From NCBI RefSeq assembly GCF_019456655.1, contig NZ_CP080332.1, positions 4,402,001-4,466,000 on the forward strand: 64,000 nt of DNA, in the 5' to 3' direction. The translations under genes were made by a program, and so were the position numbers. Under the pieces are notes generated by a model. That model was given only the letters and a program-made list of their open reading frames with translations, did no database searches and had not been told where the DNA came from. Shown in pieces: positions 1-64,000 of this stretch. Positions within the stretch are counted from its first letter, which is position 1. Every line of letters begins with the position of its first letter. The stretch is from Mycolicibacterium diernhoferi. GTDB taxonomy: Bacteria > Actinomycetota > Actinomycetes > Mycobacteriales > Mycobacteriaceae.

Positions 1-2
1 CG

Positions 3-305
3 ATCACCACCACCGGGGTCGGGATGCCGGGCGCCAACGCCTACTGGGTGTCCAAGGCCGCCGCCGAACGGCTCTATCTGGGCCTGGCCGAGGACCTCAA
101 GGCCGACAACATCGCGGTGAACTGTCTGAGTCCGTCGCGGGTGGTGCTCACCGAGGGCTGGCAGGCGGGCGGCATGGGCCTCGAGATTCCCCCGGAGATG
201 GTGGAACCGCCCGACGCGATGGGCCGGGCCGCGGTACGGCTGGCCGGTCAGGACGCGGGTGGGGTCACCGGGACCGTGCAACGCTCCGAGGAACTCACCT
301 TCTGA
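3..305 (+). CDS. SDR family oxidoreductase, C-terminal part
   Basis: The 5' end lies outside the window. The visible 100 residues contain the catalytic YWVSK (the Y-x-x-x-K of short-chain dehydrogenases), then the AERLYLGLAEDL helix and VNCLSPSRVV, the usual segment after the active site. It should be an NAD(P)-dependent alcohol/ketone dehydrogenase. Its stop codon overlaps by 11 bases the end of the convergent acyl-CoA synthetase. It stands at the edge of a fatty-acid-like catabolic cluster, so an acyl-CoA or alcohol intermediate is a plausible substrate, but that is inference. The nucleotide-binding half cannot be seen. Confidence 0.85.
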   Translation: MTTTGVGMPGANAYWVSKAAAERLYLGLAEDLKADNIAVNCLSPSRVVLTEGWQAGGMGLEIPPEMVEPPDAMGRAAVRLAGQDAGGVTGTVQRSEELTF

Positions 306-1662
306 CGAACTCGTCGCGCAACACCCGGCGCAGCACCTTGCCCGACGGCAGCCGCGGGATCGCATCGACGACGATCACCCGGCGCGGCCGTTTGTAGGAT
401 GACAGCCGCTCGCCCACCAGATCGATCAGTTCCTGTTCGGCGACCGGTTCGGCGACCGTCACCGCCGCGATGACCGCTTCCCCGTCGGCGCCGTCGGGTA
501 CCCCGAACACCGCACAGTCGGTGACCGCCGGATGTCCGTGCAGCACCGCCTCCACCTCGGCCGGGGCCACCTGGAAGCCGCGGACCTTCACCATCTCCTT
601 GAGCCGGTCGGTGATGCGCAGCCAGCCCTCCTCGTCCAGGTTGCCGATGTCGCCGGTGCGGTACCACCCGTCATCGAATGCCGCACCGGTGTCACCCTCG
701 GGCAGGTAGCCGACCATGGCCGAGGGCGACCGCACCTGGATCTCCCCGTCGGCGGCGATGCGCACCTGCACCCCGGGGACCGGCCTGCCCACCGTGTCCA
801 ACCGTGCGTCACCGATCGGGCAGCACGCGATCACCGGTAGTTCGCTGGCGCCGTATGCCGAGACCCATTGCACCCCAACCCTATCGGTGACCGCCTCGGC
901 CACGCTCCGAGTGACCGGGGTGGCGCACCACATGATGTAGCGCAGCGAGGACAGGTCGTAACGCTCCAGATCCGGATGCGCGGCGATCGCCAACGCGATG
1001 GGGGCGACCGCCATTTCGATGGTGATCCGGTCGTCCTGGATGTGGGTCAGCATCCGGTCGATGTCGAACCGGGGGTGCAGGCGCATCCACGCGCCGGTAT
1101 CCAGAATGGTGGCGATGTTGAGCAGCCCCAGGATGTGCGACGGCGGCGTCATGATCTGCATGCGGTCCTCGGCGGTGAGTCCCAGCGCGGTGCGCCAGTG
1201 CCGCACCGCTGCGGCGAACCCGGCGTGCTTGTGCCGGACGGCCTTGGGCATCCCGGTGGTGCCGGAGCTGAAGACGAACAGCGCGTCGGCATCCGGCGGG
1301 GCCGCCGGCCACACGCCGGCACCCGGGATGATCGGTTCGTCGAGGTGCAGCGTCGGGAGCAACTCGGCGAGCAGGGGTGCGTCGCCGACCCCCAGAACCG
1401 GGTTCGTCAACGCCAGCGCATGCGCCACCTCGGCCCGTTTCCAGCCCGAACTGACCAGCACCACCGCGGCACCGACCCGCCAGATCGCCCGCAGCGCGAT
1501 GACGAACTCGGGCCGGTTCGAGGACATCAGCACGACCCGGTCACCGGCGGTCACACCACGGGCCGCCAGCGCGGCAGCCATCCCGCTGGTCAGGGCGTCC
1601 AACTCGGCCAGGGTGTACTCGCGATCCTCGAACGCGAGGACGGGGCGACTGTTTGCAACCAT
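295..1662 (-). CDS. class I adenylate-forming acyl-CoA synthetase
   Basis: This 455-residue protein of the ANL superfamily should activate a carboxylic acid to its CoA thioester through an acyl-AMP. The P-loop FSSGTTGMPK lies near residue 130. YGASELP (A5) follows, then YRTGDIG (A7), the hinge segment ITDRLKEMVKVRGF, and PSGKVLRR with the acylation lysine near the C-terminus. It is shorter than the usual 500-550 residues because the N-terminal region is compact. The start is the ATG at 1662; a 68-bp gap carrying a palindrome separates it from the divergent ferredoxin gene. The substrate cannot be read from the sequence. Confidence 0.9.
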   Translation of the reverse strand: MVANSRPVLAFEDREYTLAELDALTSGMAAALAARGVTAGDRVVLMSSNRPEFVIALRAIWRVGAAVVLVSSGWKRAEVAHALALTNPVLGVGDAPLLAELLPTLHLDEPIIPGAGVWPAAPPDADALFVFSSGTTGMPKAVRHKHAGFAAAVRHWRTALGLTAEDRMQIMTPPSHILGLLNIATILDTGAWMRLHPRFDIDRMLTHIQDDRITIEMAVAPIALAIAAHPDLERYDLSSLRYIMWCATPVTRSVAEAVTDRVGVQWVSAYGASELPVIACCPIGDARLDTVGRPVPGVQVRIAADGEIQVRSPSAMVGYLPEGDTGAAFDDGWYRTGDIGNLDEEGWLRITDRLKEMVKVRGFQVAPAEVEAVLHGHPAVTDCAVFGVPDGADGEAVIAAVTVAEPVAEQELIDLVGERLSSYKRPRRVIVVDAIPRLPSGKVLRRVLRDEFVRR

Positions 1663-1686
1663 CAGCCCACTACCCTATCCCCAACG

Positions 1687-1701
1687 GAGAATGATATTCT
1701 C
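1687..1701. promoter_or_regulatory. 15-bp palindrome, putative operator
   Basis: GAGAATGATATTCTC has perfect 6-bp arms around a 3-bp centre. It lies in the 68-bp space between the divergent acyl-CoA synthetase and ferredoxin genes, where one bound repressor dimer could control both. The half-site GAGAATG recurs in both 28-bp repeats at 6100-6127 and 6240-6267. TetR-type dimers are typical binders of such sites; no regulator is identified here. Confidence 0.5.
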
Positions 1702-1730
1702 TTTTTGCCAGAATACGATGCCCGGGAGAT

Positions 1731-2030
1731 GTGATGACGGCCGAACCAGTGCCCGCCGACGAAGTGACCATCGTCCTCGACGGCGCCAGCACCACGACGC
1801 TGCCGGTCGCCGGCGACACGTTACTGGAGACCGCTCGGCGGGCCGGACTGACCCCGCCATTCGCCTGCGAAGCCGGTAACTGCGGCACCTGCATCGCCAA
1901 GCTCACCGAGGGCAGCGCCACCATGCGGGTCAACGATGCCCTCGACGAGGACGAGGTCGAAGAGGGTTATGTGCTGACCTGCCAGGCGATTCCCGATCCC
2001 GGGCCGCTGACGGTCAACTACGACGACTGA
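1731..2030 (+). CDS. plant-type 2Fe-2S ferredoxin
   Basis: This 99-residue electron carrier has the cluster ligands of plant-type ferredoxins: CEAGNCGTC (C-x4-C-x2-C, near residues 47-55) and a fourth Cys in LTCQAIP near residue 83. The start is GTG 1731 or the immediately following ATG 1734; GGGAG lies just upstream. No dedicated reductase or oxygenase is visible in the window. It may serve an oxygenase encoded to the left, or another oxidoreductase in this cluster. It is divergent from the acyl-CoA synthetase across a palindromic site. Confidence 0.9.
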   Translation: MMTAEPVPADEVTIVLDGASTTTLPVAGDTLLETARRAGLTPPFACEAGNCGTCIAKLTEGSATMRVNDALDEDEVEEGYVLTCQAIPDPGPLTVNYDD

Positions 2031-2046
2031 CCACGAGGCCGATTGA

Positions 2047-3084
2047 CTACAGGGTCGACTGACTCTCGAAGACCGGCGCCGGGCGGTACTCCGGCACGTA
2101 GCCCTCGATCCTGATCGGGCTGGCCACCAGCCGGAAATCACCCGCGGTCACCACCATCTCCGGGGTGTCCTCCAGTGCCTCCGGCAGCGAACGCACCGCT
2201 GCCGCCGGGATCCCCAGCGGCTTCAGTCGGGCCTCCCAGTTCACCGCGGTGTCGGTGGCCAGCGCCGCGAAGACTAGGGCCAGCAGTTCCTCCCGGCGGG
2301 CGGCCCGTTCGGCCATCGTCCCGAACCCGGCGATGCCGGCCTCACCGGCGAAGGACCGCCAGAAACCGTCGTGCGTGATGAACAGCGCCAGGTACCCGTC
2401 GGCGGTCGGAAACAGCTGCGCCGGAACGTAGTACGAGTGCGCCCCGTACGGGTATCGGCGAGGTTCGGCGCCGTCGTTCAGATACGCGGCCGCCCGGTAG
2501 TTCAACTGCGAGAGCATGACGTCGCGCAGGCACACGTCCACCTGGCCGCCGTGACCGGAGACGATCTTGGCGAGCAACCCCAGTGCCGCGGTCAGGCCGG
2601 TGGAGTTGTCGGCCGCCGAGTAGCCGGGCAGGGTGGGCGGCGCGTCCGGGTCACCGGTCATCGCCGCCACGCCGGTGGCCGCCTGGATGACGTAGTCGAA
2701 CGCCGGATCGTCCCCGCCGTGCAGCCCGTATCCGGTCAGCGCCACGCACACGATCTTCTCGTTGTACCGGCGCAGATTCTCATACGTCAGGCCCAGCTTC
2801 TTGATCGCCGACGGCTTCATGTTCACCAGCAGCGCGTGCGAATCGGCCACCAGCGCACCGAGTTCAGCGCGTCCTGCCTCCGACGCCAGGTCCAGGCAGA
2901 CGCTGCGCTTGTTGCGGTTGAGGCTGGCGAAGTAGCTGTCGCTGACCTGCCGGGAGATCTCACCGCCGGGGGGTTCGACCTTGATGACATCGGCGCCCAG
3001 ATCGGCCAGCAGCATGGTGGCGTACGGGCCGGCCAGCATCACGCCGACCTCGATGACCCGGATGCCGGATAAAGGACCCTTCAC
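2047..3084 (-). CDS. CaiB/BaiF family (class III) CoA-transferase
   Basis: The protein has 345 residues from the GTG at 3084. The N-terminus GIRVIEVGVMLAGPYATMLL and ADLGADVIKVEPPGG are hallmarks of the family, which moves CoA between acyl groups through an aspartyl-CoA intermediate or racemises acyl-CoAs. The Asp in SAADNSTG (near residue 159) is the likely nucleophile. A TTG at 3108 is an alternative start. I prefer 3084 because its GTG overlaps the stop of an 11-codon mini-ORF that itself overlaps the stop of the upstream gene. It shares an operon with the F420-type oxidoreductase and the mutase. It is shorter than the usual 380-400 residues. Confidence 0.88.
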   Translation of the reverse strand: MKGPLSGIRVIEVGVMLAGPYATMLLADLGADVIKVEPPGGEISRQVSDSYFASLNRNKRSVCLDLASEAGRAELGALVADSHALLVNMKPSAIKKLGLTYENLRRYNEKIVCVALTGYGLHGGDDPAFDYVIQAATGVAAMTGDPDAPPTLPGYSAADNSTGLTAALGLLAKIVSGHGGQVDVCLRDVMLSQLNYRAAAYLNDGAEPRRYPYGAHSYYVPAQLFPTADGYLALFITHDGFWRSFAGEAGIAGFGTMAERAARREELLALVFAALATDTAVNWEARLKPLGIPAAAVRSLPEALEDTPEMVVTAGDFRLVASPIRIEGYVPEYRPAPVFESQSTL

Positions 3085-3116
3085 CCAACCACTCTGTTCT
3101 TCGCGCAAGCGCTCAT
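3081..3116 (-). other. 11-codon mini-ORF built on a dispersed repeat
   Basis: ATG 3116 to TGA 3081 encodes MSACAKNRVVG. Its ATG overlaps the stop of the upstream oxidoreductase (ATGA) and its TGA overlaps the GTG of the CoA-transferase (GTGA). The nucleotide repeat at 3096-3117 (GTTCTTCGCGCAAGCGCTCATC on the plus strand) is close to the one at 26681-26702, which has the same architecture. A role in translational coupling is inferred. Confidence 0.45.
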
Positions 3117-4072
3117 CACGACACCTGCTTGGCGAGTTCCGCGATCACCTCACGCGTCCGGTACTTCGACGCGATCAGCTCGTCTCGGTTGTCCCCGATC
3201 GGCAGCAGCCGCACCGACAGGTCGGTGACCCCCGCGTCGGCGAACGCCTTGAACCGCTTGAGGATCGACTCCTCGTCGCCGGCGGCGCACAGATCACCGA
3301 CGGTCCGGGCGTCACCGCGGTCGAGCAACCGCTGGTAGTTCGGTGACGTCTCGGCCTCGGCCAGGATCCGGTTGGCCCGGTCCTTGGCCTCCTCGATCTC
3401 GGAGTTGGCGCACAGCGTGACCGGTATGCCCGCCACGATGCGCGGCGGCGGCTTGCCGGCCTCGGCGGCGGCCTTGTTGATCTTCGGGGCGATGTGCTCA
3501 CCGATGGCCTTCTCGTCGGCCATCCACAGTGAGGTGCCGTCGGCGTGCTCACCGGCGATCTGCAACATCACCGGGCCCAACGCGGCGACCAGCACCGGCA
3601 TCGGGGTCTCGGCGCCGAGCGCGGTCGGGTTGTGCACGGTGAAGGTGTCGTTCTCCACATCCACCGGGCCCGGGCCGGCGATCGCCGCGTTGAGCACCTG
3701 CAGATAGTCGCGGGTGTAGGCGGCCGGCTTGTCATACGGCAGGCCCAGCATGTCGCGGATGATCCAGTGATGCGACGGGCCCACGCCCAGTGCGAGCCGC
3801 CCGCCCGCGACCGCGTGCACCGAAAGCGCTTGGCGGGCCAGCGCGATCGGATGCTGGGCCTGCAGCGGGACCACGGCGGTGCCGAGTTCGATCCGGGTGC
3901 TGTGCGAGGCCATCAGGGCCACCATCGTCAGCAGATCGAAATCGTCGGGTACCTGTGGCATCCACGCGGTGGCCAACCCGGCCGAGTCGGCCCACTCGAT
4001 GTCGGAGATCAGTTTTTTGACCTTGCGGGACATATCGCCCCGCTCGGCCCCGATCATCACGCCCAGTCTCAT
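3116..4072 (-). CDS. LLM-class (F420-dependent type) oxidoreductase
   Basis: This 318-residue protein belongs to the luciferase-like monooxygenase superfamily; in mycobacteria such enzymes mostly use coenzyme F420. Family segments visible are MRLGVMIGAE at the N-terminus, IELGTAVVPLQAQHPIALA, and ALGVGPSHHWIIRDMLGLPYDKP. It begins at ATG 4072, whose ATGA overlaps the end of the B12-binding subunit gene, so the two are probably co-translated. The reaction is unknown; oxidation or reduction of an acyl-CoA intermediate is inferred from its neighbours only. Confidence 0.88.
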   Translation of the reverse strand: MRLGVMIGAERGDMSRKVKKLISDIEWADSAGLATAWMPQVPDDFDLLTMVALMASHSTRIELGTAVVPLQAQHPIALARQALSVHAVAGGRLALGVGPSHHWIIRDMLGLPYDKPAAYTRDYLQVLNAAIAGPGPVDVENDTFTVHNPTALGAETPMPVLVAALGPVMLQIAGEHADGTSLWMADEKAIGEHIAPKINKAAAEAGKPPPRIVAGIPVTLCANSEIEEAKDRANRILAEAETSPNYQRLLDRGDARTVGDLCAAGDEESILKRFKAFADAGVTDLSVRLLPIGDNRDELIASKYRTREVIAELAKQVS

Positions 4073-4476
4073 CAGACGGACTCCCCTGCCGTTTCGGTCA
4101 GTGCGCGCACCTCGGTCACCAGGGTTTCCAGCGCGGTCCCGGTCGGGAACACCGCTGCCGCACCGGCATCGAGCAGTTTCTGCACATCGGACTCCGGGAT
4201 GGTGCCACCGACCACCACCGCGATATCGCCGGCGTCGGCGGCACGCAAGGCGTCCACCGTCCGCTGGGTCATTGCGACGTGCGCACCGGACAGGATCGAA
4301 AGTCCCACCAGCGCAACGTCTTCCTGCAGGGCGATGGACACGATGTCCTCGATGCGCTGGCGGATACCGGTGTAGATGACCTCGAAGCCGGCGTCACGCA
4401 GGGTGCGCGCGACGATCTTGGCGCCCCGGTCGTGGCCGTCCAGGCCGGGTTTGGCGACGAGTACTCGAGTGGCCAT
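4072..4476 (-). CDS. B12-binding small subunit of acyl-CoA mutase
   Basis: The 134 residues form a Rossmann-like cobalamin domain. KPGLDGHDRGAK carries the D-x-H-x-x-G motif whose His replaces dimethylbenzimidazole as the lower cobalt ligand. LSILSGAH (S-x-L region) and VVVGGTIP (GG) complete the signature. The size matches the stand-alone subunits of isobutyryl-CoA and 2-hydroxyisobutyryl-CoA mutases (about 135 residues). It follows the large subunit by 20 bp and overlaps the next gene by ATGA. It needs adenosylcobalamin; a PduO-type adenosyltransferase lies at 60680. Confidence 0.93.
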   Translation of the reverse strand: MATRVLVAKPGLDGHDRGAKIVARTLRDAGFEVIYTGIRQRIEDIVSIALQEDVALVGLSILSGAHVAMTQRTVDALRAADAGDIAVVVGGTIPESDVQKLLDAGAAAVFPTGTALETLVTEVRALTETAGESV

Positions 4477-4496
4477 GGTCTAGAACACTCCCCTTC

Positions 4497-6086
<1,590 letters not shown>

Positions 6087-6099
6087 CACTGGATAACGT

Positions 6100-6127
6100 A
6101 CTTGCAAAAAATGAGAATGCCAATACC
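6100..6127 (+). repeat. 28-bp direct repeat, copy A (promoter/operator)
   Basis: It begins ACTTGCAAAAAATGAGAAT and ends GCCAATACC, and matches copy B at 6240-6267 at 26 of 28 positions. On the minus strand it contains TTGGCA, the proposed -35 of the mutase promoter, with TACGTT 17 bp downstream. On the plus strand it also fits TTGCAA-16-TACCGC. It contains the GAGAATG half-site of the palindrome at 1687-1701. Confidence 0.5.
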
Positions 6128-6239
6128 GCAGACAGGAAATATGCACCCAGATCAGCCACGACAGGCACTCAACCAGGTGGCGGCCATCCCCCGGCGAACC
6201 CCCACCGCCGCGTCGCCGCTGGACATGAGCGAGTATGAC

Positions 6240-6267
6240 ACTTGCTGAAAATGAGAATGCCAATACC
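6240..6267 (+). repeat. 28-bp direct repeat, copy B (promoter/operator)
   Basis: This is the second copy, 140 bp from copy A, in the divergent region between mutase and SDR. On the plus strand TTGCTG, a 16-bp spacer holding GAGAATG, and TACCAT make a plausible SigA-type promoter for the SDR gene. A regulator bound here would block it. Between the copies (6128-6239) I see no gene. Confidence 0.5.
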
Positions 6268-6306
6268 ATCAGGGGAAGCAAGACCCCTTCCGTCCGAGGA
6301 GTCCCT

Positions 6307-7143
6307 ATGTCCAGCGCGCAACGGCCGCTCGCCGATCGAACCCTGGTGGTGTCCGGCGGCAGCCGCGGCATCGGCCTGGCCATCGCCCTAGGCGCCGCCC
6401 GCCAGGGCGCCAACGTGGTGCTGTTGGCCAAGACTGCCGAACCACACCCCAAGCTGCCCGGCACCGTGCACACCGCGGTGGCCGAGGTCGAGGCCGTCGG
6501 CGCCAGGGCTGTGGCCGTGGTCGGCGACGTCCGCAAGGAAGAGGACGTGCAGCGGGCCGTCCACGCCGCGGTGCAGACCTTCGGCGGCGTCGACATCGTC
6601 ATCAACAACGCCAGCGCGATCGCCACCGAGCCCACCGAGTCCCTGTCGGCCAAGAAGTTCGATCTGATGATGGACATCAACGTGCGTGGCACCTTCCTGC
6701 TGACCAGGGCCGCGCTGCCGCACCTGAAGCAGTCCCCGGGCGCGCACGTCATCACCCTGGCGCCGCCGCTGAACCTCAATCCCTACTGGCTGGGCGCGCA
6801 CCCGACCTACACGGTGTCCAAGTACGGCATGACGCTGCTGTCGCTCGGCTGGGCCGAGGAGTACAAGGATTCCGGCATCGGCTTCAGCTGCCTGTGGCCG
6901 CAGACCTACATCGCCACATCGGCGGTGGCGAACCTGGCCGACGGCGACAGCCTGGCCTCCTCATCGCGCAGCCCGGAGATCATGGCCGACGCCGCGGTGC
7001 AGATCCTGACCGGACCGGCCAAGGAAGCCAACGGCCAGACCTACATCGACGCCGACGTGCTGGCCGCCGGCGGGATCACCGACCTGTCCCGCTATGGCGG
7101 TGGCGAGGATCCCATCTGGGATATCTTCGTCGACAAGGAGTGA
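6307..7143 (+). CDS. SDR family oxidoreductase, HSDL2-like
   Basis: The 278 residues contain the NADP(H) glycine motif SGGSRGIG near residue 17, NNAS near residue 100 and the catalytic YTVSK near residue 165. SGGSRG in place of TGxxxG and the C-terminal part resemble hydroxysteroid-dehydrogenase-like protein 2 homologues. The ATG at 6307 has GAGGAG nine bases upstream; a longer frame from 6235 is not needed. It is first in an operon with an acyl-CoA synthetase (9 bp gap) and a small coupled protein, and is divergent from the mutase operon. Confidence 0.9.
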   Translation: MSSAQRPLADRTLVVSGGSRGIGLAIALGAARQGANVVLLAKTAEPHPKLPGTVHTAVAEVEAVGARAVAVVGDVRKEEDVQRAVHAAVQTFGGVDIVINNASAIATEPTESLSAKKFDLMMDINVRGTFLLTRAALPHLKQSPGAHVITLAPPLNLNPYWLGAHPTYTVSKYGMTLLSLGWAEEYKDSGIGFSCLWPQTYIATSAVANLADGDSLASSSRSPEIMADAAVQILTGPAKEANGQTYIDADVLAAGGITDLSRYGGGEDPIWDIFVDKE

Positions 7144-7152
7144 TCAACAGAC

Positions 7153-8652
7153 ATGAGTATCTCGCTGCTGCTGGAAATGGCATCGTCGACCGATCCGGAC
7201 CGGACCGCGATCGTCGCGGGTGACCTGCGTCTGACCACGGGTGAACTCAGCGAACTCGCCGACGGCGGAGCCGGTGTGGTGGCCGCCTCCGGCGCTGCGC
7301 ATGTCGCCTATGTCGGTGCCGGCGGCGCGATGCTGCCCCTGCTGCTGTTCGCCTCGGCGCGTGCCGGGGTGCCGGTCACCCCACTGAACTACCGGCTCTC
7401 GGCCGACGGGCTGCGCGCCCTGATCTCCCGGCTGCCGGATCCGCTGGTGGTGGTCGACGACGAGTACCGCGACGCCGTGGGTGACGGGTTCCGGGTGCTC
7501 GGCTCGGCGGAGTTCCTCACGCAGGCGCGTACCGCCGAGCCGGCGGCCGAATTCCCCGATCCTGACTCGGTCGGCGTGGTGCTGTTCACCTCGGGCACCA
7601 CATCGGCTCCGAAAGCCGTTGAGCTGACCCACAACAACCTGACCAGCTACATCACCGGCACGGTCGAGTTCGCGTCCGCCGAACCCGGGGATGCGGCGCT
7701 GATCTGTGTGCCGCCCTATCACATCGCCGGTGTGTCGGCGGCGCTGTCGAATCTGTACGCCGGCCGAAAGATGGTCTACCTCACGCAGTTCGACGCCCGC
7801 GAATGGGTGCGGCTGGTCGAAGCCGAGAACGTCACCTCGGCCACGGTGGTGCCCACCATGCTGGACCGCATCGTCACCGTGCTGGACGAGCAGGGCGCGA
7901 CCCTGCCCACCCTGCGCACACTGGCCTACGGCGGCTCCAAGGTGGCGCTGCCCTTGGTACGCAAGGCCCTCGAGCTGCTGCCGGGCGTCGGGTTTGTCAA
8001 CGCCTACGGTCTCACCGAGACCAGTTCGACGATCGCGGTGCTCACCCCCGATGATCACCGGGTCGCACTGGGCTCCGACGATGCCGCGGTGGCCAAGCGG
8101 CTCGGGTCGGTCGGCCAGCCGGTTCCCAGCATCGAGGTACAGATCCGCGGCGAGGACGGAACCGTGCTCGGCGCAGGCGAAACCGGTGAGCTGTTCGTCC
8201 GCGGCGAGCAGGTGTCCGGCCGTTACACCGGCATCGGTTCGGTGCTCGACGACCAGGGCTGGTTTCCCACCAAGGATGTGGCGACCCTGGATGAACACGG
8301 CTACCTGTACATCGGCGGACGCTCCGATGACACCATCATCCGCGGCGGGGAGAACATCGCTCCCGCCGAGATCGAGGACGTGCTCGTCGAGCACCCGCAT
8401 GTCCACGACTGCGCCGTGGTCGGCCCCGAGGACCCCGAATGGGGACAGATCATCGTGGCCGTCGTGGTCCCCGTTCCGGGCGCCGACCCGCGGCCGGAGG
8501 ACCTGCGTGACTTCGTGCGGGCGCAACTGCGCGGATCCCGCACCCCGGACCGGGTCGTCTTCCGAGACGAGCTGCCCACCAACGCGACCGGCAAGGTGCT
8601 GCGCCGCGAACTCGTCAGCGAGTTGAGTCCAGCCGCAAAGGAGCCCGCATGA
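7153..8652 (+). CDS. acyl-CoA synthetase (AMP-binding)
   Basis: This 499-residue ANL enzyme forms an acyl-CoA from acid, ATP and CoA. The P-loop is FTSGTTSAPK near residue 145, followed by AYGLTETSS (A5), GWFPTKDVATLDE (A7, where the usual TGD reads TKD), GGRSDDTIIRGGENIAPAEIE (A8), and TNATGKVLRREL with the catalytic Lys. AAGGAG lies 13 bp before the ATG. Its end overlaps the next gene by ATGA. It is the second synthetase of the cluster and presumably acts on a different or downstream acid. Confidence 0.92.
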   Translation: MSISLLLEMASSTDPDRTAIVAGDLRLTTGELSELADGGAGVVAASGAAHVAYVGAGGAMLPLLLFASARAGVPVTPLNYRLSADGLRALISRLPDPLVVVDDEYRDAVGDGFRVLGSAEFLTQARTAEPAAEFPDPDSVGVVLFTSGTTSAPKAVELTHNNLTSYITGTVEFASAEPGDAALICVPPYHIAGVSAALSNLYAGRKMVYLTQFDAREWVRLVEAENVTSATVVPTMLDRIVTVLDEQGATLPTLRTLAYGGSKVALPLVRKALELLPGVGFVNAYGLTETSSTIAVLTPDDHRVALGSDDAAVAKRLGSVGQPVPSIEVQIRGEDGTVLGAGETGELFVRGEQVSGRYTGIGSVLDDQGWFPTKDVATLDEHGYLYIGGRSDDTIIRGGENIAPAEIEDVLVEHPHVHDCAVVGPEDPEWGQIIVAVVVPVPGADPRPEDLRDFVRAQLRGSRTPDRVVFRDELPTNATGKVLRRELVSELSPAAKEPA

Positions 8653-8951
8653 TCAAGAACGGCACCCGCCTGCAGAGCCAGGTCTGCGACACCCAGGTCA
8701 TCGTGGTGCGCGCCTCCGAAGGTCTCGACGACCTGCGCGCCGGTGGCGCACCGCTGGTCCCGGTCGGCGAGGCGGTCACCGAGGGCCTGACGCTCGATCC
8801 CGCACTGTCCGACGGCAACCTGATGGGTAAGCGCTACGTCGACGATGCCGGCGCCGAAATCCTGGTGACCAAGGCCGGCAAGGGCACGCTGAGCATCGGT
8901 GACACCCCGCTGGCGATCAAGGAAGCCAAGCCGCTGCCGGCCAGCGACTGA
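8649..8951 (+). CDS. small protein coupled to acyl-CoA synthetase, unknown
   Basis: The 100 residues have no signal peptide or membrane segment and a single Cys near residue 13. I do not recognise a family. Start and upstream stop overlap as ATGA, so its synthesis is tied to the synthetase. Composition matches its neighbours (Ala, Gly, Leu, Asp), and short beta-rich stretches such as GKRYVDDAGAEILVTKAG suggest a compact fold. It could be an accessory subunit or carrier-like partner, but nothing in the sequence proves it. A strong hairpin follows directly. Confidence 0.75.
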   Translation: MIKNGTRLQSQVCDTQVIVVRASEGLDDLRAGGAPLVPVGEAVTEGLTLDPALSDGNLMGKRYVDDAGAEILVTKAGKGTLSIGDTPLAIKEAKPLPASD

Positions 8952-8960
8952 TTCCCCGGA

Positions 8961-9002
8961 GAAACGAAATGGCTGCTCCCGCAGGAGCAGCCGTTTCGTT
9001 TC
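8961..9002. terminator. strong hairpin between convergent genes
   Basis: GAAACGAAATGGCTGCTCC pairs with GGAGCAGCCGTTTCGTTTC around a CGCA loop: 19 bp with one mismatch (a G-U pair in one orientation). It separates the synthetase operon from the convergent small secreted protein. There is no long T-run, as is common in mycobacteria. It should work in both directions. Confidence 0.8.
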
Positions 9003-9009
9003 AGGGGGA

Positions 9010-9273
9010 TCAGAAGGTGGGCACGAACGTCCCGTTGATCCAGACACCCCAGTGATTCCAACCGGAGTCCCAGACCTGCGGGTTGCCCTGCGCCCAGATC
9101 GGGTCGGCCGGCTTCGGCGGCGCCCAGGCCGGCGCGGTGCTCACCGCGGGGCCGGCCGGCGGCAGAGGCACAGGGGCCTGTTCGGCGCCGGCGGTACCGG
9201 CCATCGCGAACGGGCCGACGAAAAGGCCACCGGCGACTGCGAACCCGACGAGCATCTTCTTCACATTGATCAC
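9010..9273 (-). CDS. small secreted protein, unknown
   Basis: The 87 residues begin with a signal peptide: MINVKK, a hydrophobic core near residues 8-25, and a probable cleavage after AGA near residue 30. The mature part is short, Pro- and Trp-rich, with APPKPADPIWAQGNP and a C-terminal WDSGWNHWGVWINGTF. No Cys is present, so it is not a lipoprotein. Function is unknown; small secreted Pro/Trp-rich proteins of this kind are frequent in mycobacteria. The 128 bp upstream hold no gene. Confidence 0.8.
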   Translation of the reverse strand: MINVKKMLVGFAVAGGLFVGPFAMAGTAGAEQAPVPLPPAGPAVSTAPAWAPPKPADPIWAQGNPQVWDSGWNHWGVWINGTFVPTF

Positions 9274-9401
9274 GTGATCCTCTTCCTGAGCACCTACGAA
9301 AGCGGTTGCCTCGTTGCAACCTGACGTGGCGCTGTGTACCGCGCAGCCACGGCGGGCAAACCTGCCCCGGCTGTGATCTGCGTCATCGAGCCTGTAGACG
9401 G

Positions 9402-10181
9402 TCAGCAGGTGCGTCGCTCGTGCGGCTTCGCGCCGCGTGCGGCCCGCACCACATCGTCGGTGAAACGTTCCAGCAGAAGCGATTGCGTGGCGGCCAGGTG
9501 CTTGCGCGCGATCCGTTCGGCCTCGGCGGCGTTGCCGGCCGCGATCTCGTCGACCAGCCTGCGGTGGGTGCGCACCGCACCGCGGGCCTCGGCCGGTGAC
9601 GGATACTCACCGCGCTTGGCGACGTAGTCGGCCCACTTCTCCTCCTGCGCCGACCACAGCGCCACCAGGCTTCCCACCACATGGCGCACCGTGGCGTTCG
9701 GGGTGTATTCGACGACGAGGTCATGGAATTCGCGTGCGATCCGGGTGAACGCCGCGCCGTCGGCGACCGCCTCCGCGGATGCGTCGACATTGCGGGTGAG
9801 CACCGGCACCACCACCTTGAGCCGGTCGGTACGGCGCGCGACCTCGGCGACACACAGCGGTTCGAGCAGCTGCAGACCCGCCGCCAGATCACCCAGCGGC
9901 ACCGCCGCGCCCTGCAGTGCCAAGCCCAGGTGATACGCCGCCGAGGACTCGTCGGGCCGGTGCACCTCGGCCCCGCCGACGCTGCCTCGGCGCACCGTCA
10001 CCAGGCCCTCGGTCTCCAGGATCCGCAGCGCCTCACGGACCGACGGATAGCTGACACCGAACTCGGTGACCAGCTGGTCCTGGGTGGGCAACCGATCCGC
10101 TCCGGCCAGGATCCGGTCGCGCAGTTCACCGGCGACAGTCTCGGCGATGCGGTGCTGCGGGGTACGGCGGGCCGCGCTCAT
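9402..10181 (-). CDS. GntR/FadR-type transcriptional regulator
   Basis: The 259 residues have an N-terminal winged helix (near residues 10-75: LPTQDQLVTEFGVSYPSVREALRILETEGLVTVRRG). An all-helical FCD-like ligand domain follows, with EFHDLVVEY and RTHRRLVDEI supplying candidate metal/ligand residues. Such regulators usually sense an acyl-CoA or carboxylate. The ATG at 10181 was chosen because the helix-turn-helix begins there; further upstream the frame is antisense to the dehydrogenase. It is divergent from four acyl-CoA dehydrogenase genes over 48 bp containing a perfect 18-bp palindrome, so it most likely controls them and itself. Confidence 0.9.
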   Translation of the reverse strand: MSAARRTPQHRIAETVAGELRDRILAGADRLPTQDQLVTEFGVSYPSVREALRILETEGLVTVRRGSVGGAEVHRPDESSAAYHLGLALQGAAVPLGDLAAGLQLLEPLCVAEVARRTDRLKVVVPVLTRNVDASAEAVADGAAFTRIAREFHDLVVEYTPNATVRHVVGSLVALWSAQEEKWADYVAKRGEYPSPAEARGAVRTHRRLVDEIAAGNAAEAERIARKHLAATQSLLLERFTDDVVRAARGAKPHERRTC

Positions 10182-10195
10182 TCTCGAAATACTAG

Positions 10196-10213
10196 CAATC
10201 CTTGTAAGGATTG
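10196..10213. promoter_or_regulatory. 18-bp palindrome, likely GntR operator
   Basis: CAATCCTTGTAAGGATTG has perfect 8-bp arms and a 2-bp centre, and sits between the regulator start (10181) and the first dehydrogenase start (10230). Its position and symmetry suit a GntR dimer repressing both directions. It differs from the GAGAATG sites elsewhere in the cluster, so at least two regulators are involved. Confidence 0.65.
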
Positions 10214-10229
10214 ACCTACCATCGGCGGC

Positions 10230-11372
10230 GTGGACTTCGAAATGGGGCCGGACGCCGCAGCGCTGCGCGGCGAACTGCGCGACCTGGTGAGAACGCACAT
10301 CCCCGAGGACTATCTGGGCGCCTTCACCCACAACCCGGCCGACCTGGAGACCGCGCAGGCCTTTTGCCGGTTGCTCGCCGAACGCGGGCTGCTGTGCATG
10401 TCCTGGCCGGAGGAGTTCGGCGGGCGGGCCTCCTCCCCCTGGGAACAGACGGTGGTGCGCGAGGAGATGTGGGCCCACCACGAACCCCGCGGCGCGCAAT
10501 ACATGGGCGTCAACTGGGTCGGGCCGATCATCATGCGCCACGGCACCGAGGAACAGCAGCGCACCCACCTGCCGCCCATCGCGCGCGGCGAAGTGATCTG
10601 GTGCCAAGGCTTTTCCGAGCCGGAGGCCGGATCCGACCTCGCCTCGCTGCGCACCTCGGCGGTCCGCGACGGTGACGGCTGGCTGATCAACGGGCAGAAG
10701 ATCTGGACCTCCTACGCGACGATGGCGCAGTGGTGCTTCCTGCTGGCACGAACGTCCAAGCAGGAGAAGAAGCAAAGGGGCCTGACCATCTTCCTGGTCC
10801 CCATGTCGGATCCGGCGATCACCGTGCGACCGATCCAGACCATGATGGGCCCGCACCATCTCAACGAGGTGTTCTTCGACGATCTGCGGGTCACCGACGC
10901 CGATGTGCTGGGCACCGTCGACGACGGCTGGACCGTGGTGCAGAGCGTGCTGGCGTTCGAGCGGGTCGGCATCGCCCGCTACGCCCGCTGCGAGCGCCTG
11001 CTGCAACTGGCCCCGAAAGCACTGGGCGAGTGCTGGTCCGATCTACCCGACGAACTGCGCGGCCGGTGGGCCCGGATGCTGACCCACTGCCGCCGGGCCC
11101 GGCTGATGGCCTACCGCCTGGTGGCCCTGCAGGCCGAAGGGCAGGTGCGCCCCACCGATTCTGCGGCCTACCGCATCGCGGTCACCAAACTCGACCAGGA
11201 CAGCGCCGAGGTGCTCATGGAGATCACCGCCGCGCTGCCGGAAGGGAAGTCGGAGGTGTTCAAGGCAGAGGTCGAGGACCACTGGCGGTATTCGCAGCCC
11301 TCCACGGTGTCCTCCGGCAGCATCGAGATGCAGCGCATCCTGCTGGCCCGCACCCTGCTGGCGGCGTCGTGA
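10230..11372 (+). CDS. acyl-CoA dehydrogenase, large-subunit type (1)
   Basis: The 380 residues show the FAD/substrate signature CQGFSEPEAGSDLASLRT, then INGQKIWTS, and a C-terminal VSSGSIEMQRILLA. It catalyses alpha,beta-dehydrogenation of an acyl-CoA with FAD, passing electrons to ETF. The lead position, directly after the operator, and the GTGA overlap with the next, shorter family member suggest an alpha2beta2 enzyme like the actinobacterial FadE pairs used for steroid side chains and rings. The substrate is unknown. Confidence 0.92.
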   Translation: MDFEMGPDAAALRGELRDLVRTHIPEDYLGAFTHNPADLETAQAFCRLLAERGLLCMSWPEEFGGRASSPWEQTVVREEMWAHHEPRGAQYMGVNWVGPIIMRHGTEEQQRTHLPPIARGEVIWCQGFSEPEAGSDLASLRTSAVRDGDGWLINGQKIWTSYATMAQWCFLLARTSKQEKKQRGLTIFLVPMSDPAITVRPIQTMMGPHHLNEVFFDDLRVTDADVLGTVDDGWTVVQSVLAFERVGIARYARCERLLQLAPKALGECWSDLPDELRGRWARMLTHCRRARLMAYRLVALQAEGQVRPTDSAAYRIAVTKLDQDSAEVLMEITAALPEGKSEVFKAEVEDHWRYSQPSTVSSGSIEMQRILLARTLLAAS

Positions 11373-12289
11373 ACATCGATCTGAGCCCGGAGGCCCGGGA
11401 GTTCGGTGAACAGGCGCTTCGGGCGTTCGAGTCCGCCGGCGGGGACGCGCTGCTGCAACGTGCCGAAGCCGATCCATCGCAACGGGAGTCGCTCGTCGCA
11501 CCGGTGCTCGCCGGGTTGGGCGCCTGGGATCTGGAACCACGCACCGACGCCGACGCCGCCGAAGCGGCCGCCGCCCTGTGCCGCAGCGCCGGTTACTGGG
11601 GGCTGCCCTACCCGCTGGCCGAACGCCTGTCCCGGCCTACCGACATCGACGCCGACGGGCTGATCGTGGTCGCCGGGCCGGCACCGGCCGGCACCATTGC
11701 CGGTGTCGACGGGCATTGGGCCACCGTCACATTGGACGGTCATCGGGCGCGGGTGACGGGCACCTCCGGCGCCCGGACGGCCTTCGTCACCGCACTGCAG
11801 CTGGCCGGCCTCGACGATGCGGGCGACCAGGACGTCGCACTGGCACTGGTGCTGCCCTGCTGGACGCTGCTCGGCATGCTGGACCGTGCCCTGGAACTCA
11901 CCATCGCGCACGTCAAGTTGCGCCAACAGTTCGGCCAGCCGCTGTCGGGTTTCCAGGGCGTGCAATTCCAGCTCACCGACGCCGAGGTCGAACGCAGCGG
12001 CCTGGAGATGCTGGCCCGATATGCGCTGTCCACCGTCACCGGCCCGGACGCGCTCGCCGATGCGCTGGCCCTGCGACTGGCCGCACTGGAGGCAGCCGAG
12101 GTGGTCTTCCGGGTCACCCACCAACTGCACGGTGCGGTCGGGTTCTGCGATGAGACGGTGCTGTCCTGGCTGTCGCGGTACAGCCAGCCCCTGCGCCGAC
12201 TGCCGCTCGGCCTGTCCGCGACACGGGCACAGCTGACCGAACTGCTGGGCACCCGTGGCCTGACCGGACTGTACAGCGACGCGGGATGA
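11369..12289 (+). CDS. acyl-CoA dehydrogenase, small-subunit type (1)
   Basis: At 306 residues this is much shorter than a normal acyl-CoA dehydrogenase (about 380). The middle beta-domain is reduced and lacks the FSEPEAGSD signature, while the C-terminal helical part is kept (LRQQFGQPLSGFQGVQFQLTD, THQLHGAVGFCDE). This is the pattern of the non-catalytic partner in heteromeric FadE enzymes. The GTG start at 11369 overlaps the upstream stop (GTGA), which ties synthesis of the two subunits together. Confidence 0.88.
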   Translation: MNIDLSPEAREFGEQALRAFESAGGDALLQRAEADPSQRESLVAPVLAGLGAWDLEPRTDADAAEAAAALCRSAGYWGLPYPLAERLSRPTDIDADGLIVVAGPAPAGTIAGVDGHWATVTLDGHRARVTGTSGARTAFVTALQLAGLDDAGDQDVALALVLPCWTLLGMLDRALELTIAHVKLRQQFGQPLSGFQGVQFQLTDAEVERSGLEMLARYALSTVTGPDALADALALRLAALEAAEVVFRVTHQLHGAVGFCDETVLSWLSRYSQPLRRLPLGLSATRAQLTELLGTRGLTGLYSDAG

Positions 12290-13467
12290 CCCAGGATATG
12301 ACCCGAAACCTCGAACAGTTCCGCCACCACGTCCGGCAGTGGTGCGCCGAGCATGTGCCCGCCGACTGGCGTGCCGCGCAGACCGGCGTCGGCGACGAGG
12401 AGTACGTCCGGTTCCAGAAGGCCTGGTTCGCCGAACTGCACGCGGCCGGTTTCGCGGTGCCGCATTGGCCCGCCGAGTGGGGCGGCGGTATGTCGGTGGC
12501 CGAGCAGATCGTGCTGTACTCCGAACTCGCCGCAGCCGACGCACCACGACTCGTGCTCGCCTTCGTCGGCATCCACCATGCCGCATCGACCCTGCTGGCC
12601 GCCGGTACCGAAGAACAACGGCAGCGCCATCTGCCGGCGATCCTGGACGGCGAGATCTGGGTGCAGGGTTTCTCCGAGCCCGAGGCGGGCTCGGATCTGG
12701 CCGCGCTGCGCACCAGTGCCCGCCGGGATGGTGATGAGTTCGTGGTCAACGGCCAGAAGGTTTGGGCCAGTGGCGGTTTGCACGCCGACTGGTGTCTGCT
12801 GCTGGCCCGCACCGACCCGGATGCCAAGAAACGGCACGGCATCTCCTACTTCCTGATGGACATGACCAGCCCGGGCATCGAGGTACGTCCGATCCGTCAG
12901 GCCACCGGCGAATCGCATTTCTGCGAGGTGTTCCTCAACGACGTGCGGATTCCCGCGGCCAATCTGGTCGGCCCGGAGAACAAGGGCTGGCAGGTCGCCC
13001 AGGAGACGCTGGGCGCCGAACGCGGAATGACCATGCTCGAGCTGGCCGAACGGCTCGGCAACGCGGGTTTGCGCTGGCTGGTCGACGAATGCGCGCGCGC
13101 CGGCGTACTCGACGATGCGCTGATCGCGGATCGGCTGGCGCAGTTCGACATCGAGACCACCGGGCTGCGCGGACTGTGCCGCGACCTGGTGGAAGGCAAG
13201 ACCAACTCCCCCGCCGACGCCTCGGTGGTGAAGCTGTTCTACAGCGAACTGCTGCAACGGATGACCGACTTCGGCGCCGAGATCAGCGGCCTGGCCGGCC
13301 ACACGGTGTTGGCCAAACCGATCTCCAGCGGCTGGGAGTCCGGCGCCTGGGTGCTCGACTTCATCGGCTCCTGGGAATGGACCATCCCGGGCGGCGCCAG
13401 CGAGATCCAACGCACCATCATCGGTGAGCGCGGTCTCGGCCTGCCCCGCGAACCGGCGGGAGCATGA
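12286..13467 (+). CDS. acyl-CoA dehydrogenase, large-subunit type (2)
   Basis: The 393-residue protein has VQGFSEPEAGSDLAALRTS, VNGQKVWAS and a C-terminal GGASEIQRTIIGERGLGLPR, all typical of FAD-dependent acyl-CoA dehydrogenases. ATGA overlaps join it to the genes on both sides. It resembles gene (1) in domain layout but is clearly not a recent duplicate. I infer it is the catalytic chain of a second heteromeric dehydrogenase, perhaps acting on a shorter intermediate. Confidence 0.92.
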   Translation: MTQDMTRNLEQFRHHVRQWCAEHVPADWRAAQTGVGDEEYVRFQKAWFAELHAAGFAVPHWPAEWGGGMSVAEQIVLYSELAAADAPRLVLAFVGIHHAASTLLAAGTEEQRQRHLPAILDGEIWVQGFSEPEAGSDLAALRTSARRDGDEFVVNGQKVWASGGLHADWCLLLARTDPDAKKRHGISYFLMDMTSPGIEVRPIRQATGESHFCEVFLNDVRIPAANLVGPENKGWQVAQETLGAERGMTMLELAERLGNAGLRWLVDECARAGVLDDALIADRLAQFDIETTGLRGLCRDLVEGKTNSPADASVVKLFYSELLQRMTDFGAEISGLAGHTVLAKPISSGWESGAWVLDFIGSWEWTIPGGASEIQRTIIGERGLGLPREPAGA

Positions 13468-14504
13468 TGACACGCGAATTCGCGGAGTTGCACCAGGATC
13501 TGCGCTCGGTGGCGCGGGATCTGCTGGCCGCAGGCAACCCGGATTGGTCGGTGCTGACCCAGGCCGGCTGGCCCGGTCTGGAGGTCGCCGAGTCACTCGG
13601 CGGCGCGCAGGTGTCGTTCGCCGAAACAGCCGTCGTCGCCGAGGAACTGGGACGCGCCGCGGCCCGCAGTAGCCATCTCGGCGTCAGCCTCGGGATCGGT
13701 GCACTGCTGGCGCTGCCCGCCGGCGAGCATCGCGACGCCGCGCTGTCGGCGGCCGCCGAGGGCACCGACCTGCCCGTCGCGGTGGTGGACACCGAGGCCG
13801 TCGGCGCCTGCCCCGCGTTCACGCTGGCCTCCGACGGCAGTCTGCACGGTGCCGCCGATTTCGTGCCCGACGCCGCCGAGGCGACCCGGCTGCTGGTGCT
13901 CGCCACCGACACCGCCGGCGCGCCGGTGCTGGCCGATCTGGACCCGGCCGGTGCCGGGCTGACCATCGCCGGCCGGCCGACCCTCGATGACACCCGCCGG
14001 CTGGCCGCCGTCACCGCCGACGGGGCGCGCCCCCGCCAGGTGTGGCCGTTCCCCGCGGCCGGGTGGCTGACGGCGCGCGGGGCCGTGAGCATCGCCGTCG
14101 ACAGTCTCGGCCTGGCCGAGGCGATGCTCGCCGCCACCGTCGACTACGTCGGGATCCGCCATCAGTTCGGCCGTCCCATCGGATCGTTTCAGGCCGTCAA
14201 ACACGCGTGTGCCGACATGCTCGTCCAGATCCGGGTGGCGCGCCAACTCGTGGACGCCGCCGTCGACGCGGTGGCCGCGGACCCCGGATCGGGACAGGAC
14301 CCGTCGGTGGCGGCCTCGATGGCAAAGGCGTACGCGACCGAGACCGCGGTCGCCGTGGTCGGCAAGGCCATGCAACTGCACGGCGGCATCGGCTACACCT
14401 GGGAAAGCGGGGTGCACGTCTACCTCAAGCGCGCCACCCTGAACCGGTCCATGTTCGGTTCCCCGGCGGCGCACCGGCGCGTCCTGGCGGCGCGCCTCCG
14501 ATAA
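13464..14504 (+). CDS. acyl-CoA dehydrogenase, small-subunit type (2)
   Basis: The 346 residues have a weak N-terminal domain and no FSEPEAGSD motif, but a normal C-terminal helical domain (YVGIRHQFGRPIGSFQAVKH, GKAMQLHGGIGYTWE, HVYLKRATLN). This again fits the small chain of a heteromeric FadE. The ATGA overlap at 13464-13467 couples it to the preceding large chain. It is the last gene of a four-gene unit. Confidence 0.9.
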   Translation: MMTREFAELHQDLRSVARDLLAAGNPDWSVLTQAGWPGLEVAESLGGAQVSFAETAVVAEELGRAAARSSHLGVSLGIGALLALPAGEHRDAALSAAAEGTDLPVAVVDTEAVGACPAFTLASDGSLHGAADFVPDAAEATRLLVLATDTAGAPVLADLDPAGAGLTIAGRPTLDDTRRLAAVTADGARPRQVWPFPAAGWLTARGAVSIAVDSLGLAEAMLAATVDYVGIRHQFGRPIGSFQAVKHACADMLVQIRVARQLVDAAVDAVAADPGSGQDPSVAASMAKAYATETAVAVVGKAMQLHGGIGYTWESGVHVYLKRATLNRSMFGSPAAHRRVLAARLR

Positions 14505-14541
14505 TGCCGCTCGCCACCGGGGACATGTGCCATCGTGGCGT

Positions 14542-15057
14542 ATGCCTCGATGGTCGGCAGTGGGGTCGGTACTGCTCGCAGCGGCGACGTTGATCTCGTG
14601 CTCGGTGCCGACCGACAAGACCGTCAGCAAGGAACGGCTGCAGGAACAGATCACCGAAGAGGTCACCGAACAATCCGGGGCCGCCCCGGATTCGGTGAAC
14701 TGCCCGGACGGTCTGGCCGCCGTGGTCGGCGCGACCCTGGACTGCACCCTGGTCGATCAGCGTGAACACCGCCGGGTCAGCGTGACGGTGGGCAGCGCGC
14801 AGGGTGACCAGGTGGATCTGTTCATCGTGCAGAGCATCGGCAAGGGCACCGTCGCGCGGCAGATCACCGAGGAGATCGGCCGCCGGATCGGTCGCGCTCC
14901 GGAGTCGGTGACCTGCCCCGCCGACCTCAAGGGGGATGTGGGCGCCACCGTGCGGTGCATGCTCACCGACCGCGGTGAGACCTACGGCGTGACCGTGACG
15001 ACCGTCGACCGCGGCGAGCTGGCCTTCGACTTCACCGTCGACGAGCAACCGCAATGA
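14542..15057 (+). CDS. lipoprotein with two DUF4333 domains
   Basis: The protein has about 171 residues from ATG 14542; a GTG at 14527 adds five residues. A signal peptide ends in a lipobox LISC near residue 19, so it should be anchored at the outer face of the membrane. Two repeats follow, each with the DUF4333 pattern: an ITEE helix, P-x-S-V-x-CP, G-A-T-x-x-C, and a closing VTVTT/VSVTV strand. Each repeat has two Cys that could pair. Molecular function is unknown; the family is common in mycobacterial envelopes. Confidence 0.85.
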   Translation: MPRWSAVGSVLLAAATLISCSVPTDKTVSKERLQEQITEEVTEQSGAAPDSVNCPDGLAAVVGATLDCTLVDQREHRRVSVTVGSAQGDQVDLFIVQSIGKGTVARQITEEIGRRIGRAPESVTCPADLKGDVGATVRCMLTDRGETYGVTVTTVDRGELAFDFTVDEQPQ

Positions 15058-15103
15058 CGTTCGTGGCTGCGGCCGCCGGCCGCCATCTTGTTAGCCTGTC
15101 GGC

Positions 15104-16552
15104 ATGTACCGACGGGCCAGACGCCTCGCCGGATGGCTCAGCCTTGCGCTCACCGCAACGCTGATCTTGGCCGGATGCGGTACCACCGTGCTCGACGGCC
15201 GAGCGGTATCGATGCTGTTCGACCCGTCCAGGGCGGGCGGCCTGCCGGCCGGCGACGGGCCCAGCGGTCCGCGACCGGATGCGCCCCCACCCTCACGCGC
15301 CGCGGCGCACAGCGACAACGGCCCGGTGGACCGGCTGGCCCTGACGGCCATCGACGATCTGGAGCAGTTCTGGTCCGAGCACTGGAACGGCGCCCTCACC
15401 GGGACGTTCACCCCGGTGGCCGGCCTGGTGTCCTACGACGCGGCCGACCCCGCCGCACCGCGAGTGTGCGGTAACGAGCTCTACGGCCTGTCCAACGCCT
15501 TCTACTGCTATGACGGTGACGTGCTGGCCTGGGATCGCGGCCAGTTCATCCCGGGCGCCGCCCAGTACTTCGGTGAGATGGGCGTCGTCGGCGTGATGGC
15601 CCACGAATTCGGCCACGCCGTACAGGCCAAGGCACACCTGGTCGAGAAGGCCACCCCGGTGCTGGTCAAGGAGCAGCAGGCAGACTGCTTCGCCGGGGTG
15701 TACCTGCACTGGGTGGCGGCGGGTAACTCCCCGCGCTTCGTGTTGAGTACCGGTGACGGCCTCAATCACGTTCTGGCCGGCGCCATCTACATCCGCGATC
15801 CGCTGATGACGCAGGAGGAAGCGATCCTGACCGGGGATGCGCACGGATCGGCGCTGGACCGGATCAGTGCCTTCCAGATCGGTTTCAGCGGTAACGCCGA
15901 TCAGTGCGCCGCCATCGACATGGACGACATCGTCGAGCGTCAGGGCGACCTTCCGCAGTTCCTGTCCTACGACGCTCACGGAGCACCGTCCCTCGGCGAC
16001 AGCGCCATCGACGCCGATCTGCTCGCGGACCTGATGACCACCCTGGGCGACGTCTATTCCCCGCAGAACCCACCCGCCCTGAACCTCGAACTCGCCAACT
16101 GCCCTGACGCGGAGACGATTTCGCCCGCCTCGTATTGTCCGGCGACGAACACCATCAATGTCAACCTACCCGCCCTGCAGGAGCTGGGCACCCCGAAGTC
16201 CGAGGAGCAGGGGGTGCTGCTACAGGGTGACAACACCGCGCTGTCGGTGGTGACATCACGCTATGCCCTTGCGGTACAACGGGAACGCGGTCTTCCGCTG
16301 GAGTCCCCGGTGACGGCGCTGCGCACCGCCTGCCTGACCGGCGTCGCCCAGGGCAGGATGGCCGAGCCCGGCAGTCCGCTGGCCCTGTCGGCAGGCGACA
16401 CCGATGAGGCGATCTCCGGGCTGCTGACCAATGGCCTGGCGGCGAGCGACGTCAACGGGGTGACCGCCACCGCCGGGTTCACCCGGATCCTGGCCTACCG
16501 GGCCGGGCTTTCCGGTGATCCGGAACAGTGCTACCAACGGTTCGCGTCGTGA
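15104..16552 (+). CDS. lipoprotein zinc metalloprotease (neutral zinc peptidase type)
   Basis: The 482 residues begin with a lipoprotein signal ending LILAGCG, so Cys near residue 25 is acylated. The zinc site is HEFGHA, with a second conserved segment EQQADCFAGVY supplying the third ligand (Glu). CPATNTINV and the C-terminal RILAYRAGLSG are shared with the paralogue at 31127. It should cleave proteins at the cell surface; the substrate is unknown. GTTAGCCT about 15 bp before the ATG could be a -10 for a nearly leaderless transcript. Its end overlaps the next gene (GTGA). Confidence 0.9.
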   Translation: MYRRARRLAGWLSLALTATLILAGCGTTVLDGRAVSMLFDPSRAGGLPAGDGPSGPRPDAPPPSRAAAHSDNGPVDRLALTAIDDLEQFWSEHWNGALTGTFTPVAGLVSYDAADPAAPRVCGNELYGLSNAFYCYDGDVLAWDRGQFIPGAAQYFGEMGVVGVMAHEFGHAVQAKAHLVEKATPVLVKEQQADCFAGVYLHWVAAGNSPRFVLSTGDGLNHVLAGAIYIRDPLMTQEEAILTGDAHGSALDRISAFQIGFSGNADQCAAIDMDDIVERQGDLPQFLSYDAHGAPSLGDSAIDADLLADLMTTLGDVYSPQNPPALNLELANCPDAETISPASYCPATNTINVNLPALQELGTPKSEEQGVLLQGDNTALSVVTSRYALAVQRERGLPLESPVTALRTACLTGVAQGRMAEPGSPLALSAGDTDEAISGLLTNGLAASDVNGVTATAGFTRILAYRAGLSGDPEQCYQRFAS

Positions 16553-17163
16553 CCCGGCCGCCGGATCCACAACAACCGTGGTGGACGCGCCCCGGCGGTG
16601 CGCCGCCGCCCGGACGGCAGTCCGGGCCTCCCCCACGGCCGCCGTATCCCGCTGCCCCGCAACCGCATCGGCCGCCGCACCCCGGTTATGCCCCGCCACC
16701 GCAGCGCCCCGTCCCTCCACCGCGACGGCCTGCGCCGCCGTCCCCGCAGGCGCAGCGCCCGAAACCGGTGATCGACCCGAACCGCTACCAGCTGCCGCCG
16801 GGCACGCCCGCACCGCACCGGGCGGCCCCGCAGTCCGCCGACGGCCGGAAATGGCTGATCGTGGGAGCCGCTGCGATCGCCGTCCTCGTCGCTGGAATCG
16901 GGGTGTGGCAGTTCGCGTTCCGCGATGCCACCGTCATCCGCGTCGAGCAGGCCGAGGATGGTGTCCGGCAGATCCTGTCCGACCCGATCAACGGGTACGG
17001 CGCCAACAACATCAGCGCGCTGCGCTGCAACGGCGGCAAGGACCCGTCCGCCGCCAAGGGCGACAGTTTCACCTGCGCGGTGGAGATCGACGGAGCCATC
17101 CGCCAGGTCTACGTCGAGTTCCAGGACGACAAGGGCACCTTCGCCGTCGACGGACCCCGATAG
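16549..17163 (+). CDS. proline-rich membrane protein with DUF4333 domain
   Basis: The 204 residues fall in three parts. Residues 1-95 are a Pro/Arg-rich cytoplasmic tail (PPPGRQ, PPPQRPVPPPRRP). Near residues 103-122 is one membrane helix (WLIVGAAAIAVLVAGIGVW). An extracellular DUF4333 domain follows (NNISALRCNGG, SFTCAVEID, RQVYVEF) with two Cys. The GTG start 16549 overlaps the protease stop, indicating co-expression. The domain matches the twin repeats of the lipoprotein at 14542, so three adjacent envelope genes may form a functional set. Function is unknown. Confidence 0.85.
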   Translation: MTRPPDPQQPWWTRPGGAPPPGRQSGPPPRPPYPAAPQPHRPPHPGYAPPPQRPVPPPRRPAPPSPQAQRPKPVIDPNRYQLPPGTPAPHRAAPQSADGRKWLIVGAAAIAVLVAGIGVWQFAFRDATVIRVEQAEDGVRQILSDPINGYGANNISALRCNGGKDPSAAKGDSFTCAVEIDGAIRQVYVEFQDDKGTFAVDGPR

Positions 17164-17206
17164 CGGAACAGGCTTACGTCCGGCCCACGGTGGGTACGTG
17201 GATGCC

Positions 17207-17431
17207 ATGGCTGAGGATTCCTGGACGGTCCAGATCGGTGTGGTCGACGATCCGACCACCGACGGGGTGCCGCCGGTTCCGGCCGACGTCTATTCGGGTG
17301 ACGAGGACGGCGCTCGAGCCGCGTACGCCGAACGGTCCGCCCAGGCTGCGCAGGCGGACTACCGCTACGTGCTGTTGCGCCAGCTCGGTGAGGTCATCGA
17401 GTGCTGGGGGACGCCACCGGCTGCAGGTTAG
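17207..17431 (+). CDS. small hypothetical protein
   Basis: The protein has 74 residues from ATG 17207; an in-frame GTG at 17198 is an alternative. No signal peptide or membrane helix is present. The sequence is acidic, with SWTVQIGVVDDPTTDGVPP and a C-terminal YRYVLLRQLGEVIECWGTPP. I do not recognise a family. Codon use matches the surroundings and the frame ends just before the tRNA gene, so I consider it real but uncharacterised. Confidence 0.6.
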   Translation: MAEDSWTVQIGVVDDPTTDGVPPVPADVYSGDEDGARAAYAERSAQAAQADYRYVLLRQLGEVIECWGTPPAAG

Positions 17432-17461
17432 CCACCGCAGCATCGGCAATACACATTCTGG

Positions 17462-17544
17462 TGCGGGCGGTGGGATTCGAACCCACACGCTCTCTCGAGC
17501 ACCGGCACCTAAAGCCGGCATGTCTGCCGTTCCATCACGCCCGC
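17462..17544 (-). tRNA. tRNA-Leu (anticodon UAG)
   Basis: Acceptor arms GCGGGCG (17544-17538) and CGCCCGC (17469-17463) pair. The anticodon loop TTTAGGT is flanked by CCGGC/GCCGG and gives UAG, reading CUA/CUG. The long variable arm (TGCTCGAGAGAGC) and the T-loop GGTTCGAATCC confirm a class II leucine tRNA. CCA is not encoded. It faces a LAGLIDADG gene 86 bp away. Confidence 0.95.
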
Positions 17545-17629
17545 AAGCGGGGTTCAGGGTACCGCCTCGCTGCACATATTTGGTTGTCGGTGGGAGCAAC
17601 TAGCGTCGACCGCAACAGCGGGAGGCCCG

Positions 17630-18391
17630 ATGCGCTCGGTCGAGGAGTTCGAAGCCGTACGACAGCTCATCGAAAGTGGGCTGAACGACTGTGAAATTGC
17701 GCGCCGAACGGGAATCCCACGGCGCACTGTGTGCGATTGGCGACACAGCCCCAAACCGATCACATCCCGCGACGGCTGCAAGAAGCACGACTACAGCCTG
17801 CTGCCGTCGGACGCATACAGCTACCTGCTCGGTATGTACCTCGGCGACGGATACATCAGCCGCGCTCGCTCCGTGTGGCGACTCCGGGTCACCCTCGACA
17901 AGAAGTACCCGGGGATCATCGCGAGCTGTTGCGCCGCCATCGACAAGATCATGCTCGGTCAGAGCGCGACGGTATTCCCTCGCAAGACCGGCTGCGTGGA
18001 CGTGTCCCTGTTCTCCAAACATTGGGCCTGCCTGTTTCCTCAACACGGACCCGGCCCCAAGCACCTCCGCCCAATCGTCCTGGAACCCTGGCAGCAGGCG
18101 CACGTCGATGCCGCCACCGAGGACTTCGTCCGCGGCCTCATCCACAGCGACGGGTGCCGCGTGGTGGCCAACGACCGTGGGGTCGCCAGCGTCCGCTATC
18201 ACTTCACCAACCACTCCACCGATATCCGCAACCTGTTTTGCGCGGCCCTGGACAAACTCGACATCCCGTGGACCCAGAACAGTCGCTACATGATCGCTGA
18301 ACTGATCCCCCGGTCGCTGCGCTCCTGCCCGCCGATATACCGAAAAGCGGCGACCGCCCGCCTCGATGAGTTCATCGGCCCCAAGACCTGA
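17630..18391 (+). CDS. HTH plus LAGLIDADG endonuclease-like protein
   Basis: The 253 residues begin with a homeodomain-like helix-turn-helix (near residues 5-40: IESGLNDCEIARRTGIPRRT). Two LAGLIDADG-type helices follow: YLLGMYLGDGYIS (near 66-78) and FVRGLIHSDGCRV (near 165-177), each with the acidic residue that binds metal in homing endonucleases. It is free-standing, not inside an intron or intein. It may still cut DNA or may have become a DNA-binding regulator, as happened in WhiA. GGGAGG precedes the ATG. Its position next to a tRNA gene is suggestive of past mobility. Confidence 0.8.
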   Translation: MRSVEEFEAVRQLIESGLNDCEIARRTGIPRRTVCDWRHSPKPITSRDGCKKHDYSLLPSDAYSYLLGMYLGDGYISRARSVWRLRVTLDKKYPGIIASCCAAIDKIMLGQSATVFPRKTGCVDVSLFSKHWACLFPQHGPGPKHLRPIVLEPWQQAHVDAATEDFVRGLIHSDGCRVVANDRGVASVRYHFTNHSTDIRNLFCAALDKLDIPWTQNSRYMIAELIPRSLRSCPPIYRKAATARLDEFIGPKT

Positions 18392-18416
18392 TCGAGGCAG
18401 ACGGTAAAGTTGACCC

Positions 18417-18812
18417 ATGTCCACTACACGACGTAGGAGACCAGCGCTCTTCGCGCTGGCCGCCGTCGCCGCCGGCGGCTGCCTGCTGCTGGCGTGGTGG
18501 CAGTGGACCCGCTACGAGTCGACCGCCGGCACCTTCCTGAACCTCGGCTACGCCCTGCAGTGGCCGATGTTCGCCGCATTCTGCGTGTACGCCTACTTCA
18601 AGTTCGTCCGCTTGGAGGAAGCCCCGCCGGAATACGAGCAGAACGAGTCCGGCAAGGTGACCGCGATCCCCGACGGCCTGCTCCCCGACCGCCCGAAGGC
18701 CGTGACCCCGGCCGGCGACGACGACCCGACTCTGCGCGAGTACAACGCCTACCTCGCCGGCTTAGCCCAGTCCGACCCCGATAAGAACCCAGACGACAGG
18801 ACCACCCGATGA
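18417..18812 (+). CDS. lprD: LprD-like conserved membrane/lipoprotein
   Basis: The 131 residues match my memory of M. tuberculosis Rv1343c (LprD). MSTTRRRRPALFALAAV leads into a hydrophobic signal with the lipobox-like AGGC near residue 22, then LAWWQWTRYESTAGTFLNLGYALQWPMF and a second membrane segment (FAAFCVYAYFKFV). A charged cytoplasmic or periplasmic tail ends the protein. The stop overlaps the next gene by ATGA, as in the M. tuberculosis pair Rv1343c-Rv1342c. Function is unknown. Confidence 0.82.
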   Translation: MSTTRRRRPALFALAAVAAGGCLLLAWWQWTRYESTAGTFLNLGYALQWPMFAAFCVYAYFKFVRLEEAPPEYEQNESGKVTAIPDGLLPDRPKAVTPAGDDDPTLREYNAYLAGLAQSDPDKNPDDRTTR

Positions 18813-19180
18813 GCACGCCCGAAACGCCGACCGGAGCCGAGAGCCAGCAGACCGACGGGCCGCTGGTGCCACTGGCATCCATTCAGAAGGCGCTGGCCAG
18901 CTACCGGGTCCTGGCCTGGGCGACCGGTCTGTGGCTGATCGCACTCTGCTACGAGATGGTGCGCAAGTACGGCTTCGGCGACGACTCGCTGAGCTGGATC
19001 GCGGTCGTGCACGGCTGGGTCTACTTCGCCTACCTGATCGCCACCGCGAACCTCGCGGTGAAGGTCCGCTGGCCGCTGGGCCGTGCGATCGGCACCCTGA
19101 TCTCCGGAACGGTCCCGGTGCTGGGGCTCATCGTCGAACACTTTCAGACGCTGGACGTGAAGAAGCGCTTCGGTCTCTGA
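18809..19180 (+). CDS. DUF3817 membrane protein (Rv1342c-like)
   Basis: The 123 residues have three hydrophobic helices (YRVLAWATGLWLIALCYEMV; VVHGWVYFAYLIATANLAV; GTLISGTVPVLGLIVEHF) and the central HG of DUF3817 proteins. A second member lies at 42474. It is coupled to LprD. Its last 53 bases overlap the 3' end of the convergent MFS gene, so no terminator separates them. Confidence 0.85.
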   Translation: MSTPETPTGAESQQTDGPLVPLASIQKALASYRVLAWATGLWLIALCYEMVRKYGFGDDSLSWIAVVHGWVYFAYLIATANLAVKVRWPLGRAIGTLISGTVPVLGLIVEHFQTLDVKKRFGL

Positions 19181-20618
19181 CCTCCGTCTCACCGGGTTGA
19201 CGCACCGACGGGATCAGCAGCGTCAGCACGGCCGAGACAGCCGCGATGACGGCCGCGACGATGAGCGCCACCCGGAAACCGTCCAGCGTCGGCACCTCGT
19301 GCCCACCCGCCGTCATCGTCATCGCTGCCAGGATCGCGCCGAGCACCGCGCTGGAGATCGAGGTCCCCAGTGAGCGCGCCAGTGCGTTGAGACCGTTGGC
19401 GGCCGCGGTCTCCGAGAGCGGCACCGCGGCGTTGATCAGCGCGGGCATGGATGCGTAAGCGAAGCCCACCCCGATGCTGATGAGCACGTTCAGCGCGAGC
19501 ACCTGCGGGCCGCTGCCGAGCAGCCACAGCCCCGACAGATACGAGCCTGCGATGATGACGCAGCCGACGAACAACGTGAAGCGCGGACCGCGGGCGCCCG
19601 ACACCCGGGCCGCGATGGGTGCCATCACCATCATCGCCAGGCCGCCGGGCGCCATCCACAAACCCGCCTCCAGCATGGACATGCCCAGGCCGTAGCCGGT
19701 CTCTTCGGGCAACTCCAGAACCTGCGGCGCGATCAGCGTCAGCGCGAACATGGCGAACCCCACCCCGACCGAGGCGATGTTGGTGATCAGCACCGGCGGG
19801 CGCACCGTGGTGCGCAGGTCCACCACGGGTGAGTCGAACCGCAGCTGCCAGAACACGAAGACCGCGAACACCAGTACCGAAGCGCCGAACATCGCCACCG
19901 TCGTGGCCGAGGTCCAACCCCAGTCCCGGCCCTTGGTGATGCCCAGCAGCAGGGTGATCAACCCCGCGGCGAGTAGCAGCGCCCCCAGTGGGTCGAGCCG
20001 GTCGGTCGAGGTGGCCGGGACCGCGGGCACCAGCGCCACGAACAACACCAGCAGCACTGCGCCGAGGCCCGCGGCGAACCAGAACAGCGCGTGCCAGCTG
20101 AACTGCTGGGCGATCGCGGCCGACAACGGCAGCCCGAGCGCCCCGCCGACGCCGAGCGAGGAGCTCATCAGGCCCATCGCGCTGCCGACCCGTTCGGCGG
20201 GCACCGACGCCCGCAGCACGCTGATGCCCAGCGGGATGATGGGGATGCCCACGCCTTGCAGGCCGCGGCCGACGACGAACGGGATGAGGGTGCTGCTCAG
20301 CGCCGCGACCAGCGATCCGGCGATCAGCACCGCGGCGCAGACGATCAGGATCGGTTTGGGACCGTACAGGTCACCGAGCCGCCCGAAGACCGGTGTGGCG
20401 ACGGCGGCGGTCAGCAGCGTGACCGTGATCGCCCAGGATGCATTGGACGGGCTGGCCTGCAGCAGTTTCGGCAGTTCCGGGATGAGCGGGATCATCAGCG
20501 TCTGCATCAGCGAGACGCTGATACCGGCGGCGCACAGGACGGCGATGAGCACGCCGGGATGGGCTGACATTTCCCGCAGAGGCCGCCGCGGCTCGGTTGC
20601 ATCCACGGCCGCGAGCAT
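19128..20618 (-). CDS. MFS drug:H+ antiporter, DHA2-like
   Basis: This 496-residue, Ala/Leu/Val-rich protein has about 14 membrane helices. Motif A appears as VFGRLGDLYGPKPIL after helix 2, and GVGIPIIPLGISVLRA resembles the motif C region of exporters. It likely expels a drug or metabolite using the proton gradient. In M. tuberculosis, as I recall, rdgB is followed directly by Rv1342c, so this gene is an insertion into the conserved block. The C-terminal tail beyond the last helix is Ser/Arg-rich. No regulator is adjacent. Confidence 0.9.
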   Translation of the reverse strand: MLAAVDATEPRRPLREMSAHPGVLIAVLCAAGISVSLMQTLMIPLIPELPKLLQASPSNASWAITVTLLTAAVATPVFGRLGDLYGPKPILIVCAAVLIAGSLVAALSSTLIPFVVGRGLQGVGIPIIPLGISVLRASVPAERVGSAMGLMSSSLGVGGALGLPLSAAIAQQFSWHALFWFAAGLGAVLLVLFVALVPAVPATSTDRLDPLGALLLAAGLITLLLGITKGRDWGWTSATTVAMFGASVLVFAVFVFWQLRFDSPVVDLRTTVRPPVLITNIASVGVGFAMFALTLIAPQVLELPEETGYGLGMSMLEAGLWMAPGGLAMMVMAPIAARVSGARGPRFTLFVGCVIIAGSYLSGLWLLGSGPQVLALNVLISIGVGFAYASMPALINAAVPLSETAAANGLNALARSLGTSISSAVLGAILAAMTMTAGGHEVPTLDGFRVALIVAAVIAAVSAVLTLLIPSVRQPGETEVRDRSASSRPASESVRR

Positions 20619-20666
20619 TACACGTTAGTTGCGCTATGCAAAATTTCTCGTCCCGCCCGCCGGGAC

Positions 20667-20734
20667 CCCGGCGAAACTCGCGTACCGGTCGCGCCCAAGG
20701 CGGAAATCACGACGGGTACGCGAGTTTCGCCGGG
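20667..20734. repeat. long inverted repeat downstream of rdgB
   Basis: Perfect 20-bp arms (CCCGGCGAAACTCGCGTACC at 20667-20686 and its complement at 20715-20734) surround a 28-base loop. The direct repeat GCCGGGAGTCAG follows twice. It lies between the rdgB stop and the MFS start. It may terminate the rph-rdgB transcript. Its regularity and loop length also suggest a dispersed mobile-type element. Confidence 0.7.
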
Positions 20735-20792
20735 AGTCAGGTCGCCGGGAGTCAGGGCGCCCAGAGTCGGGTGAGTGCACCAGGTGACGGCG

Positions 20793-21394
20793 CTAGCAGA
20801 GCTTGCGCAGCGCCGGCACCAACAACGCCAGCGCCCGGCCGCGGTGCGAGGCCGCATCCTTCTCGGCCGCGGAGAGTTCAGCGGCCGAACGCGACGACCC
20901 GTCGGGCACGAAGATCGGGTCGTAGCCGAACCCGTTCTCGCCGCGGGGTTCGCGGGCGATCACGCCGGGCCATTCGCCGCGGACCACCACCGCGTCCTGC
21001 TCCCCCGGCCCGTACACCAGGGCACACGCCGAGACGAATGCCGCGCCGCGCCGCTCGTCGGGCACGTCCCGCAACTGGCCCAAAAGCAGTTCCAGGTTCG
21101 CCAGGTCGTCGCCGTGCGCCCCGGCCCAGCGCGCCGAGAGCACGCCGGGCATCCCGTTCAGTGCCTCGACCGTCAGCCCCGAATCATCGGCCACCGCGGG
21201 CAACCCGGTCGCGGTGTACGCATCGCGCGCCTTGGCCAGCGCGTTCTCCTCGAAGGTCGCGCCGGTTTCGGGAGCCTCGTCGAACGCGGGCACGTCGCCG
21301 AGAGACAACAGCGTCATGGTCAGCCCGGCCGCATCGAGCACCCGACGCAGTTCGGCCAGCTTCTTCGCGTTGCGCGAGGCAACCAGTAACTCGG

Positions 21395-21398
<4 letters not shown>
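20793..21398 (-). CDS. rdgB: RdgB/HAM1 non-canonical purine NTP pyrophosphatase
   Basis: The 201-residue housekeeping enzyme hydrolyses dITP, XTP and related NTPs to monophosphates, keeping deaminated bases out of DNA. N-terminal [16 protein letters not shown], then [35 protein letters not shown] and SHRGRAL are the family motifs. No ATG, GTG or TTG gives the full N-terminus. The only fitting start is CTG 21398, whose CTGA overlaps the rph stop. This implies a non-canonical start supported by translational coupling. Confidence 0.92.
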
Positions 21399-22180
<782 letters not shown>

Positions 22181-22212
22181 CGGCCAACCCTAGCGCGCGG
22201 GGCGGTCGTCGA

Positions 22213-22252
22213 ACCGCGCGGCAGCGCCTCGAACACCGCGCGGCAGCGCCTC
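22213..22252. repeat. short tandem direct repeat
   Basis: ACCGCGCGGCAGCGCCTC occurs at 22213-22230 and again at 22235-22252, a 22-bp period, in the gap between rph and the phosphodiesterase gene. It is very GC-rich and could form a small structure. No coding role is seen. Confidence 0.6.
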
Positions 22253-22256
22253 AGGC

Positions 22257-23024
22257 TCAGTGGCGCGTGATGTCGAACGTCTCGCCGCACACCACCGCGT
22301 GCACCGGACCGTCGAATTCGGCCTTGGCCTCGGTGATGACGTCCTCGCGTGAGGTCCACGGCGGGATGTGGGTCAACAGCAGCTCCCCCACCCCGGCACG
22401 GGCGGCGATCTGGCCGGCCTCGGTCCCGGACAGGTGCAGGTTGGGCGGGCGGTCCGGGGAGTGCGTCCAGGACGCCTCACAGAGGAAGACGTCGGCACCG
22501 CGCGCCAATTCGACCACCGCATCACAGATTCCGGTGTCACCGCTGTAGACGAACGTGACGCCGTCCCGATCGGTGAAGCGCATGCCGTAGGACTCGGTGG
22601 GATGGCAGACCAACCGGGGCTCCACCGTCAGCGCGCCCAGTCGCAGCGACTTCCCGTCGACCCAGGACTGCACCTCGAAGATGTCGGAGATGTCGTCGAC
22701 CTCGCCGCCCTCCGGCGAGGACGCCGCCCCCAGCCGCTCCCAGGTGTGCGTCGGGCCGAGCAGCAACGCACGCCCCTTGGGCGGGGTGGGGTGATACCGG
22801 CGCCAGACGAACAGGCCGGGCATGTCCAGGCAGTGGTCGGCATGCAGGTGCGAGAGCAAGACGTTCACCGAACCGGGGTCGGCATGTCGCTGCAGCGCGC
22901 CGAGCACGCCGCCGCCGAAATCGAGCACCATCGGCGCGGTGTCGGGTTCGGTGAGCAGATATCCGGACGCGGGCGAATCGGGGCCGACAACACTGCCGGA
23001 ACAACCCAGTACGGTGACTCGCAC
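22257..23024 (-). CDS. metallo-beta-lactamase-fold phosphodiesterase (Rv1339-like)
   Basis: The protein has 255 residues from GTG 23024. It shows the beta-lactamase-fold zinc motif SHLHADHCLDMPG (H-x-H-x-D-H), a further His in LVCHPTESYG, SGDTG with the bridging Asp, and LLLTHIPPW with the final His. As I recall, the M. tuberculosis homologue Rv1339 has been shown to hydrolyse cAMP (atypical class II PDE). It can also be read as an RNase Z-like hydrolase. A longer frame to 23084 is unlikely because homology begins at VRVTVLGCSGS. Confidence 0.9.
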   Translation of the reverse strand: MRVTVLGCSGSVVGPDSPASGYLLTEPDTAPMVLDFGGGVLGALQRHADPGSVNVLLSHLHADHCLDMPGLFVWRRYHPTPPKGRALLLGPTHTWERLGAASSPEGGEVDDISDIFEVQSWVDGKSLRLGALTVEPRLVCHPTESYGMRFTDRDGVTFVYSGDTGICDAVVELARGADVFLCEASWTHSPDRPPNLHLSGTEAGQIAARAGVGELLLTHIPPWTSREDVITEAKAEFDGPVHAVVCGETFDITRH

Positions 23025-23192
23025 AGGTCTAGCTTGCCATGCCCCCCAGCACGGCGGCGAAGGCATCACCGCATTGCGCGACAAGTTTCATTTTGTGTCC
23101 TCGCCGTGACGCGGAGCAGCACCGGAACGGTCGGTCTCTCACCTATCAATCGACCCGGCGGCGTGGCTCGAACCACAGCAGCAAACGAACCG
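23025..23192. other. gap where murI is expected
   Basis: Only 168 bp separate the rhomboid stop from the phosphodiesterase start. In M. tuberculosis and M. smegmatis, as I recall, murI (glutamate racemase, about 270 codons) lies here. I see no remnant of it in any frame. Confidence 0.7.
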
Positions 23193-23858
23193 TCAGATCC
23201 CCGACGGGGCCACGGTCCGGCGTCGCTCCCGCGCTTTGCGCTCGGGCCCGGACAACACGTACGCGGCGATGAAACCGGCGATCGCCCCGCACAGATGCCC
23301 CTGCCAGGACACCCCCGGGGTGCCCGGCACCACGCCGAGCAGGATGCCGCCGTAGACCAGCGCGACGATGACGCCGACGATGATCTCCCAGGCCGTGCGG
23401 GTGAAGAACCCGAACACGATGAGGAAGGTCAGCCAGCCGAAGATCAGCCCGGAAGCGCCGATGTGGTTGGTGGTGCACTGCACACCGATGTACGGGCAGT
23501 GCGCGCCGATGTTGCCGATCAACCAGGTACCGAACCCGCCGAGCAGCCAGATGATGGCGGTGGCGGCGATGAACCGACCCATCCCCGCCAGCGTCATCAG
23601 GAAGCCGAGTACGAGCGCCGGGACGGTGTTGGCGATCAGATGCGGCCAGCCGCCGTGCAGCAGCGGCGCCCAGAGGATGCCCCACAGCCCGTCGGTCTGC
23701 AGCGGCCGGATGCCGTCCTGGTCGAGGCGGTGCCCCAGGACGGTGTCGACGATCTCCATGACGTACAGCAGCGCCACGAAGCTGATGATCGTGATACCGC
23801 CGACCAGCCAGGCCGGCTTGTTCTTCTGCTCCGGGGTGCCCGGGAGATTCATCGCCAT
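23193..23858 (-). CDS. rhomboid family intramembrane serine protease
   Basis: The protein has 221 residues from ATG 23858 and about six membrane helices. The catalytic dyad is visible: Ser in NHIGASGLIFG and His in SWQGHLCGAIAGF on the last helix; the HGGWPHLIANT loop is also typical. It should cleave single-pass membrane proteins within the bilayer. It follows cysM by 16 bp and corresponds to Rv1337. The longer frame to 23996 overlaps cysM and is not needed. Confidence 0.92.
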   Translation of the reverse strand: MAMNLPGTPEQKNKPAWLVGGITIISFVALLYVMEIVDTVLGHRLDQDGIRPLQTDGLWGILWAPLLHGGWPHLIANTVPALVLGFLMTLAGMGRFIAATAIIWLLGGFGTWLIGNIGAHCPYIGVQCTTNHIGASGLIFGWLTFLIVFGFFTRTAWEIIVGVIVALVYGGILLGVVPGTPGVSWQGHLCGAIAGFIAAYVLSGPERKARERRRTVAPSGI

Positions 23859-23874
23859 ACCCAGTCCCCTGGTC

Positions 23875-25126
<1,252 letters not shown>

Positions 25127-25141
25127 TGCTGGTCCTCTTTC

Positions 25142-25561
25142 TTACTGCTCGTACGCTACGACGATGCTGACAGGTTCTTCGGTGACGACGCCGTCGACGA
25201 TGCGGTAGCTGCGCAGCTCGTGCACCTCGGGATCGCGGGTGGACACCAGCACGTAGTGAGCGTCGGGTTCCGCGGCGATGGCCACGTCGGTACGGCTCGG
25301 GTAAGCCTCGGTGCCGGTGTGCGAGTGGTAGATGACCACCGGCACCTCGTCGGCCGCGTCCATCGCCTTCCACACCTTGAGGTGTTCCATGGAATCGAAC
25401 CGGTAGAAGGTGGGCGAACGTTCGGCGTTGACCATCGGGATGAAGCGCTCGGGGCGATCGGAACCCTCCGGTCCGGCGATCACCCCGCACGCTTCGTCGG
25501 GATGGTCGGCACGCGCGTGGGCGACCATGGCATCCACCAGGTCGGCGCGAATCACCAGCAC
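25142..25561 (-). CDS. mec: Mec, JAMM-type metalloprotease acting on CysO-Cys
   Basis: The 139 residues have the JAMM zinc motif HSHTGTEAYPSRTD (H-x-H-x10-D) near residues 78-91, and an upstream Glu in HPDEACGVIAG. It releases cysteine from the CysO-cysteine adduct. The start is GTG 25561. Directly upstream sits a 15-codon mini-ORF (25563-25610) whose ATG overlaps the stop of the peptidase gene, so coupling is likely. Confidence 0.93.
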   Translation of the reverse strand: MLVIRADLVDAMVAHARADHPDEACGVIAGPEGSDRPERFIPMVNAERSPTFYRFDSMEHLKVWKAMDAADEVPVVIYHSHTGTEAYPSRTDVAIAAEPDAHYVLVSTRDPEVHELRSYRIVDGVVTEEPVSIVVAYEQ

Positions 25562-25562
25562 G

Positions 25563-25610
25563 TCAGGGCTCCATGTTCTCGGTCGGGTTTCTCGGGTCGG
25601 TCGCCGTCAT
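25563..25610 (-). other. 15-codon mini-ORF between peptidase and mec
   Basis: ATG 25610 overlaps the stop of the upstream peptidase (ATGA). The frame encodes MTATDPRNPTENMEP and ends TGA one base before the GTG of mec. It has no obvious repeat in it. It may carry ribosomes from one gene to the next; whether the peptide has a function is unknown. Confidence 0.4.
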
Positions 25611-26668
25611 GCGAATGCACCGGGCAACAGGTCACGATAGGTGGGTATTCCGGCGACGCTCTGAGCGGCCAGCACTCCGACGAGCACCGCCCGGGCCAGA
25701 CAGTCCGCCGCGGCGGCTCCGATCGCGGTCAGCGCCGCGGTCTCCGGGGACATCGCCGTCGGAGTCTTCTCCGAGGTCGGCAGGGTCACCGCGCCGGTGG
25801 CCAAGGCGAAGACCGTGTCACCGTCGACTGGGGTGTGCGCCGGCCGGATGCTGTGTGCCAGGCCGTCCTGCGCCGCGATCGCGATGCGGCGGCAGCCCGC
25901 CGGGCTGACCGCGGCGTCCGTCGCCACCACCGCGATGGTGGTGTTCAGCGGGCCGCTCTCCTTGTCGAGGCGGGCGAATTCGGCCACCTGCTCGGCCGGG
26001 GGCGCGTGGAGGCCGAACAGCTTGATCAGATCCGCCATCCAGGGCAGCCCGGTGGCCGGGTCGACGACGTTGCCGCCCGAATTGACCGCGACGACGGCGC
26101 CCACGGTCACCCCGAGATCGTCCAGCCTGATCGAGGCGGTACCGAGCCCGCCCTTGAGCACCCCGGCGCGCGCACCGGCGCCGGCGCCGGCGCTGCCGAT
26201 CGCAAAAGTCGGTCCCCCGTCGCTTCGCTCGACCATCTCGGCACCGGCGGCCTGCACCGCGGCGTACCCGAACTCCGCGGTGGGCCGGCAGCCCCAGCCG
26301 CCGACGGGTAGGTCGAAGATGACCGCGCCCGGCACGATCGGCACCACCCCGCCGTCCATCTTCACCCCGCGGCCCTGTTCCTCCAGCCAGGACATCACCC
26401 CGTCGGCGGCGGCCAGCCCGTAGGCGCTGCCGCCGGTGAGGACCACCGCATCGACGTGGCGCACGCTGTTGGCGGGATCCAGCAGGTCGGTTTCCCGACT
26501 TCCCGGTGCGCCACCGCGGCAGTCCACCGCGCCGACGGTGCCCTCGGGCGCGAGCACCACCGTGCTCCCGCACGCCCACCCCGACCCCAGGGTGGCGTCG
26601 TCGTCGATGCGGTGGTGGTTGCCGACCCGGATGCCGGCGACATCGGTGATGGAGCCGAAGGCGCTCAC
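25607..26668 (-). CDS. P1 family (DmpA/NylC-like) peptidase, Rv1333-like
   Basis: The 353-residue hydrolase of the N-terminal-nucleophile P1/S58 family matures by self-cleavage. The likely cleavage and nucleophile site is in GPLNTTIAVVATDA near residue 235, where Thr becomes the new N-terminus. VVLTGGSAYGLAAADGVMSWLE and GKVG-type DGGVVPIVPGAVIFDL are also family segments. The substrate is unknown (aminopeptidase or amidase). The GTG start 26668 overlaps the stop of an 11-codon mini-ORF. Confidence 0.9.
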   Translation of the reverse strand: MSAFGSITDVAGIRVGNHHRIDDDATLGSGWACGSTVVLAPEGTVGAVDCRGGAPGSRETDLLDPANSVRHVDAVVLTGGSAYGLAAADGVMSWLEEQGRGVKMDGGVVPIVPGAVIFDLPVGGWGCRPTAEFGYAAVQAAGAEMVERSDGGPTFAIGSAGAGAGARAGVLKGGLGTASIRLDDLGVTVGAVVAVNSGGNVVDPATGLPWMADLIKLFGLHAPPAEQVAEFARLDKESGPLNTTIAVVATDAAVSPAGCRRIAIAAQDGLAHSIRPAHTPVDGDTVFALATGAVTLPTSEKTPTAMSPETAALTAIGAAAADCLARAVLVGVLAAQSVAGIPTYRDLLPGAFA

Positions 26669-26700
26669 GTGGCACCCCGGCTCTTCGCGCGAGCGCTCAT
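26665..26700 (-). other. 11-codon mini-ORF built on the dispersed repeat
   Basis: ATG 26700 to TGA 26665 encodes MSARAKSRGAT. Its ATG overlaps the DUF2017 stop (ATGA) and its TGA overlaps the peptidase GTG (GTGA). The plus-strand core is CTCTTCGCGCGAGCGCTCAT at 26681-26700. This is the same arrangement, peptide length and start (MSA.AK) as at 3081-3116. Confidence 0.45.
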
Positions 26701-27278
26701 CGTGATCCCATCAGGCTGAGCACCAGATACTCCTGCAGCACGGTCAGCCACTGGTAGACGTCGAGGTGCCCGGCCATCGGATGTCCGGGCGGTAGCTGAT
26801 CGAGTCCCTCGGGGCCGATCTCCAGCATCGCCCCGAGCGCCAGGCGCACATCGTTGACCGCCGACGCCCACGCGTGCGCATCGTCCTCGGAGAGCTCGAA
26901 CTTGCCACCGTTCTCCGGCAGGGTGTCCAGAAGCCGTTGCGCAGCTTGACGTTTCGCATCGATAATGGCCGGCTCGTGCAGGCTGCGCAGGGCGCTGTTC
27001 AAACTGTCCGCGGCAGACGAACCGGCGGGATGCCCGTTGCGGGACCGGAAGAAATCCGGCAACAACCGCTTCATCGTCTCGTCCTCGGGCGGGGACGAGT
27101 GGCCGGTGCGGATCCCGGTGATCTCGCTGAGTTCGTCAGCCGGAGCGCCAGATTGGCGGTCGTCGAGCATGCCGGTCAGCGAGGACACCAGGTTACGCAG
27201 CAGCCCGGCCTCGTGCGCCGCCAGCGAGGACCGGAACCGTGGGCCGTCGACACCGTCGATCCGCTTCCATTTGCGCAC
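26697..27278 (-). CDS. DUF2017 protein (Rv1332-like)
   Basis: The 193 residues from GTG 27278 are mostly helical, with no membrane segment. VRKWKRIDGVDGPRFRSSLAAHEAGLLRNLVSSL opens the DUF2017 family, and the C-terminal VYQWLTVLQEYLVLSLM closes it. It is always near clpS in actinobacteria; here only four bases separate them. A role linked to ClpS or proteolysis is often suspected but unproven. The longer frame to 27356 overlaps clpS. Confidence 0.88.
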   Translation of the reverse strand: MRKWKRIDGVDGPRFRSSLAAHEAGLLRNLVSSLTGMLDDRQSGAPADELSEITGIRTGHSSPPEDETMKRLLPDFFRSRNGHPAGSSAADSLNSALRSLHEPAIIDAKRQAAQRLLDTLPENGGKFELSEDDAHAWASAVNDVRLALGAMLEIGPEGLDQLPPGHPMAGHLDVYQWLTVLQEYLVLSLMGSR

Positions 27279-27282
27279 GTGA

Positions 27283-27597
27283 TCAGCGATCCTGCTGCAT
27301 GGTGGCCCACAGCCCCGCGGAGTGCAGCTTGGTGACGTCGACCTCCATCGACTCACGGCTGCCGGCCGAGACCACGGCCTTGCCCTCGGTGTGCACCTGC
27401 ATCATCAGTTTGGTGGCGTGCGGTTCGGAGTACCCGAACAGTTTCTGGAAGACGTAGGTCACGTACGACATCAGATTCACCGGGTCGTCCCACACGATCG
27501 TCACCCAGGGAGTGTCGGCGGCGGCGTCTTCGTGGCGGTCCACATCGGCCGCGTGGTCCTCCCGAGTACCCGGCTTTGTCCGCGCTGGGGTAACCAT
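27283..27597 (-). CDS. clpS: ClpS, adaptor of the ClpCP/ClpAP protease
   Basis: The 104-residue adaptor delivers N-end-rule substrates to the Clp ATPase. [25 protein letters not shown] contains the Asp and Asn of the N-degron pocket, and [17 protein letters not shown] supplies the His. The N-terminal 30 residues are a flexible, charged tail that binds the ATPase. The start ATG 27597 was chosen over longer frames; it is divergent from pncB across about 100 bp that should hold both promoters. Confidence 0.95.
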
Positions 27598-27699
27598 GAG
27601 GCACAGGATACCGGGGCGCGACCGCGCGCCCGAATCCGAACGGTACCGATACGGTGAGACCGTGAACGACGGCGTGGGCGACGCTTGCGGGGCGATCGG

Positions 27700-29028
27700 A
27701 TGACCGGTACCGCACTGCTGACCGACAAGTACGAGCTGACCATGCTGGCGGCTGCGCTCCGGGACGGCTCGGCGCACCGACGGTGCACTTTCGAGGTCTT
27801 CGCACGCCGGCTGCCAGAGGGTCGCCGCTACGGCGTCGTCGCGGGAACCGGCCGGCTCGTGGAAACCCTGGCGCAGTTCACCTTCGATGAGCAGGCGCTG
27901 GCCTCGGTGGCCGGGTTCCTGGACGCGGACACGTGCGCGTTCCTGTCCGGGTACCGGTTCGGCGGCGACATCGACGGCTATCCCGAGGGTGAGCTGTATT
28001 TCCCGCACTCGCCGGTGCTGACGGTGCGCGGCAGTTTCGCCGAATGTGTCCTGCTGGAGACCCTGGCGCTGTCCATCCTCAATCACGACAGCGCCATCGC
28101 CTCGGCCGCGGCCCGCATGGTCTCGGCGGCCGGCGGCCGCCGGCTCATCGAGATGGGCTCACGGCGCACCCATGAGGAGGCCGCCGTCGCCTCGGCCCGG
28201 GCGGCCTGGATCGCCGGGTTCTCCGGCAGCTCCAACCTGGCCGCCCAGCAGCGCTACGGCGTGCCCGCTCTGGGCACCAGCGCGCACGCGTTCACCCTGC
28301 TGCACACCACGGCCGACGGCACCGGCGACCCCGCCGCCCGGGACCTGAGTGAACGCGCCGCGTTCGCCGCGCAGGTGCAGGCCCTCGGCGTGGGCACCGC
28401 CCTGCTGGTGGACACCTATGACATCACCGCGGGTGTGGCCAACGCCATCGCGGTGGCCGGACCCGAATTGGGCGCCGTGCGCATCGATTCGGGGGATCTG
28501 GGGGTGCTGGCCAGACAGGTCCGCAAACAACTCGACGATCTCGGCGCGGACAAGACCCGGATCGTGGTCTCCGGCGACCTCGACGAGTTCGCCATCGCGG
28601 CGCTGCGCGCCGAACCCGTCGACAGCTACGGGGTGGGGACCTCGCTGGTCACCGGATCCGGGGCGCCCACCGCCGGCATGGTCTACAAGCTCGTCGAGGT
28701 CGACGGCATCGCCGTGCAGAAGCGCAGCGCGCACAAGGCCTCGCAGGGCGGCGCCAAGCAGGCCCTGCGACTGGCCAAACCGTCGGGCACCGTGGTCGAG
28801 GAGGTGGTGTACCCCGTCGGGCAGCCACCGCAGCCCGAGAACGGCTATCACGCGCGGCCGCTGTCGGTCGCACTGGTCCGCGGCGGGGAACCGGTCCAGG
28901 ATCCCGACCTCGACGCCGCCCGGGCCCGGGTCGCGGCCGGGCTGCACAGTCTGCCCTGGGACGGGCTGAAGCTGTCCAAGGGCGAGCCGGCCATCCCGAC
29001 CCGCGTCATCGCCGCCGGCCCGTCGTGA
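27700..29028 (+). CDS. pncB: nicotinate phosphoribosyltransferase
   Basis: This 442-residue NAD-salvage enzyme makes nicotinate mononucleotide from nicotinate and PRPP with ATP. N-terminal [15 protein letters not shown] is diagnostic. [19 protein letters not shown] (substrate site), [16 protein letters not shown] (phosphorylated His region) and [16 protein letters not shown] follow. ATG 27700 is preferred over a TTG at 27685. The stop overlaps the dinG start (GTGA). Confidence 0.93.
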
Positions 29029-31034
29029 CCAAGAGTTCGTCGCCGCGCCGCTCCGCGCGTCCGGACGCGGTCACCGAACTGTTGGCCTCGGCGGTCTCCG
29101 CACTCGGCGGCGCACAGCGCCCCGGGCAGGTTCAGATGGCCGAGGCCGTCAGCGAGGCCTTCGAGACCGGCCGCCATCTCGCGGTGCAGGCCGGCACCGG
29201 CACCGGCAAATCGCTGGCCTATCTGGTGCCGTCCATCGCGCGGGCGGTGTCGGCCAATGAGCCGGTGGTGGTGTCCACCGCCACCATCGCCCTGCAACGC
29301 CAACTCGTCGACCGCGACCTGCCCCGACTGGCCGATGCGCTGGCCGCCCACCTTCCGCGGCGCCCCACCTTCGCACTGTTGAAGGGGCGTGGAAATTACC
29401 TGTGCCTGAACAAGATCCACAACGGCGCGGCAGAACCCGACGAACTGCCGCAGGAGGAACTGTTCGACGCGGTGGCCGCCACCGCGCTGGGCCGCGATGT
29501 GAAACGGCTGACCGACTGGTCGTCGGACACCGAGACCGGTGACCGGGACGAGCTGGTCCCCGGGGTGCCGGACCGGTCGTGGAGTCAGGTCAGCGTGTCG
29601 GCCCGCGAATGCATCGGGGTGTCCCGGTGCCCGTTCAGCACCGACTGTTTCTCGGAGAAGGCACGCGCGAAGGCGGGCACCGCCGACGTGGTGGTCACCA
29701 ACCACGCACTGCTGGCGATCGACGCCATCGCGGACGCCTCGGTGCTGCCCGAACACAGCCTGCTGGTGGTCGACGAGGCCCACGAACTGGCCGACCGGGT
29801 CACCGGCGTGGCCACCGGCGAACTGTCTGCGGCGGTGCTCGGGGCGGCGCAGCGCCGGCTGGGACGGTTGGTCGCCGACGAACTCGCCGAGCGGTTCGAG
29901 GCGGCCGGGGCCAACCTGTCCGCGGCGATCTTCGACGCCGAGCCGGGGCGGATCGACCACCTCGACGAAGAGCTGGCCACCTATCTGACCGCGTTGCGCG
30001 ATGCGGCGTTCGTCATCCGCTCGGCGATCGACACCACCCCGTCGGACCCGCAGGCCGCCGCCGCCCGCACCGAGGCCGTCACCGCGGTGACCGAGGTCGG
30101 TGACATCGCGGCGCGCATGCTGGACTCGTTCGGGCCGGCGATCCCGGACCGCCACGACGTGGTGTGGCTCGACCAGATCGAGAACAACCGCGGCGGGCCG
30201 AAGCGCGCCATCCTGCGGGTGGCGCCGCTGTCGGTCGCAGGGTTGTTGCGCACCAGGCTCTTTCAGCACTGCACGACGGTGCTGACGTCGGCGACACTGA
30301 CCATCGGCGGCAACTTCGAAGCGATGGCCGGGGCCTGGGGGCTCAATGGCGGGGATCCACCGCCGAAGTGGCACGGCCTGGACGTCGGTTCACCGTTCGA
30401 TCACGCCAAGTCCGGAATCCTCTATGTGGCCAAGCATCTGCCCCCGCCGGGCCGTGACGGCACCGGCTCCCCCGCCCAACTCGACGAGATCGAGGCGCTC
30501 ATCACCGCCGCGGGCGGCCGCACGCTGGGTCTGTTCTCCTCGATGCGCGCGGCCCGGGCGACCGCCGAGGTGATGTCCGAACGGCTGTCGACGCCGGTGC
30601 TGTGTCAGGGCGAGGACACCACCGCCGCACTGGTCCAGCGGTTCGCCGACGACGATCAGACCTCGCTGTTCGGCACGCTGTCGCTGTGGCAGGGCGTCGA
30701 CGTCCCCGGCCCGACCCTGTCGCTGGTGCTGATCGACCGGATTCCGTTCCCCCGCCCGGACGACCCGCTGCTGACCGCGCGTCAGCGGGCCATCGCCGCG
30801 CGCGGCGGCAACGGGTTCATGGCGGTGGCGGCCAACCACGCCGCGCTGCTGCTCTCGCAGGGGGCCGGCCGACTGCTGCGCCGCGTGGATGATCGTGGCG
30901 TGGTCGCGGTGCTCGATTCGCGGATGGCGACGGCCCGCTACGGCGGCTACCTCCGGTCCTCGCTGCCGCCGTTCTGGGCGACCACCGATCCCGAACGGGT
31001 GATCGCCGCCCTCAAACGCCTGCGCGGCGCCTGA
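29025..31034 (+). CDS. dinG: DinG-family ATP-dependent DNA helicase
   Basis: The 669-residue XPD-like superfamily 2 helicase has Walker A in AGTGTGKSLAYLVP (near residue 58) and the DEAH box in VVDEAHELADR (near 245). Four Cys (YLCLN, ECIGVSRC, TDC) are placed to bind a 4Fe-4S cluster. Motifs V/VI are in LSLWQGVDVPGPTLSLVLIDRIPF and QGAGRLLRR. It unwinds R-loops and damaged or stalled DNA. The GTG start overlaps the pncB stop, as in M. tuberculosis. Confidence 0.94.
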   Translation: MTKSSSPRRSARPDAVTELLASAVSALGGAQRPGQVQMAEAVSEAFETGRHLAVQAGTGTGKSLAYLVPSIARAVSANEPVVVSTATIALQRQLVDRDLPRLADALAAHLPRRPTFALLKGRGNYLCLNKIHNGAAEPDELPQEELFDAVAATALGRDVKRLTDWSSDTETGDRDELVPGVPDRSWSQVSVSARECIGVSRCPFSTDCFSEKARAKAGTADVVVTNHALLAIDAIADASVLPEHSLLVVDEAHELADRVTGVATGELSAAVLGAAQRRLGRLVADELAERFEAAGANLSAAIFDAEPGRIDHLDEELATYLTALRDAAFVIRSAIDTTPSDPQAAAARTEAVTAVTEVGDIAARMLDSFGPAIPDRHDVVWLDQIENNRGGPKRAILRVAPLSVAGLLRTRLFQHCTTVLTSATLTIGGNFEAMAGAWGLNGGDPPPKWHGLDVGSPFDHAKSGILYVAKHLPPPGRDGTGSPAQLDEIEALITAAGGRTLGLFSSMRAARATAEVMSERLSTPVLCQGEDTTAALVQRFADDDQTSLFGTLSLWQGVDVPGPTLSLVLIDRIPFPRPDDPLLTARQRAIAARGGNGFMAVAANHAALLLSQGAGRLLRRVDDRGVVAVLDSRMATARYGGYLRSSLPPFWATTDPERVIAALKRLRGA

Positions 31035-31126
31035 GCGGACGGGTCGGGCCCGGCGGGCCCGGTTTGTTCACTATTCTGAGAGCCGATGCGGCATGCCCGG
31101 CCGGGCGCACCGAAAGGCGGGGGCAC

Positions 31127-32623
31127 ATGAGGCGCTCGGGGCGAGTGATGCGACGGGAGAACAACTCGGGGCGAGCGGAGCGACGGGCAAACGGCTCGGC
31201 GCGGCGCTTGGCGAGAACGGCGCTGGCCGCCTGCATCGTGTTGCTGGTCAGTTCCTGCGGGCAGTCCCTGCAGGGCACGCCGGTCTCGGTGTTCGCCGAC
31301 CCGTTCCGGGTGGCGGGCATGCCCGCCACCGACGGCCCGACCGGCCTGCGCGATGACGCGGCCGAGCCGACCCGCGAGGTGACCGACACCGACGGCGGCG
31401 AGATCGACCATCTCGCGATCAGCTCCGTGAGCGACATCGAGGAGTTCTGGGCGACCGCCTACCCGGAGACATTCGGTGAGGACTTCACCCCGGTGACGGA
31501 TGTGATCTCTTGGGACGCAGACGGATTCGACGGTGTCTTCTGCGGCGTCGACACCTACAACCTGGTCAATGCCGCGTTCTGCCACGATGACCTGACGATC
31601 GGCTGGGATCGCGGCGTGCTGCTGCCCGCCCTGCGCGACGCCAACGGCGATATGGCCGTCACGATGGTGCTCGCCCACGAGTACGGCCACGCCGTGCAGA
31701 AGCAGGCGGGGCTGCTCACCCGGTCGACGCCCACCCTGGTGTCCGAGCAGCAGGCCGACTGCCTGGCCGGGGTCTACATGCGCTGGGTCGCCGAAGGCAA
31801 TTCGCCACGCTTCACCCTGTCCACCGCCGACGGGCTGAACAATCTGCTGGCGGCGATGATCGCGTTCCGCGACCCGCTGCTCAGCGAGAGCGATGTGGCC
31901 GCCGGTGAAGACGAACACGGGTCGGCATTCGAGCGGGTGTCGGCCTTCCAGTTCGGCTTCACCGACGACGCCGCATCCTGCGCCTCGATGGACCCGGCCG
32001 AAATCGAACAGCGCCGCGGCGATCTCCCGGTGTTGTTGCCGGAGAACCAGTCCGGTGAACTGGAGATCACCGAGGATTCCGTGCGGTCCATCATCGACGC
32101 GATGAACATCCTGTTCGAGCCGGCCGAGCCGCCCGCGCTGACCTTCGAACCGCAGGACTGCCCGGACGCCGACTCCGACGCCGCGGCGACATTCTGTCCA
32201 GCCACCAACACCATCGCGGTGGATCTCCCGGCGCTGGAGCAGCTGGGGACGCAATCCGAGGATGACACCGGACTGACCACCGGGGACAACACCGGCTACT
32301 CGGTGCTGATGTCGCGGTACATGCAGTCACTTCAGCATCAGCGCGACGGGGTCGCGCTGGACACCGCGCAGGCCGCGCTTCGTACCGCCTGCCTGACCGG
32401 TGTCGCCACCGCCAAGCTGACCCAGGAGGTCGGCACCCCGGACGGCAACACCATCCAGCTCACCGCCGGCGATGTCGACGAGGCGGTGTCGGGCATCCTG
32501 CTCAACGGTCTGGTGGCCAGCGACGTCAACGGTGAATCGGTGCCGTCCGGCTTCTCGCGCATCGACGCGTTCCGGGTCGGCGTGCTGGGCGAGACGGACC
32601 GCTGCTTCAAGCGCTTCCCGTGA
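31127..32623 (+). CDS. lipoprotein zinc metalloprotease, paralogue
   Basis: The protein has 498 residues from ATG 31127, with GGCGGGGG upstream. An Arg-rich leader (residues 1-30) precedes the signal and lipobox LLVSSCG near residue 43. HEYGHA and EQQADCLAGVY form the zinc site; CPATNTIAVDLPALEQLG aligns with CPATNTINVNLPALQELG of the protein at 15104. The two are clear paralogues with the same lipoprotein layout. The leader codons contain a near-duplicate CTCGGGGCGAG..GCGACGGG, so the N-terminus may have been extended; ATG 31148 is an alternative start. Confidence 0.88.
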   Translation: MRRSGRVMRRENNSGRAERRANGSARRLARTALAACIVLLVSSCGQSLQGTPVSVFADPFRVAGMPATDGPTGLRDDAAEPTREVTDTDGGEIDHLAISSVSDIEEFWATAYPETFGEDFTPVTDVISWDADGFDGVFCGVDTYNLVNAAFCHDDLTIGWDRGVLLPALRDANGDMAVTMVLAHEYGHAVQKQAGLLTRSTPTLVSEQQADCLAGVYMRWVAEGNSPRFTLSTADGLNNLLAAMIAFRDPLLSESDVAAGEDEHGSAFERVSAFQFGFTDDAASCASMDPAEIEQRRGDLPVLLPENQSGELEITEDSVRSIIDAMNILFEPAEPPALTFEPQDCPDADSDAAATFCPATNTIAVDLPALEQLGTQSEDDTGLTTGDNTGYSVLMSRYMQSLQHQRDGVALDTAQAALRTACLTGVATAKLTQEVGTPDGNTIQLTAGDVDEAVSGILLNGLVASDVNGESVPSGFSRIDAFRVGVLGETDRCFKRFP

Positions 32624-32630
32624 CCGGCGC

Positions 32631-33440
32631 TCAGACCACCTTCGTCTCGCCGTAATAGGCCAGCACCGAATCGGATTCGTCGGTGGACCGGGTCAGGAAG
32701 GCAAACGAGCGGATGAAGGACTGACCCACGCAGCCGTCGATCTTGACCTGGAAATTGCTGATCAGCACCCACGGGTTGGATCCCTTGAACTGTTTCTCGG
32801 TCACCGGGACGATGTTGACGATGCCCGGCTTCAGCCCGATCGCCACACCGCCGGTGACCGGTGTGGTCAGCACCGGGATCAACCCGTCCAGCGCCGGTGA
32901 GCCTACGTCGACGCCGGCCAGCCCTACCGACGGGGACGCGCCGGCGGTGCCGGTGATGGTCACGCCGTTGGAGGTGCTCATGTCGATGCCGCAGCCGATC
33001 TGGTAGCCGACCTCGAGCACGCCCTCGGGAATGTCGGTCCCCGGGCCGCTGATGTTCCCGCGGAATGTGCCTCCCACGACGTAGCTGCGCGAGGACAGCG
33101 CGGTGGTCAACGGCGCCGAGACGAGTTGGGTCTCGTCGCTCGCCGAGAGGGTGAGCCGCCAGCCGTCCGGGGTTTCGGTGCTGACCGGCGGCGGGGAGAA
33201 GACCAGACCGTGCTTCGGCCCGGCCGGGGGCGGGATCGCGGCGGCGACCGGTTGCATGACGGGGCCCAGCGGAGGTTCGAGCGCCGGGTCGATGGCGGGG
33301 GCGAAGACCGGATCCACGTCGGGCTCGGCGGGGTCGATCCCCGGATCGGCGGCGGCGGCCGGCACGCACAACACGGCGGCCGTCATCACCACGGTCAACA
33401 GGGCAAAGGGTCGTGGTACGGCAAACCCCTCAGTAGGCAC
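32631..33440 (-). CDS. MspA-family porin with extended N-terminus
   Basis: The protein has about 269 residues from GTG 33440. A signal peptide ends VPAAAADP near residue 30. The MspA core follows: DGWRLTLSASDETQL, VVGGTFRGNISGP, VLEVGYQIGCGIDM, and a C-terminal NFQVKIDGCVGQSFIRSFAFL. MspA octamers are the hydrophilic channels of the outer membrane in fast growers and are absent from M. tuberculosis. Between signal and core lie about 50 residues rich in Pro and Asp (DPGIDPAEPDVDP) that classical MspA lacks. Two Cys could pair. Confidence 0.88.
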   Translation of the reverse strand: MPTEGFAVPRPFALLTVVMTAAVLCVPAAAADPGIDPAEPDVDPVFAPAIDPALEPPLGPVMQPVAAAIPPPAGPKHGLVFSPPPVSTETPDGWRLTLSASDETQLVSAPLTTALSSRSYVVGGTFRGNISGPGTDIPEGVLEVGYQIGCGIDMSTSNGVTITGTAGASPSVGLAGVDVGSPALDGLIPVLTTPVTGGVAIGLKPGIVNIVPVTEKQFKGSNPWVLISNFQVKIDGCVGQSFIRSFAFLTRSTDESDSVLAYYGETKVV

Positions 33441-33509
33441 CTCGAGGAACTTACGTGGCCTATGTAACTGTCCGGCCACGACAAGGACACGGGCCGTGCG
33501 GGTTTGCGC

Positions 33510-34361
33510 TCAGCCCACCGGCAGCCGCCACACGTACCCCGCCTCCAGCGCCACCCACAGCGCACCGTCGGCAGCGATGGCCATCCCGTGCGGTTCGCTG
33601 CCGGGCGGCAGATCGATGACCGTCGCCCCACCGTCGGCGCCGACCCGGGCGATCTGGTCGGCGCCCCACAGGCTGACCCACACCCCGCCGGACGGATCGG
33701 CCACCACCGCGTGCGGCTTGCCGGGCAGGTCGAGTTCCTGGATCGCCTCGTCGGTCGGGATGCGGCCGAGTTTCTCGGCGAGGAACTCGGTGAACCAGAC
33801 GGCGTCGTCGTGGGTGGCGGCGATGCCCACCGGACCCGACCGCGGGGTCGGGACCTCGCGCACCCGCAGCGCACCGGAGGGTTCGAGGCGGCCGATCGCG
33901 TTCTTCTGGTTCATCGTGAACCACAGCGCGCCATCCGGGCCCGCGGCGATCATCGACGGCCCGCCGCCGGGCGCCGCCACCTCGGTGACCGTACCGTCGA
34001 GGTCGATCCGGCCGATGGTGCCGGCATTCATCGCGGTGAACCAGAGCGTACCTCCCGGTCCCGCGGTGATACCGAATGGAGCTGCGCCGGAGGCCAATTC
34101 GATCTCACTGAGCACGCCCCCGGTGGTGATCCGGCCGATCCGGTCATCGCCGGCCCGGGTGAACCACAGCGCACCGTCCGCGCCCGTGGTGATGATCGAG
34201 GGCAAGCTGTCGGGCGCGACGTCGTAGACGGTCAGCTCACCGCTGTCGGTGACGCGGGCGATCTGCCCACTGCGCACCAGCGTCACCCAGGTCGCACGGT
34301 CGGGACCCGCCGCCAGCGCGTAGGGCCCGCCGGGGACCGCGACCTCCAGGATCTGGTTCAT
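33510..34361 (-). CDS. virginiamycin B lyase-like beta-propeller
   Basis: The 283 residues contain six or seven repeats of the type ITTGADGALWFTRAGDDRIGRI, each with a G-[PAS]-D-G-x-[LV]-W-[FV] core, forming a propeller like Vgb lyase. Near the C-terminus KPHAVVADPSGGVW and EPHGMAIAADGALW carry His at positions where Vgb has catalytic His. No signal peptide is present, so it is cytoplasmic. ATG 34361 overlaps the glgP stop (ATGA). A role in streptogramin inactivation is possible, but a house function tied to glucan metabolism is equally open. Confidence 0.8.
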   Translation of the reverse strand: MNQILEVAVPGGPYALAAGPDRATWVTLVRSGQIARVTDSGELTVYDVAPDSLPSIITTGADGALWFTRAGDDRIGRITTGGVLSEIELASGAAPFGITAGPGGTLWFTAMNAGTIGRIDLDGTVTEVAAPGGGPSMIAAGPDGALWFTMNQKNAIGRLEPSGALRVREVPTPRSGPVGIAATHDDAVWFTEFLAEKLGRIPTDEAIQELDLPGKPHAVVADPSGGVWVSLWGADQIARVGADGGATVIDLPPGSEPHGMAIAADGALWVALEAGYVWRLPVG

Positions 34362-37036
34362 GCCAGTGTGACGAGGGCGAGTTCGGTCTCCCCCGCCAGC
34401 AGCCGGTGATGCGGCAGCACCCGCACCGTGTAACCGACCGGACCGGCCACCGGCAGCGGCGTCGTCGTCGAGAAGATCTGATTGCCCCCCGCCGTGCCGG
34501 TGTGCGTCATCGGCACCTTGACCGGATCCTGCAGGACGTCGGCCGCATCGACACGTCCCAGCACCGCCTGGACGACGACCTCGTCGGGCGTCAGCCCGGC
34601 CAGGTACACCGACGCTGTCAGGGTCAGTTCGCTGCCGAGCAGCGGGGTGTCGGGCAGACCGTAACTGTCCACATCGGTGATCTGGATCTTCGGCCATTCC
34701 TGCTGTGCCCGTTGCCGATAGGCGGCCAGCTGACGCGCCGCACCGAACGGCACCCCGGTGGAATCGTTGTCGGGTTCGATGGTGGCCCGCAGCGACCGCG
34801 CGGCCGGCGCGTAGTACTGCTCGGTGTAGTCGCGCACCATCCGCGACGCCAACACTTTGGGCCCCAACGCCTGCAGCGTGTGCCGCACCATCTCGACCCA
34901 CCGGCTCGGCACCCCGTCGATGTCGCGGTCGTAGAACCTGGTGGTCACCGAGGACTCCAGCAGGTCGTACAGCGCGGCGGCCTCGATGTCATCGCGGCGG
35001 CCCTCGTCGGCGAGGCCGTCGGCGGTCGGGATCTCCCAACCGTTCTCGCCGTCGTACCACTCATCCCACCAGCCGTCCCGGATGGACAGATTCAGTCCCC
35101 CGTTGAGTGCGCTCTTCATCCCGGACGTGCCGCAGGCCTCCAGCGGGCGCAGCGGGTTGTTCAACCACACATCGCAGCCCCAGTACAGCAACCGGGCCAT
35201 CGACATGTCGTAGTCGGGCAGGAACGCGATGCGGTGCCGGACCTCCGGGCGGTCGGCGAACCGCACGATCTGCTGGATCAGCGCCTTGCCGCCGTCGTCC
35301 GCCGGATGCGACTTGCCCGCCACGATCAACTGCACCGGCCGGTCGGCGTCGAGCAGCAGCTTCTGCAGGCGGTCCTGGTCCCGCAGCATCAGCGTCAGCC
35401 GCTTGTAGGTGGGCACCCGGCGGGCGAACCCGACCGTCAGCACATCCGGATCGAAAGCGGTTGCGACCCAGCCGAGTTCCGCCTCCGTCGCACCGCGGGC
35501 CAGACAGGACCGGCGCAACCGGGCGCGCACATCCTCGATCAGCAGAGCCCGCAACTCGCAGCGGATGCGCCACAGCTGATCGGCGCCGACCTGCCGCAAT
35601 CCCCGCCAGGTCTCGGGCTCCCGCAGCAGGGTCAGATCCTCGCTGTCGAGCAACTGCCGGCCGAGGTCGAGCCACTGCGGCGCCGCCCAGGTCGGTGCGT
35701 GCACGCCGTTGGTGATCGAGCCGATCGGCACCTCCTCCGGGTCGAAACCCGGCCACAGCTCCTGGAACATCTGTCTACTGACCCGGCCGTGCAGCAGCGA
35801 CACGCCGTTGGCCCGCTGCGCCAGCCGCAGACCCATGTGGGCCATGTTGAACTTCGAGGGATCGTCCTCGGCGCCGAAAGCGATCACCCGGTCCAACGGC
35901 ACTCCGGGCAGCAGGAGCCTGCCGGAACCATCCTCTTCGCGCGGGCGCTCATCGGACTCATGCTCTTCGCGCGGGCGCTCATCGGACTCATGCTCTTCGC
36001 GCGGGCGCTCATCGGCGAAATAGCGCCGGATCATCTCCACCGGGAATCGGTCGATCCCCGCGGGCACCGGTGTGTGCGTGGTGAACACCGTGGACGAACG
36101 GACCACGGTCAGCGCGGTGTCGAAGTCCAGTCCGGCGTCGATGAGTTCGCGGATGCGCTCGACACCGAGGAAGCCGGCATGCCCCTCGTTCATGTGGAAC
36201 ACCTCCGGTGCCGGCAGCCCCTCCACCGCGGTGTACGCCCGGATGGCCCGGATGCCGCCGATCCCGGCCAGGATCTCCTGTTTGATCCGGTGCTCCTGAT
36301 CGCCGCCGTAGAGCCGATCGGTCACCCCGCGCAACTCGTGCTCGTTCTCGCCGATGTCGGAATCCAGCAACAGCAACGGGATTCGGCCCACCTGCGCCAC
36401 CCAGACATGTGCGAACAGCTGCGCATCGTCGGGCATCGCCAACTCGATGAGCACCGCATCGCCGGCGGCGTCGGTCAGCAGTCGCAACGGCAGCCCCTGG
36501 GGATCCAGGGACGGGTACGTCTCGTGCTGCCAGCCGTCGGCGGTCAGCGACTGCCGGAAATAGCCCGACCGGTAGTACAACCCGACCGCGATCAACGGCA
36601 GGCCGAGATCCGATGCGGACTTGAGGTGGTCGCCGGCCAGGATGCCCAGGCCACCGGAGTAGTTGGGCAGCACCTCGGCCACCCCGAATTCCATGGAGAA
36701 GTACGCAATGCCGTTGGGTAGTTCGACGCCGTCGGCCGCCTGCTCCTGGTACCACAGCGGCCTGCCGAGGTAATCGGCGAGCTCGGCGGCCAGGCTGTCC
36801 ACGCGCTGCAGGAAACCCTCGTCGCCGGCGAGGTCGTCGAGCCGTCGCGGATTGACCGCTCCGAGCAGCGCCACCGGGTCGGCACCGACCTGGGCCCACA
36901 GCGCCGGGTCGACGGCCGCGAACAACTCCTGTGTCGGTTTGTGCCACGACCAACGCAAGTTGACCGACAGCTCCTCCAAGGCGGCGAGCCGCTCTGGAAG
37001 ATGGGCCCGGACGGTGAACCTGCGGAGAGCCTTCAC
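34358..37036 (-). CDS. glgP: glycogen phosphorylase with in-frame repeat insertion
   Basis: The protein has 892 residues from GTG 37036. It degrades alpha-glucan to glucose-1-phosphate with PLP. NGIAYFSMEFGVAEVLPNYSGGLGILAGDH and GCDVWLNNPLRPLEACGTSGMKSALNGGLN (partly quoted family segments) mark the catalytic halves; the PLP lysine is the K of GMKSALNGG. Near residues 339-368 an insertion DERPREEHES is repeated three times (the third ends EEDGS), encoded by 30-bp tandem repeats. Without it the length would be about 862, as in M. tuberculosis. It is divergent from glgE and coupled to the propeller gene. Confidence 0.9.
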   Translation of the reverse strand: MKALRRFTVRAHLPERLAALEELSVNLRWSWHKPTQELFAAVDPALWAQVGADPVALLGAVNPRRLDDLAGDEGFLQRVDSLAAELADYLGRPLWYQEQAADGVELPNGIAYFSMEFGVAEVLPNYSGGLGILAGDHLKSASDLGLPLIAVGLYYRSGYFRQSLTADGWQHETYPSLDPQGLPLRLLTDAAGDAVLIELAMPDDAQLFAHVWVAQVGRIPLLLLDSDIGENEHELRGVTDRLYGGDQEHRIKQEILAGIGGIRAIRAYTAVEGLPAPEVFHMNEGHAGFLGVERIRELIDAGLDFDTALTVVRSSTVFTTHTPVPAGIDRFPVEMIRRYFADERPREEHESDERPREEHESDERPREEDGSGRLLLPGVPLDRVIAFGAEDDPSKFNMAHMGLRLAQRANGVSLLHGRVSRQMFQELWPGFDPEEVPIGSITNGVHAPTWAAPQWLDLGRQLLDSEDLTLLREPETWRGLRQVGADQLWRIRCELRALLIEDVRARLRRSCLARGATEAELGWVATAFDPDVLTVGFARRVPTYKRLTLMLRDQDRLQKLLLDADRPVQLIVAGKSHPADDGGKALIQQIVRFADRPEVRHRIAFLPDYDMSMARLLYWGCDVWLNNPLRPLEACGTSGMKSALNGGLNLSIRDGWWDEWYDGENGWEIPTADGLADEGRRDDIEAAALYDLLESSVTTRFYDRDIDGVPSRWVEMVRHTLQALGPKVLASRMVRDYTEQYYAPAARSLRATIEPDNDSTGVPFGAARQLAAYRQRAQQEWPKIQITDVDSYGLPDTPLLGSELTLTASVYLAGLTPDEVVVQAVLGRVDAADVLQDPVKVPMTHTGTAGGNQIFSTTTPLPVAGPVGYTVRVLPHHRLLAGETELALVTLA
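35931..36020 (-). repeat. three 30-bp tandem repeats inside glgP
   Basis: Copies lie at 35931-35960, 35961-35990 and 35991-36020, with plus-strand core CTCTTCGCGCGGGCGCTCAT. The core equals the dispersed element at 26681-26700 except at one base. The copies differ only at their edges. The period is a multiple of three, so the frame is kept and adds three charged decapeptides to GlgP. Confidence 0.9.
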
Positions 37037-37242
37037 ACGAGTCAACCTTACTGACCGATCGGCCGTCGGCACCCGGCAACGGTGATCGGGGTCGCTTCGA
37101 GCAACCAACCCGCACAACTATGTGTCCCGGCCACTAGGTTGGGTACTCAGAGTCGGTAACGAGCGCGTCGAGGCAGAACCCAGAGACCAGACGGACCGCG
37201 GTCACCGAAGGCGGCGGCCGCACCGAGTGAGGAGATTCGTGC
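37037..37242. promoter_or_regulatory. divergent glgP/glgE promoter region
   Basis: The 206 bp without a gene must hold promoters for both directions. On the minus strand TAAGGTTG lies close to the glgP start. On the plus strand TAGGTTGGGTACTC near 37133-37146 could include a -10 for glgE. No clear palindrome was found. Confidence 0.4.
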
Positions 37243-39312
37243 GTGACCGGTCGTATCGAGATCGATGACGTCGAGCCCGCGCTGTCCGGAGGACGGTTCC
37301 CCGCCAAGGCGGTGGTGGGTGAGGTTGTGCCGGTACGGGCGACCGTATGGCGCGAAGGCCACGAAGCGGTATCCGCCACCCTGGTGGTGCGCTACCACGG
37401 CACCTCCTACCCTCCGCTGACGCCGGACCCGCCGGGGATGACGCCCACACCGCGGGCGACGATCCCCGCGCCGCGCATCAAACCACTGCTGTTGCCTATG
37501 AGCCCGGGCCACACCCCGGATGTCCTGCACGGCCAGTTCACCCCCGACCAGGTCGGGCTCTGGACGTTCCGGGTCGACGGCTGGGGCGATCCGTTCGCGA
37601 CCTGGCGCAAGGGCGTCACGGCCAAGCTGGACGCGGGCCAGGGCGAGACCGAGCTGTCCAACGACCTGCTGATCGGCGCCCAGATGCTGGAGCGGGCCGC
37701 CGCCGGTGTGCCCCGTCAGCAGCGCCATCCGCTGTTGGAGGCCGCGGCCGCACTCCGCGAGCCCGGTGACCCGCTGACCCGTGCGGCGGCGGCGCTCTCC
37801 CCCTCTATCGCCGACCTGCTGCGGCACTACCCGTTACGTGAACTGCTGACCCGCGGTCAGCAGTTCGGTGTGTGGGTGGACCGCCCGGCGGCCCGGTTCG
37901 CCTCCTGGTACGAGATGTTTCCCCGGTCGACCGGCGGCTGGGACAGCTCCGGCCGGCCGGTACACGGGACGTTCGCGACGGCGGCCAAGGACTTGCCGCG
38001 CATCGCCCGGATGGGTTTCGACGTGGTTTACCTGCCACCCATCCACCCGATCGGCAAGGTGCATCGCAAGGGCCGGAACAACACCGTGACCGCGAGCGAG
38101 GGCGATGTCGGCTCACCGTGGGCGATCGGCAGCGCCGAGGGCGGCCACGACGCCGTCCACCCCGATCTGGGCACCATCGAGGACTTCGACGACTTCGTCT
38201 CTGCGGCAGCCGATCAGGGCTTGGAGGTCGCACTCGATCTGGCGCTGCAGTGCGCGCCGGACCACCCGTGGGCCAAGGAACACCCCGAGTGGTTCACCGT
38301 GTTGCCCGACGGCACCATCGCCTATGCCGAGAACCCGCCGAAGAAGTATCAGGACATCTACCCGCTGAACTTCGACAACGACCCGGCCGGACTCTACGCC
38401 GAGGTGCTGCGGGTGGTGCGGTTCTGGATTTCGCACGGCGTCAAGACCTTCCGAGTCGACAACCCGCACACCAAACCGCCGAACTTCTGGGCCTGGCTGA
38501 TCGGCAAGGTCAAGAACGAGGACCCGGATGTGCTGTTCCTCGCCGAGGCCTTCACCCGCCCGGCCCGGCTCTACGGTCTGGCCAAACTCGGTTTCACCCA
38601 GTCGTATTCCTACTTCACCTGGCGCACCGCGAAATGGGAGTTGACCGAGTACGGCCAGCAGATCGCCGAGTACGCGGACGTCGCACGGCCGAACCTGTTC
38701 GTCAACACCCCCGACATCCTGCACGAGAGCCTGCAACACGGTGGCCCGGGCATGTTCGCCATCCGGGCCGTGCTGGCCTCGACGTTCAGTTCGGCGTGGG
38801 GGGTGTATTCCGGCTACGAACTGTTCGAACACCGGGCGGTACGCGAGGGCAGCGAGGAGTACCTGGACTCGGAGAAATACGAACTGCGCCCGCGCGATTT
38901 CGAGGCGGCGGTCGCCACCGGGCAGTCCCTGGAACCCTTCCTGTCCAGGCTGAACGAGATCCGGCGCCTGCACCCGGCGCTGGAGCAGTTGCGCACCATC
39001 AAGTTCCACCACGTCGACAACGACGCGCTGTTGGCCTACAGCAAGTTCGACCCGGTGACCGGGGACTGCGTGCTGGTGGTGGTGACCCTCAACCCGTTCG
39101 GCGCCGAGGAGGGCACGCTGTGGCTGGACATGGATGCGCTCGGCATGGAGCCCTATGACCGTTTCTGGGTGCGTGACGAGGTCACCGGCGACGAATTCCA
39201 CTGGGGCCAGTCCAATTACGTACGCCTGGACCCGGCCCGAGCGGTCGCGCACATTCTCAACATGCCGCTGATCCCCTACGACTCTCGACTGAACCTCTTG
39301 CGGAGGGAGTGA
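37243..39312 (+). CDS. glgE: GlgE alpha-1,4-glucan:maltose-1-phosphate maltosyltransferase
   Basis: The 689-residue GH13_3 enzyme extends alpha-glucan by adding maltose from maltose-1-phosphate. The nucleophile Asp is in [15 protein letters not shown] (near residue 405), the acid/base Glu in [10 protein letters not shown] (near 433) and the third Asp in [29 protein letters not shown] and [17 protein letters not shown] are GlgE-specific. GAGGAG precedes the GTG start. It lies upstream of glgB, its functional partner, in an operon. Confidence 0.96.
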
Positions 39313-39318
39313 ACGACG

Positions 39319-41517
39319 TTGACCCGAACCAACACGAACACCAGCATTCATCTGCGCCCCGGCGTGGACGACCTGCACCGGCTCGCGGCGGGCGAACACC
39401 ACGACCCGCACTCCATCCTGGGCGCGCACGAGTACGGCGACCACACCGTCATCCGGGCGCTGCGCCCGCACGCCGAGTCGGTGACCGCGCTGATCGGCGG
39501 GCAGCGTTACCCGCTCAATCACCTGGAGGCCGGCCTGTTCGCCGGCGCGGTGCCGTTCACCGGCCTCATGGACTACCGCCTGGAGGTGCAGTATCCGGGC
39601 GTCCCGGCGTTCACCGTCGCCGACCCGTACCGGTTCCTGCCCACCCTGGGCGAGATGGACCTGCACCTGTTCGCCGAGGGCCGTCACGAGCGGCTGTGGG
39701 AGATCCTGGGGGCGCACCGTCGTAGTTTCACCACCCCCGACGGCGAGGTGCAGGGGTACTCGTTCGCGGTGTGGGCGCCGAACGCCAAGGGCGTCAGCCT
39801 GATCGGCGAGTTCAATCACTGGGACGGTGGTCAGGCACCGCTGCGTGTGCTGGGATCGACCGGAGTCTGGGAGTTGTTCTGGCCTGACTTCCCCGAAGAC
39901 GGGCTCTACAAGTTCCGCGTGCACGGGGTCGACGGTTCGGTGACCGACCGGGCCGATCCGTTCGCCTTCGCCGCCGAGATCCCGCCGGCGACGGCCTCGC
40001 GGGTCACCGACAGCAACTACACCTGGAACGACGACGCGTGGATGGCCGCACGCGCGCTGCGTAATCCGGTGTTCGAACCGATGAGCACCTACGAGGTGCA
40101 TCTGATGTCGTGGCGGCCGGGGCTGAGCTACCGCGAGCTGGCCGTCGAACTCACCGAATACGTCGTGGAGCACGGCTTCACCCACGTCGAGATGCTGCCG
40201 GTGGCGGCGCACCCGTTCAGCGGATCCTGGGGCTACCAGGTCACCTCCTACTACGCCCCGACTCCACGGCTGGGCAGCCCCGATGATCTGCGCCATCTCA
40301 TCGACACGCTGCACCAGGCCGGCATCGGCGTGATCGTCGACTGGGTGCCCGCGCACTTCCCGAAGGACGCCTGGGCGCTCGGCCGGTTCGACGGGACCGC
40401 CCTCTACGAGCACTCCGACCCGCGCCGCGGCGAGCAACTCGACTGGGGTACCTACGTTTTCGACTTCGGTCGCCCCGAGGTGCGCAACTTCCTGGTCGCC
40501 AACGCGCTGTACTGGCTGCAGGAGTATCACGTCGACGGCCTGCGGGTCGATGCGGTGGCCTCGATGCTCTACCTGGACTATTCGCGACCCGAGGGTGGCT
40601 GGACGCCGAACATCTACGGCGGACGGGAGAACCTGGAAGCGGTGCAGTTCCTGCAGGAGATGAACGCGACGGTGCACAAGGTGACGCCCGGCATCGTCAC
40701 CATCGCCGAGGAATCCACCTCGTGGCCCGGCGTCACGCGCCCGACGAACCTTGGCGGCCTTGGCTTCTCGATGAAGTGGAACATGGGCTGGATGAACGAC
40801 ACCCTGGAGTTCATCAAGCGCGACCCGATCCACCGCAGTTTCCACCATCACGAGATCACCTTCTCCATGCTCTACGCGTTCAGCGAGAACTACGTACTGC
40901 CCATCAGCCACGACGAGGTGGTGCACGGCAAGGGCACGCTGTGGAGCCGGATGCCGGGCAATGACCACAACAAGGCGGCGGGTCTGCGCGGGCTGCTGGC
41001 CTACCAGTGGGCGCACCCCGGCAAGCAGTTGCTGTTCATGGGCCAGGAGTTCGGCCAGCGCGCCGAATGGTCCGAGGAGCGTGGCCTGGACTGGTACCAA
41101 CTGTCCGAGCAGAGCTTCTCCACCGGGATCGCGCGACTGGTCACCGACATCAACGCGCTCTACCGCAGCCGGCGGGCCCTGTGGTCACGCGACACCGTGC
41201 CCGAGGGTTACTCCTGGATCGACGCCAACGATTCGGCGAACAACGTGCTGAGCTTCCTGCGCTTCGGTGACGACGGCACCGCGCTGGCGTGCGTGTTCAA
41301 CTTCTCCGGCGCCGAGCACGCCCGATACCGGTTGGGCCTGCCCCAGGCCGGCACCTGGCGTGAGGTGCTCAACACCGACGCCACCATCTACAACGGGTCC
41401 GGGATCGGCAACCTGGGTTCGGTGGAGGCCACCGCCGAGCCCTGGCACGGGCGCCCCGCCTCGGCGGTCCTGGCGCTGCCGCCACTGGCCGCGCTCTGGT
41501 TCGAGCTGGATCCATGA
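39319..41517 (+). CDS. glgB: GlgB 1,4-alpha-glucan branching enzyme
   Basis: The 732-residue GH13_9 enzyme introduces alpha-1,6 branches into the glucan made by GlgE. An N-terminal CBM48-type domain contains [20 protein letters not shown]. The catalytic regions are [27 protein letters not shown] (nucleophile Asp), [15 protein letters not shown] (acid/base Glu) and [13 protein letters not shown]. The start is TTG 39319 with GGAGGGAG nine bases upstream; no better in-frame start is present. The gap from glgE is 6 bp. Confidence 0.95.
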
Positions 41518-41536
41518 CCGCCCAAACGAACAAACG

Positions 41537-41584
41537 GGCGCCGAAAGTCGAGCGAAATTACGCCATTTCGTCGATCTCGGCGCC
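41537..41584. terminator. hairpin between convergent glgB and thioredoxin-like gene
   Basis: GGCGCCGAAAGTCGAGCGAAAT and ATTTCGTCGATCTCGGCGCC pair almost fully around TACGCC, ending inside the stop region of the downstream convergent gene. It can act as a bidirectional terminator. The CGAAATTACGCCATTTCG centre looks like a recurring mycobacterial intergenic motif. Confidence 0.65.
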
Positions 41585-42477
41585 TAGTACAGCGCGTTGG
41601 CGAGCTTACGGCGGGCCGCCAGCACCTCCGGGTCGGCCGCGTCGAACAGTTCGAAGAGCTCGATCAGCCGGGTGCGCGCGGCGGTGCGCTCGTCACCGGC
41701 GGTGCGTTTGATCAATGCGATCAACCGGTCGAAGGCACCCTCGATGTTCTGCTGCAGGATCTCCACATCGGCGGCGGCGAACGCGGCCTCGGCATCGCCG
41801 GGGGCGGCGTCGGCCAGTGCGGGAGCGTCGGCCGGGCGGGTCGTCGCACGCTGCAGGAAGGTGATCTGCCGGATGGCGCCGGCCGCTTCGGTGTCGTTCG
41901 GCTTGGCGGCCAGGATGTCCTGGTACGCGGTCAGCGCCGCATCGAAGTCGCCGTTGTCCAGATACGCCCGAGCCTGTTCCAGCGCCGGGTCGACCTGCTC
42001 GGCCTGCTCCGGGACCCCGCTGAGCTTGCCGGCCGTCGCGCTGAGCAGCGAATCGATCCACTGCCGCAGCTGATCTGCCGGCTGCGGACCCTGGAAGCTG
42101 GAGATCGGCTGACCACCGGCCAGCGCGACCACGGTGGGTACCGCCTGCACGCCGAACATCTGCGCGACCCGCGGCGTGGTGTCGACGTTGACCAGCGCCA
42201 GCGACCACGTGCCGCCGTCCTCCTGCGCGAGGGCGCCCAGGGTGTCGGCGAGCTGCACGCTGGCGTCACTGCGCGGCGTCCACAGCAGCACCACCACCGG
42301 GATCTCACCGGAACGGATCAGGACCTCGGCCTCGAGGTTGGCCTCGGTGACGTGCACCGCGCCCGCCACCTCGGACGGCTCGGCGGCGCCGGGTGGGGGT
42401 GGTGGCGGCTGCTTGAGAGCGGACAGGTCGAATGCGCCGGCCAGGGCCGGCCCGATGGAGGGGCGTGGACGCGTCAC
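41584..42477 (-). CDS. thioredoxin-fold and TPR protein (Rv1324/CnoX-like)
   Basis: The protein has 297 residues from GTG 42477. A Pro-rich stretch (QPPPPPPG) leads into a thioredoxin fold, where the active-site region reads WTPRSDAS and so lacks both Cys of CxxC; VQAVPTVVALAGGQPI holds the cis-Pro. The C-terminal half has TPR-like helices (ALEQARAYLDNGDFDAALTAYQDIL). This layout matches CnoX/YbbN holdases, which guard proteins during stress and hand them to chaperonins. Its GTG overlaps the stop of the DUF3817 gene. Confidence 0.88.
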   Translation of the reverse strand: MTRPRPSIGPALAGAFDLSALKQPPPPPPGAAEPSEVAGAVHVTEANLEAEVLIRSGEIPVVVLLWTPRSDASVQLADTLGALAQEDGGTWSLALVNVDTTPRVAQMFGVQAVPTVVALAGGQPISSFQGPQPADQLRQWIDSLLSATAGKLSGVPEQAEQVDPALEQARAYLDNGDFDAALTAYQDILAAKPNDTEAAGAIRQITFLQRATTRPADAPALADAAPGDAEAAFAAADVEILQQNIEGAFDRLIALIKRTAGDERTAARTRLIELFELFDAADPEVLAARRKLANALY

Positions 42478-42839
42478 GCCACCAAGTTTGGCATGTCTTC
42501 GCCGCGGTTGGCAGCGACGGTGCGTCCATCGATGCGACCGGACCGGTCGGCCCAGATGACGAAGATCACACTTCCCAGCGGCACGATGCTGGCCAGCAAC
42601 GCCAAGGCCCACGTCAGGACGCTCCACTTGCGTGCGATCCCGACCAGCAGTGCGGCCGCCAGGAAGGCCACGAAGATGCCGCCGTGCAGGGGCCCGAAGA
42701 TCTTCACGCCGATCTCGGTCGTCCCTGCCAGGTGTTTGAAGTACATGCCGACCAGCAGCCCCGCCCAGCTGAACGCCTCCGCGATCGCGATCAACCGGAA
42801 CCAGCCCGCCACGCTGCGGACGTCATAGTTGTTAGCCAT
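42474..42839 (-). CDS. DUF3817 membrane protein, second copy
   Basis: The protein has 121 residues from ATG 42839 (another ATG at 42848 adds three). Three hydrophobic helices with KIFGPLHGGIFVAFLAAALLVG and a C-terminal VIWADRSGRIDG tail fit DUF3817. It resembles the protein at 18809 in topology and in the HG of the middle helix. The GTGA overlap links it to the thioredoxin-TPR gene. Function is unknown. Confidence 0.85.
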   Translation of the reverse strand: MANNYDVRSVAGWFRLIAIAEAFSWAGLLVGMYFKHLAGTTEIGVKIFGPLHGGIFVAFLAAALLVGIARKWSVLTWALALLASIVPLGSVIFVIWADRSGRIDGRTVAANRGEDMPNLVA

Positions 42840-42913
42840 GGACGCCATTGTGCCGCAGCGGGCGGCCAGCTACTACATTGCGTCGTTGATCAAACTGAGT
42901 GCATTCTCAGCGG

Positions 42914-44095
42914 TCAGGGGCGGCGCAGGATGAGCGCGTCACCCTGTCCCCCGGCGCCGCACAGGGCGGCGACGGCGTAGCCGGACCCCTTGCGGGCCAG
43001 CTCCAGGGCCGCGTGCAGAGTGATCCGCGCGCCGGACGTGCCGATCGGGTGGCCGATGGCGATGGCGCCACCGTTGACGTTCACCTTGGCCGGATCGACG
43101 CCGAGCTCCTTGGTGGACGCCAGCGACACTGCAGCGAACGCCTCGTTGATCTCGATGACGTCGAGCTGTTCGACGGTGATGCCCTCACGCCCGATGGCCT
43201 TCTTGATGGCGTTGGCCGGCTGGCTCTGCAGCGTCGAGTCCGGACCGGCGACCACACCGTGCGCACCGATCTCGGCCAGCCAGCTCAGCCCCAGCTCCTC
43301 GGCCTTGGCCTTGCTCATCACCACGACGGCAGCGGCCCCGTCGGAGATCTGCGACGCCGAACCGGCGGTGATGGTGCCGTCCTTGCGGAAAGCCGGCTTC
43401 AGACCGCCGAGCGACTCCGCGGTGGTGTTGGCGCGGATGCCTTCGTCCTCGTTGAACTCGATCGGGTCGCCCTTGCGCTGCGGGATCTTGACCGGCACGA
43501 CCTCGTCGGTGAACACGCCGTCCTTCCACGCCGCCGCGGCCTTCTGGTGCGACTGTGCGGCCAGTTCGTCCTGCTCGGCCCGGGTGAACTGGTCGACGTC
43601 GTTGCGCTGCTCGGTGAGCGCGCCCATCGGCTGGTCGGTGAACACGTCGTGCAGACCGTCATAGGCCAGGTGGTCCACCAGGGTGGCGTCGCCGTACTTG
43701 TAGCCCTCGCGGCTCTTGGGCAGCAGATGCGGGGCCTGGCTCATCGACTCCTGGCCACCGGCGACCACGACCTCGAACTCCCCGGCGCGGATCAGCTGAT
43801 CGGCCAGCGCGATGGCGTCGATGCCGGACAGGCACATCTTGTTGATGCTCAGCGAGGGCACGTCCCACGGCACACCGCCGGCGACGGCGGCCTGGCGGGC
43901 GGGCATCTGCCCGGCGCCGGCGGTCAGCACCTGGCCCATGATCACGTAGTCGACGAGGGATGCGGGGACATTGGCCTTCTCCAGCGCCGCCTTGATGGCG
44001 ATCCCGCCGAGGTCACTGGCCGAGAAGTCCTTCAGCGAGCCCATCAGCTTGCCGACCGGGGTACGAGCTCCGGCCACGATCACCGATGTCGTCAT
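42914..44095 (-). CDS. fadA4: acetyl-CoA C-acetyltransferase (thiolase)
   Basis: The 393-residue thiolase has the acylated Cys in [11 protein letters not shown] (near residue 90), the His in [14 protein letters not shown] (near 350) and the catalytic Cys in [14 protein letters not shown] (near 380). It joins or splits acetoacetyl-CoA and related 3-ketoacyl-CoAs. ATG 44095 with GGAGGTTGG upstream is the start. It is divergent from the epimerase gene, an order shared with M. tuberculosis (Rv1323/Rv1322A). Confidence 0.95.
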
Positions 44096-44189
44096 GTCCA
44101 ACCTCCAAAATCGAGTAGCCAGTCCGAGGAGCCGCAATGTGGCAGATCCCACAGGCATAAAAAGTGCGGTATCAGGTTACCTTTACCGT

Positions 44190-44666
44190 ATGACCACCGA
44201 GCACGTCGATGCCCGTCCGGCGCTGTCCAGCGCCCTGGTGACTGCGATTGATCATGTCGGCATCGCGGTGCCCGATCTCGACGTGGCCGCCAAGTGGTAC
44301 CACGACCACCTCGGCATGATCGTGCTGCACGAGGAGATCAACGAGGAGCAGGGCGTCCGCGAGGCGATGCTCTCGGTGCGCGGCGCGGCCAAGGGCAGCG
44401 TGCAGGTCCAGCTGCTGGCTCCGTTGAACGAGAACTCCACGATCGCCAAGTTCATCGACCGCAGCGGTCCGGGCCTGCAGCAGCTGGCCTATCGCACCAG
44501 CGACATCGACGCCCTGTCCGAGAAGCTGCGGGCCGACGGCGTCCGTCTGCTCTACGACGCCCCGCGTCGGGGCACCGCGGACTCGCGGATCAACTTCATC
44601 CACCCGAAGGACGCCGGCGGCGTACTGGTCGAGCTCGTCGAGCCGAACCCGAACGCAGAGCACTGA
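44190..44666 (+). CDS. mce: methylmalonyl-CoA epimerase
   Basis: The 158-residue VOC-fold metalloenzyme interconverts the 2R and 2S forms of methylmalonyl-CoA. DHVGIAVPDLDVAAKWYHDHLGM supplies the first His, VQVQLLAP the Gln, QQLAYRTSDIDAL a second ligand region and VLVELVEP the final Glu. It connects propionyl-CoA metabolism to B12-dependent mutase. TTACCT about 10 bp before the ATG suggests a leaderless transcript. The frame upstream of 44190 is antisense to the thiolase. Confidence 0.94.
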   Translation: MTTEHVDARPALSSALVTAIDHVGIAVPDLDVAAKWYHDHLGMIVLHEEINEEQGVREAMLSVRGAAKGSVQVQLLAPLNENSTIAKFIDRSGPGLQQLAYRTSDIDALSEKLRADGVRLLYDAPRRGTADSRINFIHPKDAGGVLVELVEPNPNAEH

Positions 44667-44673
44667 CGCTGCG

Positions 44674-44964
44674 CTAAGACCACCGGCGGGTCGGCCCCCG
44701 GTTGGCCCTGTTGTTCCAGCACGCCGTGTGCCAGTGCCTGCGGTCCTCGATATCGCCGTGGTCCACCGGCAGCACCACCACATGGGCCGTACCCGGGCGG
44801 ATCTCGTGGTCACATCCGGGGCACCGGTAGGGCTTGGTCGCCCGCGCCGCCGGGACCACCTTCACCTCGTAGTCGTAGCCGTCCGGGCCCGCCTCCACCC
44901 GCCGCTGACCGAGCCACGGTGGCAGCGGGGTCGGGGCCCGACGGCCGGGACGTCTACGGCCCAC
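44674..44964 (-). CDS. small zinc-ribbon-like protein (Rv1322-like)
   Basis: The protein has 96 residues from GTG 44964. The middle has YRCPGCDHEIRPGTAHVVV, and DRRHWHTACWNNR follows; C-x2-C with H-x-x-x-C forms a probable zinc site. Flanks are Arg/Pro-rich. Length and place next to mce and nucS match Rv1322. Function is unknown; binding of nucleic acid is possible. A longer frame to 45015 overlaps the nucS end. Confidence 0.8.
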   Translation of the reverse strand: MGRRRPGRRAPTPLPPWLGQRRVEAGPDGYDYEVKVVPAARATKPYRCPGCDHEIRPGTAHVVVLPVDHGDIEDRRHWHTACWNNRANRGPTRRWS

Positions 44965-44980
44965 TAGAACGGCCGGCCCA

Positions 44981-45652
44981 TCAGAACAGCCGGAACTCGG
45001 CGTTGTCCATTCCACGCATCTTGTCGTAATCCAGGATCACACAACGGATTCCGCGATCGGTGGCCAGCGTGCGCGCCTGCGGCTTGATCTGCTGGGCGGC
45101 GAAGACACCGCTGACCGGAGCCAGCAGGGTGTCCCGGTTCAACAGGTCGAGGTACCTGGTCAGCTGCTCCACACCGTCGATCTCGCCGCGGCGCTTGATC
45201 TCCACCGCCACCGACCGGCCGGTCTCGTCCCGGCACATCAGGTCGACGGGACCGATCGCGGTCATGTACTCCCGGCGGACCAGGGTGAAACCGGCGCCCA
45301 GCAGTTCGACGTGCTCGGCGAGCAACTCCTGCAGATGTGCTTCCACACCGTCTTTCACCAGCCCGGGGTCGACGCCGAGCTCATGACTCGAGTCGTGCTC
45401 GATGTCCTCGACGGTGATGCGCAGCTGCTCGCCGGCCTTGTTCTCCACCACCCACACCGCCGCCTCATCGGACAGCTCTTCGGTCGTCCAGCACGGCGGG
45501 GTCATCCAGTTCAGCGGCTTGTAGGCACGGTCGTCGGCGTGCACGCTCACCGATCCATCGGCCTTGAACAGCAGCAGGCGGCGGGCGGACGGGAGGTGTG
45601 CCGTGAGCCGGCCGACATAGTCGACGGTGCACTGGGCGATGACGAGACGCAC
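44981..45652 (-). CDS. nucS: NucS/EndoMS mismatch endonuclease
   Basis: The 223-residue enzyme of the actinobacterial MutS/MutL-independent mismatch repair cuts both strands at mispairs. The catalytic pattern is GPVDLMC with [10 protein letters not shown] (Asp, then Glu-x-Lys) near residues 145-165. The C-terminal MDNAEFRLF tail is the type that binds the beta-clamp. The N-terminal half with [11 protein letters not shown] binds DNA. The start is GTG 45652, divergent from the adenylate cyclase. Confidence 0.95.
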
Positions 45653-45698
45653 GCAACCACCTTAGATTGCGGCCGGCGTTCACTAGGCTGACGCCACG

Positions 45699-47303
45699 AT
45701 GACGGACACGAAGAGCGCGGCCCAACGTCTCGGCCGGGTCCTGGAACGGATGACGAGACAGACCGGTCGCGTCGCCGGGACCCCGGAATACGGGTCGTGG
45801 ATTCTCGGACGCGTCTCGGAGAGCCAGCAGCGTCGCCGCGTCCGCATCCAGCTGATCCTCACCACGGTGGTGCTGGGCGCCAACCTGGTCGGGGTCGTGG
45901 TGGCCGGCCTCGTCGTCACCGTCACCTTCCCGGTGCCGAGCGTGTTCGATCCCCAGGTCCGCTGGATCACCTTCGCGGTGGCACCGGCCTATGTCGTGCT
46001 GGCATTCGTCGCCGGGGTGATCTGGGCGACCAACCGGGTGATCAACAACGTCCGGTGGGCCCTCGCCGAACGTGAGCCGTCACAGCAGGATCAGCTCAAC
46101 ACCTTCTTCGCGCCCTGGCGGCTGAGCCGGGTCCTGCTCGCACTGTGGGGTGGCGGCGCCGCGGTGCTGACCTTGCTCTACGGGCTGCAGGACACCGACT
46201 ACATCCCGAAAGTCCTGCTGGGCATCAGCTTTCCCGGCATCGTGGTCTCCGCAAGCTGCTACCTGTTCACCGAATTCGCGCTGCGTCCCGTCGCCGCGCA
46301 GGCCCTGGAGGTCGGCTCGCCACCACGCCGATTCGCGCCGGGCATCATGGGACGCACCCTGACGGTATGGGCGCTGGGCTCGGGTGTGCCCGTGCTCGGC
46401 ATCCTGCTGGCCGCCGTCATCACGCTCTCCATGCAGATCGTGTCCCCCACCCAGTTCGCCGTCGCCGTGATGATCCTCGCGGTCTTCGCGCTCGCCTTCG
46501 GCTTCATCCTGATGTGGATCCTGGCCTGGCTGACCGCCACCCCGGTGCGGATGGTGCGCGCGGCGCTCAACCGGGTCGAGCGAGGCGACCTGGACACCAA
46601 CCTGGTGGTCTTCGACGGCACCGAACTGGGTCAGCTGCAACGCGGTTTCAACTCGATGGTCGCCGGGCTGCGTGAGCGGGAACGGGTGCGCGATCTGTTC
46701 GGCCGGCACGTCGGGCGTGAGGTCGCGGCGCTGGCCGAACAGCAACGCCCGCAACTGGGCGGCGAGGAACTGCACGCGGCGGTCATCTTCATCGACATCA
46801 TCGGCTCCACGAAGCTGGTCACCAGCATGCCCGCCCGCGACATCGTCGAACTGCTCAACCGGTTCTTCGCCGTCGTCGTCGACGAGGTCGACCGGCACCA
46901 CGGGCTGGTCAACAAGTTCGAGGGCGACGCCGTGCTCGCGGTCTTCGGTGCACCGGTTTCGCTGGACAATGCCGAGGACGAGGCACTCGCGGCCGCCCGG
47001 GCGATGGCGACGCGACTGCGCAGCGAGGTGCCCGAGGTCGACGCCGGAATCGGGGTGGCCGCGGGCCAGGTGGTGGCCGGCAACGTCGGCGCCAAGGAAC
47101 GCTTCGAGTACACCGTGATCGGGGAACCGGTCAACGAAGCCGCACGGCTGTGTGATCACGCGAAGTCCGTCCCGGGGCATCTGGTGGCCTCCTCGGACAC
47201 GCTGGCGAAAGCCGGCGAATCCGAAAGCGTGCATTGGGCATTGGGCGGCGAGGTGATCCTTCGCGGCCTCGATCAGCCGACCAGGTTGGCCCTACCGATC
47301 TGA
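45699..47303 (+). CDS. membrane adenylate cyclase (class III) with HAMP
   Basis: The 534 residues have six membrane helices in the N-terminal 290 residues and a HAMP linker (ATPVRMVRAALNRVERGDLD). The cyclase domain has VIFIDIIGSTKLV (metal Asp), VNKFEGDAVLAVFGAP (metal Asp and purine Lys) and AAGQVVAGNVGAKERFEYTVIGEPVNEAARL. It makes cAMP in response to an unknown membrane signal. M. tuberculosis has three such genes here (Rv1318c-Rv1320c); only one is present in this window. Its 3' end overlaps the convergent glutaminase by 12 bp. Confidence 0.93.
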   Translation: MTDTKSAAQRLGRVLERMTRQTGRVAGTPEYGSWILGRVSESQQRRRVRIQLILTTVVLGANLVGVVVAGLVVTVTFPVPSVFDPQVRWITFAVAPAYVVLAFVAGVIWATNRVINNVRWALAEREPSQQDQLNTFFAPWRLSRVLLALWGGGAAVLTLLYGLQDTDYIPKVLLGISFPGIVVSASCYLFTEFALRPVAAQALEVGSPPRRFAPGIMGRTLTVWALGSGVPVLGILLAAVITLSMQIVSPTQFAVAVMILAVFALAFGFILMWILAWLTATPVRMVRAALNRVERGDLDTNLVVFDGTELGQLQRGFNSMVAGLRERERVRDLFGRHVGREVAALAEQQRPQLGGEELHAAVIFIDIIGSTKLVTSMPARDIVELLNRFFAVVVDEVDRHHGLVNKFEGDAVLAVFGAPVSLDNAEDEALAAARAMATRLRSEVPEVDAGIGVAAGQVVAGNVGAKERFEYTVIGEPVNEAARLCDHAKSVPGHLVASSDTLAKAGESESVHWALGGEVILRGLDQPTRLALPI

Positions 47304-48584
47304 GCCCTCCACACCGAGGAACGCGGCAGCGGCATCGACCGCGTCCTGCACGGTACTGAATCGGAAGTCCTCGAACTCCGATCCTGCACCGATCACCATG
47401 CGGTCCGGGTCGACGATGAGGCCGACCTTCCCCCGCTCGCGCAGCGTCGTGCCCATCCCCGAGAGCAGATGTTTGGCCGCGTCGTCGATATCGTCGACCC
47501 TCGTGACGTCCAGGATGCCCACGGCGAACTCGTCACATCCCCGGTCGACCGTGCGCACCACCTGCTCTGCCCCGCAGAACAACAGATCGCCATGCACCTC
47601 GTAGACCCGGATGTCGTCTCGTGGCTCGTAGATCGCCCGCAGGGTGGACCGTGAATCGCGGGCCACCGTCAGGAAGTGCAGGCCGAGCTCTTCAGAAAGC
47701 TTGCGGCACAACAAGACCGACCGAACACTGTTGCCCCGGGAATCCAACAGCGGCGAGTAGGTGCCGATTCCGAGTTGGCCGGGCAACACCGCCAGGATCC
47801 CGCCACCGACACCGCTCTTGGCCGGCATGCCGACTGCACTGACCCAGTCCCCGGCGGCGTCGTACATGCCGCAGGTCACCATCACCGACAGCGTTCGGCG
47901 CACCACGGGGGCGTCGGTGGCCCGGCGGCCGGTCAGCGGGTTCATCCCGTTGCGGGCCAGGGTGGCGGCCATCCGGGCGAGGTCCGTCGCGGTCACCTTG
48001 AGCGAGCACTGCCGGAAGTACACGTCCAGGACCTCATCGGGATCGTCGTCCAGCACACCGAAACTCGCCAGCATGTAGGCGATCGCGCGGTTTCGGTCTC
48101 CGGAGGTCTTCTCCGATGCGTACACCTCGGAATCGATGTGCAGCCGGCGGCCCGCGAAGGCCGAGTAGTAGTCCTGGATCAGCGCGAATCGCTCGTCCGG
48201 CGAGGACCCTGGCACCAGCGACACCGCGGCGATGGCGCCGGCGTTGATCATCGGATTCTTGGGCCGCTTGGTCACCTTGTCCACGCTGATCTCGTTGAAC
48301 GCCTCGCCGGAGGGTTCCACGCCGATCTTCGCGTCCACGGCCGCACAGCCCACACTTTCCAGGGCGAGCGCGTAGGTGAACGGTTTCGATATCGACTGGA
48401 TGGTGAATTCGGTTGCCGCATCGCCGGACTCGTAGACGAACCCGTCCGATGAAGACAGTGCGACACCGAAACCGTGGGGATCGACGCGGGTCAGCTCGGG
48501 GATGTAGCTGGCCAACTCACCGTCGTCGACGCCGGCGAACTCGCCACGGACCTGATCGAGGTAGCGCTGCACCTGGTGGGACAC
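47292..48584 (-). CDS. glsA: glutaminase with C-terminal STAS-like domain
   Basis: The 430 residues begin with a serine beta-lactamase-like glutaminase domain: catalytic S-x-x-K in TIQSISKPFTYALALE, then PKNPMINAGAIA, and PAKSGVGGGILAVLPGQLGIG. It yields glutamate and ammonia. From about residue 320 a STAS-like domain follows (DDIRVYEVHGDLLFCGAEQVVR), which in other long-form glutaminases regulates the enzyme. The GTG start is 48584. It is not part of the M. tuberculosis order I recall, so it is a lineage-specific insertion. Confidence 0.93.
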   Translation of the reverse strand: MSHQVQRYLDQVRGEFAGVDDGELASYIPELTRVDPHGFGVALSSSDGFVYESGDAATEFTIQSISKPFTYALALESVGCAAVDAKIGVEPSGEAFNEISVDKVTKRPKNPMINAGAIAAVSLVPGSSPDERFALIQDYYSAFAGRRLHIDSEVYASEKTSGDRNRAIAYMLASFGVLDDDPDEVLDVYFRQCSLKVTATDLARMAATLARNGMNPLTGRRATDAPVVRRTLSVMVTCGMYDAAGDWVSAVGMPAKSGVGGGILAVLPGQLGIGTYSPLLDSRGNSVRSVLLCRKLSEELGLHFLTVARDSRSTLRAIYEPRDDIRVYEVHGDLLFCGAEQVVRTVDRGCDEFAVGILDVTRVDDIDDAAKHLLSGMGTTLRERGKVGLIVDPDRMVIGAGSEFEDFRFSTVQDAVDAAAAFLGVEGSDR

Positions 48585-48609
48585 AACAAGATTCTAGGCA
48601 ACCCGGCTG

Positions 48610-50511
48610 CTACGCCTGCGGGTACGGCGCGAAGCGCTGGTTGAACCCCGACTTGCGGAGGGCGATCTGGGCCGCCCGCTCGGCCGCCGTCACATACCGG
48701 GTGCCCGGCGGAAGTACCGAACCCAGTTCGCTGCGGCGGACCACCTGTGCGCTCACCGTCGGAAGGTGCGCCGCCTCGGGGTCGATGTCCTGGAAGCGGA
48801 TCGAGATGGTGCCCTGGTTCAGGCCGCCGGTGGACACCCAGTTGGCCACGCCGGGATCGCTGGGCGAGACGACGATCGTGTACGTGCTGCCGGCGGGGTC
48901 ATCGGCCACCGCCTGGACGTTGTTCAGACTGGTCTGCTCGTTCCAGTAGTCCTTGGTGATGGTCCAGTCATCGGTGACCGGGACGATGAAGTAGCCGGCG
49001 CCGGCACGATTGATGGTGATGACCAGCGCCTCGTCGTCGGCGAGCTGAAAGTACCCCGCGCTCTGCAATTGGGTGGCAAGGAATTCCGCATTGCGCGTCG
49101 GGTCCTTGAAGACGTTGGGTTCGATGCGCTGCCCGGTGGTCGGGTCCTTGGTCGCGACGGCCATGTACTGCGCCTCGCGCTGGATGCCCAGCGCCATGAT
49201 GACGGCGGTGACCGCGCCTCTGAGCACCGTCGGCACGAAGGGCAGCGGCGGCACCACCGACACCAGCGCCGTCAGCAGCTTGCTGCGCACCACCGCGGGG
49301 CCGATCCCGGGGATCGCGAAACCGCCCAACTGGCTGAACAAACTGTTCGGCGGGCCGCCGACCCGGGCGATCTCCAAGCTCATCGGATGCTGATTCGTCC
49401 AGTCCGACAGGGTGTTCCGGGTGGCGATCAACGTGGTGTCGGCCGTCAGCTGCAGGTGGTTCTGCCGCCCGTCGGCCGGCCTGGAATCCGCGGTGATGGT
49501 GAAGGTGCCGTCGGGGTTGATGACCAGTTTGTCCTTGGTCAGCACCGCGGCGGTGTTGCCGGTGAGACCGGTCAGCACGCTGAACGTGGTATCGGCGGGC
49601 AGATTGTCCAGATCGTCGAATCGGCCGGTGATCACGTACGACGATGCCCCGTTCACCCCCATGAAGCGGTAGATGGTGTCGGGGTTGTCGTAGAGGATGC
49701 GCGATGCCCCCACCGTCTGGCCGTACCAGGCGTGTGGCGGAGCGACCTGCATGACCACCGTGGGTTTGGCGGAGTTCAACAGCTGTTGCTGGAAAGCCGA
49801 GGCCATCGCGTAGGCGTTGACCGCCGCATCGAGGCGATCGATGTTCTCCTGGTCCGGGCCGTTGACGCGATCGAACTGCTGCTGCGCGGCGCGCAGGAAG
49901 CCGGCCCGCAGCACCACCTTCACCAGCTTGACCGGCAGGGAGTTGACGATGCGCTTCGCGAGTTTCTCCGCCCGCAGTTGGTCCGGGGTGCCCAACGGGC
50001 TGACCGGGGCCGCAGTGACGCTCGTCGTCTGACCGTCGGCCACCGATTCCACGATCTTCGCGGTGTCGTGGCCGACCTCCCGGCGCGCGGCCGCCAGCGC
50101 GGTCAGCGCCGCCGGGTTCTCGGCGGGCGCCGGCGGATCGTCCGACGAGCGGCGGTCCTCGGGGGTCGCGGCCGGGGCCTGTCTCAGTTCGTTGTCCGGT
50201 TCGGTGTTCGCACGCACCGCGGGTCGGCGCTGCGTCCGCAAGGAGCGTTCCGGGTCGCCCGCAGTCCGCACCGACAGTGACGTCCGGTCGGACGCCTTCC
50301 GTTGTGGTGGAGCCTTTCTCGCTTCTCGCGGCGCTTCCCGCCTGGTATCCGTGCCGGCGGACTCCCCCGAGTTCGAACTGCTCGACGCGCTCGACTCGGA
50401 ACCCTGATCGCCACTGTCGGCGGATGCAGCGCCCGACGCGATGGTCGCCCCGACGCCGAGTGCCACCGCAAGCGCGCCGACCCGTCCGATGACTGCTGCA
50501 CTGTGCACCAT
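48610..50511 (-). CDS. large secreted DUF1214-type protein
   Basis: The protein has 633 residues from ATG 50511. A signal peptide ends GAASADS near residue 32. About 120 low-complexity, Ser-, Arg- and Glu-rich residues follow, then a folded region. The C-terminal part (DDWTITKDYWNEQTSLNN, AGSTYTIVVSPSDPGVANW) fits DUF1214, a domain seen with DUF1254 in envelope proteins. Function is unknown. RRSELGSVLPPGTRYVTAAERAAQIALRKSGFNQRF closes the chain. Upstream, 50512-50757 holds no gene. Confidence 0.8.
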   Translation of the reverse strand: MVHSAAVIGRVGALAVALGVGATIASGAASADSGDQGSESSASSSSNSGESAGTDTRREAPREARKAPPQRKASDRTSLSVRTAGDPERSLRTQRRPAVRANTEPDNELRQAPAATPEDRRSSDDPPAPAENPAALTALAAARREVGHDTAKIVESVADGQTTSVTAAPVSPLGTPDQLRAEKLAKRIVNSLPVKLVKVVLRAGFLRAAQQQFDRVNGPDQENIDRLDAAVNAYAMASAFQQQLLNSAKPTVVMQVAPPHAWYGQTVGASRILYDNPDTIYRFMGVNGASSYVITGRFDDLDNLPADTTFSVLTGLTGNTAAVLTKDKLVINPDGTFTITADSRPADGRQNHLQLTADTTLIATRNTLSDWTNQHPMSLEIARVGGPPNSLFSQLGGFAIPGIGPAVVRSKLLTALVSVVPPLPFVPTVLRGAVTAVIMALGIQREAQYMAVATKDPTTGQRIEPNVFKDPTRNAEFLATQLQSAGYFQLADDEALVITINRAGAGYFIVPVTDDWTITKDYWNEQTSLNNVQAVADDPAGSTYTIVVSPSDPGVANWVSTGGLNQGTISIRFQDIDPEAAHLPTVSAQVVRRSELGSVLPPGTRYVTAAERAAQIALRKSGFNQRFAPYPQA

Positions 50512-50757
50512 GAAGCCGCCTTCTGCCGGTACCTGATCTTCGTTATAGCAGCGCCTCTGCGGCGCAGGGGCCGATCGGCCGATTCGACCGGCGGCCAGGC
50601 CGGTGCAGATCGGGGCGATCCCGCCGAACTCGGCCGCAGTCGGCCGTCCTTCTGCAGCTGTGGCTGGGCGGGCCCACGCCGGATCCTCCGGTCGGCGGCC
50701 ATCTGCGATGCACTGCTGCACGCCACCGACACATCGCGCAGCGGTGGGTGTGAGACC

Positions 50758-51399
50758 TCAGGTCGCCGAGATCTGGCGACGCTTCACCCGGGACCGGACG
50801 AAGAAGCCGACACTGATGACCACCACGGCGAGCACCAGGTACTGCAGCGTGGTCGCGTAGGGGTCGACGCGGTGCCAGTTCGCACCCAGCAGGTATCCGG
50901 CAAGGATGAAGGCCGAGTTCCAGATCAGGCTGCCGGCCATGGTCAGCGCGGTGAACACCGCGAAGTTCATGCGCTCGATGCCGGCCGGGATGGATATGAA
51001 GCTGCGGAACAACGGCAGCATCCGCCCGAAGAACACCGCCTTTTGACCGTGCCGCTCGAACCAGGCCTTGGTCTTGTCGAAGTCCGAGCCGTCCATCAGC
51101 GGCATCCTGGACACGATCTGCCGGATCCTGTCGGGCCCGAGCCAGGCGCCGAGCGCGTACAGCATCCAAGCCCCCAGAACCGAGCCCGCCGTCGTCCAGA
51201 CGATCGCCCCCAGCAGCGACAGTTCACCCAGCCGAGCGGCGAAACCCGCCATCGGCAGGATGACTTCGCTCGGGACGGGTGGGAACAGATTCTCGACCAG
51301 GATGGCCAGGCCCGCGCCCGGACCGCCGAGGTGCTCCATGAGTTCGACGGCCCAACCGGCCGGGCCCTCGAGCTGGTATGCCTCGTCTGGGGAGGTCAT
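50758..51399 (-). CDS. DedA-family membrane protein
   Basis: The protein has 213 residues from ATG 51399, with CTCCCC/GGGGAG-type spacing upstream. Features of DedA/SNARE-associated proteins: ENLFPPVPSEVILPMAGFAAR (re-entrant loop with Glu and Pro), FFGRMLPLFRSFISIPAGIERM (Arg pair) and NSAFILAGYLLGANW. Relatives flip lipid carriers such as undecaprenyl phosphate or phospholipids. The gap 51400-51557 to the divergent DNA-repair gene should hold both promoters. Confidence 0.92.
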   Translation of the reverse strand: MTSPDEAYQLEGPAGWAVELMEHLGGPGAGLAILVENLFPPVPSEVILPMAGFAARLGELSLLGAIVWTTAGSVLGAWMLYALGAWLGPDRIRQIVSRMPLMDGSDFDKTKAWFERHGQKAVFFGRMLPLFRSFISIPAGIERMNFAVFTALTMAGSLIWNSAFILAGYLLGANWHRVDPYATTLQYLVLAVVVISVGFFVRSRVKRRQISAT

Positions 51400-51557
51400 G
51401 CGGCAGTCACTCCTGGTTCGTCGGGAAGCATGGGATCGGCGCGGCGCACCGCCACCTGACCCCTGTACCCACGCAGGCACCCCGGGTGAACCCCGCCTGC
51501 CACATCGATGTCGGTTTCCCGCCAGTACTGTCCGCCGGTGGGTGTAAGGGTGAAGGC

Positions 51558-53054
51558 ATGCACGACGATTTTGACCGCTGTTACCGAGCCGTCCAGTCCA
51601 AGGACGCCCGGTTCGACGGCTGGTTCGTCACCGCCGTGCTCACCACGGGCATATATTGCCGGCCCAGTTGCCCGGTGCGCCCGCCGCTGGCCCAGAACCT
51701 GCGGTTCTACCCGACCGCGGCGGCGGCCCAGAAGGCCGGTTTCCGGGCCTGTAAACGGTGCCGCCCGGATGCGTCCCCCGGTTCGCCCGAATGGAATGTC
51801 CGCGGTGACGTGGTGGCCCGCGCGATGCGGCTGATCGCCGACGGCGCGGTCGACCGCTGCGGTGTCACCGGGCTCGCCGCCCAGCTGGGGTACACCACCC
51901 GTCAGCTCGAACGGCTCCTGCAGGCCGAGGTGGGGGCCAACCCGCTGGCGCTGGCCCGCGCCCAGCGCACCCAGACCGCGAGGGTGCTCATCGAGACGAC
52001 CGATCTGCCGTTCAGCGATGTCGCATTCGCCGCCGGGTTCAGCAGCATCCGGCAGTTCAACGACACCGTGCGGTCCGTCTGCGCCCTCACCCCGACCGCC
52101 CTGCGCCGACGCGCCCGCGCCCGCAGCCGCGACGAGGCCGTCGGCCCCGACGCGCTGTCCCTGCGGCTGCCGGTGCGCGCCCCGTTCGCCTACGAAGGTG
52201 TCTTCGGTCATCTGGCGGCCGGCGCAGTGCCCGGGGTGGAGGAGGTCCGCGACGGGGCCTACCGTCGCACCTTGCGGCTGCCGTCCGGGTCCGGTGTGGT
52301 GGCGCTGACCCCTCATCCCGACCACGTGCGATGCCGCCTGGTTGTCGACGACTTCCGGGACCTCGCCGCGGCGATCGCCCGCTGCCGCCGCCTGCTGGAC
52401 CTCGATGCCGATCCCGCCGCGATCATCGATGCGCTGGGTACGGACCCGCACCTGGGTCCCCTGGTGGCCAAGGCCCCGGGGCAACGCATCCCGCGCACGG
52501 TCGATGAGCAGGAATTGGCGGTGCGAGTGGTTCTCGGTCAGCAGGTCTCCATCAAGGCCGCCCGCACCCACGCCGGCCGGCTCGCCGAGACGCACGGGAC
52601 GCCCTTCACCGATACCGGGGGCGGACTGACCCGCGTCTTCCCCTCTGTCGATCAGTTGGCCGGGCTGGATCCGACCACCCTGGCCATGCCGGCCACGCGG
52701 CGCCGAACGCTGAGCACCCTGATCGCCGCGATGGCCGACGGCGACGTGGACCTGAGCGCGGGAGCCGACTGGAATCGGGCGCGAACGCGATTGGCCGCGT
52801 TGCCGGGCGTCGGGCCGTGGACCACCGAACTGATCGCCATGCGGGGTCTCGGCGATCCGGATGCCTTCCCGGTGACCGACTTGGGAGTCCGGATCGCGGC
52901 GGAGGCCGTGGGGCTACCGGCAGCCGCGGATACCCTGCTCACGCGAAGCGCACGTTGGCGCCCGTGGCGGGCCTACGTGACACAGCATCTGTGGACGGCG
53001 CTCGACCATGCGGTCAACGAGTGGCCGCCCCGCACGAATCGGCAGGAGAAATGA
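51558..53054 (+). CDS. alkA: Ada-AlkA fusion: AraC regulator and 3-methyladenine DNA glycosylase
   Basis: The protein has 498 residues from ATG 51558. The N-terminal Ada zinc domain has Cys in YCRPSCPVRPP and CKRCRPDASPG; one Cys accepts methyl from DNA phosphotriesters. An AraC-type helix-turn-helix follows (LAAQLGYTTRQLERLLQAEVG). The C-terminal AlkA domain has the helix-hairpin-helix LAALPGVGPWTTELIAMRG and catalytic Asp in DAFPVTDLGV. It both senses and repairs alkylation damage, like Rv1317c. It overlaps ogt by ATGA. Confidence 0.95.
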   Translation: MHDDFDRCYRAVQSKDARFDGWFVTAVLTTGIYCRPSCPVRPPLAQNLRFYPTAAAAQKAGFRACKRCRPDASPGSPEWNVRGDVVARAMRLIADGAVDRCGVTGLAAQLGYTTRQLERLLQAEVGANPLALARAQRTQTARVLIETTDLPFSDVAFAAGFSSIRQFNDTVRSVCALTPTALRRRARARSRDEAVGPDALSLRLPVRAPFAYEGVFGHLAAGAVPGVEEVRDGAYRRTLRLPSGSGVVALTPHPDHVRCRLVVDDFRDLAAAIARCRRLLDLDADPAAIIDALGTDPHLGPLVAKAPGQRIPRTVDEQELAVRVVLGQQVSIKAARTHAGRLAETHGTPFTDTGGGLTRVFPSVDQLAGLDPTTLAMPATRRRTLSTLIAAMADGDVDLSAGADWNRARTRLAALPGVGPWTTELIAMRGLGDPDAFPVTDLGVRIAAEAVGLPAAADTLLTRSARWRPWRAYVTQHLWTALDHAVNEWPPRTNRQEK

Positions 53055-53551
53055 TGGCGGGCATGCAATTCCGGGTGATGGAGAGTCCCGTCGGGACACT
53101 GACGTTGGCCGGTGTCGACGGTCGCCTGCAACATCTGCGGATGGAGGACCAGACCTATGAGCCGAGCCGGGCCGGCTGGCAGCTCGACGACACGGCCTTC
53201 CCGGACGCCGTGGAACAGCTGGTCGCCTACTTCGACGGATCGCTCACCGAATTCAGCGTGGATCTACAGTTCGGCGGGACCGAGTTCCAGCGCAGGGTGT
53301 GGGAGGCGCTGTTGACCATCCCCTACGGCGAGACCCGGACATACGGCCAGATCGCGCAGCAGGTGGGTGCTCCCACGGCATTCCGCGCCGTCGGTCTTGC
53401 GAACGGACATAACCCGATCGGCATCATCGTGCCGTGCCATCGTGTGATCGGCGCCAATGGCAGTTTGACCGGATACGGCGGCGGACTAGACCGCAAGAGA
53501 AAGCTTCTGAATATGGAAAAGAGCGCGTCGGAATTGGCCCTTTTCGATTAG
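53051..53551 (+). CDS. ogt: Ogt methylated-DNA-[protein]-cysteine methyltransferase
   Basis: The 166-residue suicide enzyme removes O6-methyl from guanine onto its own Cys in PIGIIVPCHRVIGANGSLTG (near residue 130). FQRRVWEALLTIPYGETRTYG is the DNA-binding helix region. It is translationally coupled to ada-alkA, and together they form the adaptive-response operon. ATG 53051 is used; an ATG follows immediately. The rrn terminator hairpin lies 58 bp downstream. Confidence 0.95.
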   Translation: MMAGMQFRVMESPVGTLTLAGVDGRLQHLRMEDQTYEPSRAGWQLDDTAFPDAVEQLVAYFDGSLTEFSVDLQFGGTEFQRRVWEALLTIPYGETRTYGQIAQQVGAPTAFRAVGLANGHNPIGIIVPCHRVIGANGSLTGYGGGLDRKRKLLNMEKSASELALFD

Positions 53552-53608
53552 AGAAAAAGAATAGCCGGATATTCTTCGGCCATTTTTTTCGTCCAGAATG
53601 CACAAATG

Positions 53609-53643
53609 CCGCGGCCCTCCAAACTGGGTTTGGAGGGCCGCGG
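53609..53643. terminator. rrn/ogt terminator hairpin
   Basis: CCGCGGCCCTCCAAAC (53609-53624) pairs perfectly over 16 bp with 53628-53643 around a TGG loop. It lies between ogt (plus) and 5S rRNA (minus) and so can end both transcripts. Confidence 0.85.
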
Positions 53644-53652
53644 GCTTAATGT

Positions 53653-53768
53653 GTGTTCGGCGGTGTCCTACTTTTCCACCCTTTTGGGTAGTATCATCGG
53701 CGCTGGCAGGCTTAGCTTCCGGGTTCGGGATGGGACCGGGCGTTTCCCTGCCGCTATGGCCGCCGTAA
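53653..53768 (-). rRNA. rrf: 5S ribosomal RNA
   Basis: The 5' end TTACGGCGGC pairs with the 3' end CCGCCGAAC. Internal segments GGGAAACGCCCGGTCCCAT and GAACCCGGAAGCTAAGCC are universal 5S loops. The ends are estimated from the terminal helix, accurate to a few bases. Confidence 0.93.
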
Positions 53769-53943
53769 CTTTATTCACCCGTTTCTGGGCGTCCCTCACC
53801 GATGGTGGGGGAAGTGTGTTTTGGTGGTGGAGTGTGTCAACCATTGCTGGTTGATGTGTCCGAGTGTGGTGTGGTTGCGGGCGTTGTTTGAATGCGTCTT
53901 TTTTCTTACACGTGTTTTATCTGCTACCCACGCGTGGTGGGTG
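53769..53943 (-). other. 23S-5S internal transcribed spacer
   Basis: About 175 bases of AT-richer sequence with long T/G stretches lie between the 23S 3' end and the 5S 5' end. No tRNA is seen. It presumably contains the RNase III processing stem. Confidence 0.7.
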
Positions 53944-58983
<5,040 letters not shown>

Positions 58984-59343
58984 ACAACCCATCCAAAGAC
59001 AGGTGAATTCGAATCAGAAAAATTCGATCAAACAAAAGACACCAAAACTGGCATCAAAAAAACAACCATCCCATGTGGCAGGAAGACGGGGAGTCCCCCA
59101 CCAAGATGGCCAAAAACAACAAACAAAAACCACCAAACACACTATTGAGTTCTCAAACAACAGACCAGATTGTGAAGAAGTCTCCCCTTCCAGGGCAACC
59201 CTGCCAGCTTAAACTATCTTGTCTGGCGAGTCAAGCTTCTCTGTCTCGCGTCTCCGCGGCGACTTCAAAAGATTAGATCTAGGTGCACCCCGAAGTCAAA
59301 TCCGCTGGTCAGAGGCTTAAAAGCGGCATCTGAGGCGATTTCC
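58984..59343 (-). promoter_or_regulatory. rrn leader with two promoters and antitermination box
   Basis: This 360-bp stretch holds no gene. Upstream promoter P1 has -35 TTGACT (59299-59294) and -10 TAATCT (59275-59270), spacing 18. The second, PCL1-like, has TTGACT (59234-59229) and TAAGCT (59211-59206), spacing 17. Downstream come the CAGGGTTGCCCTG hairpin and the conserved leader TGTTTGAGAACTCAATAGTG (complement of 59132-59161), the mycobacterial rrn boxA/RNase III region. murA read-through may also contribute. Confidence 0.8.
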
Positions 59344-60597
59344 CTAGCTTACCCGCTCGACCTCGGCGCCCAAACTGACCAGGTTCTCCACGAACAACGG
59401 GTAACCGCGATCGATGTGGTAGACGTCGTGCACCTCGGTATCGCCGTCGGCGACCAGGCCGGCCAGCACCAAGCCGGCACCGGCCCGGATGTCGGAGGCC
59501 CACACCGGCGCACTCGACAACTGCGGCAGACCACGCACCACGGCATGGTGACCGTCGGTACGGGCGTCGGCACCCAACCGGATCATCTCTTCGACGAACC
59601 GGAACCTCGCCTCGAACACGTTCTCGGTGATCATCGACGTGCCGTCCGCGATACAGGCCAGCCCGATGGCCATCGGCTGCAGGTCGGTGGGGAAACCCGG
59701 GAACGGCAGCGTCGCCACGTTCACCGCCTTGGGTCGCTCGTACTGCACCACCCGGAAACCGTTGTCGTGCTGGGTGACGGTGGCACCCGCGTCATGCAGC
59801 TTGTGCAACACCAGCTGCAGGTGCGCGGGGTCCACCCCGGTCACCGAGATGTCGCCGCGCGTCATCGCCGCGGCTATCCCCCAGGTCGCCGCCACGATCC
59901 GATCGCCGATCACCCGGTGCTCGGTCGGGTACAGCCGATCCACCCCGGTGATCGTCAACGTCGACGAGCCGGCACCGGATATCTGCGCACCCATCTCGTT
60001 GAGCATCGTGCAGATGTCGGCGATGTCGGGCTCGCGGGCGGCGTTGTAGATCGTCGTCACACCCTCCGCCAGCACCGCCGCCATCAGGATGTTCTCGGTC
60101 GCCCCGACGGACGGGAACTCGAGCTGGATCTCCGCGCCGCGCAGATGATCGGCTTCGGCAACCACACAGCCGTGCTCGATGTTGCATCTGGCGCCGAGCT
60201 GGCGCAGCCCGGACTGGTGCATGTCCAGCGGGCGCGAACCGATGGCGTCGCCACCCGGCAACGCCACCTTCGCCCGCTTGCCCCGGCCCACCAGTGGGCC
60301 GAGCACACACACCGAGGCCCGGAACTGCCGGACCGCGGCGAAGTCGGCGTCGTACTTGACCTCGTCCGGGGAGGTGATCCGGACGGTCGCCCCGTCGAGT
60401 TCGACGGTCGCCCCCAGTCCCCGCAGTACCTCCGCCATCAACGGAACATCCAGGATGTCCGGGCAGTTGGTGATCGTGCTGGTGCCCTCGGCCAACAGCG
60501 CTGCCGCCATCAGTTTGAGCACGCTGTTCTTTGCTCCCCCGACGGCGACTTCGCCCGACAACCGGCTCCCGCCCGTCACCACGAAACGATCGCTCAC
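59344..60597 (-). CDS. murA: MurA, UDP-GlcNAc 1-carboxyvinyltransferase
   Basis: The protein has 417 residues from GTG 60597 and catalyses the first committed step of peptidoglycan synthesis, transferring enolpyruvyl from [22 protein letters not shown] is the N-terminal substrate loop. In the active-site loop, [14 protein letters not shown] has Asp where most bacteria have Cys, so fosfomycin cannot alkylate it, a known mycobacterial trait. It lies directly upstream of rrn in the same direction. A longer frame to 60702 is unlikely because homology starts at the GTG. Confidence 0.96.
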
Positions 60598-60679
60598 GCG
60601 GGCCAGTGTATGCACCCGCGGCACCAGTTGGAGAACACTGCGGCGACGATCCCCCGCAGTCCCCCGGTACGGTCTAACC

Positions 60680-61267
60680 ATGGCTGTGCACCTGACCCGC
60701 ATCTATACCCGGACCGGCGACGACGGCACCACCGGGCTGAGCGATTTCAGCCGCGTCTCCAAGAACGACGCCCGCCTGGAGGCCTATGCGGACTGCGATG
60801 AGACCAACGCCGCCATCGGCGTCGCGCTGTCCCTCGGGCAGCCCGACGAGCGCATCCGTCAGGTGCTGCTGCAGATCCAGAACGACCTGTTCGACGCCGG
60901 CGCGGACCTGTCCACACCCGTGGTCGAGAACCCCGAATACCCGCCGCTGCGGGTGCGCCAGGATTACATCGATCGCCTGGAGGCATGGTGTGACGAGTTC
61001 AACGAGGATCTGCCGACCCTCGACTCGTTCATCCTGCCCGGTGGCACCGCACTGTCCGCGCTGCTGCACGTGACACGCACCGTGACCCGCCGCGCCGAGC
61101 GTGCCGCCTGGCGGGCGGTGGATCAGTACGGGGATTCGGTGAGCCTGCTCCCGGCGAAGTACCTGAACCGGCTGTCGGATCTGCTGTTCATCCTGTCCCG
61201 GGTGGCCAATCCGGACGGTGACGTGAAGTGGAAGCCCGGCGGTGATCGGCAGAAGGCCGGCGACTGA
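60680..61267 (+). CDS. PduO-type ATP:cob(I)alamin adenosyltransferase
   Basis: The 195 residues have N-terminal [19 protein letters not shown] (ATP site), [11 protein letters not shown], and [23 protein letters not shown] with the Arg cluster, as in human MMAB and Rv1314c. It makes adenosylcobalamin and hands it to acyl-CoA mutases, so it can serve the mutase at 4497-6086 as well as any housekeeping methylmalonyl-CoA mutase. It is divergent from murA over 82 bp holding both promoters. Confidence 0.94.
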
Positions 61268-61279
61268 GCGCCCTGCCGG

Positions 61280-61729
61280 TCAGGCCGAACGCCGGCGTCG
61301 CGCCCGCGGGGACGGCCGGGATTCCAGCCAGGATGTGAACGCGGTCAGCGCGCCGCGGTCCAGCGCCACCTCGTAGCCGCGACCGCGTTCGGGACTGACG
61401 TCGCGCAGCTCCAGGATCACGATCTCATGGGTCATGATGTCGAACTCGTCCCCGCGCGGGGAACGCCGCGCGACGACCTCCAGCCCCAGCCGGCTCAACC
61501 GGCGATCGGGCCACCAGCGCATGCTCGACAGCCGGTAGAACTCGGCCTCGCCACCCCGGTAGCGCAGCACCCCGTGCCGCCAACCGTGGCCGCCCTCGGC
61601 CGGATAGTCGCGCAGGATGGCCGCCGTCCCACCGACCTGGCGCAACTTCCACAACCGGTAGCCCAGCGCGACGACCGCCAACAGCAAAACGCCGACGAGC
61701 GCGACCATGAACATCATGGACGCGCTCAT
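61280..61729 (-). CDS. DUF2550 membrane-anchored protein (Rv1312-like)
   Basis: The 149 residues have one N-terminal membrane helix (MMFMVALVGVLLLAVVALGYRLW), then a soluble domain with GWRHGVLRYRGGEAEFYRLSSMRWWPDRRLSR and an Arg-rich tail. The DUF2550 family always follows atpC in mycobacteria; the gap here is 17 bp. Function is unknown, but it is likely transcribed with the ATP synthase operon. Confidence 0.9.
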   Translation of the reverse strand: MSASMMFMVALVGVLLLAVVALGYRLWKLRQVGGTAAILRDYPAEGGHGWRHGVLRYRGGEAEFYRLSSMRWWPDRRLSRLGLEVVARRSPRGDEFDIMTHEIVILELRDVSPERGRGYEVALDRGALTAFTSWLESRPSPRARRRRSA

Positions 61730-61746
61730 CGGCGTTGCCTACTTAC

Positions 61747-62112
61747 TTAGTCGAGCTGCCCGACCGCACGCAGCCGCGCGCGGCCCCAGGCGGCCGTCGA
61801 TGCGTTGTCGGACTCGGCGTCGCGCTTGGCGGCGTCGGCGTCGATCTCGGACTCGAACTGAGCGTTCTCCACGAGGAGACTCACCTTGCCCTCGGTCACC
61901 GACAGGAATCCACCGTCCACCGCGATGCGAAGGTCATCCTCACCGTCCCGCTCGACGCGCACCATGGCGTCGTCGACGAGCTGGGCCACCAGCGGGATGT
62001 GCCGCGGCAGGATGCCGATCTCACCGGCGGTGGTGCGGGTGAAGACGAATGTCGCCTTGCCCGACCACAACTCTCGCTCGACGGCGACGATTTCGACGTC
62101 AAGGTCAGCCAT
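61747..62112 (-). CDS. atpC: ATP synthase F1 epsilon subunit
   Basis: The 121 residues have the N-terminal beta-sandwich ([37 protein letters not shown]) and a short helical end. Mycobacterial epsilon is shorter than that of E. coli (about 138 residues), with a reduced C-terminal domain, which fits here. It is the last atp gene, 30 bp after atpD, and couples proton flow to catalysis. Confidence 0.95.
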
Positions 62113-62142
62113 GGCACACCACCTTTCGTACTAGAAACCGGG

Positions 62143-63588
<1,446 letters not shown>

Positions 63589-63597
63589 CTACGGGGC

Positions 63598-64000
63598 TTA
63601 CTTCGAGTCGGCCAGCGCGTTGGCGCCGCCGACGATCTCGCTGATTTCCTGGGTGATCTGCGCCTGACGCTCGCGGTTGGCCGCCAGCGTGAGTGCCTTG
63701 ATCAGATCGTCGGCGTTGTCGGTGGCCGACTTCATGGCGCGTCGGCGCGAGGCCGACTCCGAGGCGGCTGCCTCCAGCAGTGCCGCGTACACACGGGTCG
63801 CGATGTAGCGCGGCAGCAGCGCGTCGAACAGGGTCTCGGCGTTCGGTTCGAACGAGAACAACGTGTGCGGACCGGTTTCGGCCTCACCGACGTACTCGAC
63901 GACCATCGGGGCGACCCGCAGTGCGACCGCGGTCTGCGACAGCATCGAGCGGAATTCGGTGGACACGATGTGGATCTCGTCCACGCCGAGGATGCCGTCG
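63598..64000 (-). CDS. atpG: ATP synthase F1 gamma subunit, C-terminal part
   Basis: The 5' end lies beyond the window. The visible 133 residues end in the long C-terminal helix of the rotor: [30 protein letters not shown] and [23 protein letters not shown]. Met-Lys-x-Ala-Thr-x-Asn-Ala is the family signature. It is 24 bp upstream of atpD in the same operon. Confidence 0.95.

Follow-up and report, generated by a model that had tools for sequence, protein, structure and literature searches.

Organization of the locus

The window analysed here is a stretch of 64 000 nucleotides from Mycolicibacterium diernhoferi, a mycobacterium of the soil type, and its positions 1–14 504 consist of two units: unit 1 (1–8951) and unit 2, a GntR regulator with four acyl-CoA dehydrogenase (ACAD) genes. 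All of the genes listed in the first-pass annotation were recovered as open reading frames with profile matches, and its count of four or more transcription units is borne out by the strand changes, which give at least six. It had overlooked one conserved protein of 100 amino acids (small100), and the module extends upstream of the window.

Unit 1 enters the window with the 3′ part of SDR-A (3–305, +; PF13561, 33 bits), the 5′ end of which is cut by the window edge; the full ORF, read beyond this edge, lies at G000:C1:4401565-4402305 (+). There follow the acyl-CoA ligase FadD-A (295–1662, −; AMP-binding, 190.8 bits), a plant-type [2Fe-2S] ferredoxin (~1734–2030, +; Fer2, 59.8 bits), a family III CoA-transferase of the CaiB/Frc type (2047–3108, −; PF02515, 275.8 bits), an LLM-class, probably F420-dependent oxidoreductase (3116–4072, −; TIGR03564, 343.1 bits, cut-off 234.25), and the small and large subunits of a mutase. 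The B12-binding small subunit (4072–4476, −; TIGR00640, 142 bits; PF02310, 91.6 bits) has an intact DGHDRG motif, and the large subunit (4497–6086, −; TIGR00641, 660 bits; PF01642, 654.5 bits), with a verified ATG at 6086, belongs to a distinct subfamily. The PRK08278/HSDL2-like SDR-C (6307–7143, +; NF006133, 403.5 bits, cut-off 250), a further acyl-CoA ligase, FadD-B (7153–8652, +; AMP-binding, 194.9 bits), and small100 (8649–8951, +) complete the unit. A profile search gave no Pfam match for small100, which has 3431 homologues; the named ones among the 120 matches listed are called 'hypothetical protein' or 'uncharacterized'. Upstream of the window, unit 1 continues with SDR-B, MeaB (just beyond the edge), DUF35, thiolase and hydratase genes, and the same genomic island holds an Mce-type transporter, P450s and a Rieske oxygenase.

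Unit 2 comprises a GntR/FCD regulator (~9402–10175, −, start uncertain; FCD, 56.1 bits; GntR, 51.4 bits), the inverted repeat CAATCCTT-N2-AAGGATTG (10196–10213), which is a candidate GntR operator, and ACADα-1 (10230–11372), ACADβ-1 (11369–12289), ACADα-2 (12286–13467) and ACADβ-2 (13464–14504), all on the + strand with consecutive four-base overlaps. Both α proteins have three ACAD domains, and the nearest solved structures of ACADα-1 are Tcur3483 and 4x28. ACADβ-1 has the C-terminal domain only, and ACADβ-2 the N- and C-terminal domains without the middle one; the IpdE2-like match of the latter (141 bits) is below the cut-off of 450. The four dehydrogenase genes originally annotated are thus present but form two α/β pairs, neither β protein having a middle-domain match. 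At the sequence level, a full α next to a β without the middle domain, with the α nearest to 4x28/Tcur3483, is the pattern of heteromeric ACADs of the ChsE4–ChsE5 type.

Conservation of the module

Conservation was assessed in 60 congeners, 45 of which (three quarters) carry the mutase and 15 of which do not, and separately in 80 named loci. The core is nearly constant in the named loci: the mutase is present in 80, the B12 subunit in 79, and the LLM enzyme, CaiB, ferredoxin and FadD-A in 78 each. ACADβ′, ACADα′ and the hydratase follow (73, 72 and 72), then small100 (64), FadD-B (61) and SDR-A (50, within the flank examined). Co-variation of the core genes among genomes, which the first-pass annotation had named as a check, was observed for CaiB (44 of 45 mutase-positive versus two of 15 mutase-negative congeners), a co-occurrence that is confounded by phylogeny. 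Outside the genus, 12 of the 36 genomes carrying the mutase were compared; the mutase, B12 subunit and LLM enzyme occur in all 12, CaiB in 11, the ferredoxin in nine, and FadD-A and ACADα′ in eight. The four-gene mutase operon can stand apart, since G885 and G108 have it without FadD-A, ACAD′ or the operator within the 40 kb examined. The mutase proteins carry just family-level names in databases, for example methylmalonyl-CoA mutase (family protein), and no description of the module was found in the literature searched.

A shared operator and a candidate regulator

The palindrome GAGAATNNNATTCTC is the candidate operator of the unit 1 module. A motif scan located a perfect copy, GAGAATGATATTCTC, in the gap between FadD-A and the ferredoxin (1687–1701), and a site with at most one mismatch lies inside this gap or within 60 bases of it in all 78 named loci with both genes. 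A site of the GAGAATNNNATTCTC type also adjoins SDR-B/MeaB in each of the 45 named loci holding them. The 80 loci contain 169 sites with at most one mismatch (136 perfect), whereas shuffles give an expectation of 0.6 and a first-order Markov model one of 0.9. In the whole genome there are nine perfect sites against 0.08 expected; sites with one mismatch (four against 3.3) or two (63 against 64) are at chance level, so only perfect sites count genome-wide. The regulon that these outline includes a TetR gene, a Rieske oxygenase and a displaced operon of dehydrogenase and hydratase genes. In both G000 and G034 the displaced ACAD′ operon retains a perfect operator. Counting against a shared operator, the mutase and SDR-C promoters have only a half-site variant, GAGAATGCCAATACC, found upstream of the mutase operon (6113–6127) and again upstream of SDR-C (6253–6267). 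The half-site GG[C/T]ATTCTC, read on the mutase strand, lies at most 280 bases upstream of the mutase in every one of the 80 loci (shuffles predict 0.2 loci).

The site at 4371561 precedes the TetR gene at 4371632, placing the operator in the regulator's own promoter as well as in dispersed operons. Where the module is split (G016 and G022), each half has a TetR copy in its vicinity. A perfect site occurs 142 bases ahead of the copies that accompany the FadD-A/ACAD′ halves; the sites surrounding the G016 copy near the mutase half are two-mismatch only. The TetR gene occurs in 45 of 45 mutase-positive and five of 15 mutase-negative congeners, again confounded by phylogeny. This TetR protein is the candidate for binding GAGAATNNNATTCTC, and unit 1 appears to be a conserved catabolic module under a common, probably TetR-bound, operator. 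Membership of the KstR/KstR2 regulon was rejected: scanning 119 kb for the two motifs gave no match for KstR2 and a single one for KstR, a KstR-like sequence that lies within an mce gene rather than upstream of the operons, in agreement with the initial view that this is not the steroid set.

The mutase and the CoA-transferase

The two mutase subunits combine an MM_CoA_mutase domain with a B12-binding domain carrying the DxHxxG motif, identifying a B12-dependent acyl-CoA mutase; the catabolic, B12-dependent character first proposed appears to be supported. The subfamily is at least 84% identical across families. In methylmalonyl-CoA mutase (MCM), Tyr89 and Arg207 hold the substrate carboxylate, and His328, Gln330 and Asn366 are near the adenosyl ribose. 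The alignment places the MCM-type Tyr89/Arg207 pair in the query, and the surrounding motifs occur in 120 and 119, respectively, of 120 homologues among the matches listed; the equivalents of Gln197, His244 and Glu370 are also retained. Tyr243, His328, Gln330, His364 and Asn366 are replaced by Ala, Gly, Val, Phe and Ala in 118 of 118 subfamily members, compared with Tyr, His, Gln, His and Asn in 18 of 18 other mutases (MutB and 17 more). Set against MCM proper, the query therefore agrees at the first pair and departs at these five positions.

The nearest solved structures of the CaiB-type protein are CoA-transferases (150 bits) rather than racemases (72 bits), and identity as an α-methylacyl-CoA racemase was therefore rejected. 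Its PF02515 match is above the cut-off, and the Asp of its LRDVML motif aligns with an Asp of YfdE that we take to be the catalytic Asp of family III (Frc/CaiB) CoA-transferases; the other aligned chain has Glu at this position. By analogy with enzymes of the IaaL/Mct type, it may catalyse an intramolecular CoA transfer.

Alternative interpretations

The first-pass annotation supposed that the mutase moves a branch in a branched or quaternary-carbon acid. We retain the catabolic, branch-moving part of this idea, but a dicarboxylyl-CoA is a better fit than a monocarboxylic acid because the MCM-type Tyr/Arg pair is retained. A monocarboxylic substrate of the 2-hydroxyisobutyryl-, isobutyryl- or pivalyl-CoA type would agree with the best PDB match, 2-hydroxyisobutyryl-CoA mutase (4r3u, 510 bits; human MCM, 475 bits), and with the combination of ligase, split mutase, MeaB-type G protein and GntR, which resembles the hcl/hcmAB/meaH layout in the portion of PMC7176365 consulted. 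However, 4r3u has Ile/Gln in place of Tyr/Arg, on which ground 2-hydroxyisobutyryl-CoA mutase identity was rejected, 13 of 17 actinobacterial relatives at 50–55% identity form a separate group with Phe/Gln, and GntR falls outside the conserved module; we regard such a substrate as unlikely. The retained Tyr89, Gln197, Arg207 and His244 equivalents, the database name and the presence of MeaB would suit a second MCM that merely clears propionyl-CoA derived from the pathway. This is an unlikely role, given that the genome already has a MutA/MutB pair (G000:C1:2912719-2915685) and that the five otherwise invariant residues are replaced throughout the subfamily; nor was a carboxylase or epimerase gene noticed in the module. 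Their loss, in particular Gly, Val and Ala at the His328, Gln330 and Asn366 positions, raises the question of whether the large subunit performs classical adenosyl-radical isomerization at all, or is instead a B12 enzyme of altered chemistry or degenerate. Retention of the substrate-side residues, the Glu370 equivalent and DGHDRG, the co-occurrence of MeaB and the lack of resemblance to degenerate MutA argue against this, and the identity across families would speak for a working enzyme; we consider it rather unlikely.

The description of 1–14 504 as a single cluster did not hold. The quartet and GntR lie beside the mutase in 11 of the 80 named loci (ACADβ-2 in ten) and the quartet is missing from the examined flank in 69, while in five of five other genomes unit 2 is located in a Rieske/Baeyer–Villiger (BVMO) cluster. 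The GntR/ACAD quartet is a unit placed and controlled separately from unit 1: its intergenic gap has its own inverted repeat and regulator and no operator site with up to three mismatches, and six BVMO regions scanned contained no site with up to one mismatch. That the whole of 1–14 504 nevertheless belongs to a single pathway whose upper part is the Rieske/BVMO cluster is a real possibility, albeit one that we put somewhat below an even chance. In this genome the BVMO cluster lacks the quartet, which adjoins the mutase instead. ACADα-1 at 74% identity or more occurs in 27 of 45 mutase-positive but one of 15 mutase-negative congeners (44 and four, respectively, when matches of 56–59% are counted). 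The units may also still be linked because in five of six genomes (L161–L164 and L169, with none found in L160 at up to three mismatches) a degraded operator (two or three mismatches) is present in the SMP-30/SDR promoter of the BVMO cluster, against 5% of random 270-base stretches. The BVMO cluster may thus answer to the same regulator as unit 1.

Proposed function

Sequence comparison establishes a conserved gene set, a common operator, TetR co-occurrence and a mutase subfamily with a changed pocket. The best explanation as a whole, to which we give an even chance, is a TetR-type regulon in which a CoA shift in a branched dicarboxylate precedes a rearrangement of the succinyl-/malonyl-CoA type. 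We infer the following mechanism. The regulon would import and oxidize a hydrophobic compound by means of the Mce-type transporter, P450s and Rieske oxygenase of the island, with the ferredoxin supplying an oxygenase. The ligases would form CoA esters, which the α/β ACAD, hydratase, SDR and thiolase would shorten to a branched dicarboxylyl-CoA that blocks β-oxidation. The CaiB-type enzyme would relocate CoA within the molecule, between its two carboxyls, as IaaL can in auxin degradation, and the mutase, kept active by MeaB, would interconvert a substituted succinyl-CoA and a substituted malonyl-CoA. This would move or remove the branch and allow oxidation to resume, with the LLM enzyme of the mutase operon contributing a redox step near the mutase reaction. 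The separately controlled GntR/ACAD quartet would have come to adjoin the module and may act in this pathway or in one that feeds it.

The module probably degrades a branched natural compound through a step that has yet to be assigned. More tentatively, and with some doubt, we suggest that the subfamily catalyses an undescribed rearrangement of a bulky branched dicarboxylyl-CoA once CoA has been transferred intramolecularly, in an unrecognized pathway present across actinobacteria. A chemically fitting example would be relocation of CoA to a position adjacent to the quaternary centre in a 2,2-dialkylsuccinate, followed by rearrangement to an alkylmalonyl-CoA; a terpenoid-type ring fragment produced by the Rieske/BVMO cluster would thereby lose its quaternary carbon. 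Loss of the ribose-side residues might leave room for a bulky substrate or reflect a different hold on the adenosyl group.

Comparison with known systems

The KstR and KstR2 cholesterol regulons are TetR-controlled mycobacterial catabolic systems with heteromeric ACADs, FadD and SDR genes. The module shares these general features but differs in its operator, GAGAATNNNATTCTC; with this operator and the candidate TetR, it is a defined regulon. The mutase resembles MutAB of the same genome in fold family, in the Tyr89/Arg207/His244/Gln197 equivalents and in the B12-binding motif, but is 46% identical to it, has a separate B12 subunit and has Tyr243, His328, Gln330, His364 and Asn366 replaced. Its naturally remodelled pocket makes the subfamily a model for substrate choice by radical B12 enzymes. 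Like the hcl-hcmAB-meaH cluster, the source of the top PDB score, the module groups a ligase, a split mutase and a MeaB-like G protein, whereas that cluster has Ile/Gln instead of Tyr/Arg and, in the part of PMC7176365 consulted, a layout without CaiB, LLM or ACAD genes.

The precedent for CoA transfer followed by a mutase is IaaL/IaaGH, as outlined in PMC8360864 and PMC11659651. In the anaerobic degradation of auxin (indoleacetate) by Aromatoleum aromaticum, IaaL, IaaGH and IaaF act in sequence on substituted succinyl-/malonyl-CoA, according to PMC8360864. The module likewise has an Frc-family CoA-transferase, a two-gene acyl-CoA mutase and an acyl-CoA dehydrogenase, a likeness in the enzyme types described, and differs from the auxin pathway as given in the passages of PMC8360864 consulted by its LLM enzyme, ferredoxin and TetR operator. 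The module offers an aerobic counterpart to the IaaL/IaaGH logic that is open to experiment and, should its substrate prove to be a terpenoid-type fragment, would reveal how actinobacteria growing aerobically get rid of a carbon skeleton on which β-oxidation stalls.

Gene content and conservation of the module

Every gene that the first-pass annotation had listed at the start of the window was found with clear family scores in the host genome of Mycolicibacterium diernhoferi (a single contig of 6.0 Mb). The cluster proposed there is real, but its borders were drawn too simply, as unit 1 (window 1–8951; SDR-A, FadD-A, ferredoxin, CaiB, LLM, B12 subunit, mutase, SDR-C, FadD-B and a 100-residue protein) has to be distinguished from the GntR gene and acyl-CoA dehydrogenase (ACAD) quartet of unit 2 (window 9402–14504), the four ACAD genes of which form two α/β pairs. 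Immediately upstream of the window are genes for SDR-B, MeaB, a DUF35 protein, a thiolase and a hydratase. Elsewhere in the window, a low-G+C stretch (53655–58980) is an rRNA operon (5S, 23S, 16S) on the minus strand.

The locus comparison covered the best 80 of 393 relatives, nearly all from Mycolicibacterium or Mycobacterium. The flanks stop at 10 kb or at a contig end (L112 and L129 stop before most genes), so that the counts per locus are lower bounds. The mutase is present in 80 loci, the B12 subunit in 79 and LLM, CaiB, ferredoxin and FadD-A in 78 each, with at least 68 for SDR-C, 64 for SDR-B, 61 for FadD-B, 50 for SDR-A and 48 for MeaB. Downstream of FadD-B, the 100-codon gene (window 8649–8951, plus strand) is kept in 64 of the 80 loci, and its product matched no Pfam family. 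The stretches SQVCDTQVI and MGKRYV are invariant among 20 aligned sequences of this protein, which belongs to no known family.

FadD-A is followed by a different dehydrogenase trio, ACADβ′ (73/80 loci), ACADα′ (72/80) and a hydratase (72/80). The trio is displaced from the module in the host genome (G000:C1:2674263–2676979) and likewise in G034, and the module is split in G016 and G022, where a second locus holds ferredoxin, FadD-A, ACADβ′/α′, hydratase and MeaB. In 12 genomes outside the genus, hand-picked for long contigs and spread from 36 non-congeneric genomes with the mutase, the mutase, B12 subunit and LLM recur in 12/12, CaiB in 11/12, ferredoxin in 9/12 and FadD-A and ACADα′ in 8/12. 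This recurrence marks the gene order as old. Across 60 genomes of the genus, CaiB was found in 44/45 mutase-positive and 2/15 mutase-negative genomes and ACADα′ in 45/45 and 3/15, counts that are inflated by the relatedness of the genomes; CaiB and mutase disagree in G005, G008 and G044, the first two of which are fragmented assemblies. The literature searched contained no account of the module, its operator or the mutase subfamily, all of which are, as far as these searches show, undescribed.

A predicted operator and its candidate regulator

A perfect palindrome, GAGAATGATATTCTC, occupies window positions 1687–1701 in the gap between ferredoxin and FadD-A. At up to one mismatch, this predicted operator was found in, or within 60 bases of, the gap in 78/78 loci with both genes, and beside SDR-B/MeaB in 45/45 loci that have these two. 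The 80 loci hold 169 such sites, 136 of them perfect, compared with 0.6 expected from five mononucleotide shuffles and 0.9 from a first-order Markov model. Ahead of the mutase lies a variant with only a half-site, GAGAATGCCAATACC, of which a second copy lies ahead of SDR-C; the half-site itself recurs in the mutase promoter in 80/80 loci (0.2 expected). Outside the genus, ten of the 12 regions have the operator at up to one mismatch, nine with a perfect copy; none was found at this threshold in the G885 and G108 regions.

The whole host genome contains nine perfect copies (0.08 expected). Eight of them lie ahead of the displaced ACADβ′ operon (2674227), an operon for an amidohydrolase and a FadD3-type ligase (4308929), the gene of a putative secreted protein (4314243), an amidohydrolase gene whose neighbour is divergent (4337015), an amidohydrolase/Rieske pair (4366056), the TetR gene treated below (4371561), SDR-B/MeaB (4400751) and ferredoxin/FadD-A (4403687). 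The ninth (G000:C1:4136642), far from the island described below, precedes a gene for a 2-oxoacid:ferredoxin oxidoreductase by ∼220 bases. Sites with one mismatch (4, against 3.3 expected; three within the island) or two (63, against 64) are near the expected numbers, and the meaningful copies are therefore only the perfect ones and those at conserved promoters. A reversed-pattern control (3 matches versus 76 for the palindrome at up to two mismatches) was dropped, as the Markov expectations were 15 versus 67.

The surroundings (G000:C1:4300001–4404000) form a catabolic island of ∼100 kb, with genes, mostly named by eye, for an mce-type operon, several P450s, amidohydrolases, a Rieske oxygenase, FadDs and ACADs; several of its operons bear the module operator. 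A paralogue of the module LLM enzyme (55%) lies inside it at G000:C1:4356522–4357484.

The TetR gene (G000:C1:4371632–4372351; PF00440, 30.1 bits, cut-off 24) has the predicted operator in its own promoter. An ortholog (E ≤ 1e-60) occurs in 45/45 mutase-positive and 5/15 mutase-negative genomes of the genus sample, again counts inflated by relatedness. G016 and G022 each have two TetR copies, and both halves of their split modules have one at a distance of no more than about 9 kb. The copies near the FadD-A/ACAD′ halves are preceded, at 142 bases, by a perfect site; around the G016 copy near the mutase half, only sites with two mismatches occur. G012 has a perfect site closely upstream of its TetR gene. 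KstR and KstR2 were rejected, as their motifs were essentially absent from the 119-kb stretch scanned. Mce3R was set aside as regulator, since its sites are described as larger and non-classical (PMC4482099; PMC11667970). The GAGAAT in PMC8228715 belongs to a cloning primer and that in PMC4757040 to a predicted Rv0081 site; neither is related to the operator.

The GntR/ACAD quartet and the Baeyer–Villiger cluster

The quartet and GntR gene adjoin the module in only 11 of the 80 loci (10 for ACADβ-2). Over the 60 genomes, ACADα-1 was found in 44/45 mutase-positive and 4/15 mutase-negative genomes (27 and 1 counting hits of ≥74% only), with the same inflation by relatedness. In the window, the gap between GntR and the ACAD genes has a separate inverted repeat and no operator at up to three mismatches. 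In five of five other genomes (regions L160–L164), the quartet neighbours genes for a second CoA-transferase, an SDR, a Baeyer–Villiger oxygenase (BVMO), a Rieske oxygenase, a second SDR and SMP-30; in three of the five, genes for a ThDP enzyme and an aldehyde dehydrogenase lie on the other flank. The host genome has its BVMO cluster at 1.60 Mb (L169), without the quartet.

None of these six BVMO regions has the operator at up to one mismatch. However, in five of the six (all but L160) the SMP-30/SDR promoter carries an operator-like site at two or three mismatches; random stretches of 270 bases have one in 2.5% of cases at two mismatches and in 5% at three. Because of these degraded sites, the BVMO cluster may belong to the regulon as a weaker member, and so may the quartet where it lies in that cluster. 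The view of units 1 and 2 as fully separate is accordingly less certain, and the rival reading of window 1–14504 and the BVMO cluster as one pathway is rated higher than before. The L169 cluster (G000:C1:1596816–1606864) includes Rieske, BVMO, SMP-30, TauD-like and CaiB2 genes; the BVMO of its relative L160 resembles the pentalenolactone type (699.5 bits, below the cut-off of 1100).

A distinct subfamily of mutases

The best PDB match of the mutase is 2-hydroxyisobutyryl-CoA mutase (HCM; 510 bits), followed by human methylmalonyl-CoA mutase (MCM; 475 bits). The residues aligned with MCM Tyr89, Gln197, Arg207 and His244 (numbering hand-counted from the PDB-chain alignment) are kept. HCM has Ile and Gln at the Tyr89 and Arg207 positions, and since the mutase, unlike HCM, keeps this pair, the 2-hydroxyisobutyrate pathway was rejected as the leading reading.

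At other positions the mutase departs from MCM: Tyr243 is Ala, His328 Gly, Gln330 Val, His364 Phe and Asn366 Ala in 118/118 subfamily members (115 of 120 homologues among the matches listed, and three loci), and Phe117 is Leu in 117/118. Several of these positions, we assume, surround the adenosyl ribose in MCM. Five aligned MCM and HCM chains have the usual residues there, and Tyr243, His328, Gln330, His364 and Asn366 are kept in all 18 other mutases compared, the host MutB and 17 actinobacterial relatives at 51–55%. A degenerate MutA-like subunit was ruled out by alignment, as noncatalytic MutA lacks the subfamily pattern. Among the 120 homologues listed (the best of 8000 candidates scored; they include Mycobacterium, Nocardia, Rhodococcus, Gordonia, Actinomadura, Parafrankia and Streptomyces at 85–93% identity), GAH occurs in 120, MFTAAWDEP in 117 and HTN in none; in the phylum sample, identities among the matches listed fall from 85% directly to 55%.

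PMC10066036 names MSMEG_4881 as a methylmalonyl-CoA mutase gene. It is presumed, from family naming rather than sequence comparison, to be the mutase ortholog, because TIGR03564, an LLM family, is named after MSMEG_4879. At about window 60677–61267 (plus strand), adjoining a murA-like gene, is an ORF that by eye is cob(I)alamin adenosyltransferase-like and would mean cofactor supply for the mutase.

Proposed chemistry

The mutase subfamily and the regulon are the solid parts of the result. In MCM the Tyr/Arg pair serves the carboxylate of the substrate, and its retention here suggests that the thioester which migrates has a free carboxylate next to it, as in a CoA ester of the succinyl or malonyl type. 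The earlier suggestion of a branched or quaternary-carbon acid, in which the mutase moves a branch so that β-oxidation can proceed, was in the right spirit.

One idea is that alkylsuccinates are supplied by the MhpA/MhpB-like set upstream, both proteins of which score above the NCBIfam cut-offs. MhpB is near the mutase in five of 21 regions of ∼40 kb (56 kb for G000): G000, G034, G055, G108 and G885. The host set (L004, G000:C1:4385442–4393726) adjoins the module and comprises MhpA/MhpB-type ring-cleavage genes, a KstD-like dehydrogenase, a second LLM enzyme and a hydrolase; a similar set is beside the mutase in G108 and G885. As for the ferredoxin, the natural candidate for its partner is the Rieske enzyme of the regulon.

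From the Tyr/Arg pair and the CoA-transferase we infer a sequence from ligation to rearrangement. Ligation would form the CoA ester, β-oxidation would proceed via the α′/β′ dehydrogenase, hydratase, SDR and thiolase, CaiB would shift the CoA, the mutase would rearrange the product and oxidation would then continue. IaaL is able to shift CoA inside phenylsuccinyl-CoA before the IaaGH mutase forms benzylmalonyl-CoA (PMC8360864; PMC11659651). The Frc-family CoA-transferase encoded in the mutase operon of the module is reminiscent of IaaL.
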